Shown here: one piece after another, positions 1 to 64,000 of the stretch
How the letters are laid out: every line of letters begins with the position of its first letter
Position numbering within the stretch: the stretch's first letter is position 1
Source of the DNA: Lewinella sp. W8
GTDB lineage: Bacteria > Bacteroidota > Bacteroidia > Chitinophagales > Saprospiraceae
DNA length: 64,000 bases
NCBI RefSeq assembly: GCF_004375085.3
Contig: NZ_SNAQ03000010.1
Coordinates: forward strand, 62,001 to 126,000
Direction: 5' to 3'
Translations under genes and position numbers: made by a program
Notes under the pieces: generated by a model
Database searches by the model: none
What the model saw: only the letters and a program-made list of their open reading frames with translations
What the model was told of the DNA's origin: nothing

Positions 1-507
1 GAAGCCATCCTGGCGGGAGATCCCGCGGCACTTACCCTGACGGAAGTCATCAGTACCTACCCCGGCTTTTATGCGTTGGCGGTGCACCGCATTGCGCATG
101 CACTTTGCGGGCTGGGGGTGCCTCTGGTGCCAAGGATGCTTAGTGAAATTGCGCACAGCAAAACGGGCGTAGAGATCCATCCCAAGGCCAGTATTGGTCA
201 TCGCTTCTGTATTGATCATGGCACCGGCATCGTCATTGGCGAGACGGTGAACATTGGTGACGACGTAAAAATGTATCAGGGCGTTACCCTTGGTGCCCTC
301 AGTGTCCGGAAGGATATGGCTCGTACGAAGCGGCACCCCACCATCGAGGATGGTGTCGTTATTTATGCGGGAGCTACCATTCTGGGGGGAGACACCGTGA
401 TTGGGGCTGGTTCCATTATTGGGGGTAACACCTGGTTGGTGAAGAGCGTTCCGCCCAATAGCCGGATATACTACAACTGGCGGGCGTCGGAGCCCGGGGC
501 GGAATAG
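1..507 (+). CDS. cysE: Serine O-acetyltransferase, 5'-truncated by window edge
   Basis: Left-handed beta-helix acyltransferase that makes O-acetylserine from serine and acetyl-CoA, the first step of cysteine synthesis in the cytoplasm. The frame is open from base 1 with no convincing start, so the N-terminal helical domain is cut off; about 168 residues are visible. Hexapeptide repeats run through most of it, with the family stretch EIHPKASIG, then [11 protein letters not shown] (the His is the catalytic base in the family), then [12 protein letters not shown] at 76 could serve as a start but lies inside the conserved region, so I reject it. No cysteine-pathway partner is visible downstream. 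The family is clear; serine as substrate is inferred from close resemblance to CysE. Confidence 0.87.
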
Positions 508-610
508 TGGTTTACATAGACGGAAATGGATGTTCTACTGGCCCGCAGCCTTCCGTGGGCGACGGGGCGCAGGTGCCGGGGTAGATGGAATAAAGCAGGG
601 GACTTAGGAA

Positions 611-852
611 TTTCGGGTTACCGAATTCATCGTAGGTATGTAGAAGTACGACAAAGTTGGGTTTGGGTCGCCGGATCCAACGTAGATATGTAGAAGTACG
701 ACAAAGTTGGTTTTGGGCTGCCGGATCCAACGTAGATATGTAGAAGTACGACAAAGTTGGTTTTGGGTTGCCGAATCCAACGTAGATATGTAGAAGTACG
801 ACAAAGTTGGTTTTGGGTTGCCGAATCCATCGTAGATATGTAGAAGTACGAC
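611..852. repeat. Tandem array, 50-bp unit, about 4.8 copies
   Basis: Full units start at 631, 681, 731 and 781, with a partial unit at 831-852 and the end of another at 611-630. Units are contiguous without spacers and differ at only a few bases. Because 50 is not a multiple of three, the same peptide pieces appear in rotating frames, so long minus-strand ORFs here are artefacts. The array begins about 20 bp downstream of the ArsR-like gene's stop. Read on the minus strand each unit contains CAACTTTG, one base from the Bacteroidota -7 box. Confidence 0.9.
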
Positions 853-873
853 TTTTTTCCGTCCTCAACTTTT

Positions 874-1203
874 TCAATAAATGCCCCCAATACGCTCCCC
901 GTCAGGAATTATCAAATCCAAAGAGTCGCTTGCAACCGTAAACGCCTCTTCGTTTAGTTGATATCCCGATTTCCCGGAGGGCAGCAATACGTGTTCGATG
1001 AAACCTAGCCGGTCTAATAAGTTGAGGTGCTGTTGTAGGGTTGGCCTGGTCAAAGGGATGCCTCCCACAAGCCCATTGTAATTGGTAGCGCCCTCCCTTA
1101 ATCGCTTAACCATGATGACTCGAGCCGGATGTGCCAGGGCATGCCCCAGCGTGGCTAATTGCTGAAATTCAGCAGAAAACGCAATGGATTTACTTTTTGC
1201 CAT
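874..1203 (-). CDS. ArsR-like winged-helix transcriptional regulator
   Basis: Small 109-residue DNA-binding protein. The segment LATLGHALAHPARVIMVKRL is the usual first helix of ArsR-type winged helices, followed by a helix-turn-helix (LTRPTLQQHLNLLDRLGFI) and a short wing (LLPSGKSGYQLNEEAF). No metal-binding cysteine pair is visible, so a metal sensor is not supported; many Bacteroidota relatives regulate unknown targets. It stands alone between the tandem array and pdxJ, transcribed away from pdxJ. The start is the ATG at 1203; the upstream DNA is AT-rich, with TATATTTA resembling a -7 box. The effector is unknown. Confidence 0.75.
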   Translation of the reverse strand: MAKSKSIAFSAEFQQLATLGHALAHPARVIMVKRLREGATNYNGLVGGIPLTRPTLQQHLNLLDRLGFIEHVLLPSGKSGYQLNEEAFTVASDSLDLIIPDGERIGGIY

Positions 1204-1457
1204 TTTTAGGTGTTTTGCAATAAATATAAACAGAAAGTTTTAAATTCGCCCCCGATCCACGCTGCACCTGCGCCCCGTCGCCAACAACTGCCATCACGCC
1301 ACCGGCTTCATCCCCTGGTCAAATAGCTTACATCAAGTCCAACCTCAGGACCTTCAGGAGACTCCGCGGAAGGACCACCGCATTGTCAAAAGATTGTAGA
1401 ACGCGGCTCCCCGGAGTTGCTGTGCCTTACCTTCGCTACCGTAATAATCAGGCCAAC

Positions 1458-2192
1458 ATGATCAGACTTTCCGTAAACCTGAATAAGGTAGCGCTCATCC
1501 GGAACAGCCGTGGGGCTAATTACCCTGACCTGATACAGGTAGCGACCGATTGCGAACGCTTTGGAGCTCAGGGCATCACCATCCATCCGCGCCCCGACCA
1601 GCGTCACGCCCGCTACGACGACGTGGCGGCCCTGAAGGAAGTGGTTACCACCGAACTCAATATTGAAGGCTACCCTTCGGAAAAATTTCTGGAAGTGGTA
1701 TTGGCTCATCCTCCCCATCAGGTAACCCTGGTGCCGGACGCTCCGGGCCAACTGACCAGTGATCATGGCTGGGATACGGTCAATCGACGGGATGAACTGC
1801 GGCGAATCATCGATCCCCTGAAGGCTGCCGGAATCAGAACGTCCATTTTTGTGGACCCTAGTCCCGAAATTTTGGAGGGAGCCGTAGCTACGGGAACGGA
1901 CCGGATTGAATTTTACACCGGACCCTTTGCCCACCAGTACCCCCAAAACCCGCAGGCAGCCGTGGAGAAATTCACCAAAGCCAGTCAAATGGCAATGGAT
2001 TTGGGGCTGGGAATTAACGCTGGCCACGATCTCAACCTCGACAACCTTACTTTTTTTGCGGCCAACATGCCCGGACTGCAGGAAGTCAGTATCGGGCATG
2101 CTTTGGTGAGTGATGCCCTCTACTTTGGACTTGCCAACGTAATTCAGATGTATTTACGCTGTTTACATAACGCCGTTAGCCTCAGGGGCTAG
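1458..2192 (+). CDS. pdxJ: Pyridoxine 5'-phosphate synthase
   Basis: Condenses 1-deoxyxylulose 5-phosphate with 3-amino-2-oxopropyl phosphate to pyridoxine 5'-phosphate, the last step of DXP-dependent vitamin B6 synthesis; a cytoplasmic TIM barrel. I chose the ATG at 1458 because the conserved family start RLSVNLNKVALIRNSRG follows it at once; the longer open frame from 1383 adds residues foreign to the family. The product is 244 residues, the usual length. Other family blocks are GITIHPRPDQRHARYDDV, EGYPSEKFLEVVL, QVTLVPD and INAGHDLNLDNL. It appears monocistronic; no other pdx gene is in the window. Confidence 0.95.
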   Translation: MIRLSVNLNKVALIRNSRGANYPDLIQVATDCERFGAQGITIHPRPDQRHARYDDVAALKEVVTTELNIEGYPSEKFLEVVLAHPPHQVTLVPDAPGQLTSDHGWDTVNRRDELRRIIDPLKAAGIRTSIFVDPSPEILEGAVATGTDRIEFYTGPFAHQYPQNPQAAVEKFTKASQMAMDLGLGINAGHDLNLDNLTFFAANMPGLQEVSIGHALVSDALYFGLANVIQMYLRCLHNAVSLRG

Positions 2193-2326
2193 TGGCCGAT
2201 TTCCGGTGACTGTCGTGGCCTCCTTAGGGCCCAAATCCTGAGCTTTTTTATCGATGGGAGCCCGGAAATAATCGACCAAATTATTGTTAGGCACGATGAC
2301 ATTCATCACGATTTAAAAGTTTGTAG

Positions 2327-2357
2327 TTTGTCTAGGCAGCGAAATATTTTAACTTTG
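2327..2357 (+). promoter_or_regulatory. Bacteroidota promoter of the SusCD-like operon
   Basis: TTTG at 2327-2330, 19 bases, then TAACTTTG at 2350-2357: an exact match to the -33/-7 promoter of this phylum. It predicts a start near 2361 and a leader of about 270 nt before the SusC-like ATG at 2634. The rest of the 2193-2633 gap shows a second weaker CAACTTTG near 2412-2419 and no gene. Confidence 0.7.
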
Positions 2358-2633
2358 CGTTCACATTTTGGCGGAAACGCTGTTCTATTAACAAGCAGTT
2401 CCCGCGACAATCAACTTTGCGTAGAAGCTTAAACTCGGTTATCAAGATTTTTTTCCCACACACTCTAATCAAACTACACACTCACTATTTTTCTCTACGC
2501 CCCCCATTCAACCAAATTGAAGATTTAAAGGATAAGACTCCTTGTTTAAAGAAACAAGGCGGGGTTTCCCGCCGTGTACGTCACCTTATTTCTTAACCAT
2601 TTGAGACTAGTAATCAACTAAATTTCAGCTAGA

Positions 2634-5600
2634 ATGAAGAAAATTTCACTAGTGATTGCTTTCGTCTGTTTCGCCATGAGTTTTGTAGTGGCACAGACGA
2701 TCTCCGGAACCGTTACGGACGAATCCGGAGAGCCGCTGATCGGGGCATCACTCCTGGTCAAAGGCACCACTTCCGGTACGGTAACTGATATCGACGGAAA
2801 TTTTTCACTGGCCGTTCCGGCCAACGCCGAAGTACTTGTCGTTAGTTACACCGGTTTTGCCACACTTGAGTATCCCATCGGATCCGAAACGAGTGGTGTA
2901 ACCATCGTACTTTCCGAAAGTGCTGCCCAACTTAACGAAGTTGTGGTAACGGCCCTCGGTATCCGCAAGGAGAAGAAGGCCCTCGGTTATTCCGTAGCTA
3001 CCATCGGCTCCGGCGAAGTAGAGCAACGCGTCGAGTCTGACGTGGGCCGTATCCTTCGCGGTAAAGCTGCCGGTGTAGACATCACCCAGACTTCCGGTGT
3101 TGCCGGTTCTGGTACGAACATCATCATCCGTGGCTACTCTTCCATTAACGGAACGAACCAGCCGCTTTTCGTTGTTGATGGTGTTCCCTTTAACACCAGC
3201 ACCAACAACGACCGCAACTTCGTAACTGGTGGTGCTACCGCTTCCAGCCGCTTCCTTGACCTTGACCCCAACAACATCGCTGAGATCAGCGTACTGAAGG
3301 GTCTGTCCGCTACCGTACTGTACGGTGAGCAGGGAGCCAACGGTGTAATCCTCGTAACGACCAAGAACGGTCAGGGCGGGGCTGACGCTCAGAAAGGCTT
3401 CGAAGTAACCCTCCAGCAGGGTATCGCTCGTACCGAAGTGGCTAACCTTCCCGACTACCAGAACACTTTCGGTAACGGATTCTCCGGTAACTTCGGATGG
3501 TTCTTCTCCAACTGGGGACCTGCCTTCGACGTTCGCGGAAGCAACGGTATTGCCGAAGACGGTACGGTAGAGCACCCCTACGATCAGGATCAGTACGCTG
3601 CTGCTTTCCCTGAATTCCAGGGCGCTCGTTACCCCTACCAGCCCTACGATAACGTAGGGGAGTTCTTCCAGGCTGGTACGGTTTACAACACCAGCGTAAG
3701 CATCGACCGTAACTTCGGTAACGGCATCAGCCTGAACGCTAACTACAGCTACCTGGACGACCAGGGCTTCGTTCCCCAGAACACCTTCGCCAAGCACAAC
3801 GCTGGTATCGGTGGTAAAGTGGACCTGAGCAACGGTCTGAAGATCCAGGCATCTTTGAACGTAGTTGCTTCTGACCGGGTTGCACCTCCTGCTTCCGTAG
3901 GTTTCGGTTCTAACCCCTCCGGTCCTTCCGTATTCGCCAACGTACTCTACACGCCTCGTTCCATTGACCTCGCCGGTCTGCCGTTCCAGAACCCCATTGA
4001 CGGTTCTCAGGTGTACTACCGTCGTGGTTCCGCTATCCAGAACCCACGCTGGGGTCTGAATAACATGTTCGACCGTGAGGCCATCAACCGTTACTTTGGT
4101 AACGTAAGCATGAGCTACGAACTTACCGACTGGCTGACGGCTAGCTACCGTATCGGTGTTGACACCTACTCTCAGGAGTCTCGCCGTGAGATCAACAAAG
4201 GTGGTTCTCAGCTGGCTGACGGACAGCTCGTTACCACCCAGCGTAGCAACACCATCGTTGACCAGGTACTGAACCTGAGCTTCGACACCGACCTGAGCGA
4301 AAGCTTCAACCTGAGTGGTGTAGTTGGATACAACGAACGCGTTGACAAATTCCGTTTCACGCGCGTTAGCTCTTCGCAGCAGTTCATCTTTGGTCTGTTC
4401 GACCAGGATAACTTCATCGAGCACATCGGTAGCGGTGGCGTTACCGACGAGGCTTACCGCGGTGTTTACGCTAGTGTAACCGCTGGCTACAACCGTTACC
4501 TCTACCTGACGGCTTCTGCCCGTAACGACTGGAGCTCTACGCTGGAAGCAGCTAACCGTTCTATCCTCTACCCCTCCGTTAGCTTGAGCTTCGTTCCCAC
4601 GGATGCTTTCGAAAGCCTGCAGGGTAGCCGGGTACTGAACTACTTGAAACTGCGTGCCGGCTACGGTACCTCTGCCCGTTTCCCCGCTCCTTACACGACG
4701 CGTGCCATCCTGGCCAGCGCCACCAACGTAAGCCAGACCCCCGGTGGTCAGGCCCTGAACACCAACTCCGTGGCAAACCGCCTGGGTAACACTGACCTGA
4801 ACCCCGAGATCATCGGAGAACTCGAATTCGGTGTGGAAGGTCGTTTCTTCAACAACCGTGTTGGTATCGACGTGAGTGTATACGACAAGCAGTCTAGCGA
4901 CCTTCTGGTTGACCTGCCGCTTGACCCCGCTTCCGGATACCGGACCACGCAGATCAACGCGGCCGAGGTATCTAACAAAGGTATCGAAGCTAACCTGAAC
5001 CTGATTCCGGTTAAGGGAGACTTCACCTGGGACATCACCCTGAACTTCACCCGCAACGTAAACAAGGTAGAAAGCCTTGCTGACGGCGTAGAAGAGATTG
5101 CCTTTGCTGGTTACACCAACCTGGGTAACTTCGCTATCCCCGGTGAATCTTTCGGTGCCATCCAGGGTTCTGCCTTCGTTCGTGGCCCCAACGGCGGCCT
5201 GCTGGTAAACGCTGCTGGTGAGTACGAAGCTACCAACGACATTCAGATCATTGGTGATCCCGTACCTGACTACCAGGCAAACTGGATTAACACCCTCAGC
5301 TACAAGGGTCTGCGTCTGGGCTGGCAGTTCAGCTACACCGCCGGTGGTGACATCTACTCCGTAACTACGGCTACCATGCTTGCTCGTGGTCTGACCACGG
5401 ATACCGACTTCGACCGCTTCCTGCCCCTGATCCTCCCCGGTGAAGATGCAGAAGGTAACGAGAACACGGTACAGGGTTACGCTGGTGACTACTTCTTCGC
5501 CGCTTACTTCGGTGCTGACGAAGGTTCCATCTTCGACGGTACGGTAGTACGTCTGCGTGAGGTATACCTGAGCTACGACCTGCCCAGCAGCCTGCTGGAC

Positions 5601-5792
5601 AAGCTGCCCTTCGGTTCCGCTTCTATCCGTTTCACGGGTGAGAACATGTGGTACTACGCACCCAACTTCCCCAAAGGTGTGAACTTCGACCCCGAAGTAC
5701 TCTCCCTTGGTGTAGGTAACGGTCGTGGTTTTGACTTCCTGACCGGTCCCACGGCCCGGAAGTACGGTGCTACGCTGAGCCTTACGTTCTAA
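2634..5792 (+). CDS. SusC/RagA-family TonB-linked outer-membrane transporter
   Basis: 1052-residue outer-membrane channel that, with its SusD-like lipoprotein, imports a nutrient using TonB energy. In order: signal peptide ending in VVAQ (about 1-20), a carboxypeptidase-regulatory-like domain (ISGTVTDESGEPLIGASLLV), a TonB box region (LNEVVVTALG), the plug with IIIRGYSSINGTNQPLFVVDG and LKGLSATVLYGEQGANGVI, and a beta-barrel ending in the terminal aromatic F. First gene of an operon with the SusD-like gene 38 bp on. Codon use is extremely biased (GGT, CGT, AAC, TTC, GTA), unlike flanking genes, suggesting very high expression; this also creates long antisense ORFs. No glycoside hydrolase or peptidase is adjacent, so the substrate is unknown. 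Confidence 0.95.
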   Translation: MKKISLVIAFVCFAMSFVVAQTISGTVTDESGEPLIGASLLVKGTTSGTVTDIDGNFSLAVPANAEVLVVSYTGFATLEYPIGSETSGVTIVLSESAAQLNEVVVTALGIRKEKKALGYSVATIGSGEVEQRVESDVGRILRGKAAGVDITQTSGVAGSGTNIIIRGYSSINGTNQPLFVVDGVPFNTSTNNDRNFVTGGATASSRFLDLDPNNIAEISVLKGLSATVLYGEQGANGVILVTTKNGQGGADAQKGFEVTLQQGIARTEVANLPDYQNTFGNGFSGNFGWFFSNWGPAFDVRGSNGIAEDGTVEHPYDQDQYAAAFPEFQGARYPYQPYDNVGEFFQAGTVYNTSVSIDRNFGNGISLNANYSYLDDQGFVPQNTFAKHNAGIGGKVDLSNGLKIQASLNVVASDRVAPPASVGFGSNPSGPSVFANVLYTPRSIDLAGLPFQNPIDGSQVYYRRGSAIQNPRWGLNNMFDREAINRYFGNVSMSYELTDWLTASYRIGVDTYSQESRREINKGGSQLADGQLVTTQRSNTIVDQVLNLSFDTDLSESFNLSGVVGYNERVDKFRFTRVSSSQQFIFGLFDQDNFIEHIGSGGVTDEAYRGVYASVTAGYNRYLYLTASARNDWSSTLEAANRSILYPSVSLSFVPTDAFESLQGSRVLNYLKLRAGYGTSARFPAPYTTRAILASATNVSQTPGGQALNTNSVANRLGNTDLNPEIIGELEFGVEGRFFNNRVGIDVSVYDKQSSDLLVDLPLDPASGYRTTQINAAEVSNKGIEANLNLIPVKGDFTWDITLNFTRNVNKVESLADGVEEIAFAGYTNLGNFAIPGESFGAIQGSAFVRGPNGGLLVNAAGEYEATNDIQIIGDPVPDYQANWINTLSYKGLRLGWQFSYTAGGDIYSVTTATMLARGLTTDTDFDRFLPLILPGEDAEGNENTVQGYAGDYFFAAYFGADEGSIFDGTVVRLREVYLSYDLPSSLLDKLPFGSASIRFTGENMWYYAPNFPKGVNFDPEVLSLGVGNGRGFDFLTGPTARKYGATLSLTF

Positions 5793-5830
5793 GCAACCAG
5801 ATTAAAGAAGACAATTAAGTAACAAGAAAT

Positions 5831-7549
5831 ATGAACTTGTTTAAGAAAATCGCACTAGCGGTTATCGTCCTCTCCATGGCCGCCTGTGCCGATCTGGACG
5901 AACTGCTGGTCAACCCAAACGGGGTTAGCCCGGATCAAGCCGACGCTTCCTCGCTTTACAACAACATCCAGCTCGAGTTCCGGAATGTATTTACCGGTAA
6001 CTACTTCTTCACTGCCGGCCTTGCCCGGATGGACTCGGAGACGGGCGGATTTACCTACCAGGCCCACCACGGTCCTACGGAGTTCGACGCGTTGTGGGAA
6101 AATGCCTACTCTGACCTGCTTCCCGATATCGAGGCTTTCCTCAATATTGTGGAGCCTCTGAACCTGGATGCCGCCGCCGCTTCCGCCAAAATCATGAAGG
6201 CTTACACCTACATGACCCTGGTTGACCTCTTTGGTGACGTACCTTTCTCTGAAGCCCTGACTGGAGATGATGGTAACACCAACCCCGTAGATGATCCGGG
6301 TGCTGACGTTTACGCAGGTGCCATCGCGCTGCTCGACGAAGCCATCGCTCAACTCGACGGTGCCGCCGACTTTGACGTTGCCTTTGACAACTTCTACGGT
6401 GGTAGCGCTTCTGACTGGGCTACCTTCGCCAAGACGCTGAAAATCCGCGCTGCGGTAAACACGCGTCTGGTAAGCGGTTCTGCCGCTGCTGACATCAATG
6501 CAATCACCTCTGGTGGCGACTTCATCGCCGCCAACGGTCAGAACTTTGAGTGGCAGTACGGTACCAACCGGGCTAACCCCAACAACCGTCACTTCTTCTA
6601 CAACGACAGCTACGAAGTAAACGACGGTGCTTACCAGAGCAACTGGTACATGTGGCTGCTGGCCGAGTCTAAGGGTACGCCCGATCCTCGTACGCGCTAC
6701 TACTTCTACCGCCAGTCACTGACGGTATTCCCCGACCAGACTTCTGACGATCCCAACGCTTTCGACTGTATCTTCACCGCAGTTCCCGATCCGGACTTCC
6801 TGCCCGCTCACTACGAGGCGGTAAGCGAGGATATGCCGTACTGTCTGGGTAGCTACGACCAAAGCTACTTCGGTCGTGACCACATGAACGGTTCCGGTAT
6901 TCCACCTGACGGAAACTACCGTACCGTATTCGGTCTCTACCCCGGTGGTGGTAAGTTCGACAACGGTATCGCCGCTGGAAACGTGCTGAACGCCGGTACT
7001 GACGGTGCACTGGGTGAGGGTATTCTCCCCATCTGGCAGGCTTCCTTCACGCACTTTATCCTGGCAGAAGCCGTACTGACGGTTGGTGCTGATGGCGACG
7101 CCCGCCAGCTCCTTTCTGACGGTATCGATCTCTCCATGGATCGCGTACGTGCCTTCGAAGGCCTCGTAGACGGTGCGGAAGTACTGGCTACGGTACCTAC
7201 GATCGTAACGGTTGAAGATACCTACCCGGTTGATTCAGTATTCACGCAGTACCGCGACGCTGTACTCGCTGAATACGATGACGCTGCTTCTGACGATGAT
7301 CGCCTGGCCATCATCGCCCGGGAGTACCTGATCGCGCTTTACGGTAACGGTATCGACGCGTACAACCTGTACCGCCGTACCTGTTTCCCCGCGAACATTC
7401 AGCCCGCGATCGACCCCAACCCCGGTCCCTTCATCCGTTCTGCCCTGTACCCCGCCGTACACGTTCAGCGTAACCTGAACGCTTCACAGAAGGAGTCCTT
7501 TACGGAGCCGGTATTCTGGGATACCAATGACGCCAGCTGTAACTACTAA
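5831..7549 (+). CDS. SusD/RagB-like substrate-binding lipoprotein
   Basis: 572-residue surface lipoprotein that caps the SusC-like channel and captures substrate. The signal peptide ends with the lipobox MAAC (Cys19), followed by DLDELLVNPNGVSPDQAD, which resembles the SusD-like_2 branch (family known for many peptide or unknown substrates). Alpha-helical repeats with KIMKAYTYMTLVDLFGDVPFSEAL are typical of SusD. It shares the strong codon bias of the SusC-like gene before it. A hairpin and 114 bp separate it from the third gene, so expression may fall off there. The substrate cannot be read from the sequence. Confidence 0.92.
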   Translation: MNLFKKIALAVIVLSMAACADLDELLVNPNGVSPDQADASSLYNNIQLEFRNVFTGNYFFTAGLARMDSETGGFTYQAHHGPTEFDALWENAYSDLLPDIEAFLNIVEPLNLDAAAASAKIMKAYTYMTLVDLFGDVPFSEALTGDDGNTNPVDDPGADVYAGAIALLDEAIAQLDGAADFDVAFDNFYGGSASDWATFAKTLKIRAAVNTRLVSGSAAADINAITSGGDFIAANGQNFEWQYGTNRANPNNRHFFYNDSYEVNDGAYQSNWYMWLLAESKGTPDPRTRYYFYRQSLTVFPDQTSDDPNAFDCIFTAVPDPDFLPAHYEAVSEDMPYCLGSYDQSYFGRDHMNGSGIPPDGNYRTVFGLYPGGGKFDNGIAAGNVLNAGTDGALGEGILPIWQASFTHFILAEAVLTVGADGDARQLLSDGIDLSMDRVRAFEGLVDGAEVLATVPTIVTVEDTYPVDSVFTQYRDAVLAEYDDAASDDDRLAIIAREYLIALYGNGIDAYNLYRRTCFPANIQPAIDPNPGPFIRSALYPAVHVQRNLNASQKESFTEPVFWDTNDASCNY

Positions 7550-7575
7550 GTTGCTGCGATAAACTTTCGATATAT

Positions 7576-7603
7576 GGAGGCGGGTGCCCCGGTACCCGCC
7601 TCC
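7576..7603 (+). other. Intercistronic GC-rich hairpin between SusD-like and third gene
   Basis: GGAGGCGGGT pairs perfectly with ACCCGCCTCC around a short loop. No T-run follows, so it is more likely a transcript-stabilising or attenuating hairpin than a full terminator. Such a site could set a lower level for the third gene. Confidence 0.6.
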
Positions 7604-7663
7604 CTCGAAAACAAATCCTAAACTTTAGCTGCTCCCCCTCCGGCAGCAGCAAAAACATAAACA

Positions 7664-8647
7664 ATGCTTAAGAAATCACTATTTCTACTAGCCGCCTGCG
7701 CCATCGTGCTCACCGGCTGTACGGATGAGGAACTTGCGCCGGTTGTTACCCAGGATACGCTCCTCTTCGGTGCTTTCCCCCGGCTGCAGGAGCTTCGCGC
7801 TGCGGAGTTTGACCTCGCCGACCTGGCGGGTTCCGCCTACTCCATGACGGTTGACTTTGTCGACAACGCCGGTGGTGACCTCGTTGGTCAGTACAACGTC
7901 TACGTTGCCTTTGACGACAACAACCCCGACAACGGTGACCTGTCTACGGAAACGATGCTGTGGAAATCTTTCACGGCAGCCGATTTCTCCGCCCAGAGCA
8001 CGGGTAACCTCGGTCTCGATGTGGAAATTCCCTTCTCTGAGATCGCTGCCTTCGTGGGTGCCGGTAATGCCGGTGACGTGATCTCCGGTGACCGTTTCCT
8101 GTTCCGCACGGAAATCGTTCACTCTGACGGACGGGTTTTCTCTTCCGATAACTCTACGCCCGCCATCACCAACGCTTTCGGTGGTATCTGGAACTTCAAC
8201 GTAAACGCTACCTGCCCCCTGGCCGACGATCAGTTCGCCGGTGACTACGCGGTGGAGTACGGCACGGTATACGACGAGTTTGCCCTCTTCGGCGCTCCCG
8301 TTCAGGCCCTGGGCAACCCCCCACTGAACCTGACCGTAACCCTCGGTCTCGTTTCTGGTTCTACCACCCGTCGCGTGTTTAACGTAGGTACCACGGTAAA
8401 CCCTGGATACGGTTTCGGTGCCAGCGACACTACGCTGGAATTCGCCTGTGACATCGTTACTTCTACGGCCATCGACTCCGGTGCCGGTTGTGGTGGTGGC
8501 TCTATCGCCGCCGTTCAGGTGGCTGCTGATCCATTCGATCTGAATGACGACAGCACCTGGACCATCAACTACGTGGAGTACGGTGACAACGACGGTGGAT
8601 GTGGCGTTGCTGCCATGGAATACTCACTGGTATTCTCCAAGCAGTAA
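7664..8647 (+). CDS. Outer-membrane lipoprotein, third gene of the SusCD operon (SusE-like position)
   Basis: 327 residues. The signal peptide ends in the lipobox LTGC (Cys19), so it is expected to be lipid-anchored on the outer membrane. After that I see beta-rich sequence without a family motif I can name; several cysteines lie in the C-terminal half (NATCPL, FACDI, GAGCGGGS, DGGCGV). Position and codon bias match the SusCD pair, so a SusE/F-type accessory role in substrate binding is an inference from context only. A strong hairpin follows the stop. Confidence 0.75.
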   Translation: MLKKSLFLLAACAIVLTGCTDEELAPVVTQDTLLFGAFPRLQELRAAEFDLADLAGSAYSMTVDFVDNAGGDLVGQYNVYVAFDDNNPDNGDLSTETMLWKSFTAADFSAQSTGNLGLDVEIPFSEIAAFVGAGNAGDVISGDRFLFRTEIVHSDGRVFSSDNSTPAITNAFGGIWNFNVNATCPLADDQFAGDYAVEYGTVYDEFALFGAPVQALGNPPLNLTVTLGLVSGSTTRRVFNVGTTVNPGYGFGASDTTLEFACDIVTSTAIDSGAGCGGGSIAAVQVAADPFDLNDDSTWTINYVEYGDNDGGCGVAAMEYSLVFSKQ

Positions 8648-8681
8648 GCTAATTCACGCTAAAGCCCCCGGGCTTTAACCC

Positions 8682-8717
8682 AGAAGGGGTACCGTTCACT
8701 TGGACGGTACCCCTTCT
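8682..8717 (+). terminator. Terminator of the SusCD operon
   Basis: A 14-bp perfect stem (AGAAGGGGTACCGT with its complement) around an 8-nt loop, then a weak TTCTTC tail. A second small palindrome, AAAGCCCCCGGGCTTT, sits just before it at 8661-8676. Confidence 0.65.
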
Positions 8718-8751
8718 TCATTGTACGGATGTGGGCGTAATTCGGATACGT

Positions 8752-9189
8752 TTACCACTTTATGGTGTAAGAATACCTTACCTGCTCCGGTGTGGAACCC
8801 TGGGAATCGGAACCCTTTTTGGTGGTGGTGTAACTTACGGAGAGTTGTTGCGGAGCGGGCTTGGTCTTGGTATTGGGCAGCTTGAAATTGATGGTAATAT
8901 CCTGATGAATACGCACCTTCTTTTTTCGGGATTGGGGAACTTCGAAACGCAGCAATTTCACCACTCGGAGGGCTTCTTCATCGCATCCGTACCCTAGCCC
9001 CCGTTTGACCTTTGCGTCGACTACCTTACCCGTATAGTCCAGCGAATACCGGACGGTCACGCTACCTTCTACCTTAGCGGAAAGGGCCTCCGGAGGATAC
9101 TTCAGCTGGCTGGATACGAATTTCCGCAGGGCCTTGTTTCCTCCCGGATAAACCGGTTTTGATACGTGGGTGGGGCGATTTTTTGCCAT
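8752..9189 (-). CDS. TonB C-terminal-domain protein lacking a membrane anchor
   Basis: 145 residues. The central part (PPEALSAKVEGSVTVRYSLD, GKVVDAKVKRGLGYGCDEEALRVVKLLRF) is a standard TonB C-terminal fold. Usual TonB proteins carry an N-terminal transmembrane helix and a proline-rich spacer; here the protein starts MAKNRPTHVSKPVYPGG with neither, and there is no signal peptide. The C-terminal 30 residues are Ser/Thr/Lys-rich and extend past the domain. It converges on the SusCD operon, sharing its terminator region. It may be a soluble or degenerate relative rather than an energy transducer; TonB-like activity should not be assumed. Confidence 0.8.
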   Translation of the reverse strand: MAKNRPTHVSKPVYPGGNKALRKFVSSQLKYPPEALSAKVEGSVTVRYSLDYTGKVVDAKVKRGLGYGCDEEALRVVKLLRFEVPQSRKKKVRIHQDITINFKLPNTKTKPAPQQLSVSYTTTKKGSDSQGSTPEQVRYSYTIKW

Positions 9190-9258
9190 GGGATAAAGTT
9201 AAGGATTGAAGGAAGGAATGACTGAATGATCTAAGAATTAGGGAAGTTATGCTGGGTA

Positions 9259-9389
9259 GGGTGATAAAAATTTACTGTTCAGACCAGGGTAAATCGTGGT
9301 CGGAAGCCCGTTTTGCGAGGGCGTAGCCGAGTGAAATGGCGTCCGAACACTCTTTGATGTATAGCTCAAGCGCGAAATTTTTATCACCC
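9259..9389. repeat. 131-bp inverted-repeat element in a gene-free stretch
   Basis: GGGTGATAAAAATTT at 9259-9273 is the exact reverse complement of 9375-9389. Between them are about 100 bp with shorter hairpins and no ORF. Just outside lie a 17-bp palindrome at 9391-9407 (ATATCCCC/GGGGATAT) and two related low-complexity runs (9201-9230 and 9409-9458, rich in TTCAATC and its complement) that also pair imperfectly. The whole gap 9190-9824 has no convincing gene. Confidence 0.65.
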
Positions 9390-9461
9390 AATATCCCCGG
9401 GGGATATTCCTTCATTCAACCCTTCAACCCTTCAATCATTCAATCATCCATTCCTTATCAA

Positions 9462-9748
9462 GGGGGCGAGGGACCGCAGGTGCCGGGTACTTCCCGAAAA
9501 AGCAATGAGTTGTCACCTCTATCCAGTCTCCATTCCCCCTGTCGTGGCCTTTCGCCGAAAAGCCACTCAACCAACTTCGGTTTTCCCAACAAGACTTCCT
9601 CCATTAGGAGTTTACTTATTACTGCGTACGCGCAAACCAGTACGGAAAGAAATGTGGTGATTTTTCGGCGAAAAGTCACACCAGGATTAATCCTTTATCC
9701 TGAACCCTTAAACCTTAATCCTACTACACGGCACCTGCACGTCGCCGC
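9462..9748. repeat. Pair of dispersed GCAGGTGCC motifs in inverted orientation, with two hairpins
   Basis: The motif lies forward at 9462-9490 and reversed at 9727-9748. Between them are two imperfect hairpins, 9544-9566 and 9657-9679, each with a TTTCG/CGAAA apex and one mismatch. A 140-codon ORF crosses this region but consists of the repeats themselves. Confidence 0.5.
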
Positions 9749-9824
9749 ATTTTTTTAAAATCGGTGATCCCGACGAGCTGTGCGGAACTCGGGACCGTTG
9801 CCCACTTTTGGGATAAATGGGAAC

Positions 9825-10014
9825 TTAGAGCTTGTTTAGACTTTAGAAATCGACCTCCATTTGGCCTTTTTTGGCGCTAGCTTCGTTGGGAAAATCCTCA
9901 TTTAGCGCTGCTAAACTCCGGTTTCGCTTCGCGGCTACTTCGTGGTTCCCGCCTTGCTACCACCAAAAAAATCTCAAATTCGGCCAGACGACCAAAATCC
10001 AAACAAGCTCTTAG
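9825..10014 (+). mobile_element. 190-bp MITE, copy 1
   Basis: Flanked by TTA on both sides (9825-9827 and 10012-10014 region), with terminal inverted repeats GAGCTTGTTTAGACTTTAG and GAGCTTGTTTGGATTTTGG. No ORF inside. A second copy of equal length lies inverted at 59131-59320. GAG ends and a 3-bp TNA target duplication are typical of the IS1031 group of IS5-family elements (family knowledge), so a non-autonomous derivative of such an IS is likely. No transposase is in the window. Confidence 0.85.
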
Positions 10015-10144
10015 TTTCTTGCGATTCCTCCTACGAAATTGTGGGTGAGCGGACCGAAGAAAGCCGTCTTATTTGAAAGTGGCCCAATCAAGGGAATACT
10101 CGAGTCGGGCTGCTTATCTTAAGGTCTTAAAACATGGACAAAAC

Positions 10145-11863
10145 GTGCAAATAAAGACAAGTAGTAAAACCTACGATGCCGTAATCGTGGGTTCCGGAGC
10201 GGGTGGCGGAATGACCGCCAAAGTCCTCTCCGAAGCGGGCTTAAGTGTGGCCATTATTGAGGCGGGGCCCTATTTCGATCCGGCGGATCCCGAACACAAA
10301 ACGCAAATGCGCTGGCCCTGGGAAAGTCCCCGGCGGGGGGCGGGTACCACCCGACCCTTCGGAGATTACAACGCTGCTTTCGGCGGCTGGGAAATCCCCG
10401 GAGAACCCTACAGCCGGGCGCCGGGAACAAAATTTGACTGGTTCCGCAGCCGGATGCTGGGGGGCAGAACGAACCACTGGGGGCGCATCAGCCTGCGCTT
10501 CGGCCCCGATGATTTCCACCGGAAAGACCTTGATGGACTCGGGGAGAACTGGCCCATTCGTTACGAGGATATTTCTCCCTATTACGATAAAGTGGATAAA
10601 CTCATCGGCGTGTTTGGTACCAACGAAGGACTGCCCAACGATCCCGATGGTTTCTTCCTCCCTCCCCCCAAACCCCGGTTGCACGAATTGTACGTAACCC
10701 AGGCGGCCACTAAGGTGGGGGTGCCGATCATCCCGGGTAGACTGTCCATGGTCACCAAAAAGATCAACGAAGACCGGGGCGTGTGCTTCTACTGCGGACA
10801 GTGTAGTCGTGCCTGCGCGGTATACGCGGATTTCTCCGCGGGAAGCTGCCTCATTTTCCCCGCGATGAAGGGGACCGGACAGATCGACCTCTTCACGGAC
10901 TGCATGGCCCGGGAAGTGATTACCGACAATACGGGTAAGGCGACGGCGGTCAGTTATGTCTCCAAGGCCGATCGGCGGGAATACCAGCTGAAGGGTAAGG
11001 TCATCGTCCTGGCGGCCTCGGCCTGCGAGACGGCCCGCATCCTGATGAACTCGGAGGCCCCCGGCCAAACCAACGGCATGGGTAACGGCAGCGGCACGCT
11101 CGGTCGGTACCTACACGACAGTACGGGGGCCGGTGCCGGTGCCTTCATCCCCGCCCTGATGAATCGGGAGCGCTACAACGAAGACGGCGTGGGGGGAATG
11201 CACGTCTATGCTCCCTGGTGGGGAGACAACAAGAAGCTGGACTTTCCCCGGGGGTATCACCTGGAAGTCTGGGGGGGCATGGGTATGCCGAGCTACGGCT
11301 TCGGCGGAAGTCACCTGGCGATCCAGGAGAAACTTGGCTATCGTGTCGGAGGGTATGGTAACCCGCTGATGAAGGAGGTTAAGCAGGTCTATGGCGCCGT
11401 CGTCGGCATGAGCGGACGCGGGGAGGCCGTCGCCCTGTACGATAATTACTGTGAAATTGATCCCGGTCAGGTGGATGAATGGGGAATCCCCACGCTACGC
11501 TTCCACTACAAATGGTCCGATAATGAACGGCTGCAGGCCAAGCATATGCAGGAAACCATCCGGGAGGTCCTCACCGAAATGGGTGGGGAAGTCTTTGGCG
11601 ATATGCCCGGCCCCGAGCAGGACTACGGATTGCTGGCCCCCGGGCGCATCATCCACGAAGTAGGTACCGCCAGAATGCACGACGACCCCAAGCAGGGCGT
11701 GACGAACCGGTGGGGACAACTGCACGAAGTTCCCAACGTCTTCATCACGGATGCGGCCACCTTTACGAGTCAGGCGGACAAAAACCCCACCTGGACAATC
11801 ATGGCCCTGGCCTGGAGAGCCAGTGACCACATTATTTCCGAACGCAAAAAAATGAACATCTGA
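10145..11863 (+). CDS. GMC-family oxidoreductase (large subunit)
   Basis: FAD-dependent alcohol/sugar dehydrogenase of the glucose-methanol-choline family, about 572 residues. The Rossmann motif YDAVIVGSGAGGGMTAKVLSE opens the protein; the GMC body has GGRTNHWGRISLRF; the C-terminal domain has EVGTARMHDDP and NVFITDAATFTSQADKNPTWT, with the family His and Asn positions. A cysteine cluster (CFYCGQCSRAC) lies mid-protein, as in many gluconate-dehydrogenase-like members. The start is uncertain: GTG at 10145 places the FAD motif at the usual distance; a TTG at 10073 is possible and the nearby ATG is out of frame. It overlaps the next gene by one base (TGATG), which supplies its gluconate-dehydrogenase-type small subunit. 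The sugar substrate is unknown. Confidence 0.9.
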   Translation: MQIKTSSKTYDAVIVGSGAGGGMTAKVLSEAGLSVAIIEAGPYFDPADPEHKTQMRWPWESPRRGAGTTRPFGDYNAAFGGWEIPGEPYSRAPGTKFDWFRSRMLGGRTNHWGRISLRFGPDDFHRKDLDGLGENWPIRYEDISPYYDKVDKLIGVFGTNEGLPNDPDGFFLPPPKPRLHELYVTQAATKVGVPIIPGRLSMVTKKINEDRGVCFYCGQCSRACAVYADFSAGSCLIFPAMKGTGQIDLFTDCMAREVITDNTGKATAVSYVSKADRREYQLKGKVIVLAASACETARILMNSEAPGQTNGMGNGSGTLGRYLHDSTGAGAGAFIPALMNRERYNEDGVGGMHVYAPWWGDNKKLDFPRGYHLEVWGGMGMPSYGFGGSHLAIQEKLGYRVGGYGNPLMKEVKQVYGAVVGMSGRGEAVALYDNYCEIDPGQVDEWGIPTLRFHYKWSDNERLQAKHMQETIREVLTEMGGEVFGDMPGPEQDYGLLAPGRIIHEVGTARMHDDPKQGVTNRWGQLHEVPNVFITDAATFTSQADKNPTWTIMALAWRASDHIISERKKMNI

Positions 11864-12603
11864 TGGATCGCCGTAAAACATTAAAGACCCTCCTGGCGGG
11901 GACCGTCGGGACGGCCCTCGTGGCCAAAACTACGGGTTGTGAAACGCCCACGGGGGAAGTGGTAAACCCCGGTCCGGCACCGGGCGCCACGGAGGCGCAA
12001 CCGCTGGGCTACGGTCTGCGGACGGCCAAGGAGGTTGAACACGACGCCAAGGTGAAGGCCGCCCGTTTTTTCACGGACGCAGAACTGGCAACCATTGCCA
12101 TCCTGGCGGACATCATCGCTCCGGGTGGAGACGGTGAGCCTTCGGCCACCGAGGCCGGCGTACCCGAGTGGATTGAATTCATGGCCAACGACCAGCCGGA
12201 CTACCACCAAACCAAAATGCGGGGCGGCCTGATGTGGCTTAATATTGAAAGCAGCCGTCGCTTTGGGGGAAAAGTTTTTTCCGAATTAACGGAAGCCGAA
12301 CGCCTGGAAATCGTAGATGACATCGCCTGGCCGGAGGAAGCCGAGGGTACGGAGATGGAGGCCGGTGCGAATTTCTTTTCCCACATGCGATTCATGACGG
12401 TCTCGGGCTACTTCACCAGTAAGGAGGGCATTAAAACCCTTGACTACCAGGGCAATGCCGCTAACGTCTGGGACGGCGTTCCCCAGGAAGTGCTGGACAA
12501 GCACGGCCTTGCCTACGACGAGAAATACCTGCCGCTTTACGTCGATCAAAGCCGCCGGGAAATTATGGCGGAATGGGACGACGAGGGCAATCTGATCAGC
12601 TGA
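11863..12603 (+). CDS. Gluconate 2-dehydrogenase subunit 3 family protein
   Basis: 246 residues; the small partner of membrane-associated GMC dehydrogenases. It starts with a Tat-like or lipoprotein-like leader (DRRKTLKTLLAGTVGTALVAKTTGC), where the Cys after TTG may be lipidated. The body contains FFTDAELATIAILADIIAP, the usual opening of the subunit-3 domain, and EAGVPEWIEFM. The start codon overlaps the GMC gene's stop, implying coupled translation and a complex in the periplasm. The Tat-type leader would export the FAD-loaded complex (inference). Confidence 0.88.
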   Translation: MDRRKTLKTLLAGTVGTALVAKTTGCETPTGEVVNPGPAPGATEAQPLGYGLRTAKEVEHDAKVKAARFFTDAELATIAILADIIAPGGDGEPSATEAGVPEWIEFMANDQPDYHQTKMRGGLMWLNIESSRRFGGKVFSELTEAERLEIVDDIAWPEEAEGTEMEAGANFFSHMRFMTVSGYFTSKEGIKTLDYQGNAANVWDGVPQEVLDKHGLAYDEKYLPLYVDQSRREIMAEWDDEGNLIS

Positions 12604-12659
12604 TGCTTCTTCGGAGAAGAAAAAGTTTGCCAAGTCTACCGCTAATTGGAGGAATGCAT

Positions 12660-12667
12660 TACCTTTG
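12660..12667 (+). promoter_or_regulatory. -7 box of the SRP RNA gene
   Basis: TACCTTTG matches the Bacteroidota -7 consensus exactly and predicts transcription from about 12671, the expected 5' end of the RNA. No TTTG is seen at the -33 position. Confidence 0.5.
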
Positions 12668-12670
12668 TGC

Positions 12671-12766
12671 CCGGGCGGCATACGGTCAGCTCCTCCTGAA
12701 CTCCCCCAGGGCGGAAACGCAGCAAGGGTAGGGAGTTGTAGCGACCGGTATGCTTGCCCTTTTTTT
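12671..12766 (+). ncRNA. ffs: Signal recognition particle RNA, small bacterial type
   Basis: The ends pair (GGGCGGCATACGGTC with GACCGGTATGCTTGCCC), followed by a T-run from 12760. The apical domain with CCCCCAGGGCGGAAACGCAGCAAGGGTA is the conserved Ffh-binding loop region (GGAAA and AGCA). It scaffolds co-translational membrane targeting with Ffh. Confidence 0.88.
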
Positions 12767-12784
12767 ATGCCCTCTGGCGAAATG

Positions 12785-12821
12785 AAAAGCCCCGGTACTT
12801 GAGCGTGCCGGGGCTTTTTTT
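12785..12821. terminator. Bidirectional rho-independent terminator
   Basis: AAAAGCCCCGG and CCGGGGCTTTT form an 11-bp stem with a 12-nt loop, T-rich on both strands, just after the SRP RNA and before the DoxX gene. Confidence 0.8.
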
Positions 12822-12848
12822 GTCAATTATCGTAGAATCATTTATCCA

Positions 12849-13250
12849 ATGACCAAAGGAAATTTTGACCTGGGAATGCTGGTGCTTCGTATATGGTTTG
12901 GCCTCGAAATGGCCATCGCGCACGGGATGCCTAAACTGATGAAATTGCTTAACGGTGATTTCGGCTTCGCTGATCCCATCGGGGTTGGCCCCACCCTGAG
13001 CCTGATCCTGGCCGTTTTCGGAGAGTTCATCTGTGGCATTACGATTGCTCTGGGCCTGTTCACCCGGCTCTCCGCCATTCCCTACCTGATTACGATGCTG
13101 GTGGCCGCCTTCCTGGTACACTGGGGAGACGGATGGTCCAAAATGGCCTACCCACTGATGTATGCCGTCGCGGCCATCGTTTTGCTGATTGCCGGTCCGG
13201 GAAAATACTCGCTGGATCAACGATTGTTCGTCAGTAAAACCGCCGGATAA
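12849..13250 (+). CDS. DoxX-family membrane protein
   Basis: 133 residues with four predicted membrane segments. The start FDLGMLVLRIWFGLEMAIAHG and the middle GEFICGITIALGLFTRLSAIP are typical DoxX signatures. Relatives are subunits or assembly partners of quinone-linked redox enzymes, but most have no defined activity. It stands alone, converging on the PorU2-like gene with only 5 bp between the stops. Function beyond membership in the family is unknown. Confidence 0.85.
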   Translation: MTKGNFDLGMLVLRIWFGLEMAIAHGMPKLMKLLNGDFGFADPIGVGPTLSLILAVFGEFICGITIALGLFTRLSAIPYLITMLVAAFLVHWGDGWSKMAYPLMYAVAAIVLLIAGPGKYSLDQRLFVSKTAG

Positions 13251-13255
13251 GCGGC

Positions 13256-16200
13256 CTACCGTAGAATTACGATTTTCCCCAGCTCATTTTTGAAGAAGGC
13301 TGCGTTGCCATCATCATATTTCTCAAAGGCGGTACCCTGATCATCCGTAGTAATAACGCGATAGAGGTACACCCCGTTGGCTAGGGGATCGCCGTATTCG
13401 TCCGTACCGTCCCAACTGAACTCGGTTTGGTGGGTGCCAATATCAATGGTTTCGTAGTCGAGCAGGTTGATGTCCCGAACGACCCGGCCGGAAACCGTCA
13501 TGATCTGGATACGGAAAACGGAAGGTGGCTCACTACCCGTTACGGTATAGACGAAATGTGCCCGGGTAGAGAAGGGGTTAGGGTAGGGGAGCACGTTGCC
13601 AATACCCCGGCGATTGATGACGGAGAACGACTTTTCAAAATTCAATCGGCCCGCCGGATTGCCCGTGCGATCTTGCCCGCTCACCTGGAGTCGGTAGGTG
13701 CCGTCTTCATCAAGAGAGGGACGGAAGAAGACCTCCGCAAGATTTTCTTCGCCCCCCGAAGCCGGAAGGAATTCTACCCGGTCATCATCAAAAAAGATGC
13801 GTTCGCGACTGCCACTGGGCGCGATCAGATCCAGGCGAAAGTCCGCCGTGTCGTTCAGCGGGCGGAAGGTATTCTCGTCCCGAAGCTGGAGGTGGATTTC
13901 CGGCCGGCTGGACACCAGTTCTCCTTCATTTATGCGCCTGCCGTCAAAAAACACCTGTAGGCTGGGAGGAACCCGATCTTCCTTTATGGACGTGCTTCCC
14001 GTCAGGGTGTTGTTGAACAGTATGCGTTCGGTTTGGTCCTGATCGGGATTCAGCCGTAACTGGAGCTGATAAAGTCCCGAAAATTCATCCGTGGGGATCG
14101 AGAAACTGACCTCCCCCGTGGCCCCACTCGGTAGGGGCGGTTGGCGTAGCTGGCGCAACTCCGGTTGGTTATTTTCGTCGATGAGTAGGAGGTTCACCAG
14201 CAAGCTGTCCATGTCGGTTCGGCTAATGTTTTCGTAGCCCGCCCGGAGGGTAAAGGTCTGCCCCCGCTCCAGGGAGTCCGGGCTGGCATAGGCCAGTTGC
14301 GGATTGATGGCCACGTCGCCGTATTCCTCGAAATCAAAGTAAAGCCCGCTAATGGTTGGCACGGACCTGCCGGTAATGTCCTGAAACCGGAATTCCAGCT
14401 GCAAGTAGGGATACTGTGCCGCATCAAGGGAGGCGAGGGAAAGGCGGTAATCCAGTTGCTCGGGTAGCGTCAGGGAGTCGCTCATGAGCAATACCGGCGG
14501 CGCATTTTGCGCCGTTCTCCCGTAGAGGTAATACCAGGCGGTGTCGGAGGCCGTCAGGTTGCGACTGCTTACCGTAAAGTCGAGGCCGGACCAGGATTGG
14601 GCCGGCCCTACCGGTGGCGAAATCCACTCTCCCCGTTCCCAGTTGGAGCGTAAGACGGCCCTCACCACGGCCGAATCGGAGGGGGTTTCGGCCAGGGCCT
14701 CCGAGATCGTTCCGAGTCCCTTTTGGTAGATCAGGGCGTAGGGAACCGATCCCAGATTTTCAATCCCCCGGACTACCCGGGCCCCTTCACTCTCCAGGAC
14801 GCCGAAAAGGGTGCGGCCGATTTCGGTGCTGTCCGACAACCAGCTTTCGTTGAAATACTCGGTGTTATTACCGCGCTGAGCGGTATAGAGCAGTACGTAC
14901 TGCCCGGTTTCCACGACGTTCTCCAGAAAGTTAATCAGGTCCGCCCGTGATTGCTGGTTACGGACGTCATAGCTGAAGACGTTGCCGAGGGTGGAGGGAA
15001 TGGAACCATAGAGGCCCTCCTGGTCAATCAGCCACTGGAAGTTGAGACTATCGTAAACGATGACCTGGATTCCCGCACGGACCCGCCAGGGAAAGGGAGA
15101 TCGGATTCTCAAACCGTTCCGCTCGAGGCGGGGGAAATTCACGTTTTCGTAGAGTCCGTTGATAATCTTAATGTCCTGGGTCGTGCGCAGGAAAGCCCAT
15201 CCGGGGGTGTCGCGGTTACCGCTAATGTTGGTAAAGGTACCGTCAATCGTTTGGCCCTGATGCTGCTGGGCCCACTGTACGCGATCCGTAGGTAGGGCTT
15301 CCAGGTAGGTGAAGCTACTCTCGCCCCAGATAAAACCGGCTCCCTGTGTATTGGCAGTGTCGGGGGATATACGCCAGTAGTAGGTTGTACTGTCCCGGAG
15401 GTCAAGGGTGAGGGGAAAGCGAATCAATCCACCGGGACTGGTCAGGGTAGTATTGATCAGCGGAGCGGCAAATGAGCGGCTGGTATCGACCTGGAGGATG
15501 TACTCGCGGTCGGGAGCCAGCGCATCGGTGGTGGAGGCCACCAGCGTAATCGGACCACCCAGGCCCGCATACTGTGGGGGGAAGGCGGGTCTGGCGGTGT
15601 TGGCGATCACCGTCAGGGGAACGCCCAACTGGCCCCGGGTGGTCAACTGGTTGTTGAGTTCGGCCGATGGGTTGGGGGCTTCGGGTAATTCCCTTTCGCT
15701 GTCCACCGTGATTAACAGTTGGTTGATGCCAACCGCAGCCAGGCCCAGGTTAGGTAACCGAACGCTTAGCTCTTCGGCGAAGGCGGGGACCACCAGACGT
15801 TGCCGCGTCAAATCCGTCAGGGTGCCGTCCGGAAGGCGCTGCTGGAACAGCAGGTTGACGCTGTCGGAGGGGGTCCCGGTGCCGGACCCAAGGTTGGCGA
15901 CCCGGAGCCGGACTTCATAGTCTTCGTCCTGAGCGGGAATGACCTGGGGGGAGAACCGCACCGAACTCGGATCAATTACCAGATCAGGCCCCGGCCGGGG
16001 GTGCAGGGAATAGGCGGGATCCCCGCCGAGGGCAAACTGCTCCAACAGGATGGCCAACTGATAGCCGGAAGCATTTTGGTTGACCTCAATGGCGCGACGC
16101 ATGGCGTCGCCGATTCCCCGGCCGTAGAGCTCGTTGCCCATGGCGTCGTAAAGGTCTTCGGCCCAGATTTCCAGGGAGGTGATGAAACCTACGCCCTTGG

Positions 16201-18262
16201 AGGCGGCAAAGGCGATGGCCCCCTTGTCCGGCAGGAAAAGAAACCGCTCGCTGATGGAACGCTCCGGCGTAAACGCATCACCCGAATAGCACCCTAAACT
16301 CAGCATGAAGGGGTACTTGCCGAAGTTGGCGTAGTTGTCCGGGTCATCGATGCTGAAGTCAAAGTTCTGGGTACTCGAGTGCCCAAAGAAAGTAATGACC
16401 GAAGAGCCGTTGTTGATGCGGTTGAAAATGGCTTCCTGCCGGCTTTGTTCAATCGGCTCACTACTCGTTTTGAAGAACGAACTGACGTTTCCTCCCAGGC
16501 GGGAACGCTCGATGACGTTTTCCAGCAGCCCCAGACCACTCTTGATGCTGGTCTGTTCTCCCGGAGTGATTCCTCCGCCCAGGTGGATAAATTGTTTCAT
16601 CCACTCCCGGTCTTCCAGGCGTTGCTCCCCCTGGTTGACCTGGGCTTCCACGTCGCGGAGTTTACGCAGGTAGAGGGCAATCTCGCCGCGGTTGATGACG
16701 GGCAACCTTCCGGTGGAAAGGGTGGGGACTACGGAGCCCAGGGGCGCGGAAATGAGGTTGTCCGAAGCCGGAAACCCGAAACTGGGCACGAAAAAGGTAC
16801 TGCGGGCACCGGCGAGTTGCTCCGCGCTGCGCAGCACCCGGTATTCCCGACCCTTACCCACGATGAGCAGGTACCGTAATTCGGGATGGTCAATTTGAAT
16901 GCGGGAAATATAATTACGGAGTGCCATGGGATGGCGACGAATGCCGTAGCCAAAGGTTTCGTACAGGTCCTCGACGTAGGTAAGGTGAACACCATAACCT
17001 CCGCCCGCGGTGGAGCGGCGGTAGTTAGCATAGTCCTCCAGTTCGTTCCCGGCCAGTCTCCGACTGCTGATGATTAAGTATTCCGTCCGACCGTTCGGGG
17101 GGAGGAGCTCGGAAAAACTGGCGGGCTCGACGGTTGCCGTCGGGGGTGTGCTGGAGGGGCGGCGAATGAGGAGCTCCAGGGGCGTAGCGCTGGGCGGCAG
17201 GACATAAGTAGCCGTACCCTCCGGCGTTACGGTGGCCGGAAAACGCCACCCTTGTTCCTGGCTGTACAGGGTGACCTGGGCACCTGCGTCCGCGCCCAAT
17301 CCCGTCAAGGTCAGACTACGTACCTGATTACTGGCGGTTACCCGAAATTGCTGCAGGCTTTCGTCGGCTACGGGATTGGCGGGATAATCGGCCCGAATCC
17401 ACGCTACGTTGGCCCGGTCCTGATCCCCCCCGGAACCCCGGAAGCCCAGACTCACCCGGCCATTATCGGGCTGAAAGCTGTACCGGGGAGATTCCACGCT
17501 CCAGCCAAAGCGTTCCATCGTTTCCACCACGGTACCGTTTACGCTGACGTCAAGCGTGTGGGGACCGATGCCCAAACCAAATCTTCCCGTGATTTCTCCG
17601 CCCTGCCCGTTGCTCTGCGGTAATTCCAGGGTGTGTTCGCTTTCGGTGGGCGCACTAATGGAAATGATGTCGTTCACCGACAGGCTGCCGTAGCCCTCCG
17701 CGACGTCATACTGCGAGAAGTAAATACTGAAGCCATCGGCCCGGATAAGTTCCTTGCTCGCCGCCGCTGAATACACCAGTTCGGCGCTACGCTCGATGGT
17801 GGAGACGGCAGTAGTGGGGGTACCGGTGGCGGGATTCGTGTAGGTAGGTCCCCCGGATTCCCGCAGCCCGAGGTAGTAGACGCTGGTGTCGTTATAGATG
17901 CTATACCGAGGGTTGAGCTGCTGGCTTTCGGGGTCAGCAAACAGGTAGCTGTCCATCTCCCCACGATTCATTTCCCCGTAGAAAAGAAGTTGATTTTGGC
18001 CTACTTCCAGCGGGACGGCTTCTCCTTCACGGATCAGTACCCATCGGCTTTGGTTTTCCGGGGTAAGTGCTTCACCGATTTGGCTAAGGAGTTGGTTGTC
18101 AATGCTGTACCAGCCATCTTCCGCTACTGCAATGCGCAGGTAGGTCTGTCCGAAATCAATCCACTCATCCCCGTAGCGGACGGCGCCGGATGGAGAGGGC
18201 ATTTGGGCCAGGAGTAGCCAGGAAAGACTGCCGAAGAATAGTGATAGTAAACTGCGTAGCAT
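13256..18262 (-). CDS. PorU2-like type IX secretion C25 peptidase
   Basis: About 1668 residues, read from the ATG at 18262 because a signal peptide (MLRSLLSLFFGSLSWLLLAQ) follows; the open frame runs further upstream but that part lacks a signal. A C25 (gingipain/PorU) catalytic domain lies mid-protein, with the His in ITFFGHSS (His628) and the Cys in LSLGCYSGD (Cys658). Downstream come CARDB/Ig-like repeats and a FlgD-type C-terminal module (YPNPFSTRAHFVYTV, WDGTDEYGDPLANGVYLYRV) ending GKIVILR. PorU processes the sorting tails of type IX cargo on the cell surface; long versions such as this match the PorU2 type. Whether it cleaves cargo or is itself a secreted protease is not settled. Confidence 0.8.
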   Translation of the reverse strand: MLRSLLSLFFGSLSWLLLAQMPSPSGAVRYGDEWIDFGQTYLRIAVAEDGWYSIDNQLLSQIGEALTPENQSRWVLIREGEAVPLEVGQNQLLFYGEMNRGEMDSYLFADPESQQLNPRYSIYNDTSVYYLGLRESGGPTYTNPATGTPTTAVSTIERSAELVYSAAASKELIRADGFSIYFSQYDVAEGYGSLSVNDIISISAPTESEHTLELPQSNGQGGEITGRFGLGIGPHTLDVSVNGTVVETMERFGWSVESPRYSFQPDNGRVSLGFRGSGGDQDRANVAWIRADYPANPVADESLQQFRVTASNQVRSLTLTGLGADAGAQVTLYSQEQGWRFPATVTPEGTATYVLPPSATPLELLIRRPSSTPPTATVEPASFSELLPPNGRTEYLIISSRRLAGNELEDYANYRRSTAGGGYGVHLTYVEDLYETFGYGIRRHPMALRNYISRIQIDHPELRYLLIVGKGREYRVLRSAEQLAGARSTFFVPSFGFPASDNLISAPLGSVVPTLSTGRLPVINRGEIALYLRKLRDVEAQVNQGEQRLEDREWMKQFIHLGGGITPGEQTSIKSGLGLLENVIERSRLGGNVSSFFKTSSEPIEQSRQEAIFNRINNGSSVITFFGHSSTQNFDFSIDDPDNYANFGKYPFMLSLGCYSGDAFTPERSISERFLFLPDKGAIAFAASKGVGFITSLEIWAEDLYDAMGNELYGRGIGDAMRRAIEVNQNASGYQLAILLEQFALGGDPAYSLHPRPGPDLVIDPSSVRFSPQVIPAQDEDYEVRLRVANLGSGTGTPSDSVNLLFQQRLPDGTLTDLTRQRLVVPAFAEELSVRLPNLGLAAVGINQLLITVDSERELPEAPNPSAELNNQLTTRGQLGVPLTVIANTARPAFPPQYAGLGGPITLVASTTDALAPDREYILQVDTSRSFAAPLINTTLTSPGGLIRFPLTLDLRDSTTYYWRISPDTANTQGAGFIWGESSFTYLEALPTDRVQWAQQHQGQTIDGTFTNISGNRDTPGWAFLRTTQDIKIINGLYENVNFPRLERNGLRIRSPFPWRVRAGIQVIVYDSLNFQWLIDQEGLYGSIPSTLGNVFSYDVRNQQSRADLINFLENVVETGQYVLLYTAQRGNNTEYFNESWLSDSTEIGRTLFGVLESEGARVVRGIENLGSVPYALIYQKGLGTISEALAETPSDSAVVRAVLRSNWERGEWISPPVGPAQSWSGLDFTVSSRNLTASDTAWYYLYGRTAQNAPPVLLMSDSLTLPEQLDYRLSLASLDAAQYPYLQLEFRFQDITGRSVPTISGLYFDFEEYGDVAINPQLAYASPDSLERGQTFTLRAGYENISRTDMDSLLVNLLLIDENNQPELRQLRQPPLPSGATGEVSFSIPTDEFSGLYQLQLRLNPDQDQTERILFNNTLTGSTSIKEDRVPPSLQVFFDGRRINEGELVSSRPEIHLQLRDENTFRPLNDTADFRLDLIAPSGSRERIFFDDDRVEFLPASGGEENLAEVFFRPSLDEDGTYRLQVSGQDRTGNPAGRLNFEKSFSVINRRGIGNVLPYPNPFSTRAHFVYTVTGSEPPSVFRIQIMTVSGRVVRDINLLDYETIDIGTHQTEFSWDGTDEYGDPLANGVYLYRVITTDDQGTAFEKYDDGNAAFFKNELGKIVILR

Positions 18263-18338
18263 CCAGGGGGTAGTTATGGGATCGGGGCTCTGCTTGGCGA
18301 AGGAAAAGGTAATCTGCCGCCAGGGGGCGGTTAGCTGA

Positions 18339-18346
18339 CAAAGATA
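18339..18346 (-). promoter_or_regulatory. -7 box upstream of the PorU2-like gene
   Basis: TATCTTTG on the minus strand, an exact TAnnTTTG match, about 77 bp before the ATG; no clear -33 element. The gap 18263-18572 otherwise holds the dispersed motif described next and the leader of the P450 gene. Confidence 0.5.
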
Positions 18347-18460
18347 AGGACCAGTTGGGGGCTGACCTATCGGGTGGGGATCGGGTGAGGTGGATTGCCG
18401 CTGAGCCGACGATTGGGTGAATTGCCCGGCGCGGCCCCGGTAGAGCATGAGGGGCTCCAT

Positions 18461-18490
18461 CTTTTGCCGCGGACGCAGGTGCCACACCTT
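18461..18490 (+). repeat. Dispersed GCAGGTGCC motif
   Basis: GCCGCGGACGCAGGTGCCAC, close to the copy at 26537. It lies between the divergent PorU2-like and P450 genes. No inverted partner is seen nearby. Confidence 0.5.
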
Positions 18491-18572
18491 CGCGCGAGAA
18501 GCCATGAGTGGACAGGGACCGGATGAAATTCTCCGAAGGGCCGTAGCTTGCCACCGGAAAACAGGACCACCA

Positions 18573-19946
18573 ATGAAAATTCCGGCCATAAAAAAATGGC
18601 GGGCCATCCGGGACATTCCCCGCCTGGCCCGCCAACCCGTCACGGTGTTCTCCGGCTACCACCGGGAACTGGGCGATAATTTTCACTTCTCCGTCAGTAA
18701 ACTGCGGCGAACCCACATGACCACGGACGCCGATGTCGTGCAGCACGTCCTCCAGCGTAATCATCGCAATTACGAAAAGAGCGAGATTCAGGCCGATCAG
18801 ATGGCCCTGTATCTGGGCAGAGGTCTACTGACCAACAACGGCAGCAGCTGGCTGCGGCAACGCCGCCTGATTCAGCCCGGTTTTCACCGTCAACGGCTGG
18901 CGGCGCTGGTTAAAGAAATGAATGCCGTCATTCAGCAACGCTGCGACTTTCTCGACGGAAAACTGGCCCGGGAGGAGCCCGTTGATTTGTATTCCTTTAC
19001 CCAGCAGGCGGCGTTTCAGATTATCAGTCGGGCCATCTTTACGGACAGTTTTGACGAGGCGGAAACCCAAAGGCTGAACCAGCTTATGGACGACATTCAG
19101 GGGTACATGATTTACCCCATCCGGATGCCCTTCCTGAGAAAGCCACTCCGGTGGCTGGGCCAGGAGCGGAAGCACCTGGCGCTATCTCAGCAGGTACGCG
19201 ATCAGCTACTGGAGATCATCAACCAGCGTCGGGAAAGTGGTACGGTAAAGGATGACTTGTTGCAGATGCTGATTGAAAGCCGCTACGAGGACGACGGCAG
19301 CCCCATGACCGACGAGCAACTGATCGATGAGATCATCATCCTCTTTGCGGCGGGCTACGAGACTTCCGCCAACGCCCTTTCCTGGATTTTCTATCTGCTC
19401 ACCCAGCATCCCGAGGTGCTGGATAAGGTTCGTCAGGAAATCGAGACGGTGAAAAGAAAGGGGCCGATTGACTTCGACAGCGTACGCGAACTGAAGTACC
19501 TGACCCAGGTGATTGAGGAAAGTATGCGACTCTATCCCCCCGCCTGGATTACCGACCGGGTGGCCCTGGCGGATGATGCGGTAAAGGATATGAAGATCGA
19601 GCAAGGGACCGTGGTGGGTATCTTCATTTACGGTGTCCACCACTCGGAGCGCTACTACGAATCTCCCGAGGAGTTTCGTCCCGATCGGATGTCCCCTGAG
19701 GCCAAAAAAGATCGCCATCCCTTTGCCTTTCTGCCCTTCGGGGGCGGCCCCCGCCTCTGCATCGGCAATCATTTCGCGATGTTGGAGATGCAGCTACTTC
19801 TTTCCAGTGTGCTGGACCGCTACGACTTCACTTTGGTGTCGGGCCAGGAGCAACCGGGGCTGCGGCCCATCATCACCCTGCATATGGACCGGAGGGTCCG
19901 GATCAGAATTAACCATCGTCTTAAAAGTCAATCCGTTGACGCATGA
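18573..19946 (+). CDS. Cytochrome P450
   Basis: 457-residue haem-thiolate monooxygenase. I start at the ATG at 18573 (MKIPAIKKWRAIRDIPRLAR), which gives normal length; the extra upstream frame includes the dispersed repeat. Family marks: I-helix AGYETSANALSW, ExxR helix EESMR, and the haem-binding loop FAFLPFGGGPRLCIGNHF with the Cys ligand. No redox partner is adjacent. It resembles the CYP102/CYP4-like group that hydroxylates fatty acids or terpenes, but the substrate is not readable. Its stop overlaps the next gene by 4 bp (ATGA), implying co-translation with a GNAT acetyltransferase. Confidence 0.93.
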   Translation: MKIPAIKKWRAIRDIPRLARQPVTVFSGYHRELGDNFHFSVSKLRRTHMTTDADVVQHVLQRNHRNYEKSEIQADQMALYLGRGLLTNNGSSWLRQRRLIQPGFHRQRLAALVKEMNAVIQQRCDFLDGKLAREEPVDLYSFTQQAAFQIISRAIFTDSFDEAETQRLNQLMDDIQGYMIYPIRMPFLRKPLRWLGQERKHLALSQQVRDQLLEIINQRRESGTVKDDLLQMLIESRYEDDGSPMTDEQLIDEIIILFAAGYETSANALSWIFYLLTQHPEVLDKVRQEIETVKRKGPIDFDSVRELKYLTQVIEESMRLYPPAWITDRVALADDAVKDMKIEQGTVVGIFIYGVHHSERYYESPEEFRPDRMSPEAKKDRHPFAFLPFGGGPRLCIGNHFAMLEMQLLLSSVLDRYDFTLVSGQEQPGLRPIITLHMDRRVRIRINHRLKSQSVDA

Positions 19947-20476
19947 GTAGGACCGTTACTTTTCGTCCGGGTAAGCAGGAAGATGCTGCGGTTATCGCCG
20001 AAATACACTGCCGGAGCTGGCAGCTGCATTACCGGGGAGATTTTACCGACGATTACCTGGACCGGGAGGCTCCCTCGGAACGCTTGCTGGTATGGAAGGA
20101 CCGGTTAGCCCGGGATAATCCCAGGATGCTACTGGAGCTGGCCCTTATCGACGGGGAAGTAGTTGGTTTTTCCTGCGTTTTTCTCGATCACCACGAATCA
20201 TTTGGCCACTTGCTGGATAATCTGCACGTCCGCCCCGGGTTCTACGGGGAAGGAATCGGGAAGCAGTTGTTGCTTCGTTCCATGAGTAGCGTATCAAAAG
20301 CTAGGGGAGCAAAGGCCCCCTTTTATTTGTGGGTCCTGGAAAGTAACGAGCAGGCCATCGGTTTTTATGACCGACTTCGGGGACGTCGTGGCATCACGGA
20401 GACCCATCATTTTCCGGGGGGCAATACCGTTCAGGCCATTAGTTACCATTGGGAAGCGGAACAAATGGAGCGCTAG
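19943..20476 (+). CDS. GNAT-family N-acetyltransferase
   Basis: 177 residues, a single acetyl-CoA-dependent GNAT domain. FRPGKQEDAAVIAEIHCRSW is a common start; LDNLHVRPGFYGEGIGKQLL is the acetyl-CoA motif A (RxxGxG form); LWVLESNEQAIGFYDRLRG is the C-terminal motif. Translation is probably coupled to the P450 gene by the ATGA overlap, so a small molecule modified by both enzymes is possible (inference). The stop overlaps the convergent glycosyltransferase by 4 bp. The acceptor is unknown. Confidence 0.88.
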   Translation: MSRTVTFRPGKQEDAAVIAEIHCRSWQLHYRGDFTDDYLDREAPSERLLVWKDRLARDNPRMLLELALIDGEVVGFSCVFLDHHESFGHLLDNLHVRPGFYGEGIGKQLLLRSMSSVSKARGAKAPFYLWVLESNEQAIGFYDRLRGRRGITETHHFPGGNTVQAISYHWEAEQMER

Positions 20477-22179
20477 GGAGCGGGGAGTATAATGGCGGAA
20501 ACCAATGCGCTTTGTCCCCGAAGGGGGGGCATACCCTGGTAGCCCAGTCCCAGCTCAATGTTAGTTTTTCCCAATACCGCGTCCTCCGGGATGGTAATGG
20601 TCCCCGCAAAGAGCAATTGTTCCGAGTCAGCGGGAAGGATATTGCTGATGAGGGGACGCAGCTTGACGAAGTCCATCACCTTTTTGTGATACAGGGTGAT
20701 GAACAGGTCCATCGGCAAGCCCCGGTGGAGCTCAACGGTATAGTCCGGTTGTGCGGGCCGCTGGACACTTATTTCTATCGGATATTCTGCTCCCGCGATC
20801 AGCGTATCGGGAAGGCCAACCCGCCAATTAAGGCGGGTACCCCGTAGCATTTGCATACTGTCAATGGGCATAATGCGCATATCCAGGTCCCGGTAGACGA
20901 ATGGTTCGGCCGCGGGGTAGTACCAGGTGTTTTGTCCCATCATCAGTACGGACTGATTATGGTAACGTGCTCCACCCGGCCAAAGGTCGTACTGATTGAG
21001 GCGATAGAAGACGTCGGTAGTCGTCCAGGCCGGTTTCCCGGTGTAGTAAGTGTACAGGGAAGCAAGACGGTAGCTATTCTGGACAATGACCGGGCGGTCT
21101 CCGGCCAGCTCCGCAAGGCGTTCCGTCCAGGGCTCGTGGTCGAAAGGTTTGGGAAAGGGGATCCAGGTTCTGGGAGCGATCAGGAGCAACCGGAAAACGA
21201 GTAAAATGCCTCCTCCCCACAGGCATAGTTTCCATAATTGCGGTTGCCATTGGGGGCGATTGTCCACTGCCGCCCGGAAAACGAGATAGATGAGGGGAAT
21301 ACTGAGCAGGGCGGTCCACTGGGCCTCCGTTCGTCCCTTCAAGGTGCTGACCAGGAAGAAGATCAGGAAGGAAGGCACCAGCCAACGCAGGGCTCCGGCA
21401 AAGGCTTCCTTGCTCCGGACGCGGAACAAAGTGTTCCAGTAATGATAGAGCAAAAAGGGACTGAAAACCACGAGTTGATTGAGCAGATAACTAAGGGTAA
21501 ATTCCAGTCGATAGGCGTCATCACGGCCACTCAGGTGGTAGCGAAAGGAGGGAAAATCATGGGCGTACTGCCAGTAAAGGTGGGGAACAAACAGTAATGC
21601 GCCGCCGAGGGCGGCGATCCAGGCCCCGGGCTTCCGGATCAGGTAGCCGATCTGCGGCAACACGGTAAGCAGGATGAGCAGGACTCCGTGGTATTTACTG
21701 TACAGAAGACCGGCCATGGTGATCCCCCACAACAGACCGTGCTTAATGGTGCCCTTCGCCAGGAAATTTCGGTAAGCGATCAGATACAGGGCAGAAAACA
21801 ACAGGAGTGGGCCATCTGGAGTGGCGATAAATCCGTAGACGTGCAGGATGGGCTGGACGAAAATAAGCGCGGCGGCCAGCCACAATAATTGTCCTTTGGG
21901 GTGATCGAGCAGGTGCCAGATGGCCGCCAGCGTCGCCGTGCCCGCCAGTACGTGCCCAAATCGAACGCCCAACGCGCCGGGTAACCAATCTTTGCCCATC
22001 GAGATCAGCAGCGCAACCATCGGCGGGTGGTCAAAATATCCCCAATCCAGATTATTGGAGTACATCCAATAATAGGTTTCGTCGGCATCCAGTGGACTTG
22101 CCGCGGCCTGGATCAAATTGATCACCAGCCAGGTGGCCAGCAGCCAAAGGGGAGATATTTCTCGGCGGGGCAATTGCAT
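20473..22179 (-). CDS. ArnT/PMT-like integral-membrane glycosyltransferase
   Basis: About 568 residues with many membrane segments; start at the ATG at 22179. The first periplasmic loop carries SPLDADETYYWMYSNNLDWGYFDHPPMVALLI, the family pattern with the catalytic Asp and the DE-YY motif. Such enzymes move a sugar from a polyprenyl-phosphate donor to lipid or protein in the periplasm. The C-terminal ~130 residues are a soluble beta-rich tail. No lipid A or arabinose genes are near, so the acceptor is unknown. Convergent with the GNAT gene. Confidence 0.85.
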   Translation of the reverse strand: MQLPRREISPLWLLATWLVINLIQAAASPLDADETYYWMYSNNLDWGYFDHPPMVALLISMGKDWLPGALGVRFGHVLAGTATLAAIWHLLDHPKGQLLWLAAALIFVQPILHVYGFIATPDGPLLLFSALYLIAYRNFLAKGTIKHGLLWGITMAGLLYSKYHGVLLILLTVLPQIGYLIRKPGAWIAALGGALLFVPHLYWQYAHDFPSFRYHLSGRDDAYRLEFTLSYLLNQLVVFSPFLLYHYWNTLFRVRSKEAFAGALRWLVPSFLIFFLVSTLKGRTEAQWTALLSIPLIYLVFRAAVDNRPQWQPQLWKLCLWGGGILLVFRLLLIAPRTWIPFPKPFDHEPWTERLAELAGDRPVIVQNSYRLASLYTYYTGKPAWTTTDVFYRLNQYDLWPGGARYHNQSVLMMGQNTWYYPAAEPFVYRDLDMRIMPIDSMQMLRGTRLNWRVGLPDTLIAGAEYPIEISVQRPAQPDYTVELHRGLPMDLFITLYHKKVMDFVKLRPLISNILPADSEQLLFAGTITIPEDAVLGKTNIELGLGYQGMPPLRGQSALVSAIILPAP

Positions 22180-22283
22180 GATAAAAGAATGCGGTAACTG
22201 CAAAAATGGATTGGTGGGTAGATAGTTCTATTCCCTGATTTATTGTGGCGCTTGTCTGATTATTTTCGGATATTTGCCCGACT

Positions 22284-22787
22284 ATGAGAACCATATTTTC
22301 TGCCACGGGTCTGTTGCTTCTTTGCTTTCTCGTAAGTTGCCAGGGTGACCCTCAACCATCCGAAACAGCTCCGGCGGAGCTAAGCCTGGAAGAGGCGATG
22401 TTGGGTACCTGGGAGACGATTGAAATCGAAGTTCATTCTCCTACCTATCAGGGAGGCGACACTGCGGTGCATCAGCTGATCAAGGAAGCCGATTGGGGCA
22501 GGGTATATGGTGTCCAACCTTCCCGGACGGTCTTCACTCCGGACGGTAAACTAAAAAGAACCCATAAACTGTCTGATGGCCAGATGGCCGGTGTGATCAA
22601 TGGCCTCTGGAAAGTGACGGAAACGGATAGCTTGTTCATCATCGAGCCAGAAGTTACCTACACATATGCTCCCCTCATGGAGGAGCAAAGACTTACTTTG
22701 CGGGGTGTAGTAGACTATGATTTCGACGGGGAGAAGGACGATGAATACCGGTCCGTGATGCGGTTAGTGAGTCGTACATCCAATTAG
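22284..22787 (+). CDS. Lipoprotein of unknown function
   Basis: 167 residues with signal peptide and lipobox LVSC (Cys19). The rest includes MLGTWETIEIEV, FTPDGKLKRTHKL and GLWKVTETDSLFI, the pattern of lipocalin-like or DUF4488-type beta-barrel proteins that open with a GTW motif; I cannot name the family with confidence. A GATATTTG near the -7 position (22268-22275) suggests a very short leader. The stop overlaps the convergent lyase gene by 4 bp. Confidence 0.7.
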   Translation: MRTIFSATGLLLLCFLVSCQGDPQPSETAPAELSLEEAMLGTWETIEIEVHSPTYQGGDTAVHQLIKEADWGRVYGVQPSRTVFTPDGKLKRTHKLSDGQMAGVINGLWKVTETDSLFIIEPEVTYTYAPLMEEQRLTLRGVVDYDFDGEKDDEYRSVMRLVSRTSN

Positions 22788-23644
22788 TGATCGTCAACGA
22801 AAACGCCGGAGGATGCCTGCATGGCGGCCAGGAATTGTTCCCGGTCTACTCCGGTCCGATCGTGGCCGAAGTAGTGGATCATATTTTCGGTGGGCATATT
22901 TCCCGTTAGTTCGTCCTTGGCCATGGGACACCCCCCGAAACCCCGAATGGCGCCATCAAAGCGTACACATCCGGCCATGGCCGCGGCTTCAATTTTCTCT
23001 TCCCAGGTGCTGGGGGTGGTGTGCAAGTGCGCACCAATTTCCAGTTGCGGGTATTCGGGGATCAGGTTGGAGAACAGGTATTGAATGCTGGCGGGTGTAC
23101 TGACCCCGATGGTATCCGAGAGCTGAAAGATGCCAATATCCAAACCGGCAAGTTCACCGACCCACCGTTCTACTACTTCTACGTTCCATGGATCTCCGTA
23201 GGGGTTGCCAAACCCCATACTCAGATACACAACCATCTGTTTTCCGGCGGCGACGGTGAGTTCCTGGATTTGCTTGACCCGGTCCAGGCTTTCACTCAGG
23301 GTAGCGTTGGTATTCCGTAATTGAAAGGTTTCGCTGACGCTGAAGGGGTACCCCAGAAAATCAATTTCCGAATGCTCCAGTGCCGCTACGGCTCCCCGGC
23401 GGTTAGCCACGATGGCAAGGAGTTTGGTGGAAGTCTGTGATAGGTCCAGTAACGACAAGACTTCCGCGGTATCCCGCATTTGGGGAATGGCCTTGGGGGA
23501 AACGAAGCTACCAAAGTCCAGCGTATCAAATCCACAGGCCAGCAACTGCTGCAGATAGGCTGCTTTGGTTGCCGTGGGGATGAAAACTTTTCGGCCCTGC
23601 ATAGCGTCGCGCGGGCATTCGATGATTTTGATGGGACTGGGCAC
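22784..23644 (-). CDS. Hydroxymethylglutaryl-CoA lyase-like protein
   Basis: 286 residues from the GTG at 23644, which puts the family start IKIIECPRDAMQG in place; the longer frame from 23713 has no family support. It cleaves HMG-CoA to acetoacetate and acetyl-CoA in leucine breakdown. The HMGL-like barrel contains the metal-binding HLH (IGAHLH) and the C-terminal signature GFGGCPMAKDELTGNMPTE with the active-site Cys. No other leucine-degradation gene lies nearby. A related aldolase of the same superfamily is a less likely alternative. Confidence 0.88.
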   Translation of the reverse strand: MPSPIKIIECPRDAMQGRKVFIPTATKAAYLQQLLACGFDTLDFGSFVSPKAIPQMRDTAEVLSLLDLSQTSTKLLAIVANRRGAVAALEHSEIDFLGYPFSVSETFQLRNTNATLSESLDRVKQIQELTVAAGKQMVVYLSMGFGNPYGDPWNVEVVERWVGELAGLDIGIFQLSDTIGVSTPASIQYLFSNLIPEYPQLEIGAHLHTTPSTWEEKIEAAAMAGCVRFDGAIRGFGGCPMAKDELTGNMPTENMIHYFGHDRTGVDREQFLAAMQASSGVFVDDH

Positions 23645-23752
23645 GGTTATATTTGGTGGCTGGTGGGCAGAAAACTCAGGTAAAGGTAAAATTACCTTTC
23701 TCCCGCTCAACACCTTGGCCTACGCAGTAGTTTTACCATAAATAGCTAAACC

Positions 23753-23974
23753 ATGCTCAAGCACTCCGCCACCCTAACCGTTGTTGGTTTTGTCTTACTC
23801 TTTGTCGGTATCCTGACGCTGTTCCTCAACATGGTGGGCGTAGACCTGGTATTCATGAAGTGGCTTTACGAAACCAACCCCGCCCTGTCTTTCATCATCC
23901 GCCTCGTTATGGTTATCGCGGGGCTGATCATGATCTACGTCGGACAGACGGACTGGGACCGGGAAGAAGCCTGA
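23753..23974 (+). CDS. Small two-helix membrane protein
   Basis: 73 residues with two hydrophobic stretches (LTVVGFVLLFVGILTLFLNM and FIIRLVMVIAGLIMIYVG) joined by a short loop, and a charged tail DWDREEA. The length, ATG start and clean hydrophobic pattern support a real gene. I do not recognise a family. It lies alone between two minus-strand genes. Confidence 0.7.
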   Translation: MLKHSATLTVVGFVLLFVGILTLFLNMVGVDLVFMKWLYETNPALSFIIRLVMVIAGLIMIYVGQTDWDREEA

Positions 23975-24010
23975 GCCCATCTCGCTTGATGAACACTCTT
24001 GTCGGAAAAA

Positions 24011-26344
24011 CTACCAGTGGAAGGTCCCGGACAGACTCGGCAGGATGGGGAGCTGGTTGATCCGTTCGTTGGAAACCCGATCCACGTAGAAGATATTTTC
24101 GCGATTGTAGGCATTCGTTACGCTGGCGGTTACCTCCAGTCGGGTGTAGTCTCCGAAGCTGAAGGTGCGCTTCAGTGAGAGGTCAAGACGGTGGAAATCA
24201 GAAAGTCGCCCACCATTGCGATCGGGGCTTAACAGAATGCCCAAATCACCGTTCCCCGTCAGAATATTGGGGAGTACCGGGGCGGAGTTCAGGTCCGGAT
24301 CTTCAATGAAGCCCAGGGTTTGGGTGAAGGGGAAGGCGGAGCCGAAATTGTAGCGGAACCCGAATTCCCAGGCATTGTCATTTCCGAAAATGTAGGACCC
24401 GTACGCATTGACGTTATGTCGTCGGTCAAAGCTGGTAGGAAATTCTTGTTCGCCGTCATCCCGGTTGACAAAACCGAGGCTGTAGTTACCCGCCAGCAAC
24501 AGGGCGTTTTTCCGGTATTCAAAGGAGATGTCCCCACCGTAGGCAACACCGTCGATGGTTACAAAATCCGGATCACTGGCCCGCAGTTTGTTGCGGTTGA
24601 GTTCGATCAGCTGGTCAAAGCCTTTATAATATCCTTCCAGGTTAAAGGTCAGATCATCATTGGCGTCCACCTCTACGCCCACTACGGCGTGAGTAGCCCG
24701 CTGGAGGTTGTCGCTGGTTGGAGTTACGCCATCCTTGTCGAAGATGGTGCTCTCGGGGCCGACGAGGAAGCCGGAGAAGAAGTTGACGATGTCCAGATCA
24801 TTTTGGGTAGAGATCAGGTTCTGGCTGTAGAGCCCACCCGCGGCCTTAAACCGGACACTGGGCGTGGCATTGTATTTGATACCCATGCGGGGTTCCAGGG
24901 AAACCGTATTCTGCGATCCGTAGAATTGGACCCGTAAGCCCGGCTCCAGAATGAGATTGCCCAGGGTTCGTTTATACTTGATGAAACCATTTAATTCCGT
25001 GGTGAAGTTGGCCTGATTAAAGGTTACTCCAACGGGGTTCCGGAACTGAAAGTCAGTGTTGAGTCCGTTGAATTCAACGCCGTAGCCAATCTCATCCTTG
25101 TTGCCGAAATAGGTGAAGTTCAGCTGAATTCGGTAGTTGCCGAGTTGGCTGCGGCGGGGCGCATCGGTAAGGTCACTCAACCCGATGTCGTAGGTGCTGG
25201 CGTTGACCACCCCGTCAATGACCACGTTACTGCTGGGGGGTACCAGGAGAAAGCTCAGGCCCGCACCGGAATTCGTCCAGTCCAACCGGGCCAGGCTGGG
25301 CACCTCAAAATCATCGGTGTAGTTGAAGCCAAAAAGATTAAGCTTGGAGCCGTTGCCCCCCACCAGGCTGATTTTACCGTAGATGTCCTGATAGTTGTAG
25401 GGAAGCCCGATATCTCCTGCGGTCAGGGAGCTGGTATCACTCAGGTTGAAGAAGTTATCCTGTACGGCGTATTCGTAGAGGGTTTTGCTGGTTTCCGGGA
25501 GGATACTTCTCTTGGCGGTGACCAGGTAGGAAATGCTGCTGCCGGTGGCCGGGTCGAGGGATTTAATGGGACCTTCCGCCAGTACTTTGGCCTGAAACGG
25601 ACTAGCGGATACCAGCCCTCCGAAGCGTTTTTTATTGCCCTCCCGGGTCTTGATGTCCACGATGGCGGATATCCGCCCCCCGTAGTTGGCGTTAAATCCC
25701 CCGGTGTACACGTCGGCGGAGCGGATGGCCTCGGTTTCGAAGACGGAGAACAGGCCAATGGAATGGAAGGGATTATAGACGGTCATACCGTCCAGGATGA
25801 GCTTGTTCTGCACCGGGCTTCCTCCCCGGATGTAGAGCTGACCGCCCTGGTCGCCGGAGCTGACGATGCCGGGGATAACGGTCAGGTACTGAGCGATGTC
25901 GGGCTCCCCGCCGGTGGCGGGGACGGCCTGGATATCCTCACTGCTGAAGGTTACTTTGGAAACGGCGACGTCCGAACGAGCCCGCTCCCGCCGGGCGCTG
26001 ACGTTGACCGTGTTCAGGCTAACCCCTCCGGCCGTCAGGGTGATGCGTTGGTATTCAATTTCATTTTCGACCGCCAGGTTGACCTGCACCACGGCACTAT
26101 CGTAACCGAGGTAGGTAGCAATCAGGGTGAAGTCACCGATGGGAAGGTTGGCAAAGCTGAAAAATCCGTCTACGTCGGTGTTGGCTCCGCGCTCCAGGCC
26201 ACCCGGTCCCTTAAGCTGGATGGTGCCAAAGGCAATGGGGTCTCCGTTCCCTTCGTCAAAAACGTTTCCGCGAATAATTCCGCTCTGGGCAAAAACGAAA
26301 CTAGCGGAAAGGAGGAGGCAAAAAGTGAGTAGATAGTGGCGCAT
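24011..26344 (-). CDS. TonB-dependent receptor with carboxypeptidase-regulatory-like domain
   Basis: 777-residue outer-membrane receptor. Signal peptide ending in FAQ, then a regulatory-like beta-sandwich (IIRGNVFDEGNGDPIAFGTIQL), the plug (IAQYLTVIPGIVSSGDQGGQLYIRGGSPVQNKLILDGMTVYNP) and a 22-strand-type barrel ending in aromatic TFHW. It lacks SusC features and has no SusD partner, so it is likely to import a small chelate or another scarce nutrient (inference). A TATGTTTG promoter box lies 23 bp upstream of its start. Confidence 0.92.
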   Translation of the reverse strand: MRHYLLTFCLLLSASFVFAQSGIIRGNVFDEGNGDPIAFGTIQLKGPGGLERGANTDVDGFFSFANLPIGDFTLIATYLGYDSAVVQVNLAVENEIEYQRITLTAGGVSLNTVNVSARRERARSDVAVSKVTFSSEDIQAVPATGGEPDIAQYLTVIPGIVSSGDQGGQLYIRGGSPVQNKLILDGMTVYNPFHSIGLFSVFETEAIRSADVYTGGFNANYGGRISAIVDIKTREGNKKRFGGLVSASPFQAKVLAEGPIKSLDPATGSSISYLVTAKRSILPETSKTLYEYAVQDNFFNLSDTSSLTAGDIGLPYNYQDIYGKISLVGGNGSKLNLFGFNYTDDFEVPSLARLDWTNSGAGLSFLLVPPSSNVVIDGVVNASTYDIGLSDLTDAPRRSQLGNYRIQLNFTYFGNKDEIGYGVEFNGLNTDFQFRNPVGVTFNQANFTTELNGFIKYKRTLGNLILEPGLRVQFYGSQNTVSLEPRMGIKYNATPSVRFKAAGGLYSQNLISTQNDLDIVNFFSGFLVGPESTIFDKDGVTPTSDNLQRATHAVVGVEVDANDDLTFNLEGYYKGFDQLIELNRNKLRASDPDFVTIDGVAYGGDISFEYRKNALLLAGNYSLGFVNRDDGEQEFPTSFDRRHNVNAYGSYIFGNDNAWEFGFRYNFGSAFPFTQTLGFIEDPDLNSAPVLPNILTGNGDLGILLSPDRNGGRLSDFHRLDLSLKRTFSFGDYTRLEVTASVTNAYNRENIFYVDRVSNERINQLPILPSLSGTFHW

Positions 26345-26366
26345 AAGGTCGAAAAACTAACGGGCG

Positions 26367-26374
26367 CAAACATA
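26367..26374 (-). promoter_or_regulatory. -7 box of the TonB receptor gene
   Basis: TATGTTTG on the minus strand, exact TAnnTTTG, giving a leader of about 20 nt. The -33 position has no TTTG. Confidence 0.5.
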
Positions 26375-26536
26375 CCGCTTTTAGCAGTCCCCGGACCGCT
26401 TTCGGAACAGATAGTATTTGTCGGTCGTGGAACCTAACGTTAAATGATGGAGGCAGAAAATGGTGCTTTCTCCGTGTTGGAAGACAGGCAGTGGGATGAT
26501 GAAGCCCAGGTAGAGCACATGGGGGCCATCGTTTTG

Positions 26537-26773
26537 TCGCGGACGCAGGTGCCAGGGTGATGGGTAAATAGCTGGGCGGGAGAGAATATTGTTGTAGAGG
26601 GGGTGGGTTAAAATATTTTGACTACATTTTTGTCTTATTATGTTTATTTACAGATGTTTACGAATTAAATTAATTTTTATGTCTACAGAGTCTACATGTA
26701 GACTCTGTAGACGAAAAATCGACAGTTTTTTCCGCGGCCCTCACCCGCCAACCTGGCACCTGCGCGCCGTCGC
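26537..26773. repeat. 237-bp inverted-repeat segment with a 32-bp perfect palindrome
   Basis: The arms are the dispersed motif in opposite orientations: 26537-26566 and 26740-26773 share GCAGGTGCCAGG and further matching bases on both sides. The interior is much more AT-rich than its surroundings and has no ORF. It contains a perfect 32-bp palindrome at 26681-26712, half-site GTCTACAGAGTCTACA. The remaining gap, 26375-26536 and 26774-27001, shows no gene or clear signal. Confidence 0.65.
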
Positions 26774-27001
26774 CCTACGTTAATTCCCTTGGTCACAGCC
26801 AATGACCGCTAGGTAGGGGCTAGCCAAATCCACCCCGCTGGACAAATATCCGAAAATACCGAAGCAGCAGCTAGGAATGAATCTTCCCTTCCGCTCGTAG
26901 CAATTTGCGTGTGCGGTCAGTAGGAAGCGGAAATACCGGGGCGTACCATTCCGGCTTTCGCCCCGATAGCTGCTCATTTCTAACGATGTAATTCTATCGG
27001 A

Positions 27002-27613
27002 CTACTGCAGTACTCCGGCGCCTTCTCGTTGTAGTACGGGCTCCGATCCAGTACAATCGATGATGGTGCTCGGCTCAATTCCGCCCATGCCGCCATCAAT
27101 TACGGCATCCACCAGTTTTCCGTACCGTTCGTAAATATCCTGTGGGTCGGTGTAGTACTCCGCAATCTCATCGTTGCTCTTCAGACTGGCCGTCAGGATG
27201 GGCCGCCCCAATCCACGGACCAGCGCATCCACAATGTTGTTGTTAATGATGCGCACACCGATGGTTTCCTTGCGGTTTTTGAGGATTTTCGGCGTCTTAT
27301 TGTTGGATTTGAGAATGAAGGTGAAGGGGCCGGGCAGGTTGTGCTTCATGACGCGAAATACGTCATTGTTGATCATTGCTGAATAGTCCGTTACCTGACT
27401 GATGTCCTGACAGATGAAGCTGAACATGGCCTTGGAAGGATCCATCCCCCGTAGCCGGGCGACCTTCTCAACCGCATTTTTGTTGGTGATGTCGCATCCA
27501 ATGCCGTAGACGGTATCCGTTGGGTAGATGATGACGCCGCCATCCTCAAGGATTTCAACTAATTGCTTGATAAGACGTCCTTGGGGATTGTCAGAATTGA
27601 TGGAGACAAGCAT
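27002..27613 (-). CDS. Sua5/YciO/YrdC-family protein (L-threonylcarbamoyladenylate synthase-like)
   Basis: 203 residues from the ATG at 27613. It likely makes threonylcarbamoyl-AMP for the t6A modification of tRNA. The family block GGVIIYPTDTVYGIGCDITN is near the start, then KAMFSFICQDISQV, HNLPGPFTFILKSN, ETIGVRIINN and GGMGGIEPSTIIDCTG. Compared with TsaC it is the YciO-like version, for which the activity is less proven. It stands alone. AAACTTTG at 27619-27626 could give a nearly leaderless transcript. Confidence 0.85.
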   Translation of the reverse strand: MLVSINSDNPQGRLIKQLVEILEDGGVIIYPTDTVYGIGCDITNKNAVEKVARLRGMDPSKAMFSFICQDISQVTDYSAMINNDVFRVMKHNLPGPFTFILKSNNKTPKILKNRKETIGVRIINNNIVDALVRGLGRPILTASLKSNDEIAEYYTDPQDIYERYGKLVDAVIDGGMGGIEPSTIIDCTGSEPVLQREGAGVLQ

Positions 27614-27789
27614 GGGCAGCAAAGTTTTTGGTTAAGGGCATTTACCCCGGTGGGGAAATACTCGCGAAATAAGGTTTTGCCAGGTAATAAGGGGAGAAGT
27701 TGGAACATTTCCAAAAAAACTTGAACCGCCAGTTGGGGTGTTAGCCGTGAACCCAATGTTAGGGGGAGAATTCCCCCAATTGATACAGT

Positions 27790-28785
27790 TTACTCCTCTT
27801 CCCCGATGGTCTTCAGGTCCCGGTGAACGGCAATGGCCGCGTTCAATTCAAAGCCGATGATCAGAATCAGGGCGTTCAGCTGGAGCCAGAGCATGACGAT
27901 GATGATGGTCGCAATGGAGCCATAAAACTTGGTGTAGGTGTCATAACGGTTAAACCCGTCCACGTAAAAGCTGAAGGCTACCGAAGTCAGCAGAGAGAGG
28001 ACGGTTGCCAGCGTGACACCCGGACTGAAATAACTGAACTTTTGAAAGGTAGCGGCTCCGTAGCGGTACAGGCTGCCGATACTGACGTAATACAACACCA
28101 GCATGATGACCCAGCGCAGGAGGTTGAACAAAAAGCTGGTAAAATCACCGATGGACAGCAGGCTGGATAGCCAGTCGATGATGTTACCCCCCAGGATAAC
28201 AAAAACCACGCTGGCTACGATAAACAGGCTGACCTGCAGGGTCAGTCCGGCGGCAATAAGGCGTTTGCGCAGGGCATTGCGGCGCTTGAAGGTCTTGACG
28301 TAGCTCTTCTCGAAGGCCTGCATCATGGCCATCATGCCGTTGGTGCTGAAGTAAATGGACAGCAGGAAACCAAAGGATAACAACCCGAATTTGGGCTGAT
28401 TCGTAATGTCCTGCACGAAACCGAAAAGAATATCTCCCGCCTGCCCTGGCATCACCTGCTTGATCTCTTCGTAAAGGATGGTATTGAAGTTGCTCAGTTC
28501 CGGAAACCAGATGGTAAAGAAATCCAGCAGAAAGGGCACCAGGGTGAAAAGCGTCAGAATGGAGGGGAAGAGAGAAAGGAAAAAACTGAAGGCGATACTG
28601 TTGGCCCGCGTAAAAAGGTCATCCCTCCGCACTTCGTGAAAGACAAAGACAACGACGTCGTAAATCGGGACGCCGTGAAAACCGATAAAGCTGTTGTGCT
28701 TGGCGTAGTGTACCAGCCCCAACCACCACGGATGGCGGGTGAAGAAAGTTTTTATCTCCGCAAGTTTCGGCAGCCTAATCTTCAA
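27790..28785 (-). CDS. YihY/BrkB-family inner-membrane protein
   Basis: 331 residues with about six membrane helices. RDDLFTRANSIAFSFFLSLFPSILTLFTLVPFL is the family signature and the C-terminal part (YGSIATIIIVMLWLQLNALILIIGFELNAAI) is also conserved. The best start is a TTG at 28785; there is no nearby ATG. It begins 11 bp inside the 3' end of the thioesterase gene upstream, so the two are co-transcribed. The family was once misnamed ribonuclease BN; the true role is unknown. Confidence 0.88.
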   Translation of the reverse strand: MKIRLPKLAEIKTFFTRHPWWLGLVHYAKHNSFIGFHGVPIYDVVVFVFHEVRRDDLFTRANSIAFSFFLSLFPSILTLFTLVPFLLDFFTIWFPELSNFNTILYEEIKQVMPGQAGDILFGFVQDITNQPKFGLLSFGFLLSIYFSTNGMMAMMQAFEKSYVKTFKRRNALRKRLIAAGLTLQVSLFIVASVVFVILGGNIIDWLSSLLSIGDFTSFLFNLLRWVIMLVLYYVSIGSLYRYGAATFQKFSYFSPGVTLATVLSLLTSVAFSFYVDGFNRYDTYTKFYGSIATIIIVMLWLQLNALILIIGFELNAAIAVHRDLKTIGEEE

Positions 28786-29188
28786 AATGAGGGCGCAGTT
28801 TTTCCAGTAGGTAGTCCGGCGCAGCGGTCGTACGACCGGAAGCTACTTCAACAAAACACAATTTGACGGACCCTCCGTTGACCAATTTACCCTTTTCGTT
28901 ACGAATTTCGACGTGAAAGGTAATTGTGTCGACGGGCAGACGCCGTAAAGTAGTCTCGATGGTCAGCAATTCATCGTAACGCCCCGGACGGACGAAGCGC
29001 TGGTTGAGCGACATGACGGGCATCATCACCCCATGTTCTGCTTCCATGGAGGCATAACTCAACCCGATGTCCCGCAGCATTTCCACCCGGCCGATTTCGT
29101 ACAGCATGGCGTAGCGGCCGTAGTAGAGGTAGCCCATTTGGTCCGTTTCTCCGTACCGTACGCGATGGGTAGTGGTAGAACTTAGCAT
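28775..29188 (-). CDS. Acyl-CoA thioesterase, 4HBT hotdog fold (YbgC-like)
   Basis: 137 residues. RVRYGETDQMGYLYYGRYAMLYEIGRVEMLRDIG is the hallmark start of the 4-hydroxybenzoyl-CoA thioesterase group, with the catalytic Asp in the ETDQMG block. It hydrolyses acyl-CoA thioesters in the cytoplasm. It is the first gene of a two-gene unit with the BrkB-like gene. A TAAATTTG promoter box lies 30 bp upstream of the ATG. Chain-length preference cannot be read. Confidence 0.9.
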   Translation of the reverse strand: MLSSTTTHRVRYGETDQMGYLYYGRYAMLYEIGRVEMLRDIGLSYASMEAEHGVMMPVMSLNQRFVRPGRYDELLTIETTLRRLPVDTITFHVEIRNEKGKLVNGGSVKLCFVEVASGRTTAAPDYLLEKLRPHFED

Positions 29189-29217
29189 GAATCGTCCGAC
29201 AGTTGTTGTTTGACCGC

Positions 29218-29225
29218 AAATTTAG
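29218..29225 (-). promoter_or_regulatory. -7 box of the thioesterase-BrkB unit
   Basis: TAAATTTG on the minus strand, exact match to TAnnTTTG, in the intergenic region shared with the divergent dehydrogenase gene. Confidence 0.5.
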
Positions 29226-29342
29226 CGTTAGTGGTCCAGTTGTAGGTTTATGGGGGCGGAGTGGCGTTTTGCCGGGGTCCGTGAAGCAGCGGATTCCATC
29301 GATTTTCCCTATACTCGCAATCCAGTTTAAAGTAGATACACA

Positions 29343-30494
29343 ATGTCCAGAAAAATTAGAATGGGAATGGTTGGCGGAGGCCGTGGAGCCTTCATTGGTG
29401 CCGTTCACCGCATCGCCGCAGCCATTGATCAGCAAATTGAACTCGTATGCGGAGCCTTCAGTTCCAGCCCCGAAAAATCTAAGGCGAGTGGGGAAGATCT
29501 ATTCCTGCCCGCCGACCGGGTTTACGGGAGCTACGAAGAAATGATCCTGAAGGAAAAGGAATTGCCGGAGGACGTGAGGATGGACTTCATCTCCATCGTG
29601 ACCCCCAATCACGTGCACTTCGGGCCCGCAAAGATGGCCCTGGAAAACGGCTTTCACGTCGTTTGCGATAAGCCGATGACCTTTAGCGTGGAAGAAGCCA
29701 GAATGCTGGTGAAACTGGTGGAGGAGACCGGACTGATTTTCGCGCTTACCCACAACTATACCGGATATCCCATGGTCAAGCAGGCCCGGGATATGATCAA
29801 GGCGGGAGATATCGGTAAAGTCCGCAAGGTCGTCGTGGAATACCCGCAGGGGTGGCTGGCCACCAAACTGGAAGATTCCGACCAGAAACAGGCCAGCTGG
29901 CGGACCGACCCCAGCAAATCCGGACTGGGCGGGGCCATGGGAGATATCGGCACCCACGCCGAGAACCTGGCCGAGTACATGACGGGACTGCAAATTGAGT
30001 CCGTTTGCGCGGACCTGACGAGCTTCGTCCCCGGCCGTCGCCTGGATGACGACGCCAATATCCTGCTTCGCTTTGCCGGAGGGGCCAAGGGCGTCCTACA
30101 CTGCAGCCAGATTGCCGTTGGGGAAGAAAATGGCCTCAACATCCGCGTGTGGGGAGAAACCGGAGGCCTGGAATGGCACCAGCAGGAACCAAACACCCTC
30201 ATCGTGAAAAACCTGGAGGGCCCCGCGACCTACTACCGAACCGGCGTAGGGGAACTTTCCGCCGCCGCCCAGGCGGCGCAGCGCGTTCCCGCGGGACACC
30301 CGGAGGGCTACCTGGAGGCTTTCGCCAACATCTACAAGAACTTTGCCCACTGCGTGCAGGCCCGCCTCGCGGGTAAAGAACCCGATCCGCTGTATACTGA
30401 CTTCCCCGACGTGCACGACGGACTGCGTGGAATGGTCTTCGTTGAGCGAGTGGTGCAAAACAGCCAGAGTGACGATAAGTGGACCACGATTTAA
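29343..30494 (+). CDS. Gfo/Idh/MocA-family oxidoreductase
   Basis: 383 residues. The N-terminal Rossmann fold has MGMVGGGRGAFIGAVHRIAA for NAD(P) binding; the second block FISIVTPNHVHFGPAKMALENGFHVVCDKPMT contains the family Lys (CDKP) that serves catalysis. The C-terminal alpha/beta domain has GAMGDIGTHAENLAEYMTG, including the conserved Asp and His. Such enzymes oxidise sugars or inositols. No sugar operon is adjacent; a hairpin terminator follows. The substrate is unknown. Confidence 0.93.
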   Translation: MSRKIRMGMVGGGRGAFIGAVHRIAAAIDQQIELVCGAFSSSPEKSKASGEDLFLPADRVYGSYEEMILKEKELPEDVRMDFISIVTPNHVHFGPAKMALENGFHVVCDKPMTFSVEEARMLVKLVEETGLIFALTHNYTGYPMVKQARDMIKAGDIGKVRKVVVEYPQGWLATKLEDSDQKQASWRTDPSKSGLGGAMGDIGTHAENLAEYMTGLQIESVCADLTSFVPGRRLDDDANILLRFAGGAKGVLHCSQIAVGEENGLNIRVWGETGGLEWHQQEPNTLIVKNLEGPATYYRTGVGELSAAAQAAQRVPAGHPEGYLEAFANIYKNFAHCVQARLAGKEPDPLYTDFPDVHDGLRGMVFVERVVQNSQSDDKWTTI

Positions 30495-30519
30495 TCCATG
30501 GTCCCCAGGCATAAATTAA

Positions 30520-30548
30520 GGTGGCGGCTCCCTGCGGGGGTCGCCACC
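30520..30548 (+). terminator. Hairpin terminator after the dehydrogenase
   Basis: GGTGGCG and CGCCACC pair around a 15-nt loop that is itself GC-rich; a short T-run (CTCGTTTT) follows. Confidence 0.65.
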
Positions 30549-30583
30549 GCTCGTTTTAGCCGCAACTTTCGGAGGTGGGTTCC

Positions 30584-30605
30584 GGGTTATTTTCCCAAAT
30601 AACCC
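30584..30605. promoter_or_regulatory. 22-bp inverted repeat before the sulfotransferase
   Basis: GGGTTATTT and AAATAACCC, 9-bp perfect arms with a 4-nt centre, end 18 bp before the ATG. It could be an operator or a leader hairpin. Confidence 0.4.
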
Positions 30606-30623
30606 CTAACCAAACCACCGTTT

Positions 30624-31388
30624 ATGCAGCCCCACCAATCTTTTCGCATCTGGTTTACGCAACGCAGTGGCAGCACTTTGCTGTGTAAGGGACTCGAAGA
30701 CACGGGCCTTACGGGTAGACCCGGAGAGTTCTTTAACCTTTCGATGGAGGAAACGCTGTGGGATAAATACGGCGTGACATCTTACGACGCCTTTCGGGAG
30801 CACCTCTGGAAGCTGGGCAGCAGTTCTAACGGCGTCTTCGGCATCAAACACTCCGTTCACCATACTTACTACCGCCACTTACTGGGAGAAATTGCCGCAC
30901 TTGACGGAGCGCCGGAATACCGTGAGGGAGATCCGGAATCGGTGCTTGCCGATCTGTTTCCTAACTGTAAGCACATTTACCTGACCCGCAGGAATAAAAT
31001 CCGCCAGGCGGTTTCCTGGTGGAAGGCGATCAAGGACGATGTTTGGCACCTTTCGTCGGGGCAGACCCAGGAACAGACGGAAGATTTTTACGAAGAGCAC
31101 TACGATTTTGACGCGATCATGCACCTCTTCAAGGAAGCAAACCTCAAGGAGTGCACGCTGCAGGATCAGTTTGATCAGTATGCTCTGCGTCCGTTGGTGG
31201 TGGTCTACGAAGACATGATCAAGGACTTTCCCGGCACCCTGACGCGCATTCTGGATTACCTGGAGATCAAGGGCCCCACCACGCTTCCGCCCAAAAATTT
31301 ACAACGGACCGCCAACCAATACTCCGAACGCTGGGTGCAACGATTTCGTACGGATTTACAGGCGGCCATGCCCCACCAGGTATGGTAG
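30624..31388 (+). CDS. Stf0-like sulfotransferase
   Basis: 254 residues. FRIWFTQRSGSTLLCKGLEDTG is the 5'-phosphosulfate-binding loop of PAPS-dependent sulfotransferases and GRPGEFFNL matches the Stf0 group that sulfates trehalose in mycobacteria. IYLTRRNKIRQAVSWWKA contributes to the 3'-phosphate site, and the C-terminal PLVVVYEDMIKDFPGTLTRILDYL is also typical. The enzyme moves sulfate from PAPS to a sugar or lipid in the cytoplasm. No PAPS-making genes are in the window. The acceptor is unknown. Confidence 0.85.
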   Translation: MQPHQSFRIWFTQRSGSTLLCKGLEDTGLTGRPGEFFNLSMEETLWDKYGVTSYDAFREHLWKLGSSSNGVFGIKHSVHHTYYRHLLGEIAALDGAPEYREGDPESVLADLFPNCKHIYLTRRNKIRQAVSWWKAIKDDVWHLSSGQTQEQTEDFYEEHYDFDAIMHLFKEANLKECTLQDQFDQYALRPLVVVYEDMIKDFPGTLTRILDYLEIKGPTTLPPKNLQRTANQYSERWVQRFRTDLQAAMPHQVW

Positions 31389-31412
31389 GCCCTCACTCCT
31401 ATGGTAAGGCAT

Positions 31413-31440
31413 TGGACACGGAGTGCAGGTGCCAGGTACG
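31413..31440 (+). repeat. Dispersed GCAGGTGCC motif
   Basis: GACACGGAGTGCAGGTGCCA, 25 bp downstream of the sulfotransferase stop. The rest of the gap 31389-31699 shows no gene; it must hold the promoter of the receptor gene, but I see no clean TAnnTTTG. Confidence 0.45.
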
Positions 31441-31699
31441 TCCCTGCGAAGCCGGGGTTACGGGTGGTTTAACGGCAGCATCATACTAATTGGGCGTTCG
31501 TCCATTAATGGTGGTCATTCACCGAAAACCGGATGCCTGGCCTTCCCGGAAGCTTGATATTTGTGGTGGATTTAAGATCAACTATCGGAACCTGTCCTTG
31601 GCGTCATTCGTGAATCACAACATTCCGGACTCCCATTGAACAAGGTCAAAACCCCAACCTTTTGCTGAGTAGCATCTCACTGATTTAACACCCCGCCAA

Positions 31700-34234
31700 A
31701 TGAAATCATTTTTACGTTTTAGCATTCCCAATTTCCCCAATCCAAATCAGTTTCTCTCGAGTAACACGAACGTCCGGCCTTTCGGTCGGCGTTTGTTGTT
31801 TCTCGTCCTCGGTTTAGCCCTCTGCTCCGGAGTTTTTGCTCAGGGCAGCATCAAGGGCCAGGTGCAGGATGCCGATGGAGCAGCCGTGCCCTTTGCCAAC
31901 GTTGCCCTTTACCTGAAGGCCGACTCCAGCCTGGCCAAGGTGGAAACCACGGACGATGCGGGTATTTTTCAGATGGCCCAGGTGGCCGCCGGAACCTACG
32001 ACCTCGTCGTCACCTATCTCGGGATGCCGGATCTCCGCCAACCCGGACTGGAAGTTGCGAACAATGACCTGATTGATCTCGGAGTACTCTCCATGGAGCC
32101 CGCGGGCATTGAGCTGGAAGCGGCTACGGTAACGGCCACCCGCGCCCTGGTGGAGATCAAACCCGACCGGACCGTTTTCAACGTTCAGGGGACGATCAAC
32201 GCCGTGGGCGAAAACGGTCTGGACCTGCTGCGCAAAGCTCCGGGGGTAACCATCGACAATAACGATAACATCAACGTGCTGAGCCGCTCCGGCGTACTGG
32301 TCTACGTAGACGGAAAGCGCCTTCCACTGGCCGGAGATGATCTGTCCAACTACCTGCGTAACCTCACCGCCGAGCAGATCGACCGCATTGACATCATTAC
32401 CAACCCCAGCGCCAAGTACGAGGCCGAGGGCAACGCCGGAATCATCGACATCCGGTTGAAGAAAAACGAAAACGAGGGGGCTAACGGAACGGTATCCGGC
32501 ACTTTCAGCCAGGGGCGGTACTCCCGCTTCAACACCAACTTTACGGGGAACTACCGCAACCGGTTCATGAACGCCTTTGCGAACCTGACCTACGCTCAGG
32601 GAGAGTCGTGGAATAATTTCTTCTTCGACAGTTTTCAAAACGGACTTTTCCTCGACGAAGAAACGCTGGTACGGGGAAGCGATCGCAACCCCAGCTACCG
32701 CGCCGGCGTCGACTTCTTCTTAAGTGACCAGCATACCATCGGTTTCCTCATCGGAGGAGGCTATCAGGACAACGAAAGCCGGGCCAGCAACGATATTGAC
32801 CTCTATTCCGTAACCAATGGCGTGGTTAATGCGGAGGCCGACAGCCTGCTGCGGGCGGCCACCTTCGGTCGCTCTGATCGTAGCCAGAATACCTTCAACA
32901 TCAATTACCGTTACGCCATCGGTGAGGGAAAGTCCCTCAATGTTGACCTCGATTATGGCCGGTTCCGCAACGACAACTTTCGGGACCAACCCAACGCTTA
33001 CCTCAGCCCCGACGGAAGTACCGTCCTTACCCAAATTGATAATTACTTCGACACCCCCATTGACATCGACATTTCCACGGCCAAAGTGGACTATGAGCAA
33101 CCCCTTTTTGGTGGACAGTTCAGTACCGGCATAAAGCTCTCTCAGGTGGGGACGGACAATACCTTCCTGTTCTACGACGTAGATGCGGACGGTAACCGCA
33201 CCTTGAACGATGCCCGCTCCAACCAGTTTGATTACGACGAGCGCGTCTACGCCGCCTACCTCAGTTTTGCCGGCAAAATCAACGACAAGATCAGCTATTC
33301 GGCGGGACTACGTTCCGAGCTCACCGACGCCACCGGTGACCTGCGGGCCTTCCGGGTTGACCTGGAAGAGCCTCCCGTAGAACTCAATTACCTCAGCTTT
33401 TTCCCCAGCATTGGGTTCACCTATGCGGTTAACCAACGAAAGGGGAATACCATCGCCCTGAACTACGGACGACGGATCAACCGGCCGGATTACAACGTCC
33501 TCAACCCGTTCCGGAACCAGATCAGCCAGTTGAGCTACGAAAAGGGTAACCCCTTCCTCAATCCCGAAATCGTGGACAATGTTGAATTGGGCTACACCCT
33601 GGCCTACCGCTACAACTTCAAGTTAGCCTACAGCCGTACCAGTAACCAGATTACCCGCCTGATCGGACCCGACGATATCGACCCGCGTGCCGGATTCATC
33701 GGGTGGGACAACCTGGCCACCCAAACGAACTACAGCTTCAATGCGTCATTGCCCTTCACGGTGACCAAGAAATGGAACGCGTTTTTCAACGTTTCGGCGG
33801 GGTACCTGGATAACCAGGCGGACTACGGAGACGGCGCCGTCATTGACCTTCAGGCCTTCACCTACAGCCTGTTCTCCCAGCATACCTGGCAACTGCCCGG
33901 TCAGTTCACCGGTGAAATCAGTGGGTTCTATTCTGGGCCCGGGGTGTGGGGAGGAGTCTTTAAGTACGAAGCACTGGGCTCCCTGAATCTTGGCCTGCAG
34001 AAGAAGTTCATCAACGACCAGATGAACGTGAAGCTGAGTGCCAGTGATATCCTCTTTACCTCCAACTGGCAGGGAGGTTCCGAATTTAACGGCCTGGTGA
34101 GTTCCGGAAGGGGATTCCGTGACAGTCGTCGGGTGACCCTGAGCATCAGCTACAACTTCGGTAATCAGAAGGTGAAAAGCCGTAAGCGCAATACGGGGCT
34201 GGAAGACGAAGCCAGCCGGGTAGGCAGTAAGTAA
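31700..34234 (+). CDS. TonB/beta-barrel outer-membrane receptor, paralogue A
   Basis: 844 residues. A long N-terminal leader ends with a signal peptide (LVLGLALCSGVFAQ), then a carboxypeptidase-regulatory-like domain (IKGQVQDADGAAVPFANVAL), a plug (GLDLLRKAPGVTIDNNDNI, GVLVYVDGKRLPL, IDRIDIITNPSAKYEAEGN) and a barrel of the outer-membrane beta-barrel type 3 (OMP_b-brl_3). It lacks SusC marks and a SusD partner. The last residues (QKVKSRKRNTGLEDEASRVG) are identical to paralogue B, against the usual aromatic end. Paralogue B follows 0.9 kb downstream and most aligned residues are the same. Ligand unknown. Confidence 0.9.
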   Translation: MKSFLRFSIPNFPNPNQFLSSNTNVRPFGRRLLFLVLGLALCSGVFAQGSIKGQVQDADGAAVPFANVALYLKADSSLAKVETTDDAGIFQMAQVAAGTYDLVVTYLGMPDLRQPGLEVANNDLIDLGVLSMEPAGIELEAATVTATRALVEIKPDRTVFNVQGTINAVGENGLDLLRKAPGVTIDNNDNINVLSRSGVLVYVDGKRLPLAGDDLSNYLRNLTAEQIDRIDIITNPSAKYEAEGNAGIIDIRLKKNENEGANGTVSGTFSQGRYSRFNTNFTGNYRNRFMNAFANLTYAQGESWNNFFFDSFQNGLFLDEETLVRGSDRNPSYRAGVDFFLSDQHTIGFLIGGGYQDNESRASNDIDLYSVTNGVVNAEADSLLRAATFGRSDRSQNTFNINYRYAIGEGKSLNVDLDYGRFRNDNFRDQPNAYLSPDGSTVLTQIDNYFDTPIDIDISTAKVDYEQPLFGGQFSTGIKLSQVGTDNTFLFYDVDADGNRTLNDARSNQFDYDERVYAAYLSFAGKINDKISYSAGLRSELTDATGDLRAFRVDLEEPPVELNYLSFFPSIGFTYAVNQRKGNTIALNYGRRINRPDYNVLNPFRNQISQLSYEKGNPFLNPEIVDNVELGYTLAYRYNFKLAYSRTSNQITRLIGPDDIDPRAGFIGWDNLATQTNYSFNASLPFTVTKKWNAFFNVSAGYLDNQADYGDGAVIDLQAFTYSLFSQHTWQLPGQFTGEISGFYSGPGVWGGVFKYEALGSLNLGLQKKFINDQMNVKLSASDILFTSNWQGGSEFNGLVSSGRGFRDSRRVTLSISYNFGNQKVKSRKRNTGLEDEASRVGSK

Positions 34235-34275
34235 GCCATTGCGCCACCGGAAGGAGAATTCCTTCCCTTTAGAAG

Positions 34276-34905
34276 TAGGCTGTTCCGTGAGGTTTCATCA
34301 GCGATTCCTGCGGAATCGCGGCAGTTCAGAGGGGCAAATGGTAGCGGCAAGGCATGTGTGGGATGGCGTAGAGTTATACACCTTCTAGAGGCTAAATTGT
34401 GTCCAGTAATATTGTAGTCTAAATTTTTAGGTTCCGGGCGTCTTGTTAGGTATGATCATCTGAAGGTCGAAATCACCCACCCTTTGGAAAATCTTGGTGT
34501 CGCCTTTCCCCGAAAGGCGACCACACCAGCAAAGAAAGTAAGATTAGACAAGATCGATTTGTCACATTCTTTTGCGGAAGGTCCTTTAGTTATCCCAGTC
34601 TAATTCGGTTTCCTTTCGGGGAAAGGAAACACCATTTAACCTCAATTATTTGCTAATTTCCTCAAGAGGAATAATTCAGAATAGGTGATTAACTCATTAG
34701 ACTAATGGCTACGGTTCACTGACGATCCGACACACCTGAAGGTAGCAAAGGAAATACTTCATGGGGCACAGAGTACAATGCAATATACAGTCGTAACTCA
34801 ACGCCACTACATGGGTTACAACTTTGTGCTAACCAACACATGCCTTGCCGCTACTAGTAAATTCAATGACTTAATGGCCAGAGGGTTAATTCACGGAACA
34901 GCCTA
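34276..34905. mobile_element. 630-bp nested inverted-repeat element, long form
   Basis: The ends are TAGGCTGTTCCGTGA and its complement. A second inverted repeat (TAGCGGCAAGGCATGTGT form) at 34340-34362 and 34834-34855 lies inside, enclosing about 470 bp of AT-richer DNA with two strong hairpins, 34499-34521 and 34608-34630, both with CCTTTC/GAAAGG arms. No transposase or other ORF. The outer 79 and 67 bp equal, inverted, the whole 144-bp element at 37647-37790. The remainder of the gap 34235-35141 shows nothing I can name. Confidence 0.8.
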
Positions 34906-35141
34906 CCTTTAGCAGACTCATTCCTGCGGAATTTTCGAACCCCGTGCGAATGAGTCTTCTGCGTTTAGACCCTGATCCTGTGGGGGTTAAGGGCTGACCA
35001 TCGGGCGGTTGGTATAGGCTCGGGGGGCATTCGTCCGCCGCTGGTGGCCGTTCGCCGAATGCGGGGATTTGTGGTGCAACGGGAACAGGGATTGCCAGTC
35101 CTTTTGGGTGACAGCTTACTTTTTGACGTAACACCCTCCAA

Positions 35142-37643
35142 ATGAATTCTTTTTTACCTTTTTCTCTTCTCCGTTCCCCCCTTCCCTTTAACCAGCCGAA
35201 ACGACTGTTTCTGCTGGCTTTCTGGGGGCTACTGGGCACCTGCGTCCTCGCCCAAAGTACCATTAAGGGCCAACTGCAGGATACGGATGGCCTGGCGGTT
35301 CCCTTCGCGAACGTGGCCCTGTACCTGAAGGCGGATTCCAGCCTGGTCAAGGTGGAAACCACCGACGACGCCGGTATTTTTCAGATGCAGCAGGTAGCTC
35401 CCGGAGACTACGATCTGGTGGCCACCTACCTTGGGATGCCGGACTTGCGCCGCCCCGATCTGCAAATCGGGGAAAATGACCTGATCGACCTTGGGGTACT
35501 CAGCATGCAGCCGGCGGGCATCGAGCTGGAAGCCGCCACCGTGACGGCCACCCGGGCCCTGGTAGAGATCAAACCGGACCGGACCGTCTTTAACGTGCAG
35601 GGGACCATCAACGCCGTGGGCGAAAATGGCCTGGACCTGCTGCGGAAAGCCCCCGGAGTAACCATCGATAACAACGACAACATCAACGTCCTGAGTCGCT
35701 CGGGCGTGCTGGTGTACGTGGACGGTAAACGACTACCGCTTACCGGAGACGACCTGGCAAACTACCTGCGCAACCTCACCGCCGAGCAAATTGACCGGAT
35801 CGACATCATTACCAATCCCAGTGCAAAGTACGAGGCCCAGGGCAATGCCGGAATCATCGATATCCGACTCAAGAAGAACGAGAATGAAGGGGCTAACGGC
35901 ACCGTTTCGGGAACCTTTAGTCAGGGACGGTACGCTAACTTCAATACCAACGTTACGGGCAACTACCGCAACAAATTCATGAACGCCTTCGGTAACCTGA
36001 CCTACGCTCAGGGCGAGTGGTGGAACATCATGGATTTTCGGAGCTTCCAAAACGGCCTCTTCCTGGATCAGGGAGCCGTCATGCGGGGAAGCAGAACGAA
36101 CCCCAACTTCCGGGTGGGGGTTGATTTCTTCCTCAACGACCAGCAAACCCTGGGCTTCCTCGTCGGGGGCGGCTATCAGGACATGGAGCAGCGCGACCAG
36201 AACGACGTGGATATTTTCTCGGTCAACAACGGAGTGGTAAGTGCCACGGCCGATAGTTTACTCCGGGCATCAAGCTTTGCCCGGGCGGACCGGGGGCAGA
36301 ATACCTTCAACGTCAATTACCGCAACGATATGGGACAGGGCAAGTCGCTGAACGTGGACCTGGATTACGGGCGATTCCGCAACGATAACCTCCGTAACCA
36401 ACCGAATACTTACCTCAGCCCCGACGGCGCCACCGTACTGAGCCGGGTGGATAATTACTTCGATACACCCATCGAAATTGACATCGCGACGGCAAAACTG
36501 GATTACGAACAACCCCTGCTGGGCGGGCAGTTCAGTACGGGGGTGAAGTTGTCCCAGGTGGGAACGGACAACACCTTCCTGTTTTATGACGTCGACGCCG
36601 AAGGAAACCGGGAGCTGAACGACGGACAATCAAACCAGTTTAACTACGACGAGCGGGTGTATGCGGGCTACGTATCCTACGCCGGAAAGCTGAACGATCA
36701 GATCAGCTTCTCGGCCGGACTACGGTCTGAAATTACCAACGCTACCGGCGACTTGCGGGCCTTCCGGGTTGACCTGGAAGAACCCCCCGTGGAGTTTAAC
36801 TACGTAAGTTTTTTCCCCAGCGCGGGCATCACCTACGCGTTGAACGCCCAGAAGGGCAACACCGTTTCGCTGAACTACGGTCGGCGAATTAACCGTCCGG
36901 ATTACAATGTGCTGAATCCGTTCCGGAACCAGATCAGTCAGCTGATGTACGAGAAGGGTAACCCCTTCCTCAGTCCGGAAATCGTGGACAACCTCGAACT
37001 GGGGTACACCCTGGCCTACCGCTATAACTTCAAGCTGGCCTTTAGCCGGACGAGCAACCAGATCACCCGTCTGATCGGACCGGACAACGTCGATCCCCGG
37101 GCAGCCTTCGTCGGATGGGATAATCTGGCGACCCAAACGAACTACAGTTTCAACGCCGCCCTGCCCTTTACCGTGACCAAAAGCTGGAACGCCTTTTTCA
37201 ACCTGTCCGGAGGTTATCTGGATAACCAGGCGGACTACGGAGACGGGGTGACCATTGATCTGCAGGCCTTCACCTACAGTATCTTCTCCCAGCATACCTT
37301 CCAGATGCCCGGAGGATTCACGGGGGAAATAAGTGGATATTTTTCCGGCCCCGGTGTGTGGGGAGGCGTCTTTGAGTACGAAACCAGCGGCTCCTTCAAC
37401 CTCGGATTACAGAAGAAATTCCTCGACAATCAGATGAACGTGAAACTGAGCGGTAGTGATCTTTTCTTCACCACCGGCTGGCGGGGAACCTCGGAATTCA
37501 ACGGCCTGGTGAGCTCCGGCCGGGGCAACTGGGACAGCCGTCGGGTGACCCTGAGCATCAGCTACAACTTCGGCAACCAGAAGGTGAAGAGCCGCAAGCG
37601 GAACACCGGACTGGAAGATGAAGCCAGTCGGGTAGGGGGGTAG
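35142..37643 (+). CDS. TonB/beta-barrel outer-membrane receptor, paralogue B
   Basis: 833 residues, same architecture as paralogue A: signal peptide (LLAFWGLLGTCVLAQ), regulatory-like domain, plug and OMP_b-brl_3-type barrel. The middle and the C-terminus are nearly identical to A; the leader differs and the change in the plug-to-barrel region is modest (FRSFQNGLFLDQGAVMRGS versus FDSFQNGLFLDEETLVRGS). The end of its signal peptide is encoded by a copy of the dispersed motif (35231-35252). The pair looks like a recent tandem duplication that may have diverged for related ligands. Confidence 0.9.
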   Translation: MNSFLPFSLLRSPLPFNQPKRLFLLAFWGLLGTCVLAQSTIKGQLQDTDGLAVPFANVALYLKADSSLVKVETTDDAGIFQMQQVAPGDYDLVATYLGMPDLRRPDLQIGENDLIDLGVLSMQPAGIELEAATVTATRALVEIKPDRTVFNVQGTINAVGENGLDLLRKAPGVTIDNNDNINVLSRSGVLVYVDGKRLPLTGDDLANYLRNLTAEQIDRIDIITNPSAKYEAQGNAGIIDIRLKKNENEGANGTVSGTFSQGRYANFNTNVTGNYRNKFMNAFGNLTYAQGEWWNIMDFRSFQNGLFLDQGAVMRGSRTNPNFRVGVDFFLNDQQTLGFLVGGGYQDMEQRDQNDVDIFSVNNGVVSATADSLLRASSFARADRGQNTFNVNYRNDMGQGKSLNVDLDYGRFRNDNLRNQPNTYLSPDGATVLSRVDNYFDTPIEIDIATAKLDYEQPLLGGQFSTGVKLSQVGTDNTFLFYDVDAEGNRELNDGQSNQFNYDERVYAGYVSYAGKLNDQISFSAGLRSEITNATGDLRAFRVDLEEPPVEFNYVSFFPSAGITYALNAQKGNTVSLNYGRRINRPDYNVLNPFRNQISQLMYEKGNPFLSPEIVDNLELGYTLAYRYNFKLAFSRTSNQITRLIGPDNVDPRAAFVGWDNLATQTNYSFNAALPFTVTKSWNAFFNLSGGYLDNQADYGDGVTIDLQAFTYSIFSQHTFQMPGGFTGEISGYFSGPGVWGGVFEYETSGSFNLGLQKKFLDNQMNVKLSGSDLFFTTGWRGTSEFNGLVSSGRGNWDSRRVTLSISYNFGNQKVKSRKRNTGLEDEASRVGG

Positions 37644-37646
37644 GCC

Positions 37647-37790
37647 TAGGCTGTTCCGTGAATTAATCCTTTGGCCATCAAGTCATTGAATTTACTAGTA
37701 GCGGCAAGGCATGCCTTGCCGCTACCATTTGCCCCTCTGAACTGCCGCGATTCCGCAGGAATCGCTGATGAAACCTCAGGGCACAGCCTA
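37647..37790. mobile_element. 144-bp inverted-repeat element, short form
   Basis: Ends TAGGCTGTTCCGTGA and TAGGCTGTGCCCTGA. The centre is a palindrome, GCGGCAAGGCATGCCTTGCC with further arms. It starts 3 bp after the stop of paralogue B. Its sequence equals the outer parts of the 630-bp element in reverse orientation, as if the 470-bp interior were deleted at, or inserted into, the central CATG. No ORF. Confidence 0.8.
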
Positions 37791-37817
37791 GGGCTAGTCC
37801 TACCGGACTGAATAATT

Positions 37818-37866
37818 ATTGGGGTAGTTCGTTAGTGTTCCGGGGAACCTAATGAACTACCCCAAT
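37818..37866. promoter_or_regulatory. Inverted repeat before the RidA-like lipoprotein gene
   Basis: ATTGGGGTAGTTC and GAACTACCCCAAT pair perfectly, with TTAG/CTAA extending the stem inward. It ends 18 bp before the ATG at 37885. There is no T-run, so an operator or leader structure is more likely than a terminator. Confidence 0.5.
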
Positions 37867-37884
37867 ACTGTTTATCTTGCTCCC

Positions 37885-38463
37885 ATGAAATACTGGATGC
37901 TACTGGCCCTGGCGGGGCTACTATACGGATGCGATCAAGCCATCGATTCAGCGGAAGTGGAACAGTCTACGGACGAGGTAATGGCCGTGGAGCAGGAGAC
38001 CACTACGGACGTGGAGGCCATCCTTGATTCGCTGGGGATCACCCTGCCCACCCCGAGTAAGCCCGTGGCGAACTACGTGAACGCGGTCACGACCGGTAAG
38101 CTGGTTTTCCTGGCCGGGAAGGGCCCCACGCGTGCCGATGGCACGCGGGTCACCGGCAAGCTGGGGCAGGACCTCGACATCGAAGCAGGCTACGCAGCCG
38201 CCAGGTTGGTGGGCGTCAACCAGTTGGCCGCCCTCAAGGCCGAAATCGGTGACCTGAACCGGGTCCGCCGCATCGTCAAGGTGCTGGGGATGGTGAATTC
38301 CACCCCCGACTTCACCGATCAGCCCAAGGTGATCAACGGCTTTTCGGACCTGATGGTGGAAGTCTTTGGCGAGCGGGGTAAACACGCCCGCGCCGCGGTG
38401 GGTATGGCCGCCTTACCCAGCAACATTGCCGTAGAAATTGAAATGATCGTTGAATTAAAGTAA
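37885..38463 (+). CDS. Lipoprotein with RidA/YjgF-like domain
   Basis: 192 residues; I start at the ATG at 37885 because the signal peptide MKYWMLLALAGLLYGC follows, with the lipobox Cys at 16. After an acidic linker (about 20-50) comes a full RidA-like domain of the YjgF_endoribonc type: SLGITLPTPSKPVANYVNAV, FLAGKGPTRADG, KVLGMVNSTPDFTDQP, SDLMVEVFGERGKHARAAVGMAALP, with the conserved Arg. RidA proteins deaminate reactive imines in the cytoplasm, so lipid anchoring outside the inner membrane is unusual. Function there is unknown. Confidence 0.85.
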   Translation: MKYWMLLALAGLLYGCDQAIDSAEVEQSTDEVMAVEQETTTDVEAILDSLGITLPTPSKPVANYVNAVTTGKLVFLAGKGPTRADGTRVTGKLGQDLDIEAGYAAARLVGVNQLAALKAEIGDLNRVRRIVKVLGMVNSTPDFTDQPKVINGFSDLMVEVFGERGKHARAAVGMAALPSNIAVEIEMIVELK

Positions 38464-38509
38464 AGTGCGGCGAATCAGCGTTCGCTGCCGCCCAACCAAC
38501 CTCCCTTGA

Positions 38510-40204
38510 ATGAAAGCTACTCCCCTTAACGTGCGTTCTTTTGCCCTCATTTGTTCTTTGCTCCTTGGCCTGGGGCACGGCACCTGCGTCCTCGCTCAGG
38601 TCGACCCGGCCTACTTTGCGGAGCACAGCTTCAGCCGTGCCGACAGCCTGCGGGGGGCACTCCGCCCGGAACGTACCTCCTTCGACGTGACCTATTACGA
38701 GCTTCACCTGGACGTGGACGTGGAGGACCGGGAACTGGAGGGTAAAGTCGTCATGGAATACACGGTGGTGGCGCCCACCCGGCGCCTTCAGCTGGACCTG
38801 TTCCGGAATATGGGGCTGGACCGTATCGTTCAGGACGGTAAGGAATTGCGTTTTACCCGGATCGAGGATGCTGTCTTTGTGGACCTGCCGGAAATCCTTC
38901 CCGAAAATTCCCGTCACGCGATGACCATCTATTACGGGGGCAAGCCCATCGCGGCGAAGAACGCTCCCTGGGACGGTGGCTTCGTCTGGAGCCTCGACCA
39001 AAAGGACCGCACCTGGGTGGGCGTGGCCTGCGAGGGCACCGGAGCCAGCCTCTGGTGGCCCAATAAGGACCACCTCAGCGACGAACCCGATTCGATGCTG
39101 ATCAGCGTGACGGTACCGAAGCGTTTATTCGTGGCCAGCAACGGTAACCTGCGGGCCGAGGAGGAAGTGGGCCGTTGGAAAAAGCGCTACGACTGGTTCG
39201 TATCCTACCCGATCAACAACTACAACGTTTCCCTGGGCATCGGTCATTACGTCCACTTTGATTCTACCTACGTCGCCACCGATGGAGAAGAACTCGCCCT
39301 GGACTATTACGTCATCGATTACAACGAAGCGCGTGCCCGTAAACAGTTTCGTCAGGTTGGTCCGATGTTGCGGGCCTATGAGCATTACTTCGGGAAGTAT
39401 CCCTTCTGGGAAGACGGTTTTGCCCTCATCGAAACCCCCTACCTCGGCATGGAACACCAGAGTGGAATTGCCTACGGCAACCGCTACATGCGCGGGTACC
39501 TGGGGGGGCTGATCCCCGAGGATATGGACTGGGATTACATCATCATCCACGAGACGGGGCACGAATACTTCGGCAACTCCATCAGCGTGGCCGACCACGC
39601 CGAAATGTGGATTCATGAATCCTTCACCACCTACATGGAGGCGCTGTACGTGGAATTTCTCTACGGGCAGGCGGACGCGATACGTTACCTGATGACCCAG
39701 AAGCGATTCATCCAGAATGAGTCTCCGATCCTTGGCCCCCTGGACGTCAATTTTGACGACTTTGGCAGCTCCGACCACTACTACAAGGGGGCCTGGGTGC
39801 TGCACACCCTGCGGCACGCGATCAATGACGATCCGCTCTTTTTCGGTATGCTCCGGAGTTTTTACCAGGATCATGAACGGAGCATCGTCAACACCCAGCA
39901 GGTGATCGACTACTTCAGCCGTTACGCCCAGCGGGATTTAGGACCCTTCTTTGAGCAGTACCTGATGCATCCGGAGGTTCCCCTGCTGCTACTGCGGGAA
40001 AATGATGGTGCCGTTGAGTACCGGTGGTCAGTGGCCGCCGAATCCTTCAATATGCCGGTTCAGGTTTGGGTGGATGATGAGCCCATTCGGCTGCAACCGG
40101 TGCCGACCGAGTGGCAGGAACTGGGCTGGGGGTTCCGTGCTCGTGATGTTAGGCTGGACGGCCGACGGTTTCTGGCCGAGATCGAAATCGTGAATGCACC
40201 CTGA
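38510..40204 (+). CDS. M1-family zinc aminopeptidase, exported
   Basis: 564 residues. Signal peptide ending in CVLAQ, then the M1 N-terminal beta domain (TSFDVTYYELHLDVDVEDRELEGKV), the substrate anchor GMEHQSGIAYG (GxMEN-like) and the zinc site HETGH at 347-351 with Glu370, 19 residues on (HEXXH-x18-E). The C-terminal helical domain is short, so the protein ends after about 560 residues. It trims N-terminal residues from peptides in the periplasm or outside. It lies 46 bp after the RidA-like lipoprotein, same strand. The signal peptide region includes a copy of the dispersed motif (38578-38600). Confidence 0.92.
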   Translation: MKATPLNVRSFALICSLLLGLGHGTCVLAQVDPAYFAEHSFSRADSLRGALRPERTSFDVTYYELHLDVDVEDRELEGKVVMEYTVVAPTRRLQLDLFRNMGLDRIVQDGKELRFTRIEDAVFVDLPEILPENSRHAMTIYYGGKPIAAKNAPWDGGFVWSLDQKDRTWVGVACEGTGASLWWPNKDHLSDEPDSMLISVTVPKRLFVASNGNLRAEEEVGRWKKRYDWFVSYPINNYNVSLGIGHYVHFDSTYVATDGEELALDYYVIDYNEARARKQFRQVGPMLRAYEHYFGKYPFWEDGFALIETPYLGMEHQSGIAYGNRYMRGYLGGLIPEDMDWDYIIIHETGHEYFGNSISVADHAEMWIHESFTTYMEALYVEFLYGQADAIRYLMTQKRFIQNESPILGPLDVNFDDFGSSDHYYKGAWVLHTLRHAINDDPLFFGMLRSFYQDHERSIVNTQQVIDYFSRYAQRDLGPFFEQYLMHPEVPLLLLRENDGAVEYRWSVAAESFNMPVQVWVDDEPIRLQPVPTEWQELGWGFRARDVRLDGRRFLAEIEIVNAP

Positions 40205-40257
40205 ACCCCCCGATTTTTCTACCTTTTTCGGTGGAAAATGACGGGATTTTCCCATTC

Positions 40258-40323
40258 TTGATATTTATCATTTTTCCCTTTGATGGCCATCATGGAGTAG
40301 GGTAGTGCTTTGCCGCACCTTTG
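40258..40323 (+). promoter_or_regulatory. Two FNR-type boxes and -7-like box upstream of hemN
   Basis: TTGATATTTATCAT at 40258-40271 and TTGATGGCCATCAT at 40280-40293, both TTGAT-N4-ATCAT, starts 22 bp apart. CACCTTTG at 40316-40323, one base from TAnnTTTG, starts 36 bp after the second box's start. That puts the near box around -41 from the expected transcription start, the usual activator position. The same spacing recurs upstream of ccoS and the universal stress gene. Confidence 0.75.
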
Positions 40324-40360
40324 GAGAGTAATCCTGAAGAAGCAAGGATTCTATTCAATT

Positions 40361-41734
40361 ATGCTCGTACCTCCAACGACCAATGGCTACCTGATCGAGA
40401 AGTATGACCGGCCCGTGCCGCGCTATACCAGCTATCCGACGGTGCCCTACTGGCAAAAAACGCCCCCGACGCAGGGGGAATGGTTGGCCGCCGTCAATCA
40501 GCGTATGGAGGAAAGCCAGGACATCAGCCTGTATATCCACCTTCCCTTTTGCGAAAAACTCTGTACCTATTGCGGTTGTAATAAACGCATTACGATTAAT
40601 CACGGTGTAGAGGCTCCCTACGTGAACGCCGTGCTGGCGGAATGGAAGTTATACGTCGAGGCGATGAACCATCGTCCCCGCATCAAGGAGCTTCACCTTG
40701 GCGGGGGTACGCCCACCTTCTTCAGCCCGGAAGAACTGGGGCGCCTCATTGACGGAATCTTTGTTCACGCCGATCGGGCGGATAAATTCGACTACAGTTT
40801 CGAGGCCCACCCCTCCAGCACGAGCAGGGAGCACCTTCAGGCCCTGGCCGACCGCGGATTCGACCGACTGAGCATCGGGGTTCAGGATTTCAACCAGGCC
40901 ATTCTTCAGCTCATCAACCGCGATCAGACGCATCAGCAGGTACTCGATACGGCGGATTACGCCCGGGCGACCGGCTACAAGTCGGTGAATTTTGACATCA
41001 TTTACGGGTTGCCCACCCAGACGCGCGAAGACATCATCAACACCGTGCAACGGATCGATGAGCTCCGCCCGGAGCGGATCGCTTTTTACAGCTACGCTCA
41101 CGTGCCCTGGGTTAGTCCTGGACAGCGGGCCTACGACGAAACGGATCTTCCTCGCGGTCTGGAGAAACGAGCGCTCTACGAGCTCGGTAAGGAAATGCTG
41201 ACCGACATCGGCTACCAGGATATTGGCCTTGACCATTTTGCGTTGCCCGAAGACGATTTGTATCAGGCCAGCGAGGCGGGCGAATTACACCGCAACTTCA
41301 TGGGCTATACGGCACTACCCACCAAGATGACCATCGCGCTGGGTTGTTCCTCCATTGGAGACAGCTGGGATATGTACGTCCAGAACGAAAAGAAGGTGGA
41401 AGACTACCAGAAAGCCGTCTTCGTAGAAAAGCGGCTACCCATCATCAAGGGGCACCAGCTGACGGAAGAAGACCAGGTTGTACGGCAGCATATCCTTAAC
41501 CTGATGTGTCAGCACGCCACCGAGTGGAGGGCAGAACATCTACGGGCTTCGGCCCTGGAGCGGGCCGTTCCACTGTGGAACGACATGGCCGCCGATGGAC
41601 TCTTACGGCGATCGCCCTACCGCATCGAAGTCCGTGAGGAAGGGATGCCCTTCCTGCGGAATATTTGCCTGCCCCTGGACGACTACTTTTGGAATCGTCG
41701 TCCGGAAGCCCCCACCTTTAGTCAGTCAGTGTAA
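40361..41734 (+). CDS. hemN: Oxygen-independent coproporphyrinogen III oxidase
   Basis: 457-residue radical SAM enzyme that decarboxylates coproporphyrinogen III for haem synthesis without O2. The start ATG at 40361 follows from the family N-terminus LIEKYDRPVPRYTSYPTVPYW; the longer frame from 40310 is unlike the family. The [4Fe-4S] motif is CEKLCTYCGCNKRI (C-x3-C-x2-C-x-C). GGGTPTFF, SIGVQDF and FDIIYGLPTQT are further family blocks, and the HemN C-terminal domain is present. Its stop overlaps the start of the ccoI gene by one base. Haem for the cbb3 oxidase and FNR-type control both fit low oxygen. Confidence 0.95.
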   Translation: MLVPPTTNGYLIEKYDRPVPRYTSYPTVPYWQKTPPTQGEWLAAVNQRMEESQDISLYIHLPFCEKLCTYCGCNKRITINHGVEAPYVNAVLAEWKLYVEAMNHRPRIKELHLGGGTPTFFSPEELGRLIDGIFVHADRADKFDYSFEAHPSSTSREHLQALADRGFDRLSIGVQDFNQAILQLINRDQTHQQVLDTADYARATGYKSVNFDIIYGLPTQTREDIINTVQRIDELRPERIAFYSYAHVPWVSPGQRAYDETDLPRGLEKRALYELGKEMLTDIGYQDIGLDHFALPEDDLYQASEAGELHRNFMGYTALPTKMTIALGCSSIGDSWDMYVQNEKKVEDYQKAVFVEKRLPIIKGHQLTEEDQVVRQHILNLMCQHATEWRAEHLRASALERAVPLWNDMAADGLLRRSPYRIEVREEGMPFLRNICLPLDDYFWNRRPEAPTFSQSV

Positions 41735-44184
41735 TGGGACAGGATACGGCCAGCCCCAACGATATCGTCCGGGCCCTTGAAGTGGACACCGTTTCGGATT
41801 CCTCCGCCACGGTAAAAGACAAGTCTGCCTGCCGTCACTGCGGCGATCCCTGTCCGACGCCTCCAATCAGCAGAGGAGAAGATAACTTCTGTTGTGTGGG
41901 GTGCGCTACGGTATTTGACTTGTTGCAGGCCAACGGATTGGGCGATTTCTACCAACTCGATGAGGCGGCCGGCCGCTCCCAGCAAAAACGGGGAGACGCC
42001 AATTACGACTGGCTCGACGTCGAAGAACTTGCCACCCCCTTCGTGCAGTACCGGGACAATCAGCAGACCCGGGTGGCGCTTGAGTTACCCCAGATACACT
42101 GTACTTCCTGCGTCTGGTTGCTGGAGCGGTTGCCCCGGCTGGCCGAAGGCGTGCACGCCGTTACGGTTAACTTCAGCCGGAGAACCGCCACCATCGTGTT
42201 CCGCCAGGATACCATTTCCTTCCGGGAGCTGGCCGAGTGGCTGGCCCGCATTGGTTATCCCCCCGTATTCCACGAGCGCGATCAGGGCGACGCCCGCAAG
42301 CCCCGGAACCGCAGACTTATTTATCAGATTGGACTGGCGGGATTCACCTTCGGTAACGTGATGTTGCTGAGCTTCCCCGAATACCTCGGACTGGGTATTG
42401 ACCTGGAGGGAGGAACCTTCGCGCGGGCGTTTGGCTACCTGAACCTGGCGCTCAGTGTGCCCCTGTTATTGTATAGTGGACAGGACTACCTGCGGTCGGC
42501 CTGGTCCGGCCTGCGGGCCGGAATGCTCACCATCGACGTGCCGATCTCGGTGGGCTTGTTGGCCCTGTTCGGCCGTTCCACCTACGAAGTTCTGACGCAT
42601 ACCGGAGCGGGATACTTCGACAGCCTGGCCGGTTTACTCTTCTTTCTGTTGGTCGGCCGCTGGTTTCAGGACCGCACCTTCGATCGGTTGTCCTTTGACC
42701 GGGACTATCGCCACTACTTCCCCATCGCCGCGAACCGCTATGATGCGACCGGGGCCCAGACGGAGCCCATCGCCCTGGCGGACATTAAGGCGGGAGACTG
42801 GCTACTGGTCCGACCCGGAGAGTTGATTCCCGCCGACGGTAAACTGCTCAACGACGCCAAAGAGGGAATTGACTACAGCTTCGTCACGGGAGAAGCCGAA
42901 CCCCAGCCCCGGGAAGCCGGTGACCAGATTTATGCCGGTGGCCGGGCCGTAGCCACGGCCCTGGACCTGCTGGTAGAAAAACCCGTCGATGACAGCTACT
43001 TACTGCAGCTATGGCGACAGGAGGCCCGGGAAGATGCCGTGCGCAACCGAAACCTGACGGATCGGATCAGTCAGACCTTCACCCTGGTGGTGCTGTCCAT
43101 CGCCCTGCTCACTTTCCTGTTTTGGTGGCCTACGGACGCGGGAAGGGCCCTGAATGCCGCTACGGCCGTGTTGATCATTGCCTGTCCCTGTGCCCTGGCG
43201 CTGGCCATCCCGTTTACGTACGGATCGCTGATTCGCCAGTTGGGTAAGCACGGACTGTACCTGCGCAGCGTTGCGGTGGTGGAAGCCCTGCACGGCATAA
43301 CGGATTACGTACTGGACAAAACCGGAACGCTGACCGAGCCCGGACTGGGCGCCCCCGCCGCCGAGGAACCGTCCCTGGACCCGCTAACCGCCGCGGTGGT
43401 GCTGGCGATGGTGCGGCAGTCGAATCACCCCAAGAGCGCGGCCCTCGGCCGATTATTGGCGGCGGACGGTGTCCGCCCGCTGGCCACCGGGACGGTGGAA
43501 GAAATTGCGGGTAAGGGGTTGCGGCTTGACCATCAGGGAATCGAGTACCGGGTGGGAAGCGCCAGTTTCTGCGGCCAGCCCCAGCACGAAAACCATAGTG
43601 TTTACGTCACCGCTGACGGAGAGCTGAAGGCAGCCTTCAGCCGGGAATTACCCCGTTTGCGGGAGGGTGCCCTGCAGCTTCTCGATAGCATTGATCACCG
43701 GAGCCTGCACCTGCTCTCCGGGGACGAGCCACATACCGGGGAGTTCTGGATGACCTATTTTGACGACTCCCGGATGCACTTCCGGCAAAGCCCCTTTGAT
43801 AAGCAGCGCTACATCAAGCAACTGCAGGGTGATGGCCAGCGGGTTCTCATGTTGGGCGACGGCCTCAATGATGCGGGGGCACTGCGCACCGCGGAAGTCG
43901 GGGTGGCAGTTAGCGAGGATATGGCGGGGTTCTCCCCGGCCTGCGACGGCATTCTGTCCTCCGACGCCCTGCCGAAGCTGCCGGAAATGCTGCGGAGCAT
44001 CAAGCGCGCAAAGATGGTGCTTTACGTGGCCTACGCGCTGGCTTTCCTCTACAACGTCGTTGGCCTGAGCTTCGCGGTACGGGGGCTGCTGTCTCCGGTG
44101 GTGGCCGCCATTCTCATGCCCCTCAGCTCCATTTCTATCGTGGTGGTCGGCATCGCCGGGACGAATCTGGTTGCTCGCCGCTGA
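41734..44184 (+). CDS. ccoI: Copper-transporting P-type ATPase for cbb3 oxidase assembly (CcoI-like)
   Basis: 816 residues. Unusual N-terminal Cys-rich segment (CRHCGDPCPTPP, FCCVGCATVF), as in CcoI and FixI, then a heavy-metal domain (LPQIHCTSCVWLLERLP), eight membrane helices with the CPC metal site (IACPCALALAIP), phosphorylation site DKTGTLTEPG, and GDGLNDAGAL. CcoI exports copper for the CuB site of the oxidase. It is coupled to hemN by the one-base overlap and lies upstream of the cco genes. The usual TGE appears as SFVTGEAEPQ. Strong call. Confidence 0.92.
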   Translation: MGQDTASPNDIVRALEVDTVSDSSATVKDKSACRHCGDPCPTPPISRGEDNFCCVGCATVFDLLQANGLGDFYQLDEAAGRSQQKRGDANYDWLDVEELATPFVQYRDNQQTRVALELPQIHCTSCVWLLERLPRLAEGVHAVTVNFSRRTATIVFRQDTISFRELAEWLARIGYPPVFHERDQGDARKPRNRRLIYQIGLAGFTFGNVMLLSFPEYLGLGIDLEGGTFARAFGYLNLALSVPLLLYSGQDYLRSAWSGLRAGMLTIDVPISVGLLALFGRSTYEVLTHTGAGYFDSLAGLLFFLLVGRWFQDRTFDRLSFDRDYRHYFPIAANRYDATGAQTEPIALADIKAGDWLLVRPGELIPADGKLLNDAKEGIDYSFVTGEAEPQPREAGDQIYAGGRAVATALDLLVEKPVDDSYLLQLWRQEAREDAVRNRNLTDRISQTFTLVVLSIALLTFLFWWPTDAGRALNAATAVLIIACPCALALAIPFTYGSLIRQLGKHGLYLRSVAVVEALHGITDYVLDKTGTLTEPGLGAPAAEEPSLDPLTAAVVLAMVRQSNHPKSAALGRLLAADGVRPLATGTVEEIAGKGLRLDHQGIEYRVGSASFCGQPQHENHSVYVTADGELKAAFSRELPRLREGALQLLDSIDHRSLHLLSGDEPHTGEFWMTYFDDSRMHFRQSPFDKQRYIKQLQGDGQRVLMLGDGLNDAGALRTAEVGVAVSEDMAGFSPACDGILSSDALPKLPEMLRSIKRAKMVLYVAYALAFLYNVVGLSFAVRGLLSPVVAAILMPLSSISIVVVGIAGTNLVARR

Positions 44185-44190
44185 TCTTCA

Positions 44191-44220
44191 TCAGGGCGAT
44201 CACCGCAGGTGCCGGGCCTC
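44191..44220 (+). repeat. Dispersed GCAGGTGCC motif after ccoI
   Basis: GGCGATCACCGCAGGTGCCG begins just after the ccoI stop, with the same orientation relative to its gene as the copies after cysE and the sulfotransferase. The rest of 44221-44496 shows no gene. Confidence 0.45.
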
Positions 44221-44496
44221 CCCGTTAAAGCAGTAATGATCACCGTGACGGATCGATGAATGAGGTGCCGCCTCTTTACTGCTGGCTAGCCGGATATTCT
44301 CTTGTTCTCTCCGGAATTTGCTTCGTGCAAGACGGCAGTTCTATGCTCTCATCCGACCAGCGTGTACGGCCTGTTGCTTACGGATGGATTCTTCAATTTT
44401 CGGAGGATCGTTCAAGCTTTGTTGGTGCTTAATTTAAATGTGTAATGTGTTGAAAAATAGGAATTTGTTGACCTTCGTCGGGCCCTTGATGCATAA

Positions 44497-44562
44497 ATGA
44501 CATAGATCACTATTGGCCTTGATTCGGGTCATGAAAATCGCTTAGGGTGCACGCTACCTTGC
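44497..44562 (+). promoter_or_regulatory. Two FNR-type boxes and -7-like box upstream of ccoS
   Basis: ATGACATAGATCAC at 44497-44510 and TTGATTCGGGTCAT at 44519-44532, starts 22 bp apart, then TACCTTGC at 44555-44562 as a -7-like box, starting 36 bp after the second box. The near box matches TTGAT-N4-ATCAT with one change; the far one is weaker. Transcription would start near 44566, 16 nt before the ccoS ATG. Confidence 0.7.
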
Positions 44563-44581
44563 GGCACATAAAAGCACAGCG

Positions 44582-44755
44582 ATGAAAGTAATTCTGCTAC
44601 TGATTGGTCTTAGCCTCGTGGTTGCCCTCATTTTCCTGGCAGCCTTTTTTTGGGCGGTCGATGACGGTCAGTACGAAGACGAAGTAACGCCTTCCATCCG
44701 GATGCTTTTTGATGAATCACCCTCCACCTCTTCTAAATCCTCGTCTAATGACTAA
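44582..44755 (+). CDS. ccoS: cbb3 oxidase maturation protein CcoS
   Basis: 57 residues, one membrane helix (LLLIGLSLVVALIFLAAFFW) followed by AVDDGQYED and an acidic/serine-rich tail. CcoS is needed for cofactor insertion into cbb3 oxidase and commonly lies beside ccoI and ccoN. The W-x2-DDGQYED pattern is the family signature. It overlaps the ccoNO start by 8 bp (ATGACTAA), so the two are translationally coupled. This is the first gene after the FNR-type promoter. Confidence 0.88.
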   Translation: MKVILLLIGLSLVVALIFLAAFFWAVDDGQYEDEVTPSIRMLFDESPSTSSKSSSND

Positions 44756-46922
44756 GACGGCTACCAAAACGGACGCCCTTGGACTTGAGCATTTCAAGTA
44801 CGACAACGACATCGTCCGGAAATTTGCCTACGCAACGGCATTTTGGGGTTTGATCGGCATGACGGTAGGTCTTCTTGCTGCCCTGCAGATGATCTGGCCG
44901 GCCCTCAACTTTACCCCCGAGACCACCTTCGGTCGTGTTCGCCCCCTTCACACTAATGCTGCCATTTTTGCCTTCGTGGGCAACGGCATCTACATGGGGG
45001 TTTATTACTCCCTTCAGCGCCTGATGAAGGCCCGGATGTGGAGTGACTTATTGAGCACCCTGCACTTCTACGGCTGGCAGATCATCATTCTGGCGGCGGC
45101 CCTTACTCTTCCGCTGGGCATCAGCACGGGTAAGGAATACGCCGAGCTGGAATGGCCCATTGACATCGGGATCGCGCTGGTCTGGATTTTCTTCGGCATC
45201 AATATGTTCATGACCATCATGAAGCGCCGGGAACGCCACCTCTACGTCGCCGTGTGGTTCTACATTGCTACCTGGATTACCGTTACGGTACTTCACGTGG
45301 GTAATAGTCTGGAACTGCCCGCCACGCTGTGGAAGTCCTACCCGCTGTTTGCCGGGGTACAGGATGCGCTGGTGCAGTGGTGGTACGGGCATAATGCGGT
45401 GGCTTTCTTCCTGACCACCCCTTACCTGGGCCTGATGTATTACTTCCTGCCCAAGGCCGCCAACCGCCCGGTATACAGTTACCGCCTTTCCATCATCCAC
45501 TTCTGGGCCCTGATCTTCATCTACATCTGGGCCGGTCCTCACCACTTGCTGTACACCAGTCTCCCCGACTGGGCGCAGTCTCTGGGTATGGTCTTTAGTT
45601 TGATGCTCATCGCCCCGAGCTGGGGTGGGATGCTGAACGGTCTGCTGACCCTGCGGGGTGCCTGGGACCGGGTGCGGGAAGACCCCGTGCTGAAAATGAT
45701 GGTAGTGGCCGTCACGGCCTACGGGATGGCCACGCTCGAAGGGCCCCTGCTGTCCATCAAGTCCGTCAACGCCATCAGCCACTACACGGACTGGACCGTG
45801 GGCCACGTACACATCGGTACGCTGGGCTGGAACGGTATGCTGACTTTCGGTATCCTCTACTGGTTGTTCCCCCGTCTCTTTGACACCAAATTGTACAGCA
45901 AGAAGCTGGCGAACGTCCACTTCTGGATTGCGACCCTGGGGATGCTCTTCTACGCCATTCCCCTGTACTGGGCGGGCTGGACGCAGAGCTCCATGTGGAA
46001 GCAATTCCTGCCCGAAGGGATGCTGCAGTACGGTAACTTCCTGGAAACGGTTACGGCGATCCTGCCGATGTACATGATGCGGGCCTTCGGTGGTGCCATC
46101 TACCTGGCCGGGGTCATCCTGATGATCTACAACCTCATCAAAACCGTCAAACAGGGTAACTTCATCGGCGATGAAGACGCCTCTGCACCGCCGCTGCAGG
46201 GTGCCGTGGAAGCCCACAAAGGGGAGCACTGGCACCGCTGGATTGAGCGCCGTCCGGTGCAGCTGTTAATTGGTTCGGCGGTAGTCGTCCTGATTGGGGG
46301 CATGGTAGAAATCTTTCCCATGGTTATGGTGGAGGATAACGTTCCGAAAATCGAATCCGTCCGCCCCTACACCGCCCTGGAACTCAACGGCCGGGACCTC
46401 TACATCAAAGAGGGATGTAATACCTGCCACAGCCAGATGATCCGACCCTTCCGCTCGGAGACGGAGCGCTACGGCGAGTACTCCAAGTCCGGAGAATTCA
46501 TTTACGATCGTCCCCACCTCTGGGGCAGTAAGCGTACTGGTCCGGACCTGCACCGGGTCGGACAGAAATACCCCGATAGCTGGCACTATAACCACATGAT
46601 GGACCCCCGGATCACTTCGCCGGGCAGCATCATGCCTCCCTACGCCTGGATGCTGGAAAAGGATCTGGACACGCGTTACACGCCCGCCAAGATCCGGACC
46701 CTGATGACGCTGGGCACGCCCTATCCGGACGATTATCCGGAAACGGCCGCCGAGGACATGCAGCGGCAGGCCAAGGAAATCGCCGATCGCCTCCGGGCGC
46801 AGGGCGTCGAAGAGCCGGCCGAAGGCCGCCTGGAAGACAAGCAGATCATTGCCATGATCGCTTACCTCCAGCGCCTGGGTACCGACATCAAAACCACGGT
46901 AGGAGAGCCTACCAAAAAATAA
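44748..46922 (+). CDS. ccoNO: Fused cbb3 cytochrome c oxidase subunits I and II (CcoN-CcoO)
   Basis: 724 residues; I start at the ATG at 44748, inside the ccoS end, because the family N-terminus TKTDALGLEHFKYDNDIVRKF follows. The CcoN part (about 1-480) has the haem and CuB ligands in RPLHTNAAIFAF, WYGHNAVAFF, AGPHHLLYTS and VGHVHIGTLGWNG. After a short linker and a new membrane helix, the CcoO part binds one c-type haem at CNTCH, with RPFRSETERYGEYSKSGE and the later PYAWM for the Met ligand. Such fusion is common in Bacteroidota. It reduces O2 at low concentration and pumps protons. Confidence 0.95.
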   Translation: MTKTATKTDALGLEHFKYDNDIVRKFAYATAFWGLIGMTVGLLAALQMIWPALNFTPETTFGRVRPLHTNAAIFAFVGNGIYMGVYYSLQRLMKARMWSDLLSTLHFYGWQIIILAAALTLPLGISTGKEYAELEWPIDIGIALVWIFFGINMFMTIMKRRERHLYVAVWFYIATWITVTVLHVGNSLELPATLWKSYPLFAGVQDALVQWWYGHNAVAFFLTTPYLGLMYYFLPKAANRPVYSYRLSIIHFWALIFIYIWAGPHHLLYTSLPDWAQSLGMVFSLMLIAPSWGGMLNGLLTLRGAWDRVREDPVLKMMVVAVTAYGMATLEGPLLSIKSVNAISHYTDWTVGHVHIGTLGWNGMLTFGILYWLFPRLFDTKLYSKKLANVHFWIATLGMLFYAIPLYWAGWTQSSMWKQFLPEGMLQYGNFLETVTAILPMYMMRAFGGAIYLAGVILMIYNLIKTVKQGNFIGDEDASAPPLQGAVEAHKGEHWHRWIERRPVQLLIGSAVVVLIGGMVEIFPMVMVEDNVPKIESVRPYTALELNGRDLYIKEGCNTCHSQMIRPFRSETERYGEYSKSGEFIYDRPHLWGSKRTGPDLHRVGQKYPDSWHYNHMMDPRITSPGSIMPPYAWMLEKDLDTRYTPAKIRTLMTLGTPYPDDYPETAAEDMQRQAKEIADRLRAQGVEEPAEGRLEDKQIIAMIAYLQRLGTDIKTTVGEPTKK

Positions 46923-46930
46923 TGGCCAGT

Positions 46931-46963
46931 CCCGCACCGGAGCGCTCGTAGTTCCGGTGCGGG
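46931..46963 (+). other. Hairpin between ccoNO and ccoQ
   Basis: CCCGCACCGGA and TCCGGTGCGGG, an 11-bp perfect stem with an 11-nt loop, no T-run. Probably a transcript-processing or stability element that sets ccoNO apart from later genes. Confidence 0.6.
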
Positions 46964-46979
46964 CCCAAAAAATATCATC

Positions 46980-47156
46980 ATGGCAAAGTATCTGCTCGTG
47001 GGAGAAAATATTAACTGGATGGCCATTATGGCACTGGTGACTTTCTTCCTCATTTTTTCCCTCACCCTCATTATGGTTTTTGGTCGTAAGGCAAAGCAGT
47101 ACGACCACGTGTCCAGCCTCCCGCTGGACGATAAGCCTGAACTCCCAAAAGAATAG
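46980..47156 (+). CDS. ccoQ: CcoQ-like small subunit of cbb3 oxidase
   Basis: 58 residues with one membrane helix (MAIMALVTFFLIFSLTLIMV) and a short charged tail FGRKAKQYDHVSSLPLDD. CcoQ stabilises the cbb3 complex; Bacteroidota forms share little beyond length, helix and place between ccoNO and ccoP, all met here. It lies 5 bp before the ccoP ATG. Too short for many ORF callers. Confidence 0.82.
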   Translation: MAKYLLVGENINWMAIMALVTFFLIFSLTLIMVFGRKAKQYDHVSSLPLDDKPELPKE

Positions 47157-47161
47157 TCGTC

Positions 47162-48136
47162 ATGAACAGTACCAAAATTCGTAAAGCGGGCGGCTTTATC
47201 CTACTCCTGACTACTTCGGTTACGGCCGTGGCTCAGGAAGCTACCGAAGCCGCCGTGACCGCCCCCACGGGGGGCGCCCTCGGGCTTGATCGTTTCTCGT
47301 CCATGGAATTGTTGCTGCTCGGTCTCATTGGCACGATTCTCCTGCTGGGAGCCGCCAGCATCATCAAGCTGAGCTTCTCCCTGCTGGAGATGCAAAAGCT
47401 ACGGGTACTGGAGAAATACTCCCCCGAACAACTGCAGGAAATTGGCGTCGCCAATGTGGTCAGCACCGAACCCTGGTGGAAGGAAATGTACAAGAAGTGG
47501 ACCAACGTTGTCCCCGTGGAAAAGGAGCAGGACATTATGCTCGACCACGACTACGACGGTATCCACGAATTAGACAACAGCCTACCTCCCTGGTGGCTGG
47601 CCATTTTCTACGTCACTACTGCCTTTGCGGTCTTTTACATCGGTTACCAGCACTTTTCCGATTACGGAACGTCCAGCCAGGAAGCCTACGTTATGGAAAT
47701 GGAGGAAGCCGAAGCTTCGGTCAAGGCCTTCCTGGCCACCCAGGCCAACGCCGTGGATGAAACCAACGTCGTGATGCTTGACGACCCGGAAGCCATTGGT
47801 CGGGGAGAAATGACCTACATCGCCAAATGTGCCGTCTGTCACGGCCAACTCGGGGAAGGAGGTATCGGCCCTAACCTGACGGACCAGTACTGGCTGCACG
47901 GTGGATCGATCGCCGACGTCTTCAAGACCGTGAAGTATGGCGTACCCGAAAAGGGCATGGTACCCTGGAAGAATGATTTGCGCCCCGCGCAAATCCAGGA
48001 GGTCGCCAGCTTCATCAAGACCCTGGTGGGCACCAACCCACCTAACCCTAAGGAAGCACAGGGAGAGATCTACGTGGATGATCCCGCGGAAACGACCGAG
48101 GAGCCCAGTGAAGAAAGCCTCTCCATGAACGAGTAG
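47162..48136 (+). CDS. ccoP: cbb3 oxidase cytochrome c subunit CcoP, single haem
   Basis: 324 residues. An N-terminal signal-like helix, a second membrane helix (LLLLGLIGTILLLGAASIIKL), the CcoP block LDHDYDGIHELDNSLPPWWLAIFYVTTAFAVFYI, and one cytochrome c domain with CAVCH and GMVPWKNDL for the Met ligand. Proteobacterial CcoP usually has two haem sites; I find only one CxxCH here. The C-terminal tail is acidic (ETTEEPSEESLSMNE). It passes electrons to CcoO in the periplasm. Confidence 0.93.
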   Translation: MNSTKIRKAGGFILLLTTSVTAVAQEATEAAVTAPTGGALGLDRFSSMELLLLGLIGTILLLGAASIIKLSFSLLEMQKLRVLEKYSPEQLQEIGVANVVSTEPWWKEMYKKWTNVVPVEKEQDIMLDHDYDGIHELDNSLPPWWLAIFYVTTAFAVFYIGYQHFSDYGTSSQEAYVMEMEEAEASVKAFLATQANAVDETNVVMLDDPEAIGRGEMTYIAKCAVCHGQLGEGGIGPNLTDQYWLHGGSIADVFKTVKYGVPEKGMVPWKNDLRPAQIQEVASFIKTLVGTNPPNPKEAQGEIYVDDPAETTEEPSEESLSMNE

Positions 48137-48154
48137 TTTCAGACTTAACACCGC

Positions 48155-48219
48155 GGTTGTTCCGGGCCGCCAACTAAACCACCTATCGCTTATCTGCACT
48201 CACGGTGGCCCGGACAACC
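48155..48219 (+). other. Long-arm hairpin between ccoP and ccoG
   Basis: GGTTGTTCCGGGCC pairs with GGCCCGGACAACC (one bulged base) across a 33-nt loop, followed by ACTTTTCCC. It may be a partial terminator between the oxidase genes and ccoG. Confidence 0.5.
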
Positions 48220-48251
48220 ACTTTTCCCTGATCAATCAAATAACTACACCC

Positions 48252-49865
48252 ATGCAAGCTGTCGGTGACGAAAAAGGGACTTATCGCGACTCCATCGCGA
48301 CCGTCGGTGACGACGGGAAACGACAATGGATTTACCCCAAGAAACCCAACGGCCGGTTTTACCGCTGGCGCACCTGGGTGAGTTGGGGACTGTTGGCCAT
48401 CCTGTTTGGCTTACCCTTCATCAAAATGGGCGGCGAGCCCCTGGTACTCCTCAATGTCCTGGAGCGCCGCTTTATTCTCTTCGGACTGCACTTCACTCCC
48501 CAGGACTTCCACCTCTTTGCGATCCTGATGATAACCGCAGTGGTGTTCATCATCCTGTTTACCGTCATCTGGGGCCGCCTTTTTTGCGGCTGGGTTTGTC
48601 CCCAGACCATCTTCATGGAGATGGTTTTTCGCAAGGTAGAATACTGGATTGAGGGAGACGCCAACGCTCAGCGCCGCCTGAATAAAGCGCCCTGGAACGC
48701 GGAAAAAATTCTCAAGAAGGGAGGGAAGCAACTGATCTTCATCCTCATCTCCGCCCTCATCGCCCACACCTTTTGGTCTTACCTGATCGGCGTGGAGCGC
48801 GTACAGGAAATCGTTACCGGCGGTCCTCGCGAAAACTTTGGCCTGTTTACCGCCATCGTTGCCTTCATCGGGGTATTCTACTTCGTGTTCAGTTACATGC
48901 GGGAGCAGGTCTGCATTGCTGTGTGTCCGTACGGGCGGCTGCAGGGAGTCTTGCTGGACAACAACAGTGTAGCGGTCATGTACGATTGGGTGCGGGGAGA
49001 GCCCCGCGGGAAACTCAAGCGGCAAAAAAAGAAAAAGCCGGCAGCGACTCCGAAGAAGGAAAAAGAGTGCAGCAATTGTGCCAACTGCCGGGACGGAAAG
49101 GACGGCTGCCACGATGATGTGCTGAACAAAATGGCGAGTGCATTGACGCAGCTTGAAGGCACGGCCGCTCCCAAAGCCACGGCACCTGCGGCCACGCCCA
49201 TGAAAGTTGCTGCGAACCAGGAGATCATGACCCTGGAAGAACCCAAGCCGCTGGGCGACTGTATCGACTGCAATCTCTGCGTGCAGGTTTGTCCTACGGG
49301 AATTGATATCCGTAACGGTACGCAGCTGGAGTGTATCAACTGCACGGCCTGTATCGACGCCTGTGACGAGGTGATGGACAAAATCAAGCGCCCCCGCGGC
49401 CTGATCCGTTACGACAGTCATACCGGAGTGGAGCAAAAGGAAACCAAACTCTGGTCTCCGCGGGTGATGGCCTACAGCGCCGTACTGGTTGCCCTGATTG
49501 GACTGAATATCTTCCTGCTTACCGGCCGCGAAGCCGTGGATGCCGTCCTGCTGAGGACTCCGGGGCTGCTCTATCAGAAAAACGAAGACGGCACCCTGAA
49601 TAACCTGTACACCTTCCAGTTGCTGAACAAAACGACGGGGGATTTACCCATTGAGTTCCGACTGCAGGATCGCCCTGATGGCCGGGTACGACTCGTCGGT
49701 GAACCGCCAATCGCCAAACCACAGCAGGTACTGGAAGGGGCCCTGTTCATTGATCTGCCACCCACCAAAGGAGCGGGGGCAAAAGTAAAGGTAAGGGTCG
49801 AAGTATGGTCCGGTGACGAAAAGCTGGACGTGCTGAAAACCAACTTCATTCAACCCATAAATTAA
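48252..49865 (+). CDS. ccoG: CcoG-like cupric reductase for cbb3 oxidase, with an unusual insertion
   Basis: 537 residues. Membrane helices with GRLFCGWVCPQTIFME and CIAVCPYGRLQ near the N-terminal half, then two ferredoxin-like clusters: GDCIDCNLCVQVCPTGIDIRNG and CINCTACIDACDEVM, and a C-terminal immunoglobulin-like domain. CcoG reduces Cu(II) for insertion into the oxidase. Residues about 254-334 form an insertion before GDCIDC: a Lys-rich stretch (KRQKKKK), then CSNCANCRDGKDGC, then an Ala/Pro/Thr-rich linker. The four extra cysteines could bind a metal. Typical CcoG proteins have a short link here. Confidence 0.92.
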   Translation: MQAVGDEKGTYRDSIATVGDDGKRQWIYPKKPNGRFYRWRTWVSWGLLAILFGLPFIKMGGEPLVLLNVLERRFILFGLHFTPQDFHLFAILMITAVVFIILFTVIWGRLFCGWVCPQTIFMEMVFRKVEYWIEGDANAQRRLNKAPWNAEKILKKGGKQLIFILISALIAHTFWSYLIGVERVQEIVTGGPRENFGLFTAIVAFIGVFYFVFSYMREQVCIAVCPYGRLQGVLLDNNSVAVMYDWVRGEPRGKLKRQKKKKPAATPKKEKECSNCANCRDGKDGCHDDVLNKMASALTQLEGTAAPKATAPAATPMKVAANQEIMTLEEPKPLGDCIDCNLCVQVCPTGIDIRNGTQLECINCTACIDACDEVMDKIKRPRGLIRYDSHTGVEQKETKLWSPRVMAYSAVLVALIGLNIFLLTGREAVDAVLLRTPGLLYQKNEDGTLNNLYTFQLLNKTTGDLPIEFRLQDRPDGRVRLVGEPPIAKPQQVLEGALFIDLPPTKGAGAKVKVRVEVWSGDEKLDVLKTNFIQPIN

Positions 49866-49871
49866 TTCGCC

Positions 49872-50318
49872 ATGAAATTCAATTGGGGACACGGCATTTT
49901 CCTCTTCTACAGCCTCTTCGCACTCTCCCTGATCATCGTGGTGATCAAGAGCACGGAGTTTGACAACAGTCTCGTCGCCGAAGACTATTACGCCAAGGAC
50001 ATCACTTATCAGCGGATGATTGACCGCAAGGCCAACAGTCGGGCCCTGGAAAATCCGGTTGAGTTGCGACGGATGGAAGGGGGCTTCAACCTGATTTTTC
50101 CGCAGGCGGACCTGGCGGGCCCCGTATCGGGGACGGCCCATTTCTACCGTCCCAGCAGCAGTGACTTTGACAAGATGGTGCAGCTGAAGACCAGTGAAGC
50201 CGGAAGCATGTATCTGGCCTCCGATGACCTGGCGGCGGGTTTCTACCGACTCAAGGTAGAGTGGAACGCCGGGGGCAAGGAGTTTTTCGATGAATTCACG
50301 ATGCAACTACGCCCCTAG
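49872..50318 (+). CDS. ccoH: FixH/CcoH-like protein of the cbb3 operon
   Basis: 148 residues. One N-terminal membrane helix (GIFLFYSLFALSLIIVVIKS), then SLVAEDYYAKDITYQRMIDRK, the usual FixH opening, and a periplasmic beta domain (FYRLKVEW). Follows ccoG after 6 bp and precedes the safE-like gene by 3 bp. FixH/CcoH is needed for stable assembly of cbb3 oxidase, probably through copper handling. Confidence 0.88.
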   Translation: MKFNWGHGIFLFYSLFALSLIIVVIKSTEFDNSLVAEDYYAKDITYQRMIDRKANSRALENPVELRRMEGGFNLIFPQADLAGPVSGTAHFYRPSSSDFDKMVQLKTSEAGSMYLASDDLAAGFYRLKVEWNAGGKEFFDEFTMQLRP

Positions 50319-50321
50319 ATT

Positions 50322-51017
50322 ATGTTACTCTGGACTGCCTTTCTGTTGGGACTAGTCGGTAGCCTGCACTGCGTGGGGATGTGTGGTCCGTTAATGCTGG
50401 CCTTGCCCTCTCCGGACGGTGCGCTTACCCGCGCGAGCCGGCTGATGTTGTATCAGGGCGGACGGATCACCAGCTATATGGTGCTCGGTTTCCTGCTGGG
50501 GTGGCTGGGGTGGGGAGCCAAACTGTGGAACGCCCAGGGAATCCTGGCCTGGGTATCCGGTATCTTACTGGTGGGCTTCGCCGTCCTGCGGGTGGACCCC
50601 GGAAACTGGCTCCAGCGACTGCCCGCCTTCGCCCGGTTTCAACTTTTTCTGCGCAGCGGTTTTGCGCGTCTTTTTCAACGGGGTGGAGGCGTTAACCATT
50701 ACGGCGTAGGAGCGCTGAACGGCCTTCTGCCCTGTGGGTTGGTCTACGTCGCGGTCATTGCCGCGGCCAATGCCGGCAACCCGCTACTCGGAGCCGCCTA
50801 CATGGGAGTCTTCGGCCTGGGCACCAGCCCCCTGCTGGTAGCTAGCGTATGGCTAGGGAAGGGAGCACTGAAAAAATTTGGGCTGCGCCTGCCATCCTGG
50901 GCTCCGCTCATCGTGGCGGCCGTAGGCGTATTGTTGATCTGGCGGGCCGGACAGGTACAACTTCCCGCAGATTTCGACTTCTTTCAGGCCACCAACTTTG
51001 CCCCCATGTGCCATTAA
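50322..51017 (+). CDS. Sulfite-exporter TauE/SafE-family membrane protein
   Basis: 231 residues with about six helices. GLVGSLHCVGMCGPLMLALP near the start and LNGLLPCGLVYVAVIAAANAG are the paired GMCGP and LPCG motifs of the UreH-like transmembrane group. Such proteins often sit after fixH in cco operons and are thought to help copper delivery. The protein ends with NFAPMCH, a further Met-Cys-His that could bind copper (inference). It is the last cco gene before the kinase. Confidence 0.85.
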   Translation: MLLWTAFLLGLVGSLHCVGMCGPLMLALPSPDGALTRASRLMLYQGGRITSYMVLGFLLGWLGWGAKLWNAQGILAWVSGILLVGFAVLRVDPGNWLQRLPAFARFQLFLRSGFARLFQRGGGVNHYGVGALNGLLPCGLVYVAVIAAANAGNPLLGAAYMGVFGLGTSPLLVASVWLGKGALKKFGLRLPSWAPLIVAAVGVLLIWRAGQVQLPADFDFFQATNFAPMCH

Positions 51018-51110
51018 TTGACCTTTGCCGCACGAAATATGTGTTCCCACCGTGCATATCCTTGGTCGGGAAGGCCTATATTCCCGCCGAATTGAAAACT
51101 ACCGGCAAGC

Positions 51111-52313
51111 ATGCCCAACAGGCAATCCCAGAATTCTCTTGATGATTACAAACGTCTTCAGGCCCTTTTTGAGATGGCTACGGACGGTATCATCACCATC
51201 AATAATCGCGGGGTAATTGAGTCCATCAACCGGGCCGGTTGCAAGCTTTTCGGGTATGCTGCGGAGGAGGTCCGGGGAAAAAAGGTCAACATTTTAATGA
51301 ACGACCACGATCGGACTCATCATGACCAGTACCTGGATCGCTACGAAAGAACCCATGACCCGCACATCATCGGTATTGGCCGGGAGGTAGTAGGACGGAG
51401 GAAAGACGGTACGTTGTTTCCCCTGCGCCTGGCCGTGAGCGAGGTAGTGCTGGAAGACGAAACGGTCATCTATACGGGAATACTGCACGATATTTCGGCC
51501 ATTCGGGAAGCCCAGCGCAAGGTGGAGCAACTCAATGCCGAACTGGAAGAGAAGGTAGAAGCCCGTACCGCCGCACTCCGGTTGCGGGAGCAACAGCTCC
51601 GGGAAGCCCTCGGCAAGGAGAAAGAACTCAACGAATTGAAGAGTCGCTTTCTGAGCATGGCCTCCCACGAATTTAAAACGCCCCTCAGCACGGTGCTGAG
51701 CTCAATTGAGCTCATTGAAATGTATACCGAAGGGGAACAACAACCGAAGCGGGAAAAACACACCGAGCGGATCAAAAAAGCGGTCAGCCAACTGACCGAT
51801 GTGCTAAACGATTTTCTCTCCCTCTCTAAACTGGAACAGGGTAAAGTAGACGTAAGCCTGAAACAGGTGAACGTGCGGGCCATCGTGGCTTCCAGCATCG
51901 AGGCCGCCGAAGGGCAATTCCGACCCGGTCAGGAGGTCATGCTGAAAATTGACGAACAGCCGGCACAGATCGAATCGGACAGTAAGTTACTGAAGCATAT
52001 TCTCATCAACCTTATCTCTAACGCGGCCAAATACTCCGATAACCATAAGACCATTACCATCGGTGGTGGTCTGGATGGAGATGCTTACCAGATTTCCATA
52101 CGGGATGAGGGGATCGGCATTCCGCCCGAAGATCAGGTCCATCTTTTTGACCGCTTCTTTCGGGCCCGCAACGTAGAGAACGTGAAGGGAACGGGACTGG
52201 GACTTAATATTGTGAAGCACTACGTGGAATTATTGGGAGGCTCCGTGACTTTTTCCAGTGACCTGGGATCCGGTACCACCTTCTACGTGCACTTGCCCTA
52301 TCAAAAAAGCTGA
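51111..52313 (+). CDS. fixL: FixL-like haem-PAS sensor histidine kinase
   Basis: 400 residues, soluble. A single PAS domain (about 15-140) has the FixL haem pocket: HDQYLDRYERTHDPHIIGIG, where His71, Arg77, Ile86 and Arg91 fall at the same spacing as the haem ligand His200 and Arg206, Ile215, Arg220 of the Bradyrhizobium protein. GREVVGRRKDGTLFPL and TGILHDIS complete it. A coiled coil (150-175) leads to the H box ASHEFKTPLSTVLSS with His186, then the N box LINLISNAAKYSD and DEGIGIPPED, LFDRFFRARN, GTGLGLNIVKHY. It should autophosphorylate when O2 leaves the haem. Two bases separate it from its regulator. Confidence 0.88.
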   Translation: MPNRQSQNSLDDYKRLQALFEMATDGIITINNRGVIESINRAGCKLFGYAAEEVRGKKVNILMNDHDRTHHDQYLDRYERTHDPHIIGIGREVVGRRKDGTLFPLRLAVSEVVLEDETVIYTGILHDISAIREAQRKVEQLNAELEEKVEARTAALRLREQQLREALGKEKELNELKSRFLSMASHEFKTPLSTVLSSIELIEMYTEGEQQPKREKHTERIKKAVSQLTDVLNDFLSLSKLEQGKVDVSLKQVNVRAIVASSIEAAEGQFRPGQEVMLKIDEQPAQIESDSKLLKHILINLISNAAKYSDNHKTITIGGGLDGDAYQISIRDEGIGIPPEDQVHLFDRFFRARNVENVKGTGLGLNIVKHYVELLGGSVTFSSDLGSGTTFYVHLPYQKS

Positions 52314-52315
52314 AC

Positions 52316-53362
52316 ATGGAAAAACAAACCTCCATACTCATCATCGAGGATAATCCCGAGGTGCGGGAAAATTTGTCGGAAATCCTGGAACTTTATGGAT
52401 ATGACATTCGGGAAGCACCGAACGGAATGGAAGGCGTAAAGGCCGCCAAGGCCGCTCCGCCGGACATCATTCTTTGCGACGTCATGATGCCCGAACTCGA
52501 CGGCTATGGGGTGTTGGATATCCTGGCCGGTGACCCGACCACGGCGGGAATTCCCTTCGTGTTCATTACCGCGCGCACCGAAAAGGAAGATATTCGTCGG
52601 GGCATGAACCTTGGGGCTGATGATTACATCACCAAACCCTTTTACAAGGATGAACTGCTGGCCGTAATCAAAACCAGACTCAAGAAAGCCCAGTTGCGGG
52701 GCGCTGCGGCGGGACCGAAGAAAACCTTGCTGGACCCCGACGGCGGTCTGAAAAGGCTTTACGAGGTATTTGCCGAGGAAGGCCGGGTGCAATCATTCGT
52801 CCAGCGGGAGCGGATTGTGCACGCCGGAGAATTACCCCGCTTCCTGTTCCTCATTGAAAAAGGGCACGTTCACCTCCGGCGGTCTCATGAATACGGAAAG
52901 GATTACATCCTTAAAGAACTGGGGCCGGAGGAATTCCTGGGACTCCCCTCCCTGGTGGAACAAAGCGTCTACCCCTACGATGCCCTGGTGGCCGCCAAGG
53001 AGTGTACGTGCCGGATGCTCGCCGCAGAGCGCTGCCGTAGTCTGATCGGGGAAGATCCCGACGTGGCGGCGGCCATCACCCGCCTACTGGCCGGCCGTGT
53101 CCTGGAGAACGAGGACCACCTCGTTCATCAGGCATACGACAGCGTCCGCCGCCGGACCGCGCTGGTCTTATGTGATCTGCAGGTTCGCCACGAAGGGGAG
53201 CCCATCGTCATGCCTCGGGAAGACCTTGCTCAAATGGTGGGCACCACCAAGGAAAGCGTTATTCGGGCACTGTCCGATTTTAAGCGGGAAGGCCTGGTGG
53301 GAATTCAGGGCAGCAAGATTGAAGTGCTGGAGCTGAAAGCCCTGCGCGAATTATTGGTGTAG
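52316..53362 (+). CDS. Response regulator with CRP/FNR-type output (receiver fused to FixK-like domain)
   Basis: 348 residues. Receiver domain (1-120) with Asp11/12, phospho-acceptor Asp55 (CDVMMPELDG) and the TKPF Lys. Then a cyclic-nucleotide-type beta barrel (about 140-260: IVHAGELPRFLFLIEKGHVHL, GPEEFLGLPSLVEQ) and a CRP winged helix (MPREDLAQMVGTTKESVIRALSDFKREGLV). In the recognition helix, Glu313 and Arg317 match the FNR positions that read TTGAT; Ile316 replaces FNR's Ser. No N-terminal Fe-S cysteines are present, so oxygen must come from the kinase. It therefore combines FixJ and FixK. Likely targets are the FNR-type boxes upstream of hemN, ccoS and the stress genes. Confidence 0.85.
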   Translation: MEKQTSILIIEDNPEVRENLSEILELYGYDIREAPNGMEGVKAAKAAPPDIILCDVMMPELDGYGVLDILAGDPTTAGIPFVFITARTEKEDIRRGMNLGADDYITKPFYKDELLAVIKTRLKKAQLRGAAAGPKKTLLDPDGGLKRLYEVFAEEGRVQSFVQRERIVHAGELPRFLFLIEKGHVHLRRSHEYGKDYILKELGPEEFLGLPSLVEQSVYPYDALVAAKECTCRMLAAERCRSLIGEDPDVAAAITRLLAGRVLENEDHLVHQAYDSVRRRTALVLCDLQVRHEGEPIVMPREDLAQMVGTTKESVIRALSDFKREGLVGIQGSKIEVLELKALRELLV

Positions 53363-53377
53363 GTGCCGGACTAGCCC

Positions 53378-54130
53378 TTAATTGGGTAACTCCTCCACTA
53401 CCTCCGGACTGCCGAACAGGGCCAGTAGTTCCCAGAGAGCGGTACTGACCTCGCTGGAGGCCTCCTGGGCGCTACACTGGTCTCCTTCCTCCAGCTTGCC
53501 GACGAAGAAATTTATCTGTCGCTCCAGCTCGGCGTGGGCCGTAGCAAAGGCGTCGTGGTCAAAGTTGGAGGAATTGTAGAGCAGTGGGTCGGGAGAGTAT
53601 TTTTTGACGGCACGCCACTCAATGCGGGCCTTTTTGGCCCACCAGGTAAATTCTCCCCATTCCATCAGGCAGAGCATCTGGTCGTTCACGATGGTCTCCA
53701 CTTCCTGCCAGGTACTGATGAAGTCGTAGAGCCGTCCGACGTGGAGCTCCTGAAAAGCTGCGGGGTCCGCAGCGTAGAGCTCATAAGTAGCCCGGTCCAG
53801 CAGCACCTTCGCCCCCTCGAGGTCGCCATTCAGGATACTGGAGCGCACGTCTCCGTAGGCAACTTCCGCCTTGTCCAGGTGATAGCGCAACTCTTCCCGG
53901 GCCCTTTCTCCCATCGGGCGATACCACTGCCCGCGGAGGTGCTCAAGTTGTTTGTCAAAATTGGCCATCGATACCTTGGCGGCGGCCGTGTCGCCGGCAT
54001 GAAGATCGCTCATCAGGTCAACGTACAATTGCTCCGCGACGCGCCCCTGTACCAGTTGCTCCTGCGTACAGTGAGTAAAGGGTAGGGTGAGCAGCAGGCA
54101 GGGCAGCAATAATTTTTTCAGTGGATGCAT
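53378..54130 (-). CDS. Lipoprotein of unknown function, helical
   Basis: 250 residues from the ATG at 54130. Signal peptide with lipobox-like FTHC at Cys22. The rest is predicted to be all helical and strongly acidic, with WQEVETIVNDQMLCLMEWGEFTWWAKKARIEW in the middle. I recognise no family. It converges with the regulator gene (15 bp between stops) and is read towards it from the universal-stress side, so a link to low-oxygen physiology is only positional. Confidence 0.7.
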   Translation of the reverse strand: MHPLKKLLLPCLLLTLPFTHCTQEQLVQGRVAEQLYVDLMSDLHAGDTAAAKVSMANFDKQLEHLRGQWYRPMGERAREELRYHLDKAEVAYGDVRSSILNGDLEGAKVLLDRATYELYAADPAAFQELHVGRLYDFISTWQEVETIVNDQMLCLMEWGEFTWWAKKARIEWRAVKKYSPDPLLYNSSNFDHDAFATAHAELERQINFFVGKLEEGDQCSAQEASSEVSTALWELLALFGSPEVVEELPN

Positions 54131-54190
54131 GGCCAATTAATTTATCGGATGAGGAATGGGGCAAAGGAGCGGATGATGAAATAGATTATT

Positions 54191-54215
54191 TGGCACCACG
54201 GTGCAGGTGCAACGA
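54191..54215 (+). repeat. Dispersed GCAGGTGCC-like motif, weak copy
   Basis: GGCACCACGGTGCAGGTGCA; the core lacks its last bases. Lies in the gap between the lipoprotein and the universal stress gene. Confidence 0.35.
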
Positions 54216-54253
54216 TATTCCGTACGGCCAGGGAGACCGGGAAATTTCCCGGG

Positions 54254-55132
54254 TTAATAATCTACCCAGGCATCGGCCTCCGTGTGTAGTACGAGTAACG
54301 GTCGTTTGGTCGTAAGGGCAAGATCCTGCGTCAGGCTCCGGTGTACGAGCGCTCCCCAGCGGGATCTGCGGCGGTTCACGATGATCAACAAATCCGCCTC
54401 CCGTTCTTCGGCGTAATCCTCCAGCCCCGAGGCAATATTGTTGTCCTCTACGTTAGCAATTTCGTAGGCAAACTTTGGTGCGGGTTTGCCGTCGATGAGC
54501 TGCTCCATCAATCGCCAGGGAACAAAATTGATGGTCTTGGCCTCCGTTGGGGTGACGATGTGCACGAAGTGCATGGAGGCTCCGAAGAGCTCGGCCCATG
54601 ACGATAACTGATCGAGGACCAACGGCTGGGCCGTTTCGAAGTTATTGGCCACCACCATGCGGTTATACGGAGTGTACTGAACCCTGGGCGGAATGAGCAA
54701 CACCGGTTTGATACAGGATTCAGACACGGTCGCTGCCGTCGACCCCAGCCACTTGGCTACGGGGCCATTGTGGCTGTGGGTGGCCATCACTACCAGGTCA
54801 TATTCCTTACTTGCCGCCATTTTGTTAATGGCCGCCGAAGGGGTAAGCGAAATCCCCGTCGTGTAGGATACGGTGACGTCTTCCGGTATTTCAAACCAAT
54901 CGTAGGCGGGCGCCAGTGGGTTGGGCTGAGAAAACTCCTGCAGGCGGCGGTGAACACTCCCCTGAATGGACCCATCGCCGGTAATGATCAGCGGTTTGCC
55001 GGGGGTGATGGAGCCTCCGTAATAATGGACCAGGTCTACGTCCAGTCCCAACTGGTCCGCCAGGTGCAGGGCATAAACGTATGCATTCTTTGAGGAGTAG
55101 GAGAAATCTACGGGGACTAATATTTTGGACAT
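54254..55132 (-). CDS. Universal stress protein, two tandem Usp domains
   Basis: 292 residues, twice the usual Usp length. The first domain starts KILVPVDFSYSSKNAYVYALHLAD and holds VVMATHSHNGPVAKWLGSTAATV, the ATP-loop area; the second starts near MVVANNFETAQPLVLDQLSSW and its loop is less conserved. Tandem Usp proteins are typical members of low-oxygen regulons. Divergent from another tandem Usp gene; the shared 166-bp region has a pair of FNR-type boxes placed symmetrically for both genes. Confidence 0.88.
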   Translation of the reverse strand: MSKILVPVDFSYSSKNAYVYALHLADQLGLDVDLVHYYGGSITPGKPLIITGDGSIQGSVHRRLQEFSQPNPLAPAYDWFEIPEDVTVSYTTGISLTPSAAINKMAASKEYDLVVMATHSHNGPVAKWLGSTAATVSESCIKPVLLIPPRVQYTPYNRMVVANNFETAQPLVLDQLSSWAELFGASMHFVHIVTPTEAKTINFVPWRLMEQLIDGKPAPKFAYEIANVEDNNIASGLEDYAEEREADLLIIVNRRRSRWGALVHRSLTQDLALTTKRPLLVLHTEADAWVDY

Positions 55133-55154
55133 GACCTACGCTTTTGATTGATGG

Positions 55155-55250
55155 CTAAGTTCCTGGTATTGAAGAAGTAGGCAGTTGCGAAAAATCAATC
55201 TCATCCATGATCGTAATCAATTCAGTGGGAGGCGCCAGGAACGAAGTTTG
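55155..55250. promoter_or_regulatory. Divergent promoter region with two FNR-type boxes between Usp genes
   Basis: TTGCGAAAAATCAA at 55185-55198 and ATGATCGTAATCAA at 55207-55220, starts 22 bp apart. On the plus strand GAAGTTTG at 55243-55250 starts 36 bp after the second box's start, as at hemN and ccoS. On the minus strand GAACTTAG (55162-55155) begins 36 bp from the outer edge of the other box. One pair could thus drive both genes. Confidence 0.65.
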
Positions 55251-55298
55251 TTGTACCCCAGCAATCCGTAAGGGGGTAATCACCAAGCCAACCAAATC

Positions 55299-56159
55299 AT
55301 GCGAAATATTAAATCCATCCTCGTTCCTACGGACTTTACCGATGTGGCTTCCAATGCCTACACCTTTGCGCTGCGCCTGGCCGATAAACTGGGGGCGGGC
55401 ATCGATTTACTGCACTGCGTGCCCCCGGCAACGGCTTCCGTAGAAGCCTTTTCCTTCCAGCCCACTTTTCTGAGTGATCTGATCGATACTTCTCAGAAAA
55501 ATATGGAGCAGTTTGCCAAAATGGGGCTTACCGCAGTCGCCAGTCAGCTGGAGTTGATGCCCCCGGTAGACCACGACGTGAAGGTGGGAGACCTGAACGC
55601 CATCCTGCGCGACACCGTCGAGGAAAATAACTACGACCTGATCGTGATCGGTACCCACGGAGGCCACGGCTTCTGGGATGAATTACTCGGGACGAATACC
55701 ACGAGCCTGCTGCGCAACGCTCCCTGTCCGCTCCTGATTATTCCCAAATCGGCCACCTTCGCAACCATCGAACGGGTCTGCTACGCCACCGACCTGCGGC
55801 AAATGGATGCCTTTGAGGCTGGCCGCCTAATTCGCTCGCTGTTCCCCTTCAAGCCACACCTGCATTTTGTCCACGTGGATGCGGTGGAGGAAAAACCCGG
55901 CAAGTACGACCTGGAACTGGTACGGGAAATTTTCGACAAACCCGAATCCGGATTCTCGGCCACCTTTACGGAACTCAAACGGGAAAAGGTCACCGAGGCG
56001 GTCCTGGAATATGCCGACGAAGAGGACTGCCAGATGATCGTCATGACCCGGCCGGACTACTCCTTCTTTGACGAGTTGTTCCACAAGAGTCATACCCGCG
56101 AGGCTGCCATGGCCGCTACCCGACCGCTGCTGATCCTCGGAAGCGGAGACCTGGAATAG
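55299..56159 (+). CDS. Universal stress protein, two tandem Usp domains
   Basis: 286 residues. First domain KSILVPTDFTDVASNAYTFALRLAD to VIGTHGGHGFWDELLGTNTTSLL, which has the G-x2-G-x9-type loop in part; second domain starting ERVCYATDLRQMDAFEAGRLIRS with MTRPDYSFFDELFHKSHTREAA. Sequence is clearly related to the divergent gene, from an old duplication. No membrane or signal segment; cytoplasmic. Probably switched on in low oxygen through the FNR-type boxes upstream. Confidence 0.88.
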   Translation: MRNIKSILVPTDFTDVASNAYTFALRLADKLGAGIDLLHCVPPATASVEAFSFQPTFLSDLIDTSQKNMEQFAKMGLTAVASQLELMPPVDHDVKVGDLNAILRDTVEENNYDLIVIGTHGGHGFWDELLGTNTTSLLRNAPCPLLIIPKSATFATIERVCYATDLRQMDAFEAGRLIRSLFPFKPHLHFVHVDAVEEKPGKYDLELVREIFDKPESGFSATFTELKREKVTEAVLEYADEEDCQMIVMTRPDYSFFDELFHKSHTREAAMAATRPLLILGSGDLE

Positions 56160-56239
56160 GGTAAAGAATAATGTGTTGTTCATTGGTTGATGGCCAGGGT
56201 AGAAATGCTTGTGGCCATTAACTATTTCACCGGGGAAAT

Positions 56240-56824
56240 CTATTGTCGCCACTTCACCAGCTCCTCGTAGACCAGATCAACGGGTAGCCCCATCACGTTC
56301 GGGTAGGTGCCGTCAATGCGGTGAATTTTGGCCAGGCCAATCCATTCCTGGATGCCGTAGGCACCCGCTTTGTCATACGGTTGGCAGTGGTCAACGTACC
56401 ACTCCAGTTCTTCCGTTGTCGCCGCCCGCATGTATACATCACTCCGGCCGGAGAAAACCCGTTCTTTTTCGCCATTTTTCAGGCAGCATCCGGTGACGAC
56501 CGTATGCATGCGCCCGGCAATTGTATGCAGGGTCTCCAGTGCATGGGCCCGATCCCGGGGTTTGCCATAAATTTCACCGTCCACAATCACCACGCTGTCG
56601 GCCGTCAGTAAAACCTCTTCGGAAGAGTGTAGTAGGTGTTGGGCGGCCCGGGCTTTCAGCCGGGCCAGGTAGGGGGCTACCTCCAGGGCCGGCAGGTCTT
56701 CCGGATAGACCTCTTCAACCTCGGTGGTGCGAACGGTAAACGGGATGCCAGCCTGCTCCAGGAGGTAGCTGCGACGGGGAGACTTGCTGGCCAGAATCAG
56801 GGAAAGGGTAGGGGGGATAATCAT
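56240..56824 (-). CDS. maf: Maf-family nucleotide pyrophosphatase
   Basis: 194 residues. LILASKSPRRSYLLEQAGIPF is the family start; LLTADSVVIVDGEIYGKPRDRAHALETL holds the conserved ADSVV and KP blocks; QPYDKAGAYGIQEWIGL is the C-terminal signature. It removes pyrophosphate from modified or canonical nucleotides such as dTTP and UTP, protecting the pool. A TACTTTTG box at 56829-56836 leaves almost no leader, so the mRNA may be leaderless. Confidence 0.93.
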   Translation of the reverse strand: MIIPPTLSLILASKSPRRSYLLEQAGIPFTVRTTEVEEVYPEDLPALEVAPYLARLKARAAQHLLHSSEEVLLTADSVVIVDGEIYGKPRDRAHALETLHTIAGRMHTVVTGCCLKNGEKERVFSGRSDVYMRAATTEELEWYVDHCQPYDKAGAYGIQEWIGLAKIHRIDGTYPNVMGLPVDLVYEELVKWRQ

Positions 56825-56828
56825 GCCG

Positions 56829-56836
56829 CAAAAGTA
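56829..56836 (-). promoter_or_regulatory. -7 box directly before maf
   Basis: TACTTTTG on the minus strand ends 5 bp before the ATG. Transcription would begin at or next to the start codon. Confidence 0.5.
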
Positions 56837-56960
56837 AGACGCTAAAGAAAGAATAGCTTTCCTCCTATCCGCAACGTTTCCACCTTGTCGAGTGTTTGTA
56901 CCTTTACGCGCATTGGTGCTTGCACCACCCCCCCACGTTAACTAAAGGATCGATATACTG

Positions 56961-58622
56961 ATGCCCAATATCCCCGAAGCGGACAACTTTATCGAAGAGT
57001 TTATCGTCGAAGACCTGAAGAACGGTAAACATAACGGAAGAATCCACACCCGCTTCCCCCCGGAACCTAATGGCTATTTGCACATCGGCCACGCCAAGGC
57101 CATTGTGATTAACTTTGAGATCGCCAAAAAATACGGAGGGAAGACCAACCTCCGGATGGATGATACCAATCCCACCACCGAAGAAACCCACTTCGTCACC
57201 AACATCGAAAACGATATTCGTTGGTTGGGCTATGAATGGGAAGGGGATACGCTTTACGCTTCCGATTATTTCGCAACCCTATACGAGTACGGGCTTCGCC
57301 TAATTGATAAGGGACTCGCCTACGTGGATGACTCGACCCCCGACGAAATTGAAGCCCAAAAGGGAGACATCGGGATTCCGGGGACCAACAGCCCCTACCG
57401 GGACCGGAGTATTGAAGAAAACCGGGACCTCTTTACCCGGATGAAGGACGGAGAATTCCCGGACGGCAGTAAGGTGCTGCGGGCCAAAATCGACATGGCC
57501 CACCCTAACCTGCTGCTGCGTGATCCCGTGCTCTACCGCATCAAGCACGAGGATCACCACCGCACGGGTGATCAGTGGTGCATTTACCCACTATACGACT
57601 TCGCCCACGGACAGTCTGATTCCGTCGAAGGCATCACACATTCGCTCTGCTCCCTGGAGTTCCGTCACCACCGTGACCTGTACAACTGGCTGATCGAAGC
57701 ACTGGAAATATTTCCCAGCCGCCAGATCGAGTTTGCGCGCATGAACGTCGATTACCTCATTACTTCGAAGCGGCGCCTCAAGAAGCTGGTGGAGGAAGGC
57801 ATCGTCAGTGGTTGGGACGACCCCCGCATGGGAACCCTGGCCGGTATGCGTCGCCGCGGATACCCATCGCTGGCCATCCGGAACTTCTGTATGCGTACGG
57901 GGGTGACGAAACGGGAAAACCAGCAGGAGTTCGGGTTCCTCGAACATTGCGTGCGGGAAGTACTCAACGAGTCCGCCAACCGATACATGGCGGTCCTGAA
58001 TCCCGTGAAACTGGTCATTACCAATTACCCCGAAGGACAGACCGAAACCTTCGTCACGGACAATAACCCCGAGGACGAAAGTCAGGGAACGCGCGAGCTT
58101 CCCTTCAGTCGGGAAATCTGGGTGGAGCGGGAAGACTTCCGCAAAGAACCCCAGAACCGAAAGTACTTTCGGTTGGCTCCGGGAAAGGACGTACGGCTGA
58201 AGTCGGCCTACATCATTCACGTAGACGGGCACGAAGAAGATGAAGACGGGAACGTCACGCAGATCAACTGTACTTACTACCCAAACAGTCGCTCCGGCGA
58301 GGATACCTCCGGCGTCAAAGCCAAGGGGACCATTCACTGGGTATCCGTGGATACTGCGATCGATGTGGAAGTTCGCCAGTACGAAAACCTGTTTACGGAT
58401 CCCACGCCCATGGACCACGAGGGAAAGGATTTCCTGGAGTTCATTAACCCCAACAGCCTGACGGTCATCGAGGCCAAGGGCGAACCGGCGCTGGCAAAAG
58501 CCGAAGCGGGCCAGACCTTCCAGTTTCTGAGAAAGGGATACTTTACCGTAGACCCCGACTCCACGGAAGAAAAAATGGTTTTCAACTCTACCGTAGGACT
58601 CAAGTCCAGCTGGAAGGGGTAG
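56961..58622 (+). CDS. glnS: Glutamine--tRNA ligase
   Basis: 553 residues, class I synthetase that charges tRNA-Gln directly. RFPPEPNGYLHIGHAKAIVINF contains the HIGH motif; RMDDTNPTTE and YPLYDFAHGQSDSVEGITHSLCSLEF are GlnRS blocks; SKRRLKKLVEE is the KMSKS-like loop. The C-terminal anticodon beta-barrels follow (VKLVITNYPEG, CTYYPNSRSGEDTSG). Presence of GlnRS means the indirect Glu-tRNA-Gln pathway is not essential here. A near-consensus promoter, TTTC-N18-TACCTTTA, is at 56877-56906. Confidence 0.97.
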   Translation: MPNIPEADNFIEEFIVEDLKNGKHNGRIHTRFPPEPNGYLHIGHAKAIVINFEIAKKYGGKTNLRMDDTNPTTEETHFVTNIENDIRWLGYEWEGDTLYASDYFATLYEYGLRLIDKGLAYVDDSTPDEIEAQKGDIGIPGTNSPYRDRSIEENRDLFTRMKDGEFPDGSKVLRAKIDMAHPNLLLRDPVLYRIKHEDHHRTGDQWCIYPLYDFAHGQSDSVEGITHSLCSLEFRHHRDLYNWLIEALEIFPSRQIEFARMNVDYLITSKRRLKKLVEEGIVSGWDDPRMGTLAGMRRRGYPSLAIRNFCMRTGVTKRENQQEFGFLEHCVREVLNESANRYMAVLNPVKLVITNYPEGQTETFVTDNNPEDESQGTRELPFSREIWVEREDFRKEPQNRKYFRLAPGKDVRLKSAYIIHVDGHEEDEDGNVTQINCTYYPNSRSGEDTSGVKAKGTIHWVSVDTAIDVEVRQYENLFTDPTPMDHEGKDFLEFINPNSLTVIEAKGEPALAKAEAGQTFQFLRKGYFTVDPDSTEEKMVFNSTVGLKSSWKG

Positions 58623-58641
58623 CTGCCTGACATCCAGAAAC

Positions 58642-58679
58642 AAAAAGGGCCTGAGGAGTAAATTTCTCAGGCCTTTTTT
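58642..58679. terminator. Bidirectional terminator between glnS and the SUI1-type gene
   Basis: AAAAAGGGCCTGAG and CTCAGGCCTTTTTT form a strong stem with A- and T-runs on either side, serving both convergent genes. Confidence 0.88.
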
Positions 58680-58693
58680 CTTTTCCGGTCTCC

Positions 58694-59110
58694 TTATCCC
58701 CCGGACTTCTTGGTGTTTCGGTAACCCATTTCCTGCAGTAGGTTCACGACCTTATCCCGCTTGTTACCTTGGATGATGATTTCCCCATCCTTCACCGAGC
58801 CCCCCACGCCGCAACGGGTTTTCAGGGTTTTACCCAGTTGCTTGAGCACCTCTTCGTCCCCCTCGAACCCGCGCACAATGGTAGCTTCTTTGCCACCCCG
58901 TTGTTTCCGATCGAGAAAAACGCGTAACACCTGGCGGCTACGGTCATCATCATCTTTTTCTGTGGGCTCCTCTTCTGCCGGGGGCAGGTCCGGGCCTCCG
59001 GGAAGCTGCCCACTCAGACCACTGAGGGCCGCAAAGGGGTTGTCACTTCCCCCATCATTCCCCGTGGAGAAGTCGAAACCAGATCCCCTGTTTTTTTTCT
59101 TTTTGGCCAT
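58694..59110 (-). CDS. SUI1/YciH-type translation initiation factor
   Basis: 138 residues. The N-terminal half is low in order (MAKKKKNRGSGFDFS, then acidic EEEPTEKDDDD). The C-terminal half is the eIF1/SUI1 fold: VFLDRKQRGGKEATIVRGFEG, LKTRCGVGGSVKDGEIIIQGNKRDKVVNLL. Bacterial YciH discriminates start sites on mRNA and is not essential. It lies upstream of the 190-bp MITE and shares a terminator with glnS. Confidence 0.9.
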   Translation of the reverse strand: MAKKKKNRGSGFDFSTGNDGGSDNPFAALSGLSGQLPGGPDLPPAEEEPTEKDDDDRSRQVLRVFLDRKQRGGKEATIVRGFEGDEEVLKQLGKTLKTRCGVGGSVKDGEIIIQGNKRDKVVNLLQEMGYRNTKKSGG

Positions 59111-59130
59111 ACTGCTGTCTTTTTGGACGC

Positions 59131-59320
59131 TTAGAGCTTGTTTGAATTTTGGTCGTCTGGCCGAATTTGAGCATTTTTTGGTGGTAGCAAGGTGGGAACC
59201 ACGAAGTAGCCGCGAAGCGAAATTAGAGTATAGCAGCGCTAAATGAGGATTTTCCCAACGAAGCTAGCGCCAAAAAAAGGCCAAATGGAGGTCGATTACT
59301 AAAGTCCAAATAAGCTCTTA
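59131..59320 (-). mobile_element. 190-bp MITE, copy 2, in the stop codon of the protease gene
   Basis: Same length as copy 1 and inverted relative to it. TTA flanks both ends (59131-59133 and 59318-59320) and the terminal repeats are GAGCTTGTTTGAATTTTGG and GAGCTTATTTGGACTTTAG. The TTA at the right end is the protease stop codon read on the other strand (TAA), so the insertion went into the stop and duplicated it, leaving the protein intact. Confidence 0.85.
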
Positions 59321-62300
59321 CAGTTTAAGCAGGCGGATGCTCTTTTCAAAGCTCGCGTGCCGCACCCTCAGGTAATATACACCGTTTGGGCGCGAGCGCA
59401 GGTGCAAGGTTCCGCTCTCAGGAGCCAATTCCCCGGATTCGAGTAGCTGGCCTCTGCCGTCAAAGAGGGAGTACGGAAGCGCCTCTCCCAGCCCGTGCTG
59501 GTAGGAGTACATCCCATCTCCCGGATTGGGGAACACGGCGAGGAAGTCCGTCGCCCCGCCGCCCAGGCGGGCCCGTCGGATGTCCGAGTAATGCACGGTG
59601 CCGTCGAGGTCCGTTTGTCGCAGTCGGTAGAAATAGTCCCGGTTGGGGAGGGCCTCCCGGTCAGCGTACTGATAATCAGCACCCGCGGGTACGAATCCCA
59701 GGGTCTGCCATTGGGGGGCATTGATGGAGTTACTCCGTTCAACGTAAAAGCCCTTGTTATCTTCCTCTTCGGAGGTCTCCCAGGACAATAGGATGTCCTT
59801 CTCCCGTGCCTGAGCGGTGAAAAATACGTAGCTGACCGGCAACGACCGATTTTCCAAACAGGCCTTAAGACTAAACGTATTCAGGCTTCCACCATCTAGG
59901 TTGGCCAGGTCCCTGACTTCCAGAATCCATTTGCCCGTAATGGAATTTCCGTCGTAGCCACTGAGGGGAGCACTAGGCGGACGAACGAATATTCCGGGAG
60001 CCGTTGGCGGACAATTGAAAGAGTTGGTGGAGGCTTCGTCATCAAAGCTCATCAACAGGTTGTCATTGGCCCCACAGGAACGATCAAAGAGCAGGGTCGG
60101 ATTTCCCTGGGGACTGATCAGCCGAATTTCTAGGTCATTCAGGTAGGTGTGGTCTACTTCCAACTGGTATACGTCCAGATCGAGGATACTACCGTTTACG
60201 GGAACGTTGACGGACATTTCTGCGATCTGCGTAGGCGGGCCGGTGCTGATGGGCACGGGAGCATCACTGCTGGAAAACACCAGGCAATCTCCGGTGGAAA
60301 AACTGGCTTCCGTCCAGTTGCTGACGCCACAACCACTCGTTCCGTTGGCGGAGCGAATTCTCCAATAGTAAGTCTTATTCCCAACCAGATACTCAGAGAG
60401 GGTATACTCTGGCTCCGTGGTGGTAATGTCCAGGAGCAGGTCCGAAAAGTTTGGCATTTCGGACAATTGGATGGTATAGGTGTCGGCCCCCGTATTCTGT
60501 CCGCTCAGGGTTGGGCGCAGGTCAATCCCCGCCCCTGATGGACCAAAGACTACCGGGCCAGAACCACCACCTCCGCTCTGCTTGGTAATTTCTACGTCTG
60601 CGATGAGGTTGGCTTCACCACTCAGGGCGTTTACCGAGAATGGGTAAGTCCCCGCCGGGACGGAAGACAGGCCCGAAATGGTGGCCGTAAAGCTGCCTCC
60701 GGGACGCGGAGCATCGGGCACAAAAACCACCGATGCTCCGGCGGGCAGCCCGGTAACCGAAAGGGAGAGGGGAGCCGATGCGCCACCGGCACTGGTCGTT
60801 TGGAAGGTGAAGCTCACCTCATCGTTGGCAGAAAAACAGTCCGAAATGGCCGTGGCACCGACGGGGGAAAGGGTGACGGTGGGTTGCCCGGCATCCGTAA
60901 CGATGACGTGATTTTGCTCGCTGAGGTTGAAAAACACGTTGCCGGTACTCTGCACCAGTACCCGTACCTCATTACTGAGGGTGGAAGGAACCGGAATCTC
61001 GGCAAATCCGTCGTTGGGGGTGCCGGCCAGAACGGTTTGGTAGGTCTGCCCCCCGTCGAGAGATAAAAGGATGTCGACCTCCGGGGAGTTGAAGGCCGGA
61101 GCATCCGTGCCTGCGACCTCCCACTGGATTTGAGCGATCTGTCCGGCACTCCACTGCGTAGACCCGATGGGGTCAACTACCCGGAAGGGACCCTGTTGAC
61201 CGTCCACGGAAAGTATCACTTCGTGCTCTCCCGCGCAGCCGTAGGTGGAGTTGGCGTTGCGGGTGGTCAGCCGGAAATTCATGTCCCGGGCCACTTCCGG
61301 GAGTTCTTCCCACTGCGGGTCGATTCCGTTGGTGAGGTCCGGCAGGTTGGGGAAATACCTCACCGGGTCATCGGTTGGCCGAATACTGCGAAACATGGGG
61401 CCCTGGGTATTGGTACTCTGGGGAGGCATGGTGCCTTGTTCCACGTCGTACTGGTCCCAGCCGTAGGTCAGGTTACCATTGCCGGAGGCGACCCCCGTGA
61501 GCCGGAAGGGGGTTTGGCGGGGGATCAACTGATCGGCCGGACCGGAAACCGTCGGGTTATTCAGGCTACTGTTGACGACGGTCGCGCAACTTCCCCCACT
61601 GCCGAATTCGATAAAATCAGTAATCTCCTCAATACTACGGCCATGGAAATAATCGTCACTCCGGTTTTGAACGTTGGGCGAGCAAATCCCCGCATACCCC
61701 ATAATGGTACTGGCACTTCCGGGCTCCATACCGGCAGAACTACTGTAATTACAGCTGTTGTTTTGGGTGTGATTAGCCCCCAGTTGATGGCCCATTTCGT
61801 GCGCTACGTAGTCAATGTTGAAGAAATCGCCCTCGGGAGCGCTCCCACTCGTGGCTCCCGCCCCGGCCGAGCCGGCATCACAACCGGACCGTAACCGGGC
61901 CACCCCGTTGTTGCCGGCACGGGTGTATACGTGTCCAAGATCAAAAGACCCTGGTCCCAGCCGATCATTTTGGATGTCCGTGTTTTCACTCAGCAGGGTT
62001 CCGACTCCGTTATCCGAAAACGGATTGTCGGCCTGACTGTAAAAATACACGGCATCGTTTCCGGCGATCAACTCCAGTCTCAGGGAGATTTCCTGGGTGA
62101 ACACCTGGTTTACCCGGTTCAGACTGGTCACTACGGCACTTTGGACAAAAGCGGCGTCCGCCGGAACAATTGCGCCGTGGTAATTACTGTACTCCACGGT
62201 GGCACTGACGGCTACCGTATACTGCCTCAGAACGCAGTCACCCGCCAGATTACTTCTTTCTCCTACCTCCACGTCGTTGGCTTCTTCCCCCGGCGTTTCG

Positions 62301-62809
62301 CAGTGAAAGGGAACCGCCGGCTCGGGCAAATCTTCCCGACGGTAGAGTTGATAGTAGGCAAGCTCTCCCCGGAAAAGAGGGTCAATGTAGTAGGACGGAC
62401 CATCTCCTCCCCGGACGGACGCGTGGAAACCTCGCTCGGTCCAGTCCAGAAAAATGGTTTGCGCCGGATTATCCGTATTGTAGCCGTACCAGGTCCGAAT
62501 ATTCGGAAAGCGCTCCCGATCCTCGGCGGCCATCAGGTCATAAGCGACGATGCGGAACTCGACCGTGCCGCGGCCAGGAGCGGGAAGGATGAGGGGCATA
62601 CCCCCGGCCTCGGGAGATGTTTCTGCTTCGTGCGGGGCCAGGAAGAGACTTGATCGAAGAGATTCCGGATCAACCTGAAGTATCCGTGCCTGCTTGGGCA
62701 CTATTCGACGGTCACCGCTCAGCCCTTCGGGATTAATTGTTTTCCAGGTCTGACCCTGCAGGAAAGTAGTCGTCAATACCAGGGACACCAACACACATAA
62801 ATAACGCAT
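59318..62809 (-). CDS. Secreted reprolysin-type metalloprotease with type IX sorting tail
   Basis: 1163 residues. Signal peptide (LCVLVSLVLTTTFLQ), a propeptide, then a zinc-protease domain with HEMGHQLGANHTQ starting at His337 (HExxHxxGxxH) and the later Met-turn region SASTIMGYAGIC. Ig/fibronectin-like repeats follow (DADYQY, WRIRSANGTSG), then a P-type proprotein-like domain, and a C-terminal type IX sorting domain (FLAVFPNPGDGMYSYQH to YLRVRHASFEKSIRLLKL). It should be exported by Sec, then by the type IX system to the surface. The stop codon is the target site of the MITE. Reprolysin-like M12B family. Confidence 0.9.
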   Translation of the reverse strand: MRYLCVLVSLVLTTTFLQGQTWKTINPEGLSGDRRIVPKQARILQVDPESLRSSLFLAPHEAETSPEAGGMPLILPAPGRGTVEFRIVAYDLMAAEDRERFPNIRTWYGYNTDNPAQTIFLDWTERGFHASVRGGDGPSYYIDPLFRGELAYYQLYRREDLPEPAVPFHCETPGEEANDVEVGERSNLAGDCVLRQYTVAVSATVEYSNYHGAIVPADAAFVQSAVVTSLNRVNQVFTQEISLRLELIAGNDAVYFYSQADNPFSDNGVGTLLSENTDIQNDRLGPGSFDLGHVYTRAGNNGVARLRSGCDAGSAGAGATSGSAPEGDFFNIDYVAHEMGHQLGANHTQNNSCNYSSSAGMEPGSASTIMGYAGICSPNVQNRSDDYFHGRSIEEITDFIEFGSGGSCATVVNSSLNNPTVSGPADQLIPRQTPFRLTGVASGNGNLTYGWDQYDVEQGTMPPQSTNTQGPMFRSIRPTDDPVRYFPNLPDLTNGIDPQWEELPEVARDMNFRLTTRNANSTYGCAGEHEVILSVDGQQGPFRVVDPIGSTQWSAGQIAQIQWEVAGTDAPAFNSPEVDILLSLDGGQTYQTVLAGTPNDGFAEIPVPSTLSNEVRVLVQSTGNVFFNLSEQNHVIVTDAGQPTVTLSPVGATAISDCFSANDEVSFTFQTTSAGGASAPLSLSVTGLPAGASVVFVPDAPRPGGSFTATISGLSSVPAGTYPFSVNALSGEANLIADVEITKQSGGGGSGPVVFGPSGAGIDLRPTLSGQNTGADTYTIQLSEMPNFSDLLLDITTTEPEYTLSEYLVGNKTYYWRIRSANGTSGCGVSNWTEASFSTGDCLVFSSSDAPVPISTGPPTQIAEMSVNVPVNGSILDLDVYQLEVDHTYLNDLEIRLISPQGNPTLLFDRSCGANDNLLMSFDDEASTNSFNCPPTAPGIFVRPPSAPLSGYDGNSITGKWILEVRDLANLDGGSLNTFSLKACLENRSLPVSYVFFTAQAREKDILLSWETSEEEDNKGFYVERSNSINAPQWQTLGFVPAGADYQYADREALPNRDYFYRLRQTDLDGTVHYSDIRRARLGGGATDFLAVFPNPGDGMYSYQHGLGEALPYSLFDGRGQLLESGELAPESGTLHLRSRPNGVYYLRVRHASFEKSIRLLKL

Positions 62810-62929
62810 CGTAAATGAATCTAACTCAGTGCAAAAAAGACGATCATGAGATTACACCCCAATCAAAAGGAGCGCTAAGTTAGTTCAATAAAATCCAACC
62901 AGACGGGGCATTAATCAATTGGTTGCCGA

Positions 62930-63361
62930 TCAGTGAGAACTGGTAGCTTTGGGGGTGGGTGCCGTGATGGTGCCCGCATCTACTCCCTCCGTAAATTCTT
63001 TCTGGTAAGGCGTGACCATGTAAAAATACAGGGCCCGGGAGAAGCGAAACCACCATACGAACAGCAATGCTCCTACGGTGATCAGGGCGACAAAGGATGT
63101 CGCCAGCGAAAGGTCAAAAACCCAGTGCAGTAACATCACAAACCCGAGGCAGAAGAAACCCGAACCAATGTAGGATAAGAACATCGCTCCCCAGTAAAAT
63201 CCGGGCTCCGGAAAATAATCCTTGGCGCATTTCGGACAGTGTTCGTACTGTTCGAAGGGCTGCTTAAACGAAAAGGAACCGGTAGGAAACAAGTCTCCGC
63301 GTCGGCATCGGGGGCAGCGTAAGCCAAATAATCCGGAGAGCAGTGATGGGCGTGAGGGCAT
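62930..63361 (-). CDS. DUF983-family membrane protein
   Basis: 143 residues. An N-terminal zinc-ribbon-like pair of CxxC motifs (CPRCRRGDLF, CPKCAKDYF), then two membrane helices (FLSYIGSGFFCLGFVMLLHW, FVALITVGALLFVWWF) and a basic/amphipathic region. That order is the DUF983 pattern. Function unknown. TAACTTTG at 63382-63389 is an exact -7 box, and an inverted repeat at 63405-63425 (GTGATC-N9-GATCAC) sits just upstream. Confidence 0.85.
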   Translation of the reverse strand: MPSRPSLLSGLFGLRCPRCRRGDLFPTGSFSFKQPFEQYEHCPKCAKDYFPEPGFYWGAMFLSYIGSGFFCLGFVMLLHWVFDLSLATSFVALITVGALLFVWWFRFSRALYFYMVTPYQKEFTEGVDAGTITAPTPKATSSH

Positions 63362-63381
63362 GGGGGCTTGATTGATTACCG

Positions 63382-63425
63382 CAAAGTTACCTAGCGCAAA
63401 AAGGGTGATCTGCGATATTGATCAC
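63382..63425 (-). promoter_or_regulatory. Promoter and inverted repeat of the DUF983 gene
   Basis: Minus-strand -7 box TAACTTTG at 63382-63389, with GTGATC and GATCAC arms (9-nt centre) at 63405-63425. The spacing differs from that of the FNR-type boxes, so a different CRP-family regulator is possible. Confidence 0.45.
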
Positions 63426-63458
63426 AAAAAAGATGAGAATCATCATTTTCTGATTCAC

Positions 63459-64000
63459 CTACCCGCCGAGATGCCGACTAATCCTGGTGAACAGCCCCAG
63501 GTAGCCATCGTCGTATTTCCTGCCCAGGCGGACGATGATGACCTCCCGGTCGGGATCAACAAACAAATACTGATTCATGATGCCCAGGGCATAAAAGTCA
63601 TTGGAGGCGTAGTGAATGTGCCACTCGTTGGCGCCCGCCTCCAGCGGGTCAACGTAGAAGTGGGGGATTCCGAGTGATCGAGCGCCCTCGACGGCCGCCA
63701 GGGAGTCGGGATAGGTGTATTGCTGCCCATCCTTGCGGGCGATTCCTCCCCGGCCGTACCACTGGTACTGGTAATTGTCATTTTCCATATTCGGAGTGGT
63801 GGAGGCTTCCACCCACTCCCGGGAGATGATCTGCTGACCATTCCAGTTCCCGTCGTTCAGGTATAACCGGCCAATTTTGGCCAGGTCCCGTGCCGTAGCG
63901 TTAAGGCAGCAAAAGGTCTTTCCGGATCGGTTCTTCTTGTCGTCAACACTCCAGGTGGCGTCGAACTCCATTCCCATCGGCTTCCAGACCTTCTCTTCGA
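63459..64000 (-). CDS. Serine hydrolase, beta-lactamase (class C) family, 5'-truncated
   Basis: About 180 residues visible; the frame stays open to base 64000 (upstream residues read EEKVWKPM before the ATG at 63977), so the N-terminal part with the SxxK motif is outside. The visible part has GMEFDATWSVD, LNATARDLAKIGRLYLNDGNWNGQQIISREWVE and YQYQWYGRGG, typical of esterase/beta-lactamase-type serine hydrolases, then HYASNDFYALGIMNQYLFVDPDREVIIVRLGR near the end. Substrate unknown. Confidence 0.8.
   Translation of the reverse strand, partial: EEKVWKPMGMEFDATWSVDDKKNRSGKTFCCLNATARDLAKIGRLYLNDGNWNGQQIISREWVEASTTPNMENDNYQYQWYGRGGIARKDGQQYTYPDSLAAVEGARSLGIPHFYVDPLEAGANEWHIHYASNDFYALGIMNQYLFVDPDREVIIVRLGRKYDDGYLGLFTRISRHLGG

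Follow-up and report, generated by a model that had tools for sequence, protein, structure and literature searches.

A rigid tandem-box promoter layout at low-oxygen respiration genes of Lewinella sp. W8 and its probable reader, a receiver-CRP fusion

Genes and promoter layouts of the window

The window analysed here is a stretch of 64,000 nt from Lewinella sp. W8 (GCF_004375085.3, contig NZ_SNAQ03000010.1, positions 62,001-126,000, forward strand). On its forward strand, hemN (40361..41734), encoding the oxygen-independent coproporphyrinogen III oxidase, is followed by the gene of a ccoI-type copper P-type ATPase (41734..44184), a small ccoS-like gene of 57 aa (44582..44755), counterparts of which precede ccoNO in relatives, ccoNO itself (44709..46922), where subunits I and II of the cbb3 oxidase are fused (COX1, FixO), ccoP (47162..48136), ccoG (48252..49865), ccoH (49872..50318) and, still in the cco cluster, the gene of a DsbD_2-type membrane protein (50322..51017). 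The hemN copy in L153 matches TIGR00538 at 9.9e-118. Downstream of the cco genes and in the same direction lie the genes of a FixL-like PAS histidine kinase (51111..52313) and of a fused FixJ/FixK-like regulator composed of a receiver, a cNMP-type fold and a Crp-type HTH (52316..53362). Further on, two Usp genes diverge, one on the reverse strand (54254..55132) and one on the forward strand (55299..56159).

The same layout is found upstream of hemN, of the ccoS-like gene and of the rightward Usp gene. It consists of two FNR-type boxes, scored as wTGAyN4rTCAw, with starts 22 bp apart, and of a -7 element, scored as TAnnTTTG (six defined letters), 36 bp after the start of the second box. The nine coordinates given for these elements by an earlier sequence-only reading are all exact, and the identical offsets of 22 and 36 bp that it had noticed at the three loci were confirmed. 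Its description of the boxes as the consensus or a near form also holds, with mismatches in the distal and proximal boxes of 0/0 at hemN, 1/0 at cco and 2/0 at Usp. At hemN, both the distal box TTGATATTTATCAT (40258..40271) and the proximal box TTGATGGCCATCAT (40280..40293) fit the FNR-type box TTGATnnnnATCAA exactly in the half-site letters scored, and the -7 box CACCTTTG (40316..40323) would place the start site near 40328, upstream of the ATG at 40361. At cco, the boxes ATGACATAGATCAC (44497..44510) and TTGATTCGGGTCAT (44519..44532) precede the -7 box TACCTTGC (44555..44562), with a predicted start near 44567. At Usp, the boxes TTGCGAAAAATCAA (55185..55198) and ATGATCGTAATCAA (55207..55220) precede the -7 box GAAGTTTG (55243..55250), with a predicted start site near 55255. 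The three -7 boxes, all on the forward strand like the boxes, thus share 5, 4 and 5 of 6 letters with the Bacteroidota sigma-A element TAnnTTTG; that of cco is an exact TAnnTTGY, which a study of Flavobacterium psychrophilum reports as a second -7 class (PMC9723704). For the divergent Usp gene, a leftward element GAACTTAG agrees with TAnnTTTG in 4 of 6 letters at offset 36, and this gene may possibly be served by the same box pair as its rightward neighbour.

Box centres were computed from the position of the -7 box published for flavobacteria (PMC9723704), and they consequently fall at -41.5 (proximal) and -63.5 (distal) in the predicted promoters. Such positions would correspond to a class II activator site and one adjacent dimer. 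The near dimer, which had been placed around -41, is thereby predicted at -41.5, and the proposal that a pair of dimers would occupy one face of the DNA survives the sequence tests described below.

Recurrence of the layout in the genome and in relatives

A search of both strands for the full 65-bp layout, allowing up to 3 mismatches, retrieved three matches in the window, at hemN, cco and Usp, and none in 200 simulated windows of the same length (first-order Markov). Over the entire genome (6.18 Mb), 20 matches to the 22-bp box pair alone were obtained with up to 3 mismatches, against 4 for the reversed-pattern control, and three of the four best pairs are those of hemN, cco and Usp. The genome-wide scan that the earlier reading had proposed yielded six full layouts at the same threshold and none in the control. 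The other three are C7:58138 and C55:70542, which are located at gene starts and are possible further members of the regulon, and C88:46554, which overlaps the end of an opposite-strand ORF and is probably a chance match. C31:3970, within a subtilase gene, is probably fortuitous too. C55:121608 and C55:122515 are intergenic, with poor -7 boxes.

In 60 related genomes, the layout was matched 158 times at a tolerance of 2 mismatches, and the reversed pattern never. Box starts are 22 bp apart in 19 pairs, any other spacing being represented at most once; in 20 whole genomes, 13 of 20 pairs have this spacing. The offset of 36 to the -7 box is found on 51 of 162 sides, the next best offset being found on 5 (median 1). 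Some of the 81 sites have a third box, and it keeps the 22-bp pitch in 7 cases, no other distance being seen more than 3 times. In Arcticibacter, Mucilaginibacter and Sphingobacterium, the layout sits between the fusion gene and hemN (2-3 mismatches). A rigid grid, with boxes 22 bp apart and the -7 box 36 bp on, is retained in many relatives.

These figures bear on two alternative explanations. A chance likeness of three AT-rich promoters could invoke the Usp distal box and the cco -7 box, both weak when judged singly; the empty simulated windows, the 158 matches against none and the position noted in the three genera above make it extremely improbable, and the earlier claim that reuse at three loci exceeds chance is borne out. 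Chance is rejected for the layout as a class, although a lone site such as that of Usp could be fortuitous. It may also be imagined that the near box alone is functional, the far box being a decoy, a repressor site or bound by some other dimer, and that packing alone accounts for the 22-bp pitch. The degenerate distal box of Usp, with its 2 mismatches, would be in line with this idea. However, the pitch is as strict as the offset to the -7 box and third boxes also keep it, so that a single working box appears unlikely. As for the idea that the boxes were spread by a repeat or a mobile element, it is unsupported because base counts show that the N4 centres and the spacers vary between sites.

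The receiver-CRP fusion as candidate reader

The layout occurs in 37 of the 40 related genomes that possess the receiver-CRP fusion, versus 3 of the 20 devoid of it. The fusion encoded at 52316-53362 is therefore a candidate, and the probable, reader of the boxes. In a phylum sample, scored more strictly (1 mismatch, as compared with up to 2 for the 60-genome set), the layout was found in 17 of 43 genomes with the fusion versus 3 of 253 without. The strict layout is absent from the remaining 26 of these 43 fusion genomes, and three of the 40 related fusion genomes have no layout at 2 mismatches (G013, G037, G058). In G044, where the layout is present, the fusion is the sole HTH_Crp_2 protein found. 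In 22 relatives, E11, D12, D55 and K107 of the receiver and E313 and R317 of the HTH are invariant. The CRP-type part was scored for its cNMP fold. A structure model (mean pLDDT 85.9, pTM 0.43) supports the two folds taken singly, and its best Foldseek match is a CRP, 4ev0.

The neighbouring kinase (51111-52313) is a candidate low-oxygen sensor for the fusion. Its PAS domain matches FixL structures at 1.1e-28, with 45 of 102 residues identical, and the haem histidine and the regulatory arginine are aligned. The kinase gene adjoins that of the fusion in 35 of 40 loci, a FixL-like neighbour being missing at the other 5; the regulatory arginine is absent from 9 of 47 kinases.

At the scale of the phylum, the picture is broader. 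The three fusion-less genomes of the 60-genome set that have the layout all encode an FNR-like relative that stands alone, bears cysteines and has a similar recognition helix, and such a stand-alone relative is also present in the three fusion-less layout genomes of the phylum sample. The 14 genomes with neither protein have no layout. Since the layout also accompanies FNR-like proteins without the fusion, the grid is not specific to the latter. The earlier idea of one regulon governed by the receiver-CRP fusion is supported by the co-occurrence among relatives, with the qualification that the fusion is not the only probable reader in the phylum.

This raises the question of whether, in Lewinella sp. 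W8 itself, another CRP/FNR-family protein reads the boxes, the fusion being nearby for other reasons or controlling something else. The genome has five HTH_Crp_2 matches, and in other genomes this layout is accompanied by an FNR-like protein standing alone. One protein (C33:114116-114805) was followed up as its helix, VSREAISR, keeps the recognition E and R, and resembles that of E. coli FNR. However, its occurrence does not track the layout: the type is absent from G008, G012, G019 and G044, which have both the layout and the fusion, but G003 and G013, with no layout, do have it. In the C44 and C88 proteins the helix is of the RQTV type, and in that of C22 it reads RVGISR, with no E. A search of this genome gave no FNR-like protein with the cysteines; its best non-fusion match (9.7e-18) lacks them. 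Finally, G003 and G014 have two of the CRP-family proteins compared, yet neither fusion nor layout. Another reader is accordingly a minor possibility, and the fusion remains the preferred candidate.

Proposed regulon and comparison with known systems

Considered together, the data suggest that low-oxygen respiration genes share here one rigid promoter layout, probably read by an oxygen-controlled fusion regulator. It is quite likely, in our opinion, that the three sites are promoters of a single low-oxygen regulon run by the kinase and the fusion through paired dimers. In such a model, falling oxygen would lead the FixL-like haem kinase to phosphorylate the receiver of the neighbouring protein, the CRP-type part of which would then gain the ability to bind DNA. 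Two fusion dimers would bind next to each other, the near one, centred at -41.5, contacting RNA polymerase in the manner of a class II activator and the far one, at -63.5, adding cooperative binding or an upstream contact. Genes for the cbb3 oxidase, for oxygen-independent synthesis of haem, for the supply of copper and for Usp proteins would thereby be switched on, the regulon predicted from the sequence comprising the cbb3 oxidase, hemN, the copper ATPase, Usp and CBS. Because they lie downstream of the cco genes and share their orientation, the kinase and regulator genes are probably induced together with them, which would create a positive feedback. In F. psychrophilum under limiting oxygen, cbb3 oxidase and haem synthesis are reported to be raised (PMC9723704).

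Among titles and abstract openings, most subscription journals being outside the search, we found no description of a FixL-linked receiver-CRP fusion or of the tandem layout, and little on the sensing of low oxygen and the induction of the cbb3 oxidase in Bacteroidota. For this phylum, the present analysis puts forward a sensor and a regulator as candidates, together with a list of targets and an operator grid defined to the single base pair. We also lean, with less assurance, towards a wider view in which one grid (-63.5, -41.5, -7) has been retained across Bacteroidota while the oxygen sensor was exchanged, the FixL-FixJ-FixK relay being cut to two proteins. In some lineages the sensor would be an FNR-like protein whose own cysteines bind a cluster, and in others, including that of Lewinella sp. 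W8, a FixL kinase acting on a receiver-fused DNA-binding part; the recognition helices of the fusion and of the FNR-like proteins are closely similar. If true, this would be a case of sensor exchange above a conserved regulon, and of a gene fusion reducing a three-tier cascade to two proteins.

In E. coli class II and tandem CRP/FNR-dependent promoters, the activator is centred at -41.5 and a second dimer binds upstream. A centre at -41.5 and an upstream second dimer are predicted here too. In contrast, the pitch of the present layout is fixed at 22 bp, many promoters having a second predicted centre at -63.5, and the place of -10/-35 elements is taken by a -7 box, TAnnTTTG. To our knowledge, no such fixed pitch exists in E. 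coli, and the literature search found none. The Bacteroidota FNR-like proteins (e.g. G053, G208, G328) go with the same grid and have a closely similar helix (GTxxE[ST]xIR) and, as here, cco and Usp genes nearby. Yet they have no receiver and carry cysteines at aligned positions 10, 13, mostly 38, 59 and 112, which probably hold an iron-sulphur cluster. The N-terminal and central cysteines of an FNR iron-sulphur sensor are not found in the fusion of the window, where, of the six positions aligned, the last alone is retained.

With the FixL-FixJ-FixK system of alphaproteobacteria (Bradyrhizobium, Sinorhizobium), the likeness extends to the components, a predicted FixL-type haem-PAS kinase, a phosphoreceiver and a CRP/FNR-type activator, as well as to the predicted targets, genes for the cbb3 oxidase (fixNOQP/cco) and for its assembly; hemN is also a target of that cascade. 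The PAS domain with haem histidine and regulatory arginine is present here, so that oxygen bound at the haem might shut the kinase off, as in FixL, and FixK-type boxes are predicted at the cbb3 and assembly genes, in the layouts of ccoS and hemN-ccoI. On the other hand, the boxes form a rigid pair, the promoters are of the Bacteroidota type and the phylum differs. Moreover, FixJ and FixK are separate in rhizobia, FixJ having its own DNA-binding domain and FixK being a CRP/FNR-type protein, whereas here the receiver is fused to a cNMP fold and a Crp HTH, and the FixK-like activator is part of this one protein. A FixL-like kinase adjoins this fusion; thus, the rhizobial cascade looks as if it had been collapsed into two proteins.

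Promoter layout in the window and the genome

The sequence-only reading had placed two FNR-type boxes (wTGAyN4rTCAw) and a -7-like element at identical offsets before hemN (40258, 40280, 40316), the cco cluster (44497, 44519, 44555) and the Usp gene (55185, 55207, 55243). All these coordinates are exact, and at each locus the box starts are 22 bp apart and the -7-like element begins 36 bp after the second box start. Both boxes are without mismatch at hemN; the cco pair has 1 mismatch and the Usp pair 2, both in the distal box. The -7 elements are CACCTTTG (hemN), TACCTTGC (cco) and GAAGTTTG (Usp). The cco element (44555-44562) is of the TAnnTTGY type, the second class (SM5) of PMC9723704, which places this motif in F. 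psychrophilum where the sigma-A box lies.

A single 65-bp pattern (two boxes, 22 bp, TAnnTTTG at 36) was run over both strands of the window. At ≤3 mismatches these three promoters were the only matches, and none was obtained in 200 first-order Markov sequences of window length, which agrees with the earlier view that chance reuse is unlikely. The genome-wide scan that had been proposed covered 6.18 Mb in 91 contigs, and at ≤3 mismatches the full layout gave 6 matches versus 0 for the control. The 22-bp pair by itself occurred 20 times at ≤3 mismatches versus 4 for the reversed pattern, with hemN (0 mismatches), cco (1), Usp (2) and a site inside a subtilase gene (2) at the top. Pairs of TGA-N6-TCA with gaps of 0-30 numbered 20 in the genome versus 2 in the control; three were at 22 bp, including those of hemN and cco.

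Several other arrangements were observed. The divergent Usp gene (54254-55198 region) may use the same box pair: a leftward element, GAACTTAG, fits 4 of 6 letters at offset 36, and the predicted start site would lie 18 bp from the ATG. Elsewhere, good -7 boxes flank the box pair on both sides in 3 of 81 pairs. Weak 22-bp pairs (3 mismatches) with poor -7 boxes precede two neighbouring genes in the window's genome (G000:C55:121608 and 122515, locus L324), neither of which has a Pfam match. The adjacent genes at 31700-34234 and 35142-37643 encode outer-membrane beta-barrels of one family (OMP_b-brl_3, with a carboxypeptidase-like N-terminus), perhaps through duplication.

Spacing of 22 and offset of 36 in relatives

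The 22-bp spacing behaves as a rule. Spacings of 14 to 60 were compared in 40 loci (each up to 20 kb) that surround receiver-CRP fusion genes of related genomes: at ≤1 mismatch there are 19 box pairs with 22 bp and no more than one with any alternative spacing, and at ≤2 mismatches the counts are 42 and at most 7. A survey of 20 whole genomes gave 20 pairs, 13 with the 22-bp spacing and 7 spread over other gaps. Across 60 genomes there are 51 occurrences of the exact 22-bp pair, distributed over 21 genomes (control, 0). A third box also favours this pitch: for distances of 14 to 40, 22 bp accounts for 7 cases among 81 sites and no other distance for more than 3. Three-box arrays with this pitch are seen at G053:C9:96379-96465, in one of the related genomes, and at other sites.

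The offset of the -7 box is likewise a rule. Among 81 distinct pairs picked blind to the -7 box (51 exact, 30 with one mismatch; 162 sides), an element agreeing with TAnnTTTG in at least 5 of its 6 letters is placed at offset 36 on 51 of 162 sides, covering 48 of 81 sites. The runner-up is offset 58 (36 + 22) with 5 sides, and the median over offsets is 1. Exact TAnnTTGY is found at 36 on 6 of 162 sides versus a mean of 0.14 at other offsets; this enrichment bears on cco, whose TACCTTGC belongs to that second kind. Neither form is present at 36 in 28 of 81 sites. At ≤2 mismatches, 40 of 60 genomes contain the full layout, with 158 matches in total (150 of them listed, and any pair flanked by a -7 box on each side entered twice); the reversed pattern gives 0.

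PMC9723704 gives TAnnTTTG the positions -12 to -5, so in each of the three promoters the box centres would be at -41.5 and -63.5, the former as expected from the proposed near dimer around -41. The suggestion of a dimer pair on one DNA face also fits, because 22 bp is about 2.1 turns and both dimers would face nearly the same direction. A centre at -41.5 is classical for class II activators such as CRP and FNR.

Candidate readers of the layout and the predicted regulon

The layout is linked to the fusion. Among 60 related genomes, it is present in 37 of the 40 with a full-length fusion versus 3 of the 20 without (Fisher, 2.7e-9), with 154 and 4 matches, respectively; for genomes at least 90% complete, the figures are 35/38 versus 3/13 (5.2e-6). 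This co-occurrence supports the earlier proposal that the fusion would govern one regulon. The HTH_Crp_2 search of G044 found the fusion and no other protein, and this genome has four layout matches, at three box pairs. Against this reading, three fusion genomes (G013, G037, G058) have no layout at 2 mismatches. In a phylum sample, at ≤1 mismatch, the layout occurs in 20 of 296 genomes (control, 0), namely in 17 of the 43 with a full-length fusion versus 3 of the 253 without (Fisher, 2.0e-13); the 26 of 43 fusion genomes lacking this strict layout also count against it. Named carriers of the fusion include Crocinitomix, Aquimarina, Arcticibacter, Mucilaginibacter, Salinimicrobium, Jiulongibacter, Chitinophaga and Sphingobacterium; together with the -7 boxes of the window, they point to Bacteroidota as the phylum of its organism. 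At ≤2 mismatches, 13 named loci contain 7 pairs at spacing 22 versus ≤3 at any other. In three of these loci, hemN and the fusion gene have the layout between them: Arcticibacter (2 mismatches), Mucilaginibacter (3) and Sphingobacterium (3). No layout within 3 mismatches was seen in Salinimicrobium, Jiulongibacter or four other named loci.

The layout is also linked to an FNR-like alternative. Each of the three related genomes with the layout and without the fusion (G040, G047, G053) encodes a free-standing FNR-like protein that has most of a cysteine set and resembles the fusion in its GTxxE[ST]xIR helix. The gene for this protein in G053 is followed, after about 10 bp, by one of the layout sites. 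Stand-alone FNR-like relatives also occur in the three such genomes of the phylum sample (G075, G208, G328), near cco genes in the last two. In G039 and G059, with neither fusion nor layout, T replaces I in the helix of such a protein; G043, also fusion-less, has the matching helix, yet no layout. The other 14 of the 20 fusion-less genomes, 7 of them <90% complete, have neither FNR-like protein nor layout, as called by score (4e-21 or weaker versus 1e-50 or better for the cysteine type), with some inspected. Within the window's own genome, HTH_Crp_2 matches five places, fusion included. Two of the other helices have RQTV, one (C22) has RVGISR, and one (C33) has VSREAISR. Since the latter keeps E and R, the C33 type was searched in 24 genomes. 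Four genomes with layout and fusion (G008, G012, G019, G044) lack it, and two without layout (G003, G013) have it; thus, its occurrence does not track the layout and it is an unlikely reader. G013, having both fusion and C33 protein, argues against either being sufficient.

From 153 distinct layout sites, 146 candidate genes were obtained (longest ORF with a start within 300 bp), 97 of which begin ≤50 bp from the -7 box. In raw counts, these first genes comprise Usp (29), COX1-type oxidase (7), CBS (7), hemN (6 by Pfam, 7 by NCBIfam), P-type ATPase (4), YgaP-like (4), HypA (3), Hsp20 (3), S30AE ribosome factor (2), receiver (2), HTH_Crp (2) and kinase (2) classes.

Kinase, fusion and proposed mechanism

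The product of 52316-53362 (+) combines a receiver, a cNMP-type fold and a Crp-type HTH. Receiver residues E11, D12, D55 and K107 and helix residues E313 and R317 are invariant across an alignment of 22 sequences. Among solved structures, the PAS domain of the kinase encoded just before (51111-52313, +) matches 7 chains at 1e-18 or better, every one of them a FixL; the best match scores 1.1e-28, and 45 of 102 aligned residues are identical. The haem-ligand His and the regulatory Arg of FixL both have aligned counterparts in this domain. In relatives (47 ORFs, 53 loci), the His is kept in 47/47 and the Arg in 38/47; the more distant kinases look like PAS proteins of a general type, which does not imply haem. 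The FixL-like gene adjoins the fusion gene in 35 of 40 loci, one of the other five being at a contig end.

Two further ORFs were noticed at these loci. Between a box pair and the FixL-like gene, six relatives encode a small conserved protein (73-83 aa, MRFFA..FDKV..RFFLMM) that probably crosses the membrane twice (L061:6997-7215, L062:7080-7310, L063:6995-7213, L070:12268-12516, L074:6814-7041, L075:11701-11931); the L061 copy has no Pfam match, and tblastn gave no match in the window. The window also has a 252-aa ORF (53378-54136, -) without Pfam match; in many relatives of the genus it keeps this place between fusion gene and Usp genes.

Most likely, low oxygen would free the FixL-like kinase to phosphorylate the fused receiver, and two fusion dimers would bind side by side, activating from -41.5 with help from -63.5. 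Feedback is likely, since in the window the genes for the kinase and the fusion lie downstream of the cco genes on the same strand; a separate box pair lies between cco and kinase genes in several relatives. According to PMC9723704, oxygen limitation raises cbb3 oxidase and haem synthesis in F. psychrophilum. Possibly counting against the proposal, PMC8510549 predicts from bioreactor data that a Saprospiraceae CRP homologue senses carbon.

FixL, FNR boxes, class II sites and -7 boxes are already known. In the literature searched, we found no account of a FixJ-type receiver fused to a FixK-type activator beside FixL, and no description of a fixed box pair at -41.5 and -63.5 or of sensor exchange over one promoter grid. 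Compared with the FixL-FixJ-FixK system, the FixJ-type receiver and the FixK-type activator are here one protein, encoded beside the FixL-like kinase.
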